This document shows positions 1 through 34,669 of a stretch of DNA of 34,669 nt, piece after piece (the stretch's first letter is position 1; every line of letters starts with the position of its first letter). The DNA is from Puniceicoccaceae bacterium 5H (GTDB lineage: Bacteria > Verrucomicrobiota > Verrucomicrobiia > Opitutales > Oceanipulchritudinaceae): the NCBI GenBank assembly GCA_009772895.1, contig WOUP01000029.1:1-34669 (forward strand), written 5' to 3'. The translations under genes were made by a program, and so were the position numbers. The notes beneath the pieces are model-generated. The model was given only the letters and a program-made list of their open reading frames with translations, had not been told where the DNA came from and ran no database searches.

Positions 1-104
1 GGGTCACAGCTTGTAGCCGGTGGTTGAGGGGAGACCGCAGGACGCCCCGACACCACCGGAACGTCCCCCCTCTCGCGGTTGCATCCTGAAGGGATGCCAC
101 CAAG
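1..104 (-). repeat. Multi-hairpin interspersed repeat, truncated by window edge
   Basis: One copy of the repeat family described at 18786-19735, in the orientation I call B (reverse complement of orientation A). Visible parts are the end of the GGGGTC hairpin, the long stem CCGGTGGT...ACCACCGG with an inner GGGG/CCCC pairing, and the hairpin GCATCCTGAAGGGATGC near 81-97. The left part lies outside the window. Confidence 0.75.
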
Positions 105-129
105 CGTCCTTGTCCGCAGGCACGAAGAA

Positions 130-157
130 GCCCGCCGGGAGCGGGTCCACGGCGGGC
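130..157 (-). terminator. Possible terminator of the sco-nnrS operon
   Basis: A perfect 7-bp GC stem (GCCCGCC 130-136, GGCGGGC 151-157) lies about 30 bases past the NnrS stop codon. On the minus strand it is followed by CTTCTTCGTG, which is only moderately T-rich. The position fits a terminator; the sequence is a weak intrinsic one. Confidence 0.35.
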
Positions 158-186
158 AGGCACATCGGGTTCGGAAAAAGGGAGCG

Positions 187-1410
187 TCAACCGTCTTCGC
201 GCAGGCGGGGCAGCAAGAGGCCCAGCCAGAGCAAGGTCGCGGCAATCCAGCACAGCGCGGCGTAGACGAGGTGGCTGTCGTGGATCGCGGGCACGCCCTC
301 GGCGGCGACCCGGGCGATCATGGCCACGGCCCAGGCGGCAGCGCAGACCCACATGAGCGGCCAGTTGCGCAGCAGGCGTTGCTTGCGGCCCGCGTGGGCG
401 TAGGTCACCCAGCTGCCGACGCAGACGACGATCCATTGAAAGCCCGTAATCACGAGCACGTGCCGCCAGCCCAGTCGCAATTCCGGCCAGATCGCTTCCG
501 CCAGGGGCGCGAGCACGAGACAGAGCAGGGATGCCTGGGCCAGACGGGCGAGGGTCGAGGGGCGGGGGTAGCGCCACGGCACTTGCGTGACGATAAAGGC
601 GGCGGTGGCGGCCGCCTTGAGCAGCGCGCCCGTGCGAAAATAGCCGAGGCTCTGCAGCGCGATGCCGCCCACGAGGCCGATGCCGAGCGCGAGGCAGGTC
701 GCGGCCTGAAGCTTCCAGCGGCGGTCGGGCGTGCGAGCGTCGAGCGGGGTGTGCCGGGGGCCGAGCCCGCCGAAGCGTCCAAAGAAAAACGGGGCGACGC
801 CGAGGATGGGCAGCAGGATGTAGGCTTCGATCAGGTAATTGCGTCCAAAAATCCAGACCCAGTAGGGCAAGTCGCCGCCAAGGCGTTGCAGCCAGGGCAT
901 CTGGGTGAGCGCGCCGAGCATCGCCCCGAAGGTGCCGAGCCCGACGAGCACGAACCCGGGCGGCGGCAGGCTTTCGCGTTGGCCGCAGCGGCGGGCGAGG
1001 CAAGTGGCAAACACCGCGAAGGCGACCACAAAGCCCAGTTCGGCCCAGTTGGATTGACCGAGCAGGCTGGCGATTTGGCCGCCGCCCCAGAGCCCGCCGA
1101 CGCACGCCCAGGCCTGCAGGCTCAACGGGCGGGAGTCGAGCATACGAGGGCCGGCGGTGCCGAGAAAGCCGAAGATGAAGGCGGTGAAGAAGCCCTCGAT
1201 CATGAGCCGCACGTGGGCCGGGCCGGGATAGACCTCGAGCCCGCCGGCCAGCCAGAGCGGCCAGAGCGCGACCCCCACCACGCCGACCACCACCCCCAGC
1301 GGGAAGAAGAGGCGATAGGGCTCCGACGCGCAGGCGGCGGCAAACTGACGCCAGCGGATGGTCGGCACGGGCGGGGCCGCGGCGGGCAGGGGCAGGGCGG
1401 ACGCCTTCAC
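187..1410 (-). CDS. NnrS family membrane protein
   Basis: NnrS proteins are polytopic haem- and copper-containing inner-membrane proteins linked to protection from nitric oxide and nitrosative stress. This 407-residue protein is close to the family length. It is strongly hydrophobic throughout, with roughly ten or more membrane segments. It carries the family-like N-terminal stretch 'ASEPYRLFFPLGVVVGVVGV' and, at about residues 80-110, a His followed by 'GFFTAFIFGFLGTAGPRML', the typical first core motif. The start is GTG, and GTGA overlaps the stop of the upstream SCO gene by four bases, so translation is probably coupled. Cotranscription with a copper protein behind an FNR/DNR-type box (2277-2292) supports a role in copper handling and NO or low-oxygen response. 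The exact biochemical role of NnrS is not established. Confidence 0.88.
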   Translation of the reverse strand: MKASALPLPAAAPPVPTIRWRQFAAACASEPYRLFFPLGVVVGVVGVALWPLWLAGGLEVYPGPAHVRLMIEGFFTAFIFGFLGTAGPRMLDSRPLSLQAWACVGGLWGGGQIASLLGQSNWAELGFVVAFAVFATCLARRCGQRESLPPPGFVLVGLGTFGAMLGALTQMPWLQRLGGDLPYWVWIFGRNYLIEAYILLPILGVAPFFFGRFGGLGPRHTPLDARTPDRRWKLQAATCLALGIGLVGGIALQSLGYFRTGALLKAAATAAFIVTQVPWRYPRPSTLARLAQASLLCLVLAPLAEAIWPELRLGWRHVLVITGFQWIVVCVGSWVTYAHAGRKQRLLRNWPLMWVCAAAWAVAMIARVAAEGVPAIHDSHLVYAALCWIAATLLWLGLLLPRLREDG

Positions 1411-2243
1411 TGGGCCCCTCCGGCGGCGGCGTTGATCGCGGTGACGACGTCGTCGCGGGTCCAGCGGTTGCCACGCCAGACCTGCACGATCTTACCCTGT
1501 GGGTCGATCAACGCCGTGCAGAGCGTGTGGTCGAGCAGGGCGCCGTTGCGCTCGCGGTAGACGCGAAAGGCTCGCACGATCTGGTCCGTTACCTCGGGGG
1601 TGGCCACGGCATGGCTCCAGATGGCCGGATCGGCCCCGACTGCCTCGCCATACGCCGCGAGTTGTTCCGGCGTGTCGAACTCCGGGTCGATCGTGACGCT
1701 CAGGAGGCTGACGGGCACCCCGGTTTCGCCCGCCTGGATCGCGCGTTGCAGCCCGGCGAACTTCGTCGCCATCAGCGGGCAGAAATCGGGCACCGGGCAG
1801 CGGGTAAAGACAAAGGTCAGCACGGTGTAGCGTTCGGGGGTGGTGAGCCCGCGCGGCGTGCGGTTCTGGTCGAGCAGGGCAAATTCCGGCACCGTATCGC
1901 CCTCGTCGAGGCGCGGCACCTTGTTCGGGCGGGCCCGCGGCGCATGATCGGTCGCGCTGCCCACCACGACCACGTCTTGCAGCACCATGCCCGCGTCGGA
2001 GACGACGAGTAGCGCGCGGATCTGGTTCCCGGCCTGTACGTCGCCCTTCGGCAGCGGTGCGGCGAGGTCAAAGGCCATGGTCATCGCCGGCATGAAGTTG
2101 GGGATGTCCTCGTGGGCCACCACCAGTTCTTCGGGCGAAAGCACTGCCCGCACGGTGCCCTCCAGCGGGTATTGGCGCACGGGTTCCGCCCGGACCAGCC
2201 ACGGGCAGAGGACGAGCAAGAACAGGAAGATCCGTCGTTTCAT
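1407..2243 (-). CDS. SCO1/SenC-family copper protein with N-terminal CusF-like domain
   Basis: SCO proteins are periplasmic, thioredoxin-fold copper chaperones or thiol reductases, best known for assembling the CuA centre of cytochrome oxidases. This 278-residue protein has a signal peptide (about residues 1-19). It then has a CusF-like copper-binding domain, with the run from His44 to the Met cluster Met51, Met54, Met56 ('MPAMTM'). The SCO domain follows, from about residue 115, with Cys149 and Cys155 ('RCPVPDFC') and the distal copper-ligand candidate His239. The cysteines are spaced CX5C instead of the classical CX3C. I recall this spacing from CusF-SCO fusion forms, but it should be checked. 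The gene is first in an operon with NnrS. Its promoter looks leaderless and FNR/DNR-controlled (see 2250-2292). It is separated by 44 bases from the GH116 gene and is probably functionally unrelated to it. Confidence 0.88.
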   Translation of the reverse strand: MKRRIFLFLLVLCPWLVRAEPVRQYPLEGTVRAVLSPEELVVAHEDIPNFMPAMTMAFDLAAPLPKGDVQAGNQIRALLVVSDAGMVLQDVVVVGSATDHAPRARPNKVPRLDEGDTVPEFALLDQNRTPRGLTTPERYTVLTFVFTRCPVPDFCPLMATKFAGLQRAIQAGETGVPVSLLSVTIDPEFDTPEQLAAYGEAVGADPAIWSHAVATPEVTDQIVRAFRVYRERNGALLDHTLCTALIDPQGKIVQVWRGNRWTRDDVVTAINAAAGGAQ

Positions 2244-2249
2244 GCACCC

Positions 2250-2292
2250 AGTCTACCCGAATGGAGGCGCGCGCTCCTTGATGTGCGTCAAG
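2250..2292 (-). promoter_or_regulatory. FNR/DNR-type box and -10 element of a leaderless promoter
   Basis: The sequence CTTGATGTGCGTCAAG (2277-2292) contains TTGAT-N4-GTCAA, one base from the FNR consensus TTGAT-N4-ATCAA and within the range bound by DNR/NnrR-type regulators. Its centre lies between 2284 and 2285. If the A of the SCO start codon (2243) is +1, the box is centred at -41.5, the class II activator position. TAGACT (2250-2255 on the minus strand) then falls exactly at -12 to -7. The box overlaps the stop codon of the GH116 gene. The geometry is read directly from the sequence; binding and leaderless transcription are inferred. Confidence 0.65.
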
Positions 2293-4729
2293 CTTCGGCC
2301 GGTTCGGCCACGCCACAGGGCGTGTAGGCGATCCGTGCGATCTCGATCCGACCGGCCACGTCCTCGACGAAGGGCTCGCCGTGGCAGACGCCGACGGTGC
2401 CGTAGCCGGTGGCGGTGGCGAGGAAGGCGCGGAAGTCGCCCGGCACCTGGGGGGCGAGGTAGAGCACTTGCTCGACCGCATCGTAACGGGCGCCGCTCAG
2501 GGCCGGAATCAGTGCGTAGGAGGCCATGGCGCGGGCATACCAGTGGCCCCATTCATACTCATCGAAGGGGTTGCGCTTCTCGCCGTCGTAACGGGCGCGG
2601 CAGGTGCGCACGATCTCGAGGCCCGACGCGACTTCACCGAGCTGAATGAGGTGGGCGGCCACCTGATATTCGATCCCGGTCCAGACCTCCGCGCTGTAGA
2701 TAAACGGCAGGGACGGCTCGCCACCTTGGGGCCAGGTGCAGAGCAGTAGTCCGCCCTCGTGACCCAGCGCGTAGGTGGGGCGCGAAGGGTTGGGGTGGGC
2801 GGAGAGGTCGGCCTTGAGGTTGTGCCGGTGCACCGAGCGCAGGTGCGTGCGGACCTTCTCGGGGTCGAGCACCGGCGGCACGCCGCAAACGCGCGCTAGC
2901 CAATCGCCGATCACGCCGTCGGCGAGGCAACCGGAGCCGTATTGGTATTTCGGCCCCTCTGCCTCCAGCAGCGCACGGGCTTCAGGCGAGTAATCGCCGG
3001 AGGCCTCCTGCCCGAGGCTCATCGCTTCGGCGGGGTTCTGCGCGCGCAGCCGTTTCCACTCCACTTGCTGGATGAAGTAGCTGCCGTTGAAAAGTTCGCC
3101 TTCCAGACGGGCGAGACCGGTTTCGAGCAGGCGCCGATAGGGCTGCACGTCCTCGTCGAGCGCCGCTCCCATCACGCAAACCGCTTGCAGCGCGGCGAGG
3201 TAGATGCTGGCCGACATGCCATTGGCGCCCCAAAACTCGATATCGTAGGTATTGTGGTGGGGCTCTTCCGGGCAGCCCGTGCGGCGTGGGTCCCAAGTCT
3301 CGATCGCGTAGTCGAGGCACTGGCGGATGCGAGGCCACAGGGCGCGCAGCCACTCGGTTTCGCCACCAATACGCCAATCGCGGAAGGCCTTCAGGATCGT
3401 GCCCAGCTGGCCGTCCAACGCGGCATGCCACTCGTGCGAAGTCGGGCGGATCGGCAGCGGCACGCGAAACACCTGGTGTCCGCTCGCATCCTGGCCTTCC
3501 GCAAACTCGGTCTCCCGCAGGCTCCGCTCCAGCTCCGGGAACAGGTGGGCGAGCGCCTGCGCATAATGCCACACGTGCGTGCAGGAGCCCTCGGCGAGCC
3601 CGCTATCGTCGTCGCAGCCCTCCCAGCCCCAGAGGCGCCCGTCGTGCTGACGCAACAGGGTGGGGGACTTCAGGATGCTGAGGTTGGCGGCCGCGGCTTC
3701 GACGGCTTCGGGAGGCAGGTCCGTATCGTCGAAGCAACGCTGGAAGCGCTGGCTGCGTTGGCGCAAGTCGCGGTAGTGCTCCCGCCAATAGCGGTCCAGG
3801 GCCGCGATGTCGGCAAACTGGCTGGCATACCACGGGCGGTAGGTTTCGCCTGCGTCCGCGCCGGTGCGCAGGGCGGAGGTGGGCGCATACCAGGCCAGTC
3901 GCACGCGGATCTTTTTCGATTCCTCGGGCGCGAGGTGGACCGGCACAAAGATCGTGCCGCCGGGGGCCGGATGCTCGGCGGGCGCGGGTGGGCGCTCGTA
4001 GGCGCAGCCGGCCGCGATGTCGCGCCAGACCATCGTGATCGGGTCGAACCACGAGCCGCGGAACCACGCGTGGTTGATCTGGGCGTCCGGCGCGTCGGTG
4101 CAGGCGGCAAACCAGCAGGCGCGGTCGGCGGTATCTGGCGCGTCGCCCGCGTGCAGGAGCAGCCCGCCCGGCAAGCCAGTTACGCTCTGCTCGGCTTGAC
4201 CGCGCGCGGCAAGGAAGTTCGGCAGGTGGTAGGAAAAGACCGCTTCGATGGGCTGGTGTGAGCGGTTGGTAAAGGTGTATTCAAGGCCCGCGACCGGCAG
4301 GCAGGCGCTGTCCGTATCGCCGGGCTCGAACGGGCTCCAGCCCACCACCGTGGCCGACAGCGGCAGGGCAGCGTCGTGCAGGGCCACCTCGGCAAAGGGA
4401 AAGCGGGCCGTGAAGGTGCTCTGGGCAAAGCGCGGCAGGCCGAGGCCCAGACGGGCGTCACCCCGGCCCGCTCGCGGATTGCGGAAGCGGCGCCACGAGG
4501 GTACGGGCCCCTCCACCACGCGCGCGATGGTATAGGGCTTGCGGACCGAAATGGCGGCGAAGGCGCCGGGCTCGCAATGCAGGTCCGGGCGGTGTCGGAT
4601 CGAGGCCTGCGTCAGGCCGCCGATGCCGTCCAGGCAGACCATGCCGGCGCCGATGCCGCCGAGCGGAAAGGCGATCTGGTCGAGTTGGCGACCGCTGTAG
4701 CGGGCCATCGAGGCAGGAAAGGCAGACAT
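2288..4729 (-). CDS. GH116-family glycoside hydrolase (GBA2-like)
   Basis: Family GH116 contains retaining beta-glucosidases, beta-xylosidases and non-lysosomal glucosylceramidases. The 813-residue protein has the expected two parts. The N-terminal beta-sandwich domain (about 1-320) begins with 'FPLGGIGAGM' at 21-30. The catalytic (alpha/alpha)6 domain (about 330-800) contains 'AEGSCTHVWHYAQAL', where Glu380 aligns with the nucleophile position of GBA2, and 'GCLADGVIGDW', where Asp604 fits the acid/base position. No signal peptide is visible, so it is probably cytoplasmic and acts on imported glycosides. It is the last gene of the operon 9339-2288, starting 12 bases after the GH42 stop. The substrate cannot be read from sequence; glucosides or xylosides are most likely. 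The stop codon overlaps the FNR-type box of the next operon. Confidence 0.9.
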   Translation of the reverse strand: MSAFPASMARYSGRQLDQIAFPLGGIGAGMVCLDGIGGLTQASIRHRPDLHCEPGAFAAISVRKPYTIARVVEGPVPSWRRFRNPRAGRGDARLGLGLPRFAQSTFTARFPFAEVALHDAALPLSATVVGWSPFEPGDTDSACLPVAGLEYTFTNRSHQPIEAVFSYHLPNFLAARGQAEQSVTGLPGGLLLHAGDAPDTADRACWFAACTDAPDAQINHAWFRGSWFDPITMVWRDIAAGCAYERPPAPAEHPAPGGTIFVPVHLAPEESKKIRVRLAWYAPTSALRTGADAGETYRPWYASQFADIAALDRYWREHYRDLRQRSQRFQRCFDDTDLPPEAVEAAAANLSILKSPTLLRQHDGRLWGWEGCDDDSGLAEGSCTHVWHYAQALAHLFPELERSLRETEFAEGQDASGHQVFRVPLPIRPTSHEWHAALDGQLGTILKAFRDWRIGGETEWLRALWPRIRQCLDYAIETWDPRRTGCPEEPHHNTYDIEFWGANGMSASIYLAALQAVCVMGAALDEDVQPYRRLLETGLARLEGELFNGSYFIQQVEWKRLRAQNPAEAMSLGQEASGDYSPEARALLEAEGPKYQYGSGCLADGVIGDWLARVCGVPPVLDPEKVRTHLRSVHRHNLKADLSAHPNPSRPTYALGHEGGLLLCTWPQGGEPSLPFIYSAEVWTGIEYQVAAHLIQLGEVASGLEIVRTCRARYDGEKRNPFDEYEWGHWYARAMASYALIPALSGARYDAVEQVLYLAPQVPGDFRAFLATATGYGTVGVCHGEPFVEDVAGRIEIARIAYTPCGVAEPAEA

Positions 4730-4741
4730 GCTAAAATCAGG

Positions 4742-6742
4742 CTAGGCGTTGCGCAGGACCGCGACGTCGAAGGAGGGCAGGCGGACCTCGGTCTCCACGG
4801 TCTCGCCCGAAAATGCGTCCCGATAGGGGCGGGGCAAGGGCACGACTTGCTGCTCGGCCGTGTGGTTGAGCAGGAAGACGAGGCGGCGTTGGCCTGCGGC
4901 ATCCGCGCGGACCGAGAGCTCGACGCCCGGCGGCACCGCGATTTCGGGCGTGATTTGGGCCTCCTGCAACAGCGTGCGGATCAGGGAGGCATAGAATGCC
5001 GGCTCCTGGACGACCGTGCCGAGATACCAGCCCTGACCCTGACCGAAGCGGTGGCGGGTGAGGGCCGCGTAATCCCCCAGAAACGGGTGCACGTAGCGCG
5101 CGATCGGCTCGGCGGTTTCCGGCGTCAGCCAGTCGGCGTAGTGGATTGCGGTGGCGGTCTCCGGGAAAGGCGTATCCTGGCCCTCAAAAGCGAGCGGTAC
5201 CTGCATGGTGTCCTTGCCGAAGCTGCCGTATTCATCGATGCGCACGCCGAGCATCGGGCGCAGGAGCCCTGGCAGGGTCAGCTCGTAGCAGCGGTTGCAG
5301 CCGTCCTTTACCCCGCTGCGCGCGTCGACCAGCACGATGCCGCCGCCTTGCACGAAGGCTTCCAGCGCCTCCGCCAGGGCAGCCGTGACGACGTACTGGC
5401 GCGAGACGATCAGCAGCCGATAGCCGGAGAAATCGCGGTCGGGTGGGATCACGTCGAGGTTGACGCCGGCGTCGAAGCAGGCCTGGTGGTAGCGCTTGAG
5501 CGATTCGATATAGTCGTTGTGCTCAAACTGCGGCTGGAATTCCGTGCCCCAGAGGCTGTCGTAGTCGTAGAGCATGGCCGCCCGGGCCTGGACGGTCGTG
5601 CCTTCGAGCAAGGGCGCCAGCTGGTGAAATTCGCGCGCCGTCTCGGCGGCCTCACGGTAACGCCGGCCCGGCACCCCATCGTGCCCCAGCAAACCGTGCC
5701 AGTACTGTTCGGCTCCGGTTGTGCAGGTGCGCCAGCGAAACCATGTCATGCCGTCGCAACCGTGGGCGAGTTGCTGGTAGGCGACGCTGCGGATCTCGCC
5801 CGGCCACGGGTTGCGCATAAAGGTGGGGCCGCCGGGCGGGCCGGCCGTCTGCTCGAGGATCCAGTAGTTGCGCGCCTTGTGCCCGCGAGTCAGATCGGCC
5901 ACCAGCGAGGCCTCGTAACGCACCGTCTGCGAGTTCCAGACGGGGTAGTTGTCCCAGCTGACGAAGTCCAGCTCACGGGCCAACTCGTGGTAATTCACCT
6001 GGGTGAAGAGCGACATCAGGTTGTGCGTGATGAAGCGGTCCGGGAAGTGCGGGCGCAGGATGTCGATCTGCTCCTGTTGGAAGGTGACGTTGAGCCAGCT
6101 GTAGTGGCGTTTCCAATCCAGCATCGCCCCGGGATTGCTGATCCAGTAGTCCGGGATCTCGATCTGCGACCAGTCGTCGAGCGTGTGCCCCCAGAAGTGC
6201 GTGCCCCAGGCTGCATTGAGCGCGCCGATGGTGCCGTATTTGTCCTGCAACCACTGCTGAAAGCTCTTCCGGCAGTGGTGGCAATAGCAGACGGGCTCCT
6301 GCAGTTCGTTGTCCGTCTGCCAACCGATAATGGTCTCGTGCCCCGCATAGTGCTCGGCCATCGCGCGGGTGATGTCCCGCGAGAGCCGGCGGAAATCCGG
6401 CTGGGAGAGGCAGGCGTTTTTGCGTGCGCCCCAGCGGATGCGTTGCCCGTTGCGCTTCACGGCGAGCGCCTCCGGGTATTTTTGCGCGACCCAGGCGGGC
6501 ATGGAGGCCGTGGGGGTGCAGAAGAGCGCTTTGAGCCCCGCCCGCTGGAGATCCTCGAGCAGGCGGTCCCAGAAGCTGAAGTCGTAGTGACCTTCGCGGG
6601 GCTCCAGATGCACCCAGTCAAACTCGGCGACGCGGACGGTGTTGAAGCCCGCTTCGCGCATCAGGCGCAAGTCGGTCGGGCGGCGTTCGATCGACCAATG
6701 TTCGGGGTAGTAGGCGACTCCGATCGGAAATTCCTGTGGCAT
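4742..6742 (-). CDS. GH42 beta-galactosidase
   Basis: GH42 enzymes are retaining beta-galactosidases acting on short galactosides. The 666-residue protein has the complete family layout. The TIM barrel (about 1-390) carries the acid/base Glu146 in 'WQTDNE' and the nucleophile Glu297 in 'WILEQ'. A trimerisation/Rossmann-like domain follows (about 395-600), then a small C-terminal beta domain. Cys111 plus Cys152, Cys154 and Cys157 ('CYCHHC') form the zinc cluster known from the Thermus GH42 enzyme. There is no signal peptide, so the protein is probably cytoplasmic. It lies 26 bases after the isomerase-like gene and 12 before GH116, in one operon. Pairing with GH116 and GH1 suggests degradation of mixed galactosyl/glucosyl substrates. 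Confidence 0.93.
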   Translation of the reverse strand: MPQEFPIGVAYYPEHWSIERRPTDLRLMREAGFNTVRVAEFDWVHLEPREGHYDFSFWDRLLEDLQRAGLKALFCTPTASMPAWVAQKYPEALAVKRNGQRIRWGARKNACLSQPDFRRLSRDITRAMAEHYAGHETIIGWQTDNELQEPVCYCHHCRKSFQQWLQDKYGTIGALNAAWGTHFWGHTLDDWSQIEIPDYWISNPGAMLDWKRHYSWLNVTFQQEQIDILRPHFPDRFITHNLMSLFTQVNYHELARELDFVSWDNYPVWNSQTVRYEASLVADLTRGHKARNYWILEQTAGPPGGPTFMRNPWPGEIRSVAYQQLAHGCDGMTWFRWRTCTTGAEQYWHGLLGHDGVPGRRYREAAETAREFHQLAPLLEGTTVQARAAMLYDYDSLWGTEFQPQFEHNDYIESLKRYHQACFDAGVNLDVIPPDRDFSGYRLLIVSRQYVVTAALAEALEAFVQGGGIVLVDARSGVKDGCNRCYELTLPGLLRPMLGVRIDEYGSFGKDTMQVPLAFEGQDTPFPETATAIHYADWLTPETAEPIARYVHPFLGDYAALTRHRFGQGQGWYLGTVVQEPAFYASLIRTLLQEAQITPEIAVPPGVELSVRADAAGQRRLVFLLNHTAEQQVVPLPRPYRDAFSGETVETEVRLPSFDVAVLRNA

Positions 6743-6768
6743 AAATCGACTGTAGATCTGTAAGGGGC

Positions 6769-8171
6769 TCAGGCGTGGCAGGCGCAGGCTTCGTGGGTGG
6801 GTTCGCTAGAGACGGGTTCCGGGGCGGCCTGGGGGATGACCGACAGGTCGGCTTCGGTCTCGCTGTATTTGAGGCCGAGGAAACCGGCGGCGTAGGCGAG
6901 GCGGCGCCCGTAAGGCCGTAGCTCAGCACCTGGTGCGTGCCCAGCAGCGTATCGAGGAACGCCTGGGAAGACGCCACGTGCAGGCGGATTTGCGTGTGAC
7001 AGGCCGGCAGCTTGCGCTGGCGCTCGGTCCAACCCGTATGGCAGGTCATCTCCTGCGCGTTGACGCTGATGCGTGCGATGCTGGCGACCTGGGCGTCGGG
7101 CAGGACGACCTCCGGCGAGACGCCGCGCCCGCTCTCGTGGTGGCGCATGAGGCTGAACTTGAGGTCCTGATGGCAGGCGCAGGTGGGGGCGGTGCAGTGC
7201 ACGAGGTCCACCGCGTTGTTCGCGTGCACGATCGGGTTGGCGATCCAGACGAAGTCCGCGCCGAGGGATTTGAGCAGGAAGAGCGTGAGGGCGGCGTCCA
7301 GATCGCCTTCGCACGCGCCAATGGCGTTGGCGGAGTCGTTGAGCGCGCTCAGGGCGAGGCAACTGGTGGTATCGAGGTCGCCGATCATGCTGAAGCAGGC
7401 CATGGAGAGCCCGTCGGCCTCGTGGGAAGCCAGCAACTGACGCATGGCGACGGTCACGCGGCAGGCCTTGAGGATGTCGCTGGGCTGGACGGAGATCAGG
7501 CGCGGGGCTTGGGCCAGCCAGCGGTCGGCCTCGTCCTGGGCATCGGCATCGGTGACGGTGTGGTAGACCGCGTAGAGCGCCTCGCGCTCGAGCGGGATCA
7601 CCTCGGTATGGACGCGGGAAAGGATTTGTTGCGGCGAGCGGCAGCTGTTGATGACCCACGGCTCGGTCTCGCCGATCTTGAGTAGACGGGCGCGGCTGAG
7701 GCGGGTGGCGGCCTGGGCGGCGATGGCGTAATCCGCCACCTCGGCGAGGGAGGCGAGCCAGTTGATGCGTTTGCCCTTGAGGCGGCAGGAGGCGAAAAAG
7801 TCGGTGCTGGCGGGGTGGGCGTTGGCGTGCAGGAGGCGCCCGGCCAGGTCGGCGGGCATGGCCTCGGGCAGGTAGGCCGCAAAGAGGCCCAGGCAGTCGC
7901 GCGTGTCCGAGAGGCGCAGCATCCACGGCTGCACGCCACCGCTCAACGGCACGACGAGGCAGGGCGTCTGGCTCTTGTTGGTGAGGTCTCCCAGGTCTTC
8001 TGCCCGGTCGACGCGGCGGAAGGAGAAGTCCCCTTGGGTGCAGGTAGACAGCAGGGCTTCGACCTGGGCAAACAGATCGGTCCGGGCGGCGGCGTCGGGC
8101 CAGTAGACGGGCGACGCGAAAAGAAAAACCTCCAGGGGGTAGGAGGTCGTGAGTTGGTTAGAAGGGTGCAT
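6769..8171 (-). CDS. L-fucose/L-arabinose isomerase-like protein, frameshifted
   Basis: Members of this fold isomerise aldoses to ketoses with a metal. The reading frame runs cleanly from the ATG at 8171 to about 6911 (420 residues), then changes frame. The next frame continues a plausible C-terminus ('GRRLAYAAGFLGLKYSE') and stops at 6769. Adding one base near 6911 gives a single protein of 467 residues. Family-like features are 'GACEGDLDAALTLFLL' (286-300), 'WIANPIVHANNAVDLVHC' (309-326) and 'HQVLSYGL' near the break, which matches the closing region of FucI-like proteins. Without the correction the frame runs on through low-complexity Pro/Ser/Arg sequence over the GH42 start, which is not credible. 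The start overlaps the end of the ferritin-like gene by 14 bases. Activity and substrate are unknown. The lesion may be real or a sequencing error. Confidence 0.7.
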
Positions 8172-9339
8172 TGATGTCGGTTACGGGGGTGCCGCGCATG
8201 CGCGTGAGGTGCTGTTTCACTTCTTCGATCACGTCCTGCACGTCGCGATAGTCTTCTTCGAGCAGGTGATCGGTCCAACGCGAGCCGTAGCGCACGTGGT
8301 TGATTTCGTCCGACCAGTCCTGATCGGCAAAGAGCTGGCTGCGGTCGTCGCCATTGGTCTCGTATTCCTTCATGCGCTTGGGCTTGCGCGGCATGAAGTA
8401 GGCTTCGAGGCCGCGTGTGAGGTAGGCGACGCGGTGCAGCACGGGCAGGCCCTGCGACTCCTCGTAGAGGATGGGGTTGACCCGGTCGGGTTCGACGCCC
8501 AGTTCGCGCAGGCGCACGGTGCCGAACTCGCTGTGCCGGGCCTCGTCCCAGAAGTGCCGGCTGAAGTCGGCGAAGAACTCCCAGGGGTAGTCGCCGTCGC
8601 TGGCATCGAAGAGGATGCTGGCCAGCAGGGCCGCGGCGTAAAACTCGTTGAAGAAGACCCGGAACTGCTCGACGGTGGCCTGTTCGGGGCTCATCTGCAG
8701 GCGGTCTTCGTAGCTGGCGAGGCTGCCGATGGTGATCTTGTCGTCGAAGACGATCGTGGCCGGGCGCTCGAAGCGGGGCGCGGCAAAGGCCGCCGGCTTG
8801 TCGCCGGTCGCGTCCTGGCCGTGGATGCCGCCGATGTGCGTGACCCAGGCGCTGACGTGTTCGGCCCAGGCACTGTCGCCGCCCAATGGCAGGGAATCGT
8901 ACCAGGCGACCTGCGCCTGCAGGTCCAGCAGGATGCGGCGCAGTAACCGGTGCTCGTTGGCATTGCCCACCGGGTCGACCTGGGTGAGGTCGTCCTCGAT
9001 CGTCTGGACCAACTGGCGGGTGAGCACGCCGTAGAAGCCCTGCAGAAACGCGGTGTCGTCCGGCGCGTGCAACACCTCTTCGAGCAGGGCCTTCAACTCG
9101 GGGCGGATGCTGGCGTCGGGGTTGCCGGAGCGCATCTCCTTCAGGCGGGCGCGCATCCAGGTAACATGTTCGGCGGCGTCGTAGAGGTGGTAGGCCAGCT
9201 TGTATTTGCGCTCGAAGTCGCCCAGGCGCAGGAACCAGCCGGCGAGGATTTTCAGGCGGGCCCGTTCGACCGCCACGAGATTGCGCAGCCGGGTGGAGGT
9301 TTGGGCGATGCTGAGGCCGTTGACAAGGAGAGTGTCCAT
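8158..9339 (-). CDS. Ferritin-like di-iron protein of unknown function
   Basis: The 393-residue protein appears to be built of two four-helix-bundle-like halves. The second half carries a full di-iron carboxylate set: Glu232 ('NEFYAAA'), Glu266 and His269 ('DEARH'), Glu312 ('LEAYF'), and Glu345 and His348 ('DEINH'). This is the E-EXXH-E-EXXH pattern of ferritin-like oxygenases and oxidases. The first half has weaker echoes ('DAAEH' 54-58, 'NEH' 128-130). I prefer the ATG at 9339 over the upstream start at 9411, because the intervening 24 residues do not resemble protein and 'MDTLLVNGLS' looks like a natural N-terminus. No signal peptide is visible. It is the first gene of the glycosidase operon, and its last 14 bases overlap the isomerase-like gene. 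It may oxidise or hydroxylate a sugar or aglycone; this is inference only. Confidence 0.72.
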   Translation of the reverse strand: MDTLLVNGLSIAQTSTRLRNLVAVERARLKILAGWFLRLGDFERKYKLAYHLYDAAEHVTWMRARLKEMRSGNPDASIRPELKALLEEVLHAPDDTAFLQGFYGVLTRQLVQTIEDDLTQVDPVGNANEHRLLRRILLDLQAQVAWYDSLPLGGDSAWAEHVSAWVTHIGGIHGQDATGDKPAAFAAPRFERPATIVFDDKITIGSLASYEDRLQMSPEQATVEQFRVFFNEFYAAALLASILFDASDGDYPWEFFADFSRHFWDEARHSEFGTVRLRELGVEPDRVNPILYEESQGLPVLHRVAYLTRGLEAYFMPRKPKRMKEYETNGDDRSQLFADQDWSDEINHVRYGSRWTDHLLEEDYRDVQDVIEEVKQHLTRMRGTPVTDINAPF

Positions 9340-9557
9340 GAAGGGGAAGGGGAGGAGGGTGAATGAAAAGGGGTAGCGGACCGACGCTGTCGTCGGCCCG
9401 CTCCAGCTCAAGTTGGGCTGGTGTCTGGTCTTTGGGTATGGAGAGTCACTACAACCAAAATGTGAAGCGGCGGCACATTGTTCGGTAAAGCGGCCAATGC
9501 GGCGTCAACACCGTCCCTTTATCCCGGAAATGCCGCACCCTCGCCAGTGGGGGCTCA

Positions 9558-9569
9558 CGCAACGTTGAG
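9558..9569. promoter_or_regulatory. Putative LacI-type operator, site 1
   Basis: CGCAACGTTGAG matches the palindrome CTCAACGTTGAG at 11 of 12 positions and keeps the central CpG usual in LacI-family operators. It lies 26 bases (start to start) from site 2. Confidence 0.6.
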
Positions 9570-9583
9570 CCGGGCGCGGCGGG

Positions 9584-9595
9584 CTCAACGTTGAC
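9584..9595. promoter_or_regulatory. Putative LacI-type operator, site 2
   Basis: CTCAACGTTGAC matches the palindrome seen at 19779, 24280 and 34185 at 11 of 12 positions. Together with site 1 it stands between two divergent operons, so one regulator could control both. Confidence 0.65.
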
Positions 9596-9692
9596 TGCGA
9601 ATGGCTCGAAATTGGGCGTATCGACGCGCTTGATCCGCCTCATCCAGAGGCCAGCTGTCACCGTTCCCTTACCCCCCTCGGCGGTGCCAGCA

Positions 9693-9719
9693 CGATCGGG
9701 ACTCCTGCCGTCCCGATCG
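9693..9719 (+). other. Perfect 10-bp hairpin in the leader of the beta-helix gene
   Basis: CGATCGGGAC (9693-9702) pairs with GTCCCGATCG (9710-9719) across a 7-base loop (TCCTGCC), 61 bases before the ATG at 9780. No T-run follows, so it is not a standard intrinsic terminator. It may stabilise the mRNA or be a protein-binding site. Confidence 0.45.
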
Positions 9720-9779
9720 GCCTCCGGTTCCTACCCCTGGAAGGCTTTGGCCTCATTTCACTACCACCCTGTATCGCTC

Positions 9780-12700
9780 ATGACGCACTCCTTCACTCCT
9801 GCAAAGTCCTCTTTGCGCTTTAGTCGCCTGCTCTTGTTGGGTGGGCTGGCGCTGGCCCCATCGCTGCGGGCCGAGCTGATTACCCAGACCGGCTATAACG
9901 GCGGCGGCGAATCCTGGGAAACCGGCGCCGACTGGAGCAATGGTCTGCCCGCTCAGGCCGGCAACGACTACATCAACAATGCCGGGCTCAATACGCTGCT
10001 CTCGCGCACGCCGGAAGGCACCTCCGTTGAGTTCCCTGGCGACTCGCTGACCATCGCCAACACCAGTGTGATCTACGCCCGCGCGGCCACGGTCACGATT
10101 GCGGACTTCCGCCTGGACAACGGCCAAATGGCCTTTGCCGACGATACCTACCCGGAGGCCATCGAGCTGGCAGGAGGGCTGACGCTGCTCGCGGGCGGCG
10201 GTTACTTCAATACCGCACACGGCGATTACGCGGGCGTCTTTGAGATCACGGCCGACATTTCCGGCGTGGGTGCGCTGAACGCGCAGATGATGCCGATCGC
10301 ATTCGCCGACCCCTCCACGACGACCTCGACGGTCGAGATCGTGCTCTCGGGCAATAACACCTACGAGGGCGGCACCCTGGCGGGTCTGCGCGGCATTGTC
10401 ACGACGATGGCCGACGGCGCTCTCGGTACGGGCGACGTCACGGTTTCTTCCACCGGCCAGTTGAATCTTGGCGGCGGCACCACGCACGATTACATCGACG
10501 ACGCGGCCACGCTGACGGTCGAAGCCGGCGGCCTGGTGGACCTCAATTTCACGGGTACCGATACCGTCGGTGCGGTGGTGCTCGACGGCACCGAAGGCGA
10601 GACGGGCACCTATGGTGCGGTCGGTTCCGGCGCGGACCACGAGAGTGCGGTTTCTCCGGCACGGGCCTGCTCGAGATCCCGGCGGTCGAGACGCTGATCC
10701 ATCAGACGGGTTACAACAGCGGCGGTGAGTCCTGGGAAACGGGTGCGGACTGGAGCAACGGGCTCCCGGCGCAGGCGGGCTTTGACTACATCAACGAGCA
10801 GGGCCGCGATTCGGGGCTCTCGCGCACGCCGGAGGGAACTTCCGTGGAATTCCCGGGCGATTCGCTGACGATGGCCAATACGAGCGTGATCTATGCCCGC
10901 GCGGCCACGATCACGATTGCGGACTTCCGTCTCGACAACGGCCAGATGGCGTTTGCCGACAATACCTACCCGGCGGCGATCGAGTTGGCGGGCGGCCTGA
11001 CGCTGCTCGATGGCGGCGGCTATTTCAACACCGCACACAGCGACTATCCAGGTGTTTTCAACATCACGGCCGACATCTCCGGCGTGGGCGCGTTGAACGC
11101 CCAGATGATGGCGATCGCGTTTGCCGATCCCTCCACGACGACCTCGACGGTCGAAATCGTGCTGACGGGTAACAACACCTACGAAGGCGGCACGCTCGCC
11201 GGCTTGCGCGGTATCGTGACCGCCGCAGTCGACGGTGCGCTGGGCACGGGCGACGTTATGGTCAGCTCGACCGGCACGCTGCACCTGACGGGCGGCACCA
11301 CCAACGACTACATCGACGACGGTGCGATGGTGGAAGTGGCCTCCGGTGGGGTCGTGAACCTCGACTTTACGGGCACCGATGTGATCGGTGGCCTTTCGAT
11401 CGCCGGCACCGAGGCCGAAGGTGGCACCTGGGGTGCCGTGGGCTCGGGCGCCGACCATGAGAGCGACGCCTTGACCGGCACGGGCATGTTGCAGATCCCC
11501 GGTGACGAGACCATCGTGTATCAGACGGGCTACAACAGCGGCGGTGAGTCCTGGGAGACGGGTGCGGACTGGAGCAATGGGCTCCCGGCGCAGGCGGGCT
11601 TCCACTACGTCAACGAGCTGGGCCGCGATTCAGGGCTCTCGCGCACGCCGGAAGGCACCTCCGTGGAGTTCCCCGGTGAGTCGCTGACGCTGGCCAATAC
11701 CAGTGTGATCTACGCCCGCGCGGCCACGGTCACGATTGCGGACTTCCGCCTGGACAACGGCCAGATGGCATTTGCCGACAACACCTACCCGGCGGCGATC
11801 GAATTGGCGGGCGGGCTGACCCTGCTCGAGGGCGGCGGCTATTTCAATACCGCCCATGGCGACTATGCGGGTGTCTTCAACATCACGGCCGACGTTTCCG
11901 GCACGGGCATGCTGAACGCCCAGATGATGCCGATCTCGTTTGCCGACCCCTCCACGACGACCTCGACGGTCGAGATCGTGCTGACGGGCGACAACACCTA
12001 CGAGGGCGGCACGCTCGCTGGTCTGCGCGGCATCGTGACCGCCGCGGTGGACGGTGCGCTGGGCACGGGCGACGTCACGGTCAGCGAGACCGGCACGCTG
12101 CACCTGACCGGCGGCACCACCCACGATTACATCGACGACAGCGCCACGGTGAACCTCGCCCCCGGCGGGGTGTTGAACCTCGACTTTACGGGTACCGACA
12201 TGATCGGCGCCCTCCTGATGGACGGAACGCTGGCCGATGCGGGCACCTGGGGTGCCGTCGGCTCCGGCGCGGATTTCGAGAGTGAACAAATAGAAGGTGA
12301 AGGGTATCTACAGGTCCCCGGTGCCGGGATTGATCATATCGTCAACCGGGACAAGCGCGTCTTCGACGGGGAGGTCGAAGGCGCGCAACCCGGGGACCGG
12401 TTGCTGCTGGAGGCGGGCGAACGTGCCGCCATCACCTTCCGCAACCTGCATGGCTCCGAGGCCCACCCGATCGTGATCGTCAACGACGGCGGCCGCGTCA
12501 CCTTCTCGGGCACGGACTTCGCGGCTGTGGCGTTCGAGAACTGTAGCCACGTGCGCTTCACGGGCACGGGTTCGTCCGACTATTTCTACGGGATCGAGGC
12601 CACCGGCTCTTCGACCATGGGCATCGCGGTCCACGAGTTTTCGACCAACGTCGAGGTGGATCACTGCGAGGTCCACGGGGTCAACTTTGCCGGGATCATG

Positions 12701-13879
12701 GCCAAAACGGATCCGAAGTGCGACCTGTCGGCCAACCGCGACAACTTCGTGATGTATGACACCGTGCTGCACCACAACCTCGTCTACGAGGTCGGCGGCG
12801 AAGGCTTCTACATCGGTTTCTCCTTCTACGGTGGCTACAGCAGCACGGCAGGTTGCGAGGGCACGACCCTCTACCCGCACGTGCTCGATGGCGTGAAGAT
12901 CTACCGCAACATCGTGCACCACACGGGCCTCGAAGGCATCCAGGTGGGCTGCGCGACTTCGGACTGCGAGATCTACAAGAACCACGTCACCTTCACGGGG
13001 CTGACCAACCAGCAATACCAGAACCGCGGCGTCCAGCTCGGTGGAGGCACGGGCGGTAAGTTCTACCAGAACTACATCGCCGATGTGCCGGCAACGGGCC
13101 TGATCGTGCAGGGCTACGGTGACAACGAGATCTACGACAACGTGATCGTGCGCACCGGCGGCGTCTTCCTGGACAAGGGGCCGGAACCGACTTCCAACCA
13201 GGGCTTCAAGGTCTTCAACAATACGATCGTGGACTCCGAGATCGGCATCAACCTCTACGCCACGGACGTCCTGCAAAACCAGATCAAGAACAACCTGGTC
13301 GTGAACTCCAGCGGTGAGGACATCCGCCGGCTCAGCAGCTCGGTGCCGTGGGAACTCGAAGGCAACCTGACCTACGATACCGCGGCCGAAGCCGGCTTTG
13401 TCGATGCCGAGAACGATGACTACAGCCTGGCGAGCGGCTCGGCCGCCCTCGACGCCGGCGTGGATCTCTCCGCGCAGATGCCGGCCGTGGACTACGAGGG
13501 CAAGGTGCGGGAGAGTGATTGGGATGTCGGCGCCTACGAGGGCCAATGGCTGCTCAAGGACGAGCCCACAACGCTGCGCGGGATGACCGACACCGGCGCG
13601 GGCATGGCCACCTCGACGTGGTTCGGCACCTTCTCGCTGGATGACTACCCCTGGCTCGGCCACGACCGCCTCGGCTGGCTCTACGCCTACGACGACGAGA
13701 TCGACAGCCTCTGGCTGTGGTCGCCCACCGCCGATTCGTGGCTCTGGACCTCGCGCTTCTGCTTCCCGTTTGCCTGGAGCGATGCGGGGACCACCTGGCT
13801 GTATTTCTACCTCCACGAAGGCGAAGCGGTCTGGGCCTACAACTACTCGACCTCCGCGTGGGAATTCTACGCCGAGTAG
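9780..13879 (+). CDS. Giant secreted PATR-repeat/beta-helix protein, frameshifted
   Basis: With one base restored near 10655 this is a protein of 1366 residues. It starts at the ATG at 9780 with a signal peptide (about 1-32). It continues with three nearly identical 273-residue repeats (see 9876-12331), each containing a passenger-associated-transport-type motif such as 'NNTYEGGTLAGLRGIV'. A right-handed parallel beta-helix domain follows (about 12331-13590) and resembles the protein at 30799. The C-terminal aromatic module (about 13600-13879) is rich in Trp and Tyr ('YPWLGHDRLGWLYAY', 'LWLWSPTADSWLW'). No autotransporter beta-barrel is present. The beta-helix suggests a polysaccharide-binding or polysaccharide-cleaving surface protein. 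The break splits the gene into frames 9780-10697 and about 10660-13879; the second has no secretion signal of its own. It is probably first in an operon, 23 bases before the UPF0261 gene. Confidence 0.75.
9876..12331 (+). repeat. Three in-frame tandem repeats of 819 bp
   Basis: Repeat units begin near 9876, 10694 and 11513. The anchor CAGAC(G/C)GG recurs at 9885, 10703 and 11522. The second interval is 819 bases (273 codons) and the first is 818, which exposes a one-base loss in unit 1. Each unit encodes 'ESWETGADWSNGLPAQAG', 'RTPEGTSVEFPG', 'TVEIVL' and 'GAVGSGAD'. The high nucleotide identity points to recent duplication or gene conversion. Confidence 0.88.
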
Positions 13880-13902
13880 CGCACCGAAAGGATACGGATA
13901 TC

Positions 13903-15120
13903 ATGGATGCACAGATTGCAGTTGTCGGGGCCCTGGACACCAAGGGCGCGGAGTTCAGCTTCCTTTGCGAGCGGATCCGCGCCGCCGGTGGACGGCCCCT
14001 GTTGATCGATTTCGGCGTGCTCGGCGACCCCGAGATCCAGGCCGATGTGACCGCGCAGGAAGTCGCCCGGGCGGGCGGCGGAGACCTGGATGCCATGCGC
14101 CAGGAGCGGCACAAGGACTATTGCATGCGCACGATGTCGGCGGGGTTGCGGGCGGTCGTCCGCTCCCTGTTCGACGAGGGGCGCTTGCAAGGCATCATCG
14201 GCATGGGCGGCAGCGGGGGCACGTCGATCGCGACGAGCGCCATGCGCGCCCTGCCGGTGGCGGTGCCCAAGCTGATGGTCTCGACCGTCGGGGGCGGCAA
14301 CGTCAGCGCCTACGCCGGGACGAAGGACATCACCTTCATGCCCTCGGTCGTGGACGTGGCGGGCCTCAACCAGCTCAGTCGCGACATCTACGCCAATGCC
14401 GCCGGGGCGATCGTGGGCATGGTCCACCGGGCTCCGGTGGAGGCCGAGGCGGTTGAGCGGCCCATCGTGGCCGCCTCGATGTTTGGCAACACCACCCAGG
14501 CGGTGGACGGTGCGCGAAAGATCTTCGAGGCGCGTGATCTCGAGGTGCTGGTCTTTCACGCCACCGGTGTCGGCGGGCGCACGATGGAAGACCTGATCGC
14601 CTCGGGCTACATCAGCGCGTCCTTCGACTTGACCACGACGGAGCTCGCCGACTGCGTCTGCGGCGGTGTGTTCGATGCCGGGCCGGAGCGTTGCCTCGCC
14701 GCGGCCCAGGCCGGCGTCCCGACGGTGCTCGTGCCCGGTTGTGTGGACATGGCCAACTTTGGCGGGCGCGCCACCGTGCCGGCCCAGTATCAGAACCGCC
14801 TGCTCTACGAGTGGAATCCCGATATCACGCTGTTGCGCACCAATGCCGAGGAGAACCGCAAGATGGGGCAGATGATCGCCCAGGCGGCCAACGCTTCGAC
14901 CGGGCCGGTGGAGATCCTGTTGCCCCTCAAGGGCGTGTCCATGCTGGATGCGCCTGGTGAGATGTTTTGGGACCCGGAGGCCGACGCAGCCTGTTTTGAC
15001 GCGATCCGCGAGTACCTCAAGCCGGGCATCCCGCTGCGCGAGCTCGACCTCAACATCAACGATCCGGAGTTCGCCCGGGCGGCGGCCGAGCGTCTGCTGG
15101 CCCTGCTGGTGGGCTCCTGA
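13903..15120 (+). CDS. UPF0261 / Tm-1-like ATP-binding domain protein
   Basis: The 405-residue protein belongs to the UPF0261 family, whose eukaryotic relative is the N-terminal half of the tomato Tm-1 resistance protein. The biochemical role in bacteria is unknown. Family signs are the opening '[17 protein letters not shown]' (5-21), the glycine-rich nucleotide-binding stretch '[12 protein letters not shown]' (100-111) and '[20 protein letters not shown]' (127-146). The ATG at 13903 is chosen because the frame upstream lies inside the preceding gene and because a Shine-Dalgarno-like AAAGGA (13887-13892) sits 10 bases before it. This is one of only two clear ribosome-binding sites in the window. 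The next gene starts 17 bases downstream and encodes the domain that is fused C-terminally in Tm-1. There is no signal peptide, so the protein is cytoplasmic. Confidence 0.9.
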
Positions 15121-15137
15121 ACCCTTGCGTTTTTCTT

Positions 15138-15974
15138 ATGTCGATAGCACGAACTGAAATCATCCGCCGCCTGCGTGCGCAGGTCGCCGAAGGACGTCCC
15201 ATCGTCGGCTGTGGCGCCGGCACCGGCATCTCGGCCAAGATGGCCGAAGCCGGCGGCGCGGATCTCATCATCATTTACAACTCGGGCCGTTTTCGCATGG
15301 CCGGTCGGGGCTCTCTCGCGGGCCTCATGCCCTATGGCGACGCCAACGCGATCGTGATGGAGATGGCGCAGGAGGTCTTGCCCGTGGTGCGCGATACCGC
15401 CGTATTGGCGGGCGTGTGCGGCACGGATCCCTTCCGGCTGATGCCCGTCTTCCTCGAAGACCTCAAGCGCGCGGGCTTCTCCGGCGTGCAGAACTTCCCG
15501 ACCGTGGGCCTGATCGATGGCGACTTCCGCGCCAATCTGGAGGGCACCGGCATGGGCTACGCCAAGGAGGTGGAAATGATCCGCCTGGCGCATGAGCTGG
15601 ATCTGTTTACCTCGCCCTACGTCTTTGATGTGGAGCAGGCGCGGGCCATGACCGAGGCCGGGGCCGACCAGCTGGTGGCCCACGTCGGCCTGACGAACTC
15701 CGGCAGCATCGGGGCATCCGTCGCGCTCGGGCTCGAGCAGGCGATGCAACAGGTGCTGGAGATCGCGGCCGCGGCGCGCCAAATCCGCCCCGACATCCTC
15801 GTGATCTGCCACGGCGGGCCCTTCGATGAGCCCGACAACGTGGCCAAGGCCCTGCAGGGCATGCCCGGCATCGAAGGTTTCTTCGGCGCCTCCAGCATCG
15901 AGCGCTTGCCGACCGAGCGCGCGATTTCCAGCCAGGTGGCTGCCTTCAAGTCCACCGGGCTGGCCGGTTCCTGA
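15138..15974 (+). CDS. Phosphoenolpyruvate hydrolase-family TIM-barrel protein
   Basis: This is a 278-residue TIM-barrel protein of the 'PEP hydrolase' family, related to PEP mutase/isocitrate lyase-like enzymes. The true substrate of most members is unproven. Recognisable stretches are '[20 protein letters not shown]' (23-42), '[18 protein letters not shown]' (45-62), 'GVCGTDPF' and '[13 protein letters not shown]'. It follows the UPF0261 gene by 17 bases. The two together, in this order, correspond to the two halves of tomato Tm-1, so they very probably work as one complex or in consecutive steps. No Shine-Dalgarno sequence is visible. The protein is cytoplasmic. A secreted esterase starts 19 bases downstream. 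Confidence 0.88.
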
Positions 15975-15993
15975 TTCCTCTGACCCCAATCCC

Positions 15994-17682
15994 ATGAAAC
16001 GCCTTTCCTGCTCCTGCTTCCAATCTCTGCTGCTGCTTGCCGGAACCGTCGCCGCCCCGCTCTCGACGTGGGCGGTGACGTACCCGGCGGTCAACGAGAC
16101 GAACTTCCCTTCGGGCACCTTCAGTGACGGTAACCCGACGGATATTTTCTATCGTTACTTCGTGCCGAGCGGTTACGACCCGGACGATGCTTCGACGCTC
16201 TACCCGCTGGTCTTGTACTTACACGGCCAAGGGCCTTCGGGCACGGACAGCAGCCACCTCAACGGTGGGGGCGGGGGCTCGATGATCTTCATCTCGAGCG
16301 ACTCGCCGGACAACCAGTCTGCCTACCCGTGCTTTTACCTCGCGCCGCAGTTGCCGGCCAGTAACACGGTCACGAACTGGTCGGATCCGGGCTACATCGC
16401 GGAGCAGATCGCGGGGCTGGTGGGGCAGTTCGTCCAGGACTTCAACATCGATCCCGACCGGATTTACGTGACGGGCGTTTCCATGGGCGGTGGGGGCACC
16501 TTTGCCCAGGCTACCCGCCACCCCAACCGCTACGCTGCCGCCGTGCCGCTGGCGGGGTGGGGCGACGGCAAGGAAGCGGATTACCTGCACTTGCCGCTGT
16601 GGGCCGGCCATTCCAACGACGACCCCCGGGTGCCGGTCTCGAGCACCGATACGCCGATCGCCAATCTGCGCGCGCTGGGCGGCGACCCGATCTACACGCG
16701 CACGGCCACCGGCGGTCACGGGGGGCCTTCTTCGCTCTTTTTCAGTGCGGGCCACCCGCTGGTGCCGTGGATGATGGCCCAGCGCCGGGGCGAGCCCAAC
16801 GACAGCAGCCTGCTGAGCCTCAACATCACGCAGCCGGAGACGGACGGTACCTATATCGCCACTACGGACAGCGTGGACCTCGCGGGCACTGCGCAAGGGA
16901 ACACCTTCACTGAGATGGAGTGGAAGAACCTGCGCAGCAACGATACCGGCGACATGACCGCTGCGGCCGATTGGTCCGTCACGGCGGTGCCGCTTCGCAG
17001 CGGGCTCAACCGTGTGCGCGTGCTGGGCACTACCGGCTCGTTCACCAGTCAGCCCAACGGCAATACCACGCTCTCCGATACGATTACGATCGTGGAGCGG
17101 GCCGAAGGAGATACGGTCGCGCCGGAGATCGCGGTTGCGCACCCGTCCTACGTCGGGGACCGCTTCCTCACCTCGCATTCGACCTTGGAGCTTTCGGGCA
17201 CGGCGTCGGACGACATGGCGGTGGATCGCATCACCTGGTCGAGCGACCGCCTGGGGCACGGCATTGCTTCGGGCACGACCGACTGGTGGCTGTCGGACAT
17301 CGACCTGTTCCCCGGTGAGAACCACATCACGCTCACGGTCTGGGACATCGCCGACAATTCCACCACCGAGACCCTGGCCGTCGTCTACGATCCAGACCTC
17401 GTGCCGCCGGAAGTGGTGGCCTGGGGACCGACGGACGATGCGTCCGATGCCGACGTGACGGTGACGTTCCGGTGGCTGAAGAGTCAGACCGCCTACAGCT
17501 GGTCGGTCCAGTCCTGCCCGGACCCTGCGGCGGGGCAATGGCAGGCCCTCGAGCCGGCTGCGAGCAGCACCGAGGACGATCCGGACGACGCGGCTTACGC
17601 GCGGGTGACGGTCGAACTCAACCTGGGCGCCGCTGCCGATACCCGCGCCCTCATGCGTGTCGTCGCCCAACCGGCGGACTAA
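15994..17682 (+). CDS. Secreted esterase (alpha/beta hydrolase) with Ig-like domains
   Basis: The 562-residue protein has a signal peptide (about 1-27) and an alpha/beta-hydrolase domain (about 45-265) of the carbohydrate-esterase/PHB-depolymerase-like kind. The oxyanion region is 'LVLYLHGQG' (72-80) and the nucleophile is Ser163 in 'GVSMGG'. Acid candidates are Asp209/Asp210 in 'GHSNDDPRVPV', and His242 in 'TGGHGG' may complete the triad. The domain ends with 'PWMMAQRRG', typical of this type. Two Ig-like beta domains follow (about 270-460), then a C-terminal beta region with 'WSVQSCPDP'. It probably removes acyl groups (acetyl or feruloyl) from a polysaccharide outside the cell or in the periplasm. 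It sits between the PEP-hydrolase gene and a secreted protein, with 19-base gaps on both sides, so it is probably in the same operon. Confidence 0.82.
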   Translation: MKRLSCSCFQSLLLLAGTVAAPLSTWAVTYPAVNETNFPSGTFSDGNPTDIFYRYFVPSGYDPDDASTLYPLVLYLHGQGPSGTDSSHLNGGGGGSMIFISSDSPDNQSAYPCFYLAPQLPASNTVTNWSDPGYIAEQIAGLVGQFVQDFNIDPDRIYVTGVSMGGGGTFAQATRHPNRYAAAVPLAGWGDGKEADYLHLPLWAGHSNDDPRVPVSSTDTPIANLRALGGDPIYTRTATGGHGGPSSLFFSAGHPLVPWMMAQRRGEPNDSSLLSLNITQPETDGTYIATTDSVDLAGTAQGNTFTEMEWKNLRSNDTGDMTAAADWSVTAVPLRSGLNRVRVLGTTGSFTSQPNGNTTLSDTITIVERAEGDTVAPEIAVAHPSYVGDRFLTSHSTLELSGTASDDMAVDRITWSSDRLGHGIASGTTDWWLSDIDLFPGENHITLTVWDIADNSTTETLAVVYDPDLVPPEVVAWGPTDDASDADVTVTFRWLKSQTAYSWSVQSCPDPAAGQWQALEPAASSTEDDPDDAAYARVTVELNLGAAADTRALMRVVAQPAD

Positions 17683-17701
17683 CCCCTGACCTTTATCGAT
17701 C

Positions 17702-18748
17702 ATGAAAGCGATTTTTCCGGTTCTGGCGGCGTGTGCCATCGCAGCCCAGCTCAGCGGCGCGACGGCTACCGTGCGCTTCGAAGTATTCCAGCAAGTGGAC
17801 GACTACCAGCTGCTGACGAGCGACGAAGACCTGCGCTTCATCGCCTATGACGAGGTGGAGGGGGCGGAGGCCACGACGCACCTCTTTTTCTCCGGGCTGG
17901 CGGCGATCTACACCGATTCGACGGTGGCCGATGCCCGCTATGCCGCCGTGGATGCGGAGACGGCTACGGTCTACGATGTCGGCCACCTGTATCTGACCCT
18001 GCCGGATGCCCTGGCGGACGACTCGGGGGCCTCCTCCGGCCTGTTCGGCGTCGTGCCGCGCAATGGCCAGTGGAGCAACTACAGCGTCAGCACGCCCACG
18101 GTCTCGCCGGTCGGCGGGGCGGAGGGCGACTTTGTATTCGACGACGCGGGCCACGTGACCTTCGACGGCTTGGGCCGCCTGTCGTTGACTGGCACCTCGA
18201 CCTTTGTCGTGGCGGACGAGCAGCACGTGGTGATCGAGCCGTATGCGCTCGGCTTCAGCAGCACCTCGTGGGGCTTCCGGCGCACGACCTTGCAGCGGCT
18301 CGACGGTGAGTTCATCGGCGTGTCGGTGGGCGGGGTGGTGAGCGCCTCCAACAATGCACCGCCGAGCTACGACGCCCAGATGTTTGCCGTGCGCGTGTTC
18401 GACGTGCCGGATGCGGACTTCGACGGCGTTCCCGATCTGGTGGATGACGACGTCACGGCCTTTGCCTACGTGGATGGCGCGTGGACCTACCACCCGGTTT
18501 CGGGCTGGGTCTACGGCTTCGGCCCGGTCTGGGGCTGGTCGGTCGTCACGGGGTTCAGCCACTACGACGCGCTGCCATGGATCTACACCTACGAAACCGG
18601 CTGGATCTATTACGGCGGTCGCAACGATTACGGCCTGTGGTACTGGATCCCCGAAACGGGGTGGGTGCTCACGGCCGACGATGCCGCCGGCGCATACGAT
18701 TACGAGCCCTGGGGCGACGGCGACAAGATCTCCGGCTCGTTCTATTGA
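17702..18748 (+). CDS. Secreted protein with aromatic-rich C-terminal module
   Basis: I do not recognise the main domain. The 348-residue protein has a signal peptide (about 1-22) and a beta-rich middle. A Ca2+-binding-like acidic loop ('DADFDGVPDLVDDD') lies near residue 240. The last 90 residues are packed with Trp, Tyr and Gly ('GWVYGFGPVWGWSVV', 'PWIYTYETGWIYYGG', 'GLWYWIPETGWVL'). The same kind of ending occurs on the proteins at 9780 and 23179, so it is probably a shared anchoring, sorting or glycan-binding module. The gene is the last of the plus-strand series 9780-18748. The stop is followed within 40 bases by the repeat region, whose first hairpins with TTTCG could end the transcript. 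Confidence 0.72.
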   Translation: MKAIFPVLAACAIAAQLSGATATVRFEVFQQVDDYQLLTSDEDLRFIAYDEVEGAEATTHLFFSGLAAIYTDSTVADARYAAVDAETATVYDVGHLYLTLPDALADDSGASSGLFGVVPRNGQWSNYSVSTPTVSPVGGAEGDFVFDDAGHVTFDGLGRLSLTGTSTFVVADEQHVVIEPYALGFSSTSWGFRRTTLQRLDGEFIGVSVGGVVSASNNAPPSYDAQMFAVRVFDVPDADFDGVPDLVDDDVTAFAYVDGAWTYHPVSGWVYGFGPVWGWSVVTGFSHYDALPWIYTYETGWIYYGGRNDYGLWYWIPETGWVLTADDAAGAYDYEPWGDGDKISGSFY

Positions 18749-18785
18749 GCCGGGTGCATGGCGCCGGTGGATGTGCCGGCGCTAT

Positions 18786-18917
18786 GGCACCTCTTCAAGG
18801 TGCTTTCGTCGAGGGAGGGCAACCGGTGGTATCGCCCGCTGGTGCGTGCTCAACCACCGGCTACGTTATGTGACCCCTTCGGGGTCGGTAACGGCAGACG
18901 CGGCAGGCGAACGTCGG
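18786..18917 (+). repeat. Multi-hairpin repeat, orientation A, copy 1
   Basis: Three stems occur in order: GCACCTCTTCAAGGTGC (18787-18803, 6-bp stem), the long stem CCGGTGGT...ACCACCGG, and GACCCCTTCGGGGTC. It is a near-identical direct repeat of 19333-19465 and is inverted with respect to 19201-19320. Confidence 0.85.
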
Positions 18918-18963
18918 TTCGCTCTGGATCGGCATCAAGCGGACGAGCGTCGTGTTTATGCCG

Positions 18964-19006
18964 TACCACCACCGGCTATAGGCTGGTACCTCTTCAGGAT
19001 GCTGGG
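18964..19006 (+). repeat. Partial multi-hairpin repeat, orientation A
   Basis: A fragment with ACCACCGGCTATAGGCTGG followed by CCTCTTCAGGATG. This is the second half of the long stem joined directly to a CTTCA-loop hairpin, as also seen at 34286-34320. Confidence 0.55.
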
Positions 19007-19200
19007 GCAGGCCGCCGTCTCCAGACAAGCCGCCGGTGAAAACGTGTAGATGCCAAGTCGGACGAACGGAACGCCTGACGCGCGATGGAGTGCGGCGCCT
19101 CCCGACGAGACCGGAGAGCGAGAGCGTGGGTGTTCGGTGAGAACGGGCGAGTATCAGCCGACGGCTTGCGTGGACGCTGCGCCCTATCGTGTCCCTTGGT

Positions 19201-19320
19201 GCGGACCCCGGAGGGGTCACAGCCTGTAGCCGGTGGTTGAGGGCCAGCAGGCCCGACACCACCGGAACCTTGCGCCCCGCAGACCGCATCCTGAAGGGAT
19301 GCCACCGTAGCGGGTGAGAG
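19201..19320 (-). repeat. Multi-hairpin repeat, orientation B, copy 2
   Basis: Stems in order: GACCCCGGAGGGGTC, then CCGGTGGT (19230-19237) paired with ACCACCGG (19258-19265) around an inner GGGCC-AGCA-GGCCC stem, then GCATCCTGAAGGGATGC. It is the reverse complement of orientation A. Confidence 0.85.
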
Positions 19321-19332
19321 GGGTTCGTTGCT

Positions 19333-19465
19333 GGCACCTCTTCAAGGTGCTTTCGTGGAGGATCGGCAACCGGTGGTGTCGCCCGCTGGTGCGTGCTCAA
19401 CCACCGGCTACGTTATGTGACCCCTTCCGGGGTCGGCAACGGCAGACGCGGCGGGCGAACGTCGG
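19333..19465 (+). repeat. Multi-hairpin repeat, orientation A, copy 2
   Basis: Nearly identical to 18786-18917, including flanking bases up to GGCGAACGTCGG. The third hairpin reads GACCCCTTCCGGGGTC, with one extra loop base. Confidence 0.85.
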
Positions 19466-19570
19466 GTTTCGTGGCTGATTGTCACGCCAGAACAGCGCGG
19501 CGGGATGCGCCGCAGTCCAAAACACGGCCTCGGCGGTTCGAGGGCTTGCGTGCACGCTGCGTCCCGTGGC

Positions 19571-19735
19571 GCGGACCCCCGGAGGGGTCACAAGCCTATA
19601 GCCGGTGGTTGAGGGCCCGGCAGGCCCGACACCACCGGAACCTTGCGCCCCGCGAACGCATCCTGAAGGGATGCCACCATAGCGGGTGAGAGGGGGCAAC
19701 CGGCTGACATCCCTTCAGGATGGGTGCCCCTACAT
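19571..19735 (-). repeat. Multi-hairpin repeat, orientation B, copy 3, plus partial A
   Basis: 19571-19695 matches 19201-19320, with the inner stem GGGCC-CGGCA-GGCCC. It runs into a short orientation-A remnant (19696-19735) containing CATCCCTTCAGGATG. Confidence 0.8.
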
Positions 19736-19778
19736 CGGGTTCGGATACAAAAAAATGCGGCGGTAACGCCGTTGCGGG

Positions 19779-19790
19779 CTCAACGTTGAG
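19779..19790. promoter_or_regulatory. Putative LacI-type operator, site 3 (autoregulatory)
   Basis: A perfect 12-bp palindrome CTCAACGTTGAG lies 28-39 bases before the chosen start of the LacI-family gene. This position would overlap the promoter or transcript start, as expected for autoregulation. Confidence 0.7.
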
Positions 19791-19817
19791 TAGACACACT
19801 TTGGACGCTGCTTCAGG

Positions 19818-20963
19818 ATGGGGATATCCCCTTTTTCAGAGTCGACTCCTGCCTCTGAATCCTCCCCCGATTCCTACCCCTCCCTTACTGTGCCCACTCC
19901 TACCAAAAGCGTCACTTTGGCCGAGATCGCCAAGGTGGTGAAAATGTCCAAATCGGGCGTCTCGCGCGCCTTGCGCAACGACCCTTCCATCCCCGCCGCG
20001 ACGTGTGAGCGCGTGCAAAAGGCGGCCGACCAGCTCGGTTTCGTCTCCGACCAGCGCATCTCGCGCGTTTACAGCATGATCCGCTTGCGTGGGCAGAGCA
20101 CCTTCCGCAGCACGATCGGCTTCCTCAACGCCTACCCGTCGCGGGCGATCAACAAGGACCAGCCCCAGTGGTACCTCACCACGCTGTTCGAGAACGCGCG
20201 CGAGCGGGCGGCTGAGCTGGGCTACAAGCTCGACGAGATTTCGCTGGCCGACCCGCGTCTTTCGGACAAGCGCATCCAGAGCATCCTCGAGACCCGCGGA
20301 ATCAAGGGGCTGTTGGTGCCGCCACTGCCGGACAACCTGCACGCGCTGCCGATCGACTGGAAGCGCTACGCTTGCGTGGCCATCACCTATACCTTGTTCG
20401 ATCCGCCGCTGAACCGCGTGACGCCCAACCAGTATGAGAACATGCAGCTGGCGATCCAGGGCCTGGCCAAGCGGGGCTATCGCCGCATCGGGTTCATGAT
20501 CTGGAAGGATTTCGGCAAGCGGGTGAACTACCACTTTCACGGGGCCTACTACGCCTACCAGCACGGCTTGCCGCCGGAGGACCGCGTGCCCATCCTGGAA
20601 GGGCTCAACGACGATTGGGACGGTCTGGATGAGTGGTATGCCACCTACCGGCCAGACGCGGTCATCGGCTGCGATCCCTCGTTTGTGGAGCTGTTTCATC
20701 GACGCGGTCTCTGTGCCGGTGAGGACCCGGTGGGCTACGTGAGCCTGGGGGGCGGTTACAGCGCGCCTCGCAGCCGCTTCCACCGCAAGGTCTCCTACAT
20801 CTGCCAGAACACCGAAGACGTGGCGCGTTCGGGCATCGACATCCTGGTCGCTCAGATCGACCGCCGTGAGATGGGGGTGCCCGATGTGGCCAGCTCCGTG
20901 CACATCTGCGGCAAGTTGCTCGAGTGCGGCACCACTCCCGGCAAGGGCCGGGCCTACGCCTGA
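19818..20963 (+). CDS. LacI-family transcriptional regulator
   Basis: LacI-family proteins are dimeric or tetrameric repressors that release palindromic operators when a sugar ligand binds. This 381-residue protein has the N-terminal helix-turn-helix 'VTLAEIAKVVKMSKSGVSRALRND' at 32-55, then a hinge region (about 75-90) and a periplasmic-binding-protein-like sensor domain (about 95-365). The hinge 'RISRVYSMIRL' departs from the usual 'ARSL'-type consensus. The first about 30 residues before the HTH are unusually long and Ser/Pro-rich. A GTG at 19889 would give a more normal N-terminus, so the start is uncertain. An exact operator palindrome precedes it, and four more lie before other operons of the island, so it is probably the local master regulator. 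The ligand is unknown. The isomerase gene starts 9 bases after its stop. Confidence 0.9.
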   Translation: MGISPFSESTPASESSPDSYPSLTVPTPTKSVTLAEIAKVVKMSKSGVSRALRNDPSIPAATCERVQKAADQLGFVSDQRISRVYSMIRLRGQSTFRSTIGFLNAYPSRAINKDQPQWYLTTLFENARERAAELGYKLDEISLADPRLSDKRIQSILETRGIKGLLVPPLPDNLHALPIDWKRYACVAITYTLFDPPLNRVTPNQYENMQLAIQGLAKRGYRRIGFMIWKDFGKRVNYHFHGAYYAYQHGLPPEDRVPILEGLNDDWDGLDEWYATYRPDAVIGCDPSFVELFHRRGLCAGEDPVGYVSLGGGYSAPRSRFHRKVSYICQNTEDVARSGIDILVAQIDRREMGVPDVASSVHICGKLLECGTTPGKGRAYA

Positions 20964-20972
20964 TTTTTTACT

Positions 20973-21737
20973 ATGTTACGCACCGGATTGGTTTCAGCGA
21001 CGTTTCGCGGGCTCGAGCCTGCGGCGATCATCGAATTGGCGGCCCAGGCGGGCTGTGACGGCATCGAATGGAGCGGCGACGTGCATGTGCCCGCGGGCGA
21101 ACTCGAGCTGGCCCGCACCGTGGGCGAGGCGACGCGCGCCGCCGGCCTGAGCGTGATCGCCTACGACAGCTACTACCGTGCGACGCCCGAGGAAACCTTC
21201 CAGCCGGTGCTCGACACGGCCCTGACGCTGGGGGCGCCGTTGATCCGGGTCTGGGCGGGGCGCAAGTCTTCGGCGGACATGCCACCCCGGGAGCGCCTGG
21301 ACGTGGCGGCCCGGCTGGCAGTCGCGGCCCGGACGGCGGCGCGCTCCGGGCTGCGGGTGGCGACGGAATACCACAAGTGGTCGTTGACGGACGAGCTGGA
21401 GACGGCCCTGCAGCTACTGCGCGAGGTGGGCCCGTCTCCGCTGGAGACGTTGTGGCAAGGGTTTCGCTTTGGGGATGTGCGCGACGCGGAGGCCGAGCTG
21501 GAGGCGCTGGAGCCGTGGCTGGCCAACCTGCACGTGTTTTTCTGGGGGCCGGGCGGTTTCAAGGATCGCCGGCCCTTGCGTGAGGGCGCGGCGTTCTGGC
21601 AGCCCTTGCTGGCGCGCTACGCGAAGGACGACGTGGAGCGGCACGCCTCACTGGAGTTTGTGGCCGGCGACGCCCCGGAGCAGTTCCGGGACGACGTGGC
21701 CTGCCTCCAGGGCTGGATCCGCGCGCTACAGGACTGA
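20973..21737 (+). CDS. Sugar phosphate isomerase/epimerase (xylose isomerase-like TIM barrel)
   Basis: The 254-residue protein fits the AP-endonuclease-2/xylose-isomerase-like TIM-barrel family, whose members isomerise, epimerise or cleave sugars with a divalent metal. Probable metal ligands are Glu132 ('TEYH'), Gln162 ('WQGF'), His187 ('NLHVFFW') and Glu228 ('LEFV'). The family usually has Glu/Asp/His/Glu, so a Gln in the second place would be a variation. There is no signal peptide. It is cotranscribed with the LacI-type regulator (9-base gap), so its product or substrate could be close to the inducer. Its last 12 bases overlap the end of the convergent GH1 gene. The true substrate is unknown. 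Confidence 0.82.
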   Translation: MLRTGLVSATFRGLEPAAIIELAAQAGCDGIEWSGDVHVPAGELELARTVGEATRAAGLSVIAYDSYYRATPEETFQPVLDTALTLGAPLIRVWAGRKSSADMPPRERLDVAARLAVAARTAARSGLRVATEYHKWSLTDELETALQLLREVGPSPLETLWQGFRFGDVRDAEAELEALEPWLANLHVFFWGPGGFKDRRPLREGAAFWQPLLARYAKDDVERHASLEFVAGDAPEQFRDDVACLQGWIRALQD

Positions 21738-23087
21738 GCGCGCGGCGATGACCTGGCGGTAATAATCGGCGCTGAGCTTGGGCGTGCGCTTTTGCGTCTC
21801 GTAGTTGACGTGCACCAGGCCGAAGCGCTTGGAGTAGCCGTCGGCCCACTCAAAGTTGTCGAGCAGGCTCCAGGCGAAGTAGCCGTGCAGCGGATAGCCT
21901 TCGGTCACGGCCCGATGGGCGGCGATGAGGTGGTTGCGCAGATACATGACGCGGTCGGTGTCGAGCACCTCGCCTTGCTGGTTCATGCGGTCGTCGCAGG
22001 CGCAGCCGTTTTCGGTCACGTAGACGGACTTTACCTGCCAGAGGTCGTGCAGGTGGCGGGCGACCCAATAAAGGATCTGCGGCCCCACGTAGAGCCAGGG
22101 CACGTCCATGCGCGGGTAGCCGGGCGGGTGGGGGATGAATTCGAAGCCCGGGGCCTGCTCGATCGCGCGCACATAGTGCGGGGTGTAGGTGTTGATGCCC
22201 ACGAAGTCGAGCGGGCGGCTGATCCGGTCGAAATCCGCGGGATCGAATGCCGGGGCGTGCTCGCCTTCGGCGGCCAGGTATTCCGGCATGTAGCCGCCCT
22301 CGAGGATGGCGGTAAGGAAGTGGGCATCGAGGCGGCGCATGGCCTGCCGGGCGGCGGCGATGTGGGGCTCGGTCTCCATCACGGGCACGCAGACCTGGGT
22401 GTCTTGGGCGATGCCGACCTGCACGTCTGGGCGGCGGGCCTGCTGGCGGATGGCGGCGACGGCATCGCCGTGTGCGAGCAACGCGTGGTGGCGGATCTGG
22501 TTGCGCTCCCGACGGCTCAACTGCAGCCCCGGAGCAAACTCGCCCACGTGGTAGGCCCGATCTGTGAAGTTGATGAATTCGTTGATGGTGAAGAAGCGCG
22601 TCACCCGGTCGCTGAGGCGGCGCGAGACTTCACCGGCGTAGTGGGCGAAATCCTCGATGATGCGCGGGCTGCGCCAGCCGCCGTAGAGATCTTCGAGCGC
22701 CTGGGGCCAGTCCCAGTGAAAGACGGTGACCCAGGGCTCGATGCCGCGCTCGAGCAGGGTATCGACCAGGCGGTCGTAGAAGTCCCAGCCGGCTTCGTTG
22801 GCGTGGCGACCGTCGGGCATGACGCGCGGCCAGGCGATGGAAAAGCGGTAGGCCTGCAGGCCCAGGTGCGTCATCAGGTCGATGTCTTCGCGGTAGCGGT
22901 GGTAATGATCGCAGGCGCGGTCTCCGGAGTCGCCATTGTGGATGCGGCCGGGCTGGCGGCAAAAGGCGTCCCACACGGAGGGGCCGCGGCCGTCGGCGTC
23001 GTGGCCGCCCTCGATCTGGTAGGAAGAGGTGGCGCTACCCCAGAGGAACGACTCGGGAAAGGTGTAACAGGCGTCGGGTTGAGCCAT
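21726..23087 (-). CDS. GH1 beta-glucosidase
   Basis: GH1 enzymes are retaining beta-glucosidases/beta-galactosidases. At 453 residues this is the usual single-domain TIM-barrel length. Key motifs are 'FLWGSATSSYQIEGG' (14-28), 'YRFSIAWPR' (80-88), acid/base Glu170 in 'FTINEF', 'GINTYTPHYV' (297-306), nucleophile Glu359 in 'YVTENG', and 'FAWSLLDNFEWADGY' (404-418). The canonical NEP motif after the acid/base reads NEF here. I chose the ATG at 23087 because 'MAQPDACYTFPESFLWG' is the normal GH1 N-terminus; the frame upstream runs through a terminator. No signal peptide is visible, so it is cytoplasmic. It is separated from the next upstream gene on its strand by that terminator, so it needs its own promoter or read-through. 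Confidence 0.94.
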   Translation of the reverse strand: MAQPDACYTFPESFLWGSATSSYQIEGGHDADGRGPSVWDAFCRQPGRIHNGDSGDRACDHYHRYREDIDLMTHLGLQAYRFSIAWPRVMPDGRHANEAGWDFYDRLVDTLLERGIEPWVTVFHWDWPQALEDLYGGWRSPRIIEDFAHYAGEVSRRLSDRVTRFFTINEFINFTDRAYHVGEFAPGLQLSRRERNQIRHHALLAHGDAVAAIRQQARRPDVQVGIAQDTQVCVPVMETEPHIAAARQAMRRLDAHFLTAILEGGYMPEYLAAEGEHAPAFDPADFDRISRPLDFVGINTYTPHYVRAIEQAPGFEFIPHPPGYPRMDVPWLYVGPQILYWVARHLHDLWQVKSVYVTENGCACDDRMNQQGEVLDTDRVMYLRNHLIAAHRAVTEGYPLHGYFAWSLLDNFEWADGYSKRFGLVHVNYETQKRTPKLSADYYRQVIAARSVL

Positions 23088-23109
23088 GAATGCAGTGCGG
23101 TAAAGGTCG

Positions 23110-23141
23110 AAAAAAGACCCACATGGCGGGTGCCATGTGGG
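23110..23141 (-). terminator. Intrinsic terminator after the secreted protein gene
   Basis: A perfect 10-bp stem (CCCACATGGC 23118-23127, GCCATGTGGG 23132-23141) with a 4-base loop is followed on the minus strand by GTCTTTTTTCG. It lies about 40 bases after the stop of the gene at 23179 and just before the GH1 start. This is the best intrinsic terminator in the window. Confidence 0.85.
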
Positions 23142-23178
23142 ATGAGGTGACGATGAATGTTCCTGTGATGATGTCGTC

Positions 23179-24153
23179 CTACTGTTTGTAGATATAGACC
23201 CACTTGCCGGTGGACGGGTCTCCGTCTCCCTCCGAGACATATCCCCAGTTCTGGAGTCGGTTGATCCAGATGGTCGGATAGTAGTCCAACCAGACCGACC
23301 CCATGTAATCACCTGTATCGACCCAGTTGCCGGGCAGCAGGTCGTAATCCGAAAAGATGCCGGGGCCCTTGGCCGTGCTGCTCGTCGGGATGGTCAGGTT
23401 CTGGCCGTTCGGATCGATGTAGTAATCGTCGGAATAGCTGAGTGTGCCGGTATAGGGCGACGTGGGATTGTTGGCGTTGGTGGAGTACATCAGGCCAATC
23501 AGGTCGCCCGCATCGCGGCGGAAGATGGCGGTGTCGAAGGTACCACCGGCGCCGTCGGGGATGGGCACGTGCACGGGGGCGGTGTCGTTCGGGCCCTGCA
23601 CGTAAAAGGTGGTCTCGTCGTTGGCGTTATCGATCACCATCCACACGTGGTACCAGTCCTGATAGGTATTGATGGCGGTGGTGGTGGCGTAGTTACCGCC
23701 GTCGCGCGGCTCCAGGGTGGGGAAGATGCGCGCTTGCGGGCCGTAGGAGTCGAAGCCGGTCGGCTGGGTCGGCACGCCATCCGTAAACTCGGGCTCCACG
23801 TCCGAGAGGCCGACCACGATGGGCAGCGAGTCGTTGGCGATACCGTAGACGCGGAAATACAGGGTGCCGGTCGTGCCGTCGGCGATGGGGGTATCGAGCA
23901 CCCAGTTCATGTAGGTGACGGTCCACTCGGTGCCGTAGGTCGTGGGATCGCAGACAAATACGGTGTTGCTCGCATCCGTGGGGTCTTCCTCGTAAACGAA
24001 GTTCGGGCTCTCACGGTTGCCGAGGGTTACCAGATAGGTGTGGTCTGGATTTTGCGGGTCGCCTTCGAAGTCCTCGATCAGGTTCCAGTCGGCAAAGGCG
24101 GGCACGGCCAGGAGGCTGGTGAGGCTCAGGGCGAGGATACTTTGATACTTCAT
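23179..24153 (-). CDS. Secreted protein, possible jelly-roll fold, aromatic C-terminal module
   Basis: I cannot assign a family with certainty. The 324-residue protein has a signal peptide (about 1-21, ending 'AFA'). The body is beta-rich ('WNLIEDFEGDP', 'WYHVWMVIDNANDETTFYVQ', 'YSDDYYIDPNG') and reads like a LamG/concanavalin-type carbohydrate-binding jelly roll. The last 45 residues ('MGSVWLDYYPTIWINRLQNW' and the end 'GKWVYIYKQ') match the aromatic C-terminal modules of the proteins at 9780 and 17702. It stands divergent from the TonB receptor, with an operator palindrome in the shared control region. An outer-surface glycan-binding role next to the receptor would be logical, but this is inference. 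Confidence 0.72.
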   Translation of the reverse strand: MKYQSILALSLTSLLAVPAFADWNLIEDFEGDPQNPDHTYLVTLGNRESPNFVYEEDPTDASNTVFVCDPTTYGTEWTVTYMNWVLDTPIADGTTGTLYFRVYGIANDSLPIVVGLSDVEPEFTDGVPTQPTGFDSYGPQARIFPTLEPRDGGNYATTTAINTYQDWYHVWMVIDNANDETTFYVQGPNDTAPVHVPIPDGAGGTFDTAIFRRDAGDLIGLMYSTNANNPTSPYTGTLSYSDDYYIDPNGQNLTIPTSSTAKGPGIFSDYDLLPGNWVDTGDYMGSVWLDYYPTIWINRLQNWGYVSEGDGDPSTGKWVYIYKQ

Positions 24154-24451
24154 AGGGTAAGGTGGGGTCGTCGTTTGAGTAGATGAAGGTCGAAGCGATC
24201 ACAGCGGTTGCTGCTGCGGTTCGCTTTCGATGTTCAACAGCTTAGGCAAGAGGCCTTTGGCCGAACAATCGGAGTTGCACTCAACGTTGAGGGGTTGAGT
24301 GGCTTGGTTGAAGAGGACGCTCGCTCCTATGTTCGGGACATGAGCTGCACCCCGGTCTTGCTGGGGCCCGAGCCAGGCTAGATGCTGACACCGGGTAGAC
24401 GTGCAGTTCCCAACTTCCCCCCAAGTAAATTCCACCCCGACTCCTACGAAG
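24154..24451. promoter_or_regulatory. Divergent control region of the TonB receptor operon
   Basis: This 298-bp gene-free stretch holds an exact operator palindrome (24280-24291). Just downstream, on the plus strand, is a sigma70-like pair TTGGTT (24304-24309) and TATGTT (24328-24333) with an 18-base spacer. The promoter call is tentative; a minus-strand promoter could not be fixed. Confidence 0.4.
24280..24291. promoter_or_regulatory. Putative LacI-type operator, site 4
   Basis: A perfect CTCAACGTTGAG palindrome between the secreted-protein gene and the TonB receptor operon. It lies 13 bases upstream of the candidate -35 element. Confidence 0.68.
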
Positions 24452-27400
24452 ATGCTGATGACCAGCCTTTTGCCGTACCCTGCGCGGCGTTTAGCAAAAC
24501 CCCGCTACCTGACGACCCTGCTTGCCTGCGTGCTCTGCGCGACTCCTGCCTGGGCGCAAGATGACAACAGCGACGAAGAAGAGATCATTGAGCTGCCGGC
24601 GTTCGAAATCGTGACCGGCAAGGACGACCGCTACCTGTCCCCGGTCGCCCAGAGTGGCACGCCCATCAACATGGCGATCCGCGACGCTCCGCTCTCCCTC
24701 GAAACGGTCAATGCCGAGTTTATCGGCGACTTGCAGGCCGTGGACTCGCAGGAAGCGCTGGCTTATTCCGCCGGTGTGTTTCTCGAGAGCTTCGAAAACA
24801 CGTCGACCGCCAACAGCGACTTTGAATCCCGCGACCGTTCGCCTTCCTCGTCCGCCAGCTCCGACGCGCCCTTCACCAATCAGGTGATCATCCGCGGCTA
24901 TTCGGTGCCCAACCAGCAACGCTTCGGCTTCCGCATCGGTTCCATCGTGCCGGCCTACGGCGTGGTGATCGGCGGCTCGACCGACTCCGTCAATACCGAG
25001 CGCCTCGAAGTGGTGCGCGGCCCGGCCTCGCTGCTGTATGGCATCAACGTGCTCTCCGGGGTCGTCAACGTGCTGCCGCGCAAGCCCGTGGGGCAGTTCG
25101 GCGGTGAGGCTTCCGTCTCGGTGGGCAGCTACGACTTTTTCCGCAGCACGCTCGATGTAACGGGCCCGCTGACGGATACCCTCAACTACCGCATGGCGGC
25201 CGCCTACACCGAGGAGGGTGACTGGACGGACTACCTGCTGGACAAGAAGCAGTATTACGTGGGCCAGCTCGACTGGACGCCGGTCAAGAAGGTCAACCTG
25301 TTCCTGGAGGCGCAATACAGCAAGTCGCGGCGCGAGGGCGGCGGCCAGCAGTTCTTCGTGGACGGCGGCAGCATCAACGCGCAGGACTTCTACAACGAAT
25401 ACGACGAGCGCTACACCTTTGGGCGCGACTACTTCAACGAGGGCACCTTTACCGACGACAAGTGGGCCGGGCGCACCGACCCGCTGGGCAATGAGCTGCT
25501 GGGCGAGACCTACCTCGTCGAAAAGCCCGGCGTGGATTACACCTTCCCGGTGCTCGACCCCGGTACCCGCCTGTCCGGCCCCGACGTTTACCGCGAGCAA
25601 AAGGAGTACAGCCTGCTCTCGCTGCTCAACGTCCAGCCCTTTGAAGGCATGGAAGTGGAAATGGGCGCCTACTACACCCATACGGAGGTGGAAGAGCGCA
25701 ACGTCTCCATGGCGGTCGTCACCAACGGACAAAACACGGTCAATCTCAACCGGATCAAGCTGAACCCCGAGGGTGCGGACGGCATCTGGGCGGGCATCGG
25801 CGAGCTGTTCCAGACGCCGGACAACCGCTCCACCGCGGCCGAGGACGCGCCGGCGATCGAAGACGTGCGCTTTGCGCGCTACTTCTGGTACAAGGAGCCG
25901 ACGGAGGCCGACTCCCTGCAGCTGCGCTTCCGCTCAGCCTACACCTTCGACACCAACTTCTTCGACGGCGATCTGCCGATCGAGCACGCGTTGGTCGTGG
26001 GCGTGAACTACATCCAGGACGAGATGTCGTTCGTCACCGGCGGCGTCTCGGACGGTAACGTCTTTACCTTCGAGCAGGGCAACGAGAGCAACAACCGCTT
26101 TGCCGACGACCCCTACCACCTGCGCAACATCTTCGACTACTCCGTCATCCACTACAACGGTGAGGCGCTGGCCATTCCGGGTTACCTGACGACGAGCAGC
26201 CTGGAGGGCATCGACGATACCTCGGAAGACTACATCGTGCAGTCGGGCTGGCGGGATGCCACCTTGTGGTACAAGGGCCGCTACTTCGCCTACCAGGGCC
26301 AGTTCTGGGGCGACCGGGCCAACCTCGTGGCCGGGGTGCGTCAGGATGCTTACCAGGTGAAGGAGGCCGAGCAGCTGCGCGTGGTCGACCGCGATTACGT
26401 GACGGACGAGTGGATCGGTTCCGGCACGGAAGCGGGGCAATTTCCCGTGATCGACCGCCTGATCGGCTACGGCGACCAGCCCTATGTCTGGCAGGACGAT
26501 TTGCCGGACTCGCTCAACGCGGGCATCGAGCAGTCGATCGAGCGCCTGCGGGCAGAGCAGCCCAATGGCACCGTGAGCTACAACTTCCCCGAAGACCAGA
26601 AGTTCACCACCAAGTTTTACGGCCTGAGCGTGCGGGTGCTCGACCCGGTTTCCGTCTTTTACGTGCACTCCGAGGGCGTGTTCCCCAACACGGGGCAACG
26701 TGACGGCGCCTACCAGCCGATCGACGCCGAGCAGACGACCAACGACGAAATCGGCGTGAAGTTCGAGCTGATGGAGGGCAAGATCTCCGGCTCGCTCGGC
26801 GTGTTCCGCATCAAGCGCGAAAACGCGGTCTGGAACTGGCTCTCCGCGCCCAATCCCGCGGCCTGGGCCAGCGGCCCGCTGGGCACGAGCGACAGCTTCT
26901 CGCCCGACGAGATCCGCGCGGGCAACGAGTCCATCAAGTATGGCGTGGGCGTCGAATACGTGGTGCAGGCCTTTGAGGAAGCGGGTATCGAATTGCCCGT
27001 GCGCCGCAAGCCCACCGGCTCCACCGACCCCGACCAATACCAGTTCAGCGCCAGCGACTTTGAGGAATACGGCGTCGTGGTGGTGGGCAAGCGCCCCTGG
27101 AACAATCCGGAGAGCCCCACGGCGGACCACACCTACTTCTTCATCGACTATGAGCTGATGAAGAGTGTGGAAAACAACCCGTTGACGCGCGCCATGGACA
27201 TCGCGATCCGCGACCAGGCGGCCGCGGGTAACCCCATCAACTACTTCGGCCCCACGGGCGAGACCTACAACGCCTCGCAGACGGCCGTTTCGCCTGGTGC
27301 GAACGTGACCTACGAGGAAGAGGGTACGGGCTTTGACGGCAATATCATCTACAGCCCCAACGACAACTATCAGGTCGTCTTCACCTTCTCCAAGCAGAAC

Positions 27401-27976
27401 CGCGAGGTGGTGGGCACCGGCTTCAACCTCGCCCCCGGCTACCAGGTAGACGGGCAGGGCGATCAGGTGGGCGACGAGATCTGGACGACGGAATACGACG
27501 TGTGGGTCTACCAGCTCGGGCCGGATGCCTTCGAGGATCCCAGCGACCCGACGACGCTCAAGTCTTCGGCACTCAACGGGGCCGACCTGTCGTTTGTGCC
27601 GGAGTATTCCCTGCGCCTGTGGAACCGCTACAACTTCAACGAAGGACCGCTGGAAGGCCTGGCCGTCGGCGGCGGGGTGCGCTGGAACAGCTCCATCCCG
27701 ACCACGGCCGGGGTAGGGGGCCAGGAACTGGCCATCAACCGCTACCCGACGCCCGACATCCCGGCGCGGGCGGTGGTGGACCTCTTCACCTCCTACCGGA
27801 CCGAGATCTGGGACCGCGAGTGGACCTTTTCGCTGATCGTGAACAACGTGCTGGACGATCACGAGGTGGACGAAGTCGCGGTTTACGACGTGGAGGATGG
27901 CGACCCCATCAAGCGTCGCACCCACCTTTACTACGATCCCGTCTCGTTCCGCCTGAACGTGAGCATGCGCTTCTAG
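24452..27976 (+). CDS. TonB-dependent outer-membrane receptor
   Basis: TonB-dependent receptors import glycans, siderophores or cofactors across the outer membrane using TonB energy. This protein of 1174 residues is long for the family. It has a signal peptide (about 1-36, ending 'AWAQ') and an N-terminal acidic segment with 'IIELPAFEIVTG', the usual TonB-box-like opening in Verrucomicrobiota. The plug domain carries 'NQVIIRGYSVPNQQ' and 'ERLEVVRGPASLLYG'. A long beta-barrel region ends in 'RLNVSMRF' with the terminal Phe expected for outer-membrane assembly. The ATG at 24452 is preferred over 24401 because the signal peptide then starts close to the N-terminus; 24458 is also possible. An SSS symporter starts 4 bases after its stop, giving a matched outer- and inner-membrane import pair. 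An operator lies about 160 bases upstream. The substrate is unknown. Confidence 0.93.
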   Translation: MLMTSLLPYPARRLAKPRYLTTLLACVLCATPAWAQDDNSDEEEIIELPAFEIVTGKDDRYLSPVAQSGTPINMAIRDAPLSLETVNAEFIGDLQAVDSQEALAYSAGVFLESFENTSTANSDFESRDRSPSSSASSDAPFTNQVIIRGYSVPNQQRFGFRIGSIVPAYGVVIGGSTDSVNTERLEVVRGPASLLYGINVLSGVVNVLPRKPVGQFGGEASVSVGSYDFFRSTLDVTGPLTDTLNYRMAAAYTEEGDWTDYLLDKKQYYVGQLDWTPVKKVNLFLEAQYSKSRREGGGQQFFVDGGSINAQDFYNEYDERYTFGRDYFNEGTFTDDKWAGRTDPLGNELLGETYLVEKPGVDYTFPVLDPGTRLSGPDVYREQKEYSLLSLLNVQPFEGMEVEMGAYYTHTEVEERNVSMAVVTNGQNTVNLNRIKLNPEGADGIWAGIGELFQTPDNRSTAAEDAPAIEDVRFARYFWYKEPTEADSLQLRFRSAYTFDTNFFDGDLPIEHALVVGVNYIQDEMSFVTGGVSDGNVFTFEQGNESNNRFADDPYHLRNIFDYSVIHYNGEALAIPGYLTTSSLEGIDDTSEDYIVQSGWRDATLWYKGRYFAYQGQFWGDRANLVAGVRQDAYQVKEAEQLRVVDRDYVTDEWIGSGTEAGQFPVIDRLIGYGDQPYVWQDDLPDSLNAGIEQSIERLRAEQPNGTVSYNFPEDQKFTTKFYGLSVRVLDPVSVFYVHSEGVFPNTGQRDGAYQPIDAEQTTNDEIGVKFELMEGKISGSLGVFRIKRENAVWNWLSAPNPAAWASGPLGTSDSFSPDEIRAGNESIKYGVGVEYVVQAFEEAGIELPVRRKPTGSTDPDQYQFSASDFEEYGVVVVGKRPWNNPESPTADHTYFFIDYELMKSVENNPLTRAMDIAIRDQAAAGNPINYFGPTGETYNASQTAVSPGANVTYEEEGTGFDGNIIYSPNDNYQVVFTFSKQNREVVGTGFNLAPGYQVDGQGDQVGDEIWTTEYDVWVYQLGPDAFEDPSDPTTLKSSALNGADLSFVPEYSLRLWNRYNFNEGPLEGLAVGGGVRWNSSIPTTAGVGGQELAINRYPTPDIPARAVVDLFTSYRTEIWDREWTFSLIVNNVLDDHEVDEVAVYDVEDGDPIKRRTHLYYDPVSFRLNVSMRF

Positions 27977-27980
27977 CTGT

Positions 27981-29774
27981 ATGACGGCTCATTTAGACAA
28001 AATCGTCATCGTCCTCTACCTGCTGTTTCTGGTGGGTATGGGGGCGGCGTTCCGCTCGTTCAACCGCAATATCGACGACTATATTCGCGGGGGCGCCCAG
28101 GGCACCTGGTGGCTGGTCGGGACCAGTATCCTGATGAGCGGCATCAGCGCCTTTACCTTCACGGGTAACTCCGGTGCGGCCTATGAAGCGGGCTTTACGC
28201 CGCTGATCATCTACATTGCACAGGTTTTTGCCTACCTCGTGGCGGCGATCTGGCTGGCCCCCTGGTTTCGCCAGACACGCGTCCTGACGGGTCCGGAGAT
28301 TTTCCGGACCCGCTTCGGGATCGAGGTGGAGCAGTTCATCTCGTATTTCTCGTTCATCGTGGGCACGGTCACCGCGTCACTCGCCCTGTGGGGCGTGGCG
28401 ACCTTTTGCAGCGTCATCTTCGAGATCCCGATCGAGTGGACGATCCTGGGGCTGGGGCTGGTCACGTTGGCGTATTCGACTGCCGGCGGCCGCTGGGGCG
28501 TGATGGCGACGGACTTTGTGCAGAGCCTCGTGCTCTTCCCCATCACCATCCTCGTGGCGGTGCTGAGCCTGCACGCGGTGGGCGGCATCTCGGGCTTTGT
28601 GGACAAGCTGCAGGGGCCCGAATTGCACGAGGCCTACCAGCTGATCAAGGAGCCCGGGGCCTTCCCGGCCGGCAAGTACAGCGTCAACTGGATCTTTGCG
28701 ACCTTCCTGATCATGTTCTTCCAGGGGCTGAGCTTTTCCAACGCGCCCAAATACTTCAGCGTCAAGGACGGGCGGGAAGCCCGGTATGCGGCGCTGATGG
28801 CGGGCGTGTTGATGGGCATCGGCGGGCTGATCTGGTTTATCCCGCCCATGGTCGGGCGCATGCTCTTCTCTGAAGAGATCGCGTCGGCGGCGCTCTCGAA
28901 CCCCCATGAGGCGGCCTACGCCGTGGTTGCGCGCAACTTGTTGCCCAACGGACTGCTCGGCGTGATGGTCATTGCCATGTTTTCGGCGACGATGAGTTCG
29001 CTGGATACGGGCCTCAACGGGGCCGCGGGCATCGTGGTGCGCAACATCATACCGCCGATTCGCGATCTCTTCGGGCGGGAGGAGCTGAGCCACAAGGGTC
29101 AACTCTACGCCGGCAAGATCACGACTCTGTGCCTGGGCGTCTCCATCATCGGCATGGCCTTTTACCTTTCGCAGCAAAAGGACCTGGGGCTGTTCGACGC
29201 GTTCTTTACGCTCACGACGGTCATCGGGCTGCCGACGGCGGTGCCGGCTATCGTGGCGGTATTCATCCGCCCCTTGCCGCGCTGGTCTTACTTCGTGGTC
29301 ACCGGAGCCGGCGCACTTGTGTCGCTGACGTCGGTGATCCAGGAGACGGTCTTCGACATCCCATGGACGGTGCAGGAGCGCACGTTCTGGGTCTTCGGCG
29401 TGGGCACGGTCGCGTGCCTGGCCACCATCCCGTTTTACTGGAATCCGCGCTTCACTTCGGAGCGCTTTCGGGAGCGGGTGGACGCCTTTTACCGGCAGAT
29501 GCACACGCCGGTGGACTTCGCCAAGGAGATCGTGGAGTCCCGCGACTTTACGCAACTGCAGATGATCGGGTTCTTCTCGATCGGGCTCGGTGTCTTCATC
29601 TGCTTCCTCGTCCTGTTGCCCAACCCGTGGGCCGGACGCCTTTCCATCCTGTTCGTCGGCGGTTTCTCCATCGGCATCGGTTCGCTCCTGCGCTTTGCCG
29701 CCTACCGGCTGCAGCAGCGTGAGCGTCGCCTCCGAGCCGGCCTGAAACCCGACGCTCCCAAAACCGACTCGTGA
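27981..29774 (+). CDS. Sodium:solute symporter (SSS family)
   Basis: SSS-family transporters move sugars, sialic acid or organic acids into the cytoplasm with Na+. The 597-residue protein has about 13 or more hydrophobic segments. Family signatures include 'MSGISAFTFTGNSGAAYEAG' near residues 52-71, 'LAYSTAGGRWGVMATDFVQS' around 160-180 and 'MFSATMSSLDTGLNGAAGI' around 335-352. A C-terminal cytoplasmic region ends with a basic tail. It follows the TonB receptor by 4 bases and overlaps the next gene (GTGA), so the three are almost certainly one transcript. It probably carries the sugar or oligosaccharide brought in by that receptor. Confidence 0.92.
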   Translation: MTAHLDKIVIVLYLLFLVGMGAAFRSFNRNIDDYIRGGAQGTWWLVGTSILMSGISAFTFTGNSGAAYEAGFTPLIIYIAQVFAYLVAAIWLAPWFRQTRVLTGPEIFRTRFGIEVEQFISYFSFIVGTVTASLALWGVATFCSVIFEIPIEWTILGLGLVTLAYSTAGGRWGVMATDFVQSLVLFPITILVAVLSLHAVGGISGFVDKLQGPELHEAYQLIKEPGAFPAGKYSVNWIFATFLIMFFQGLSFSNAPKYFSVKDGREARYAALMAGVLMGIGGLIWFIPPMVGRMLFSEEIASAALSNPHEAAYAVVARNLLPNGLLGVMVIAMFSATMSSLDTGLNGAAGIVVRNIIPPIRDLFGREELSHKGQLYAGKITTLCLGVSIIGMAFYLSQQKDLGLFDAFFTLTTVIGLPTAVPAIVAVFIRPLPRWSYFVVTGAGALVSLTSVIQETVFDIPWTVQERTFWVFGVGTVACLATIPFYWNPRFTSERFRERVDAFYRQMHTPVDFAKEIVESRDFTQLQMIGFFSIGLGVFICFLVLLPNPWAGRLSILFVGGFSIGIGSLLRFAAYRLQQRERRLRAGLKPDAPKTDS

Positions 29775-30793
29775 ATCCCGACCTTTCTTCCCAACCCCGG
29801 GCCATTCTCAACCTGTCGGAGGCCATGTGGCAGCAGCTCTTTACGCCCCAGGCGGTGGCCGAGTTGCAAGAGCTCGTGACCTTCGACAGCGACCCGCCGA
29901 CCCCGGCGGTGTTGAGCCTGCCCGAACAGCCACGCGACGACGTGCGCATCATGATCACCTCCTGGGGGGCGCGGCCGCTCGATGCCGCGTTGCTCGACAA
30001 GTTCCCCCGGCTGGAGCTGATGATGCACGCGGCCGGCACGGTGCGCGAAGTCCTGCCCGATCCCGCGGTGGGCGAGCGCATCAAGATCTGCACGGCCTCG
30101 CAAATCAACGCCCGCCCGGTAGCCGAGTTCACCCTCGGCATCATCCTCACCGCGCTGCGGGAGACCTTCTCGTGGCGCAAGCGCTTCCTGCTGGAAGGGC
30201 CGCAAATCTGGTGGGGCCAGCGCTCGGAGTTCCAGGGCGGCTACTACGGCAAGACGGTCTGCCTCGTCGGCTTCGGCGCGGTGGCGGAATACCTCATTTC
30301 GCTGCTCCGGCCCTTTGAGTTCGAGGTGTTGGTCGTCTCCGACTACCTGACCGAGGAAAAGGCCGCCGAGCTGCAGGTGACCAAGACGACCCTGCTCGAG
30401 GCCGCGCCGCGCGCCGATGTGGTGTCGCTGCACGAGGCCGACCTGCCACCGTATCGCGGCATGATCAACCGGGAGGTGCTGGAGGCGATGAAGCCCGGCG
30501 CCTGGCTGATCAACACCGCCCGCGGGCGCCTGATCGACGAAGAGGCCCTGATCGCCGTGCTCGAAAAGGGCCACATCTGGGCCGCACTCGACGTTGCCTG
30601 CGAAGAGCCGCCCCGCGACGGCCACCCGTTTTACCGTCTCGAAAACTGCATCCTCACGCCCCACATCGCGGGCTCGCTGCGCGGCGAACTGGCGCGCATC
30701 GGCGATTACGTGGTGCGTGAGATCCGCAACCACCTCGAAGGCAAGCCCTACGAGCACGAGCTGCGTCCGGCGAGCCTCGGCAAACGCGCCTGA
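29771..30793 (+). CDS. D-isomer-specific 2-hydroxyacid dehydrogenase
   Basis: These NAD(P)H enzymes interconvert 2-keto acids and D-2-hydroxy acids. The 340-residue protein has the split substrate domain and a Rossmann domain with 'VGFGAVAEYL' (166-175). The catalytic residues are Arg251 in 'NTARGRLIDEEAL', a Glu in 'DVACEEP' (about 278-279) and His298 in 'TPHIAGS'. It starts with GTG, overlapping the symporter stop by four bases, so it is translationally coupled. The dinucleotide motif has Ala in the place of the third Gly, a known tolerated change. Its presence in an import operon suggests that an aldonic, uronic or keto-acid intermediate arises from the imported glycan. Close homologues are often annotated as hydroxypyruvate or phosphoglycerate dehydrogenase without proof. 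Confidence 0.9.
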   Translation: MNPDLSSQPRAILNLSEAMWQQLFTPQAVAELQELVTFDSDPPTPAVLSLPEQPRDDVRIMITSWGARPLDAALLDKFPRLELMMHAAGTVREVLPDPAVGERIKICTASQINARPVAEFTLGIILTALRETFSWRKRFLLEGPQIWWGQRSEFQGGYYGKTVCLVGFGAVAEYLISLLRPFEFEVLVVSDYLTEEKAAELQVTKTTLLEAAPRADVVSLHEADLPPYRGMINREVLEAMKPGAWLINTARGRLIDEEALIAVLEKGHIWAALDVACEEPPRDGHPFYRLENCILTPHIAGSLRGELARIGDYVVREIRNHLEGKPYEHELRPASLGKRA

Positions 30794-30798
30794 CCCCC

Positions 30799-32004
30799 AT
30801 GAAATCGCTGCTCCGCTTCCTTCAATGCTGCGCTCTCTGCGTCGCGCCCCTCTGGGGCGTGGCGGCCACGATCACCATCCCGCCCGACTGCCGCACCTTC
30901 GACGGCCAGGAGCGGGAGGTGAAGCCGGGCACCGTGCTGGTGTTGCCGGCCGGTGAGCGCGGCCCCTTGACCTTTGCCCACTTGCAGGGCACGCCCGCAC
31001 AGCCCATCCGCATCGTCAACGGCGAGGGGCGGGCGGTGCTGCGGGGCGAGGAATACTACGGCATCAAGTTTCGGGATTGCCGCTTCGTGCGCCTCACCGG
31101 CACCGGTAGCGACGCCCACCCCTACGGGATCGAGATCGCCGGCCCGTCGACCATGGGCATCGAGGTCAACGACCTGAGTTCGGATGTCGAGATCGACCAC
31201 TGCGAGGTCCACGGGCAGCGCTTTGCGGGTATCACGGCCAAGACCGACCCGCGTTGCGACCTCTCGGCCAATCGCGGGCATTTCGTGATGCGCAACGTGC
31301 GCATCCACGACAACTTGATCCACCACGTGGGCGGCGAGGGGCTCTACATCGGCCACTCCTTTTACGGAGGCTATGCGAAGAACCAGGAGTGCCCCGACAC
31401 CGTGCTGTATCCGCACACCGTCGTCGGGACCGAGCTGTACCGCAACATTGTGCACCACACCGACGCGGACGGCATCCAGCTGGGCTGCGGCACCGTCGAT
31501 TGCCGGATCTACGACAACCACATCACCTTTTACGGTCAGAACCCCTTCGGCCCTTACCAGGACAACGGCATCCAGCTGGGTAACGGCACGGGTGCGTCCT
31601 GCTTTGGCAACTACATCGCCGACGGCCCGGGCATCGGTATCGTGGCGATCGGGCTGGCCAACAACGCGATCCACCACAACGTGCTGGTGCGCACCAAGGG
31701 CATTCGCCTGAGCGTCGGCGCCGAACCGGCGGACACGGGCTACCGCGTCTTCAGCAATACGCTGGTCGACACCCCGGGCCCGGCCATCTGGCTGACCCCG
31801 CATACGCCGGGTGTGCACGAGCTCTACGACAACCTGATGGTGGGCTGCGCGGGCGCGATCGAGGTGGCCGAAGGCGTTGAAGCCCGCCTCTCCGACAATC
31901 CCGAGTTCGAGACGCCGGCCCAGGCGGGCTTGTTGGAAGATGACCACCGCGCCCCGGAGGCACCGGCACCAGCGGCCGGCGCGTTCCCGGGACGGGTTCG
32001 TTAG
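30799..32004 (+). CDS. Secreted right-handed beta-helix protein
   Basis: The 401-residue protein has a signal peptide (about 1-23) and a parallel beta-helix body of the pectate-lyase/PbH1 kind, with repeating 'NxIVHHT', 'DNHITFYG' and 'GNYIADGPG' turns. It is a clear paralogue of the beta-helix domain in the protein at 9780. Shared strings include 'DHCEVHG', 'AKTDP.CDLSANR', 'YRNIVHHT' and 'NYIAD'. Many paired Cys residues suggest disulfides. It lacks the repeats and the aromatic C-terminal module of the large protein and ends in a short Ala/Pro-rich tail. It starts 5 bases after the dehydrogenase and is the last gene of the TonB operon. A polysaccharide lyase or glycan-binding function is plausible, but I see no assignable catalytic residues. 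Confidence 0.8.
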   Translation: MKSLLRFLQCCALCVAPLWGVAATITIPPDCRTFDGQEREVKPGTVLVLPAGERGPLTFAHLQGTPAQPIRIVNGEGRAVLRGEEYYGIKFRDCRFVRLTGTGSDAHPYGIEIAGPSTMGIEVNDLSSDVEIDHCEVHGQRFAGITAKTDPRCDLSANRGHFVMRNVRIHDNLIHHVGGEGLYIGHSFYGGYAKNQECPDTVLYPHTVVGTELYRNIVHHTDADGIQLGCGTVDCRIYDNHITFYGQNPFGPYQDNGIQLGNGTGASCFGNYIADGPGIGIVAIGLANNAIHHNVLVRTKGIRLSVGAEPADTGYRVFSNTLVDTPGPAIWLTPHTPGVHELYDNLMVGCAGAIEVAEGVEARLSDNPEFETPAQAGLLEDDHRAPEAPAPAAGAFPGRVR

Positions 32005-32011
32005 GGCGACT

Positions 32012-32374
32012 CTATTCGCCGACCGTCTGGCGGTCGGCGGAGGAGAAGGCGATCATCAAGTGCGCCTCTTCGTGGCCCGTATTGCGGGCGCAGTGCCAGA
32101 TGTTGGGGGCGATCGTCACGGAGTCGCCCGGGCCCATGGCAAACCAGCCGGCGCCGTCGACATAGTGGTCGATCGTGCCGGAGACCACGTGCAGCACCTC
32201 TTCGCAATTGGGGTGGTAGTGGCGGGGGTTGGCCGCGCCGGGGTTGAGCACGCACTTGCCGAGCGTCTGGTCGTTGCTCGTGTCGTCCTGGCCGGTCACG
32301 TACCAGTAGAGGCGGCCCCAGTCGAACACGGCCGGGGCGATCTTGTCTTGCGGAACGAAAGCGTAGGTTTTCAT
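32012..32374 (-). CDS. Small single-domain cupin protein
   Basis: The 120-residue protein is one cupin barrel. Motif 1 is 'PRHYHPNCEEVLHVVSG' with metal-ligand candidates His52, His54 and Glu58 or Glu59. Motif 2 is 'MGPGDSVTIAPNIWHCARN' with His94. The pattern is complete, so the protein probably binds a metal. Small cupins of this kind act as sugar isomerases, epimerases or oxidases, or as ligand sensors; the role is not determinable here. It starts 3 bases after the Gfo/Idh/MocA gene and is the last gene of a three-gene minus-strand operon. It is convergent with the beta-helix gene; only 7 bases separate the two stops. Confidence 0.88.
   Translation of the reverse strand: MKTYAFVPQDKIAPAVFDWGRLYWYVTGQDDTSNDQTLGKCVLNPGAANPRHYHPNCEEVLHVVSGTIDHYVDGAGWFAMGPGDSVTIAPNIWHCARNTGHEEAHLMIAFSSADRQTVGE
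32017..32039. terminator. Hairpin at the convergent gene ends
   Basis: A perfect 9-bp stem CGCCGACCG / CGGTCGGCG with a 5-base loop lies at the end of the cupin gene, just past the stop of the convergent beta-helix gene. There is no T-run on either side, so termination would have to be weak or factor-dependent. Confidence 0.4.
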
Positions 32375-32377
32375 CGG

Positions 32378-33361
32378 TTAAAGGGCTTCGTAGTGGATGG
32401 GCACGGTCTTGCCGGTGTCGGCGGCCTGGACGATGGCATCGTAGAGCTTCATCGTCTGGTAAGACTGGTAGATCTCGGAGGGCACGGGGCCGGTATGGGT
32501 GCCGCGCAGGTGCTCCACAAACACGCGCAATTCCACGCCGTGGCCGGTCTCGTCGCCGCTGTCGCCCGCGCTGACGAAGGTCGGCGGTTCGCGCCATTCG
32601 CTCGTCTTGCCACCCTCGGCGATGCGGTATTGCGAGGAGTTGTGGATGCTCATGAAGTTGCCGCCCTCGAGCGTGATCTCGATCTCTTCGGTCGGGATCT
32701 GGAACGAGCGCCCGTCGGTCAGGTTCATCGAGCCGACCGCGCCGTTGGCAAACTGGAGGTTGACGGCGTAGGCGTGGTCTTCGCGCGCGAAGCAGGAGAC
32801 CGCCTCGACCTGACCGAAGAGGTAGGCCACGAGGTCGATCGTGTGGATCGCGAAGTCGAGCAGGAAAGGCCGCGGGTGCGCGCCGGCGGGGTAGGTGGCC
32901 GAGGCGTAGTCGACGGAGATGGAGTAGCGCTGCAGCTCCCCATGGGCTTGCAGCCAGGCGGCGGCGCGCTGGTAGACGACGGCGTAGCGCTTCTTGAAGG
33001 CCGTCATGCACAGGCGGTCCTGTTGGCGGGCCACCCGGGCCACCGCCAGGGCGTCATCGGCGTTTTCGGCCGGCGGCTTTTCGGTGTAGACGGGCAGGCC
33101 GCGCTGCAGCATCTCGGTCGCGAGCCGGGCGTGCACCTTGGGCCCCACGCAGACGATCACGCCGTCGGGTTGCTCGGTGTCGAGCATCTGGCGGTAATCG
33201 GTGTAGGGGGTGCCGCCAAAGCGTCGGGCGTTGCGCTCGGCCTTCTCGCGGTCGAGGTCGCAGACGCCGACCAGGGCGCCGCCGGCGAGGCCGAGGAAGG
33301 GGTAGATCTTGCGGCTGGCCAGGTGGCCGCAGCCAATGATGCAGATGCGAGGGTCGCTCAT
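32378..33361 (-). CDS. Gfo/Idh/MocA-family oxidoreductase
   Basis: This family oxidises or reduces sugars, inositols and sugar derivatives with NAD(P). The 327-residue protein has the N-terminal Rossmann motif 'IIGCGHLA' (8-15), the signature Glu94-Lys95-Pro96 in 'YTEKPP' and the C-terminal-domain His172 in 'LLDFAIHTIDL', all expected for an active enzyme. It has no signal peptide. The start overlaps the stop of the isomerase gene by four bases (ATGA). A strong Shine-Dalgarno AAGGAG (33369-33374 on the minus strand) stands 7 bases before the ATG, which is rare in this window. The grouping with a TIM-barrel isomerase and a cupin resembles sets that act on 3-keto-sugars or inositol. The substrate is not readable from sequence. 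Confidence 0.92.
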   Translation of the reverse strand: MSDPRICIIGCGHLASRKIYPFLGLAGGALVGVCDLDREKAERNARRFGGTPYTDYRQMLDTEQPDGVIVCVGPKVHARLATEMLQRGLPVYTEKPPAENADDALAVARVARQQDRLCMTAFKKRYAVVYQRAAAWLQAHGELQRYSISVDYASATYPAGAHPRPFLLDFAIHTIDLVAYLFGQVEAVSCFAREDHAYAVNLQFANGAVGSMNLTDGRSFQIPTEEIEITLEGGNFMSIHNSSQYRIAEGGKTSEWREPPTFVSAGDSGDETGHGVELRVFVEHLRGTHTGPVPSEIYQSYQTMKLYDAIVQAADTGKTVPIHYEAL

Positions 33362-34125
33362 AAAGTCACTCCTTCCACGTGGGCCAGGTATTCGCGCGCC
33401 TGGGCCAGGTAGCTCAAGGTGTTTTCGGGGTCGGCCACCTCCATTTCGATCACGTAGGGGTCTTGATAACCGTCGGCCGTGAGCTGGAGGAAAATGGCGG
33501 GCAGATCGACTTCGCCGGTGCCGTAGGGCACGCTCTGGGGGCCGATCATGTCCTTGACGTGCACGAGCCCGATGCGGCCCCGCAGCAGCGCGTAAGCCTC
33601 TTGCCAGGCGACGCCCACGGCGTGGAAGTGCCCGATCTCGAACAGGGCCCGCACGCGCGGGTCGATGCCCGCCAGCACCTCGCGGTAATCCGCCTCGCTC
33701 GAGATGGGCGAGCCCGCGTGGTTTTGCACCACCACGGTCACGTCGAGGTCTTCGATCGCGTCGAGGAAGGGCTTGGACGCACGGATGTAGGTCGGGCGGT
33801 CGGTCGCCTTGTAGATCAGGTAAGTCGCACCGGTGGCCACCGCGTAGCGCGCCGCGTGGATCGTCTCCTGGAGGCTCTCCTCATAGCGGGCGGGGTTGAC
33901 CGGCGGTAGGTGAAAGGACGTGAAGCGCATGCCGAAGCGGGCGCCCAGATCGCGCACCGCCTGCGGGTCGCCGGTCACATCGACGGCGGAATGCGCCCAG
34001 CCGGTGAAGAGTTCATACCGGCTGAACCCGAGGGCACTGTAGGCCTGCAGCGTCTCCTCCAGCGTGAGCTTGGGGTGACAGCACGGGCTGATCACCAGAT
34101 TGGTTTCGGGGGTGGGGTTGCTCAT
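33358..34125 (-). CDS. Sugar phosphate isomerase/epimerase (TIM barrel)
   Basis: The 255-residue xylose-isomerase-like TIM-barrel protein has the usual metal-site stretches: 'VVVQNHAGS' (131-139), 'LFEIGHFHAVG' with Glu163 and His166, 'LVHVKDM' with His189, and 'VIEMEV' with Glu227. In the first motif the usual Glu (ENH) is Gln134, which may weaken or alter metal binding. The ATG at 34125 is preferred; the frame opens further upstream only from a TTG. It is the first gene of the operon isomerase - Gfo/Idh/MocA - cupin, with an exact operator palindrome 60-71 bases upstream. Enzymes of this family partner with Gfo/Idh/MocA proteins to convert keto-sugars or eliminate aglycones. Confidence 0.88.
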   Translation of the reverse strand: MSNPTPETNLVISPCCHPKLTLEETLQAYSALGFSRYELFTGWAHSAVDVTGDPQAVRDLGARFGMRFTSFHLPPVNPARYEESLQETIHAARYAVATGATYLIYKATDRPTYIRASKPFLDAIEDLDVTVVVQNHAGSPISSEADYREVLAGIDPRVRALFEIGHFHAVGVAWQEAYALLRGRIGLVHVKDMIGPQSVPYGTGEVDLPAIFLQLTADGYQDPYVIEMEVADPENTLSYLAQAREYLAHVEGVTL

Positions 34126-34184
34126 GATAGGGTCTGTGCCATCACCCTCTACCAATGCCGCACCCCGGTGAAGACAGCCGGCAA

Positions 34185-34196
34185 CTCAACGTTGAG
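34185..34196. promoter_or_regulatory. Putative LacI-type operator, site 5
   Basis: A perfect CTCAACGTTGAG palindrome 60-71 bases before the isomerase/Gfo-Idh/cupin operon start. There is no other coding sequence nearby that it could serve, apart from repeats. Confidence 0.7.
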
Positions 34197-34213
34197 GGCG
34201 GGAATCGGCCCAT

Positions 34214-34327
34214 TGCTGGCACCTCTTCAAGGTGCCCGCGTGGGGGGGGACGGCAACCGGTGGTGTCGCCCGCTGCGCGTGCTCAACCACCGGCTATAAG
34301 CTGGCATCCCTTCAGGATGCGGGGGTG
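34214..34327 (+). repeat. Multi-hairpin repeat, orientation A, copy 3
   Basis: Contains GCACCTCTTCAAGGTGC (34219-34235), the stem CCGGTGGT...ACCACCGG, then GCATCCCTTCAGGATGC in place of the GACCCC hairpin of the other A copies. Confidence 0.8.
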
Positions 34328-34481
34328 GGGACCTCGCCCTTAAAAACGCGCCCGGCGTTCGACGGCAGGCGTAGACACCGCGCTCTGCCTTGTTCCCCCC
34401 GCACCAACCAGCGGCGAAAACGCACCAATGTCCCGTGCGACCTCCCGAGGGCGATGAGCATGCACGAACGCCAGCTCCTGC
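34328..34481. other. Unassigned sequence between repeats
   Basis: No gene or clear signal is seen in this spacer between an A and a B repeat copy. Confidence 0.5.
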
Positions 34482-34606
34482 GCCGACCCCGGAGGGGTCA
34501 CAGCCTGTAGCCGGTGGTTGAGGGGAGACCGCAGGGAACCCGACACCACCGGGATGCCCCCTCTCGCGATTGCACCCCGAAGGGCGTGCCATCGTTGCGG
34601 GTGGGA
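34482..34606 (-). repeat. Multi-hairpin repeat, orientation B, copy 4
   Basis: Shows GACCCCGGAGGGGTC, the stem CCGGTGGT...ACCACCGG with inner GGG/CCC pairing, and a degenerate third hairpin. It resembles the copy at 1-104. Confidence 0.8.
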
Positions 34607-34616
34607 ATCGCCTGTT

Positions 34617-34669
34617 GCTGGCACCTCTTCAAGGTGCCCGCGTTGGAGGAATGGGAACCGGTGGTGTCG
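34617..34669 (+). repeat. Multi-hairpin repeat, orientation A, cut by window end
   Basis: Begins with GCACCTCTTCAAGGTGC and reaches CCGGTGGT at the window edge. Confidence 0.7.

Follow-up and report, generated by a model that had tools for sequence, protein, structure and literature searches.

A recurrent CG-centred palindrome as candidate operator of a local LacI-type regulon in Puniceicoccaceae bacterium 5H

Gene content of the locus and position of the palindromes

The window, i.e. the whole stretch of DNA that was analyzed, corresponds to the entire contig C39 (34,669 bases) and represents 0.8% of a 4.10-Mb draft genome of 40 contigs with 98.6% completeness. It is a polysaccharide-utilisation locus that includes the gene of the sole regulator found there. 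Operon boundaries were inferred from spacing and strand. The features considered here are the following:

2288 to 9411, minus strand: putative operon encoding a DUF455 protein, an isomerase-like ORF, a GH42 and a GH116 protein (Pfam)
9558 to 9569, no strand: operator-like palindrome CGCAACGTTGAG, 11/12, between the divergent genes 8158-9411 (minus) and 9780-10697 (plus)
9584 to 9595, no strand: operator-like palindrome CTCAACGTTGAC, 11/12, its centre 26 bp from that of the 9558 site
9780 to 18748, plus strand: putative operon encoding repeat and beta-helix proteins, UPF0261, a PEP-hydrolase-like, an esterase-like and a secreted protein
19779 to 19790, no strand: exact palindrome CTCAACGTTGAG, with the ATG of the LacI-type gene 27 bp downstream
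19818 to 20963, plus strand: LacI-type regulator with a helix-turn-helix (HTH) at residues 33-76 (Pfam LacI, 1.5e-8) and a PurR-like sensor part
20973 to 21737, plus strand: xylose-isomerase-like TIM barrel (PF01261), downstream of lacI
21726 to 24153, minus strand: putative operon encoding a secreted protein (23179-24153) and GH1 (about 21726-23087)
24280 to 24291, no strand: exact palindrome CTCAACGTTGAG, between the divergent secreted-protein/GH1 and TonB-receptor operons
24401 to 32004, plus strand: putative operon encoding a TonB receptor, an SSS symporter, a 2-hydroxyacid dehydrogenase and a beta-helix protein
32012 to 34125, minus strand: putative operon encoding an isomerase-like TIM barrel, a Gfo/Idh/MocA oxidoreductase and a cupin
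34185 to 34196, no strand: exact palindrome CTCAACGTTGAG, 59 bp before the probable start codon (ATG at 34125) of the minus-strand isomerase-like operon and 29 bp from a longer TTG start at 34155

Four control regions head six putative operons, which amount to 21 genes in our hand-made gene set. The only two called genes of the window outside these operons, at 187-2243, are NnrS and SCO1-like. Within the first operon, the ORF at 6618-8171 has no Pfam match and gave a weak sulfoquinovose-isomerase match far below the cut-off. This isomerase-like ORF overlaps GH42 by 125 bases (6618-6742) with a low-complexity end, and a frameshift near its end is possible. The proteins encoded at 9780-10697 and 10844-13879 carry near-identical repeated modules (EFPGDSLT..NTSVIYARAAT), located within 9780-12300, which by the look of it arose by recent tandem duplication.

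With three exact copies and two copies at 11/12, CTCAACGTTGAG is an even palindrome with a central CG, the form of a LacI-type operator. The first-pass annotation of this DNA had proposed five such sites, exact or 11/12, all of them intergenic, and no AACGTT core inside genes. All five coordinates are right: the window has five AACGTT in all, one in each of these sites, and 5/5 lie outside called genes in a window whose intergenic DNA amounts to 8.1% (hand-made gene set). The same annotation had tied the sites to six transcription units. The centres of the 9558 and 9584 sites lie 26 bp apart in a single divergent control region, which leaves four control regions and not five.

We then compared the flanks (60 + 60 bases) of the five sites over the 10 pairs in both orientations and found 22 to 44 of 120 bases identical, the highest value (44/120) being that of the overlapping 9558/9584 pair. 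The flanks are thus unrelated, which argues that the palindrome is not a copied or spread repeat. A promoter scan of the window gave one match in all (24561) and no promoter-like match overlapping any site. Two terminator-like matches were detected (24204; 19771-19758 on the minus strand), neither of which overlaps a site, the second being close to the 19779 site. A literature search for CTCAACGTTGAG returned only unrelated matches.

Clustering of the palindrome in the window and in the genome

The bare AACGTT core is not enriched in the window, where the 5 copies found compare with a mean of 4.28 in shuffles, i.e. chance level. The 12-mer with up to 2 mismatches gave 8 matches for a shuffle mean of 1.00. 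When all 12-bp palindromes of the window were tested against dinucleotide shuffles, 0 of 600 reached the observed clustering; this test used three measures (exact copies, copies within one mismatch, and copies within one mismatch that are intergenic) with expectations from a first-order model. A cruder, composition-blind count was weak and much less striking than this composition-aware test: 11 of 1000 shuffles contained some palindrome with at least 3 exact copies and 303 of 1000 some palindrome with at least 5 copies within one mismatch. Neither the extended 12-mer nor its placement is due to chance.

In the draft genome, CTCAACGTTGAG occurs exactly three times, always in the window. Sites with at most one mismatch number 16 (3 exact and 13 one-mismatch, 2 of the latter in the window), compared to 13 for the reversed control pattern, none of them exact. 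The pattern CAACGTTG occurs 40 times genome-wide versus 41 times for its control, and 5 of the 40 sites fall in the window, which is 0.8% of the genome. As near-copies and CAACGTTG are both at control level genome-wide, the enrichment is local. Spread over the genome without link to this gene set, which the first-pass annotation had named as a result that would speak against it, was not found in this 40-contig draft (98.6% complete).

Outside the window, 22 of 35 CAACGTTG sites lie in called genes and 13 do not. The one-mismatch copies outside the window number 11, of which 3 keep AACGTT and 8 have a broken core. None of the three core-intact copies, one each on C27, C40, and C32, is in a called gene, and each of them precedes a gene. 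Among the broken-core copies, 6/8 are in called genes and 2/8 are not, against 11/13 and 2/13 for the control copies; all these counts outside the window are small and were examined post hoc. Three copies outside the window concern us here:

C27:17151 (L051 9152): core-intact copy, 48 bp before a GH2 gene
C27:13761: broken-core copy CTCAATGTTGAG, upstream of an AraC-type gene, on the same contig as GH2
C40:11674 (L049 8675): core-intact copy, 121 bp ahead of the start called for a polysaccharide deacetylase gene; a longer TTG-started frame would include the site

We tentatively extend the regulon to the GH2 gene of C27 and the deacetylase gene of C40 on the basis of these core-intact copies, and the regulon probably does not end with the window. 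C27 may be part of it, or may even lie next to contig C39. Its GH2 is 40% identical to a GH2 encoded in a 20-kb stretch of genome G123, which also holds relatives of the window GH1 (44%), 2-hydroxyacid dehydrogenase (33%), and beta-helix protein (37%). GC-rich intergenic repeats are found at both window ends, at the right end of C27 and, by translations, at 18749-19700 of the window. They are perhaps the cause of the assembly break at the contig ends.

The LacI-type protein and the proposed regulon

A Pfam scan of 24 window ORFs revealed a single DNA-binding regulator, the protein encoded at 19818. Its N-terminal HTH matches PF00356 (1.5e-8, 34.7 bits vs. a cut-off of 27). With the single sequence, the LacI HTH was the only Pfam match above cut-off, Peripla_BP_3 (E 0.008) falling below it, and matches to PDB were confined to the HTH part. 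A profile built from an alignment of 14 regulators hit PurR chains over positions 5-312 of 332, and this near-full-length match of the protein and its relatives indicates that the sensor part is LacI/GalR-like. Single-sequence structure prediction of the protein was uninformative (pLDDT 36).

According to an alignment made partly by eye, the protein has K, S, and R at LacI positions 17, 18, and 22, and a valine at the hinge position LacI 56, where the usual leucine inserts at the central CG. According to PMC2978694, leucine occupies the hinge in 82% of LacI-family domains, which makes it usual but not strictly defining. The same source links Arg22 to a G at half-site position 6; this link is statistical and not a definition. 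In the five sites, half-site position 6 is a C in 9/10 cases and a G in 1/10. Arg22 facing C6 is a real point against the 19818 protein as the binder, or else the sign of a different contact pattern. The prediction of the first-pass annotation that the palindrome is the DNA site of this regulator was thus borne out in part: the position 27 bp from the gene, the family, and the central CG fit, whereas the Arg22-G6 pairing and the hinge leucine do not. Binding of CTCAACGTTGAG by the 19818 protein is plausible. We consider the protein a likely binder and no more than likely, since its position and family fit but the two residue trends are unmet and the site of a LacI-type regulator on C32 is nearly the same.

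The palindrome very probably brings about co-regulation of the six operons via the four control regions. We propose, as the reading that we find likely, that the palindromes are operators of a local, autoregulated regulon of the LacI/GalR family. A dimer of the 19818 protein would sit on CTCAACGTTGAG via its two HTH heads, with its hinge at the central CG, and would repress the glycosidase, uptake, and sugar-processing operons as well as its own gene. The operators would be freed once the PurR-like sensor part has bound a sugar released from the substrate. What we observed are the sites, the fact that they cluster in the locus and fall between genes, and the family of the regulator; the binding, repression rather than activation, and the effector are what we infer.

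The sites stand before the gene of the regulator and before neighbouring operons and are not spread elsewhere, with the three core-intact one-mismatch copies outside, which is the picture of a local regulon. Among the regulators counted in a survey of the LacI family (PMC4052901), nearly 90% are local and 72% are autoregulated, and 93% of the regulons have 20 or fewer genes. Even palindromes account for 1251 of 1303 cases in this survey, measure 16-22 nt and mostly have a central CG (PMC4052901), in agreement with the earlier statement that a central-CpG palindrome is the family norm. The local sugar regulons that it describes have the same LacI-type HTH and sensor part, a CG-centred even palindrome, and sites before their own gene and neighbouring catabolic operons, as here (PMC4052901). 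In contrast to the surveyed regulons, the conserved motif is only 12 bp here, and with 21 genes the set is larger than 93% of them. By the survey's counts the local autoregulated LacI regulon is the commonest kind, and we are dealing with a known kind in a new place. From sequence alone, it predicts a group of genes that act together on the same substrate, where on the DNA the switch would bind, and possible further members elsewhere, the GH2 of C27 being an example.

Operators of the PurR/CcpA type have AAACGTTT-like cores. The A-A-C|G-T-T core around a central CG is common to them and to the window sites, but the latter differ by a C-T-C outer half and by a C where a G would be expected at position 6 beside Arg22. 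It is conceivable, though we regard it as rather doubtful, that the 19818 protein reads its operator in a register or with contacts that the described LacI code does not cover (Arg22 facing C6, valine hinge, GVSR for TVSR) and that the regulon extends to C27 (GH2 and AraC-type genes) and C40 (deacetylase gene). The protein would be a test case for a LacI-type regulator that departs from published recognition trends.

The sites could also be operators with another LacI-type protein as binder, or as one of several binders, such as the regulator of C32. The genome has 19 LacI-type HTH matches, the Arg22-G6 link does not hold for the 19818 protein, the C32 LacI gene has ATCAACGTTGAG upstream, and AATCAACGTTGAGTT lies at C32:25698 (L050 8699) between the C32 TonB receptor and this gene. 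If this were true, the window would be controlled or co-controlled from another locus. However, five of the eight copies in the genome that keep AACGTT with at most one mismatch are in the window, including one directly in front of the 19818 gene, against one on C32, and the regulators surveyed in PMC4052901 are mostly local; we therefore hold this explanation to be unlikely. As an observation in its own right, AATCAACGTTGAGTT provides a second sugar locus with an almost identical operator-like site, and cross-talk between the two loci is possible.

Less likely still, the sites would act for something unrelated, be it an AraC-type protein, some other regulator, or a methylation or structural mark, with lacI merely one of its targets. 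The AraC-type gene of C27 with CTCAATGTTGAG upstream, 256 bp from its called start, speaks for it. AACGTT is moreover a restriction-enzyme site, which we counted in favour of an unrelated factor, and AraC-type proteins tend toward direct repeats, which we counted against it. Further points against such a factor are the lack of enrichment of bare AACGTT in the window, the control-level number of CAACGTTG sites in the genome, and the symmetric central-CG palindrome, typical of the LacI regulators surveyed in PMC4052901. Chance, or the spread of a repeated intergenic element carrying the palindrome, is very improbable in view of the composition-aware test (0/600) and the lack of common flanks, even if the ends of C39 and the end of C27 have common repeats of up to 30 exact bases and 303/1000 shuffles without composition correction had some palindrome with at least 5 near-copies.

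Related genomes and other LacI-type loci

Searches for an orthologue of the 19818 protein found none in 88 other genomes, where the matches listed reach 37% identity at most, and none in the genome contig collection. At E ≤ 1e-55, it matches only itself in 372 genomes of the order. A search with the HTH alone gave at least 42 matches in 35 of the 372 genomes, itself included, with at most 54% identity among the matches listed, self excepted. We scored 14 loci for the motif: 19818, two others of the same genome (C32 and C2), and 11 from other genomes, namely 10 of the 29 other loci of the HTH-only search and one from the 88-genome search. Copies within 2 mismatches were present only at the 19818 locus and on C32, and none of the 11 similar-regulator loci of other genomes has one.

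The exact motif occurs at 49 sites in 41 of the 372 genomes. Outside the source genome, 46 sites compare with 47 control matches (our own count), i.e. background level. Three exact copies are found only in the source genome, and two copies in 6 genomes (5 on different contigs, one 1.8 Mb apart); no other genome of the 372 has a cluster of the exact motif. We read 29 of the 46 outside sites, of which 15 are in called genes and 14 are not, with a caller trained on the window and rough elsewhere. One of these 29, an exact CTCAACGTTGAG at L184 1501 (G360), closely follows a LacI-type gene.

Searching the genome contig collection for the beta-helix protein gave nothing. In G123 and G306, the stretches read around homologues of the beta-helix gene carry different LacI genes and have no intergenic copy of the motif within 2 mismatches. 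The motif thus follows the source locus rather than this set of genes in general, which would be expected if regulators are exchanged; it also follows that no independent genome confirms it. In G123, a CG palindrome, GTTCAAGCGCTTGAAC, is found at L190 2261, 2626, and 11084, with weaker copies at 2261 and 11084, and is a candidate operator of that stretch's own LacI regulator.

Within the source genome, 5 of the 19 LacI-type genes, 19818 included, have a perfect CG-centred 12-bp palindrome at most 160 bp upstream of the HTH, each of a different sequence. A perfect palindrome within 250 bp upstream was found at 6 of 77 LacI loci (19818 included), where simple shuffles would give 1.38; the figure of 77 is a slight overcount, as rows L103 and L104 are misplaced and L148 repeats L020. 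The palindrome GTTTACGTAAAC before the LacI gene of C2 (L087) is found again in G006 (L027), another genus of the family, in front of a regulator whose HTH is similar, and is a candidate conserved operator. This recurrence, together with the palindromes near LacI genes, supports palindromes as operators of adjacent regulators.

C2 also carries a gene set paralogous to that of the window (L108 9856-18966). This set has a LacI gene of its own, and upstream lies GACAACGTTGAG, with 2 mismatches. Its secreted protein, TonB receptor, SSS symporter, and 2-hydroxyacid dehydrogenase are 30%, 38%, 33%, and 38% identical to those of the window. Among 17 further LacI neighbourhoods (14 to 20 kb), one, L125 on C22, has a repeated palindrome like that of the window. 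Three intergenic copies of TAAAACGTTTTA (one exact, two one-mismatch) lie there at 10215, 10433, and 14272 around another LacI-type gene, which makes it a second candidate local regulon.
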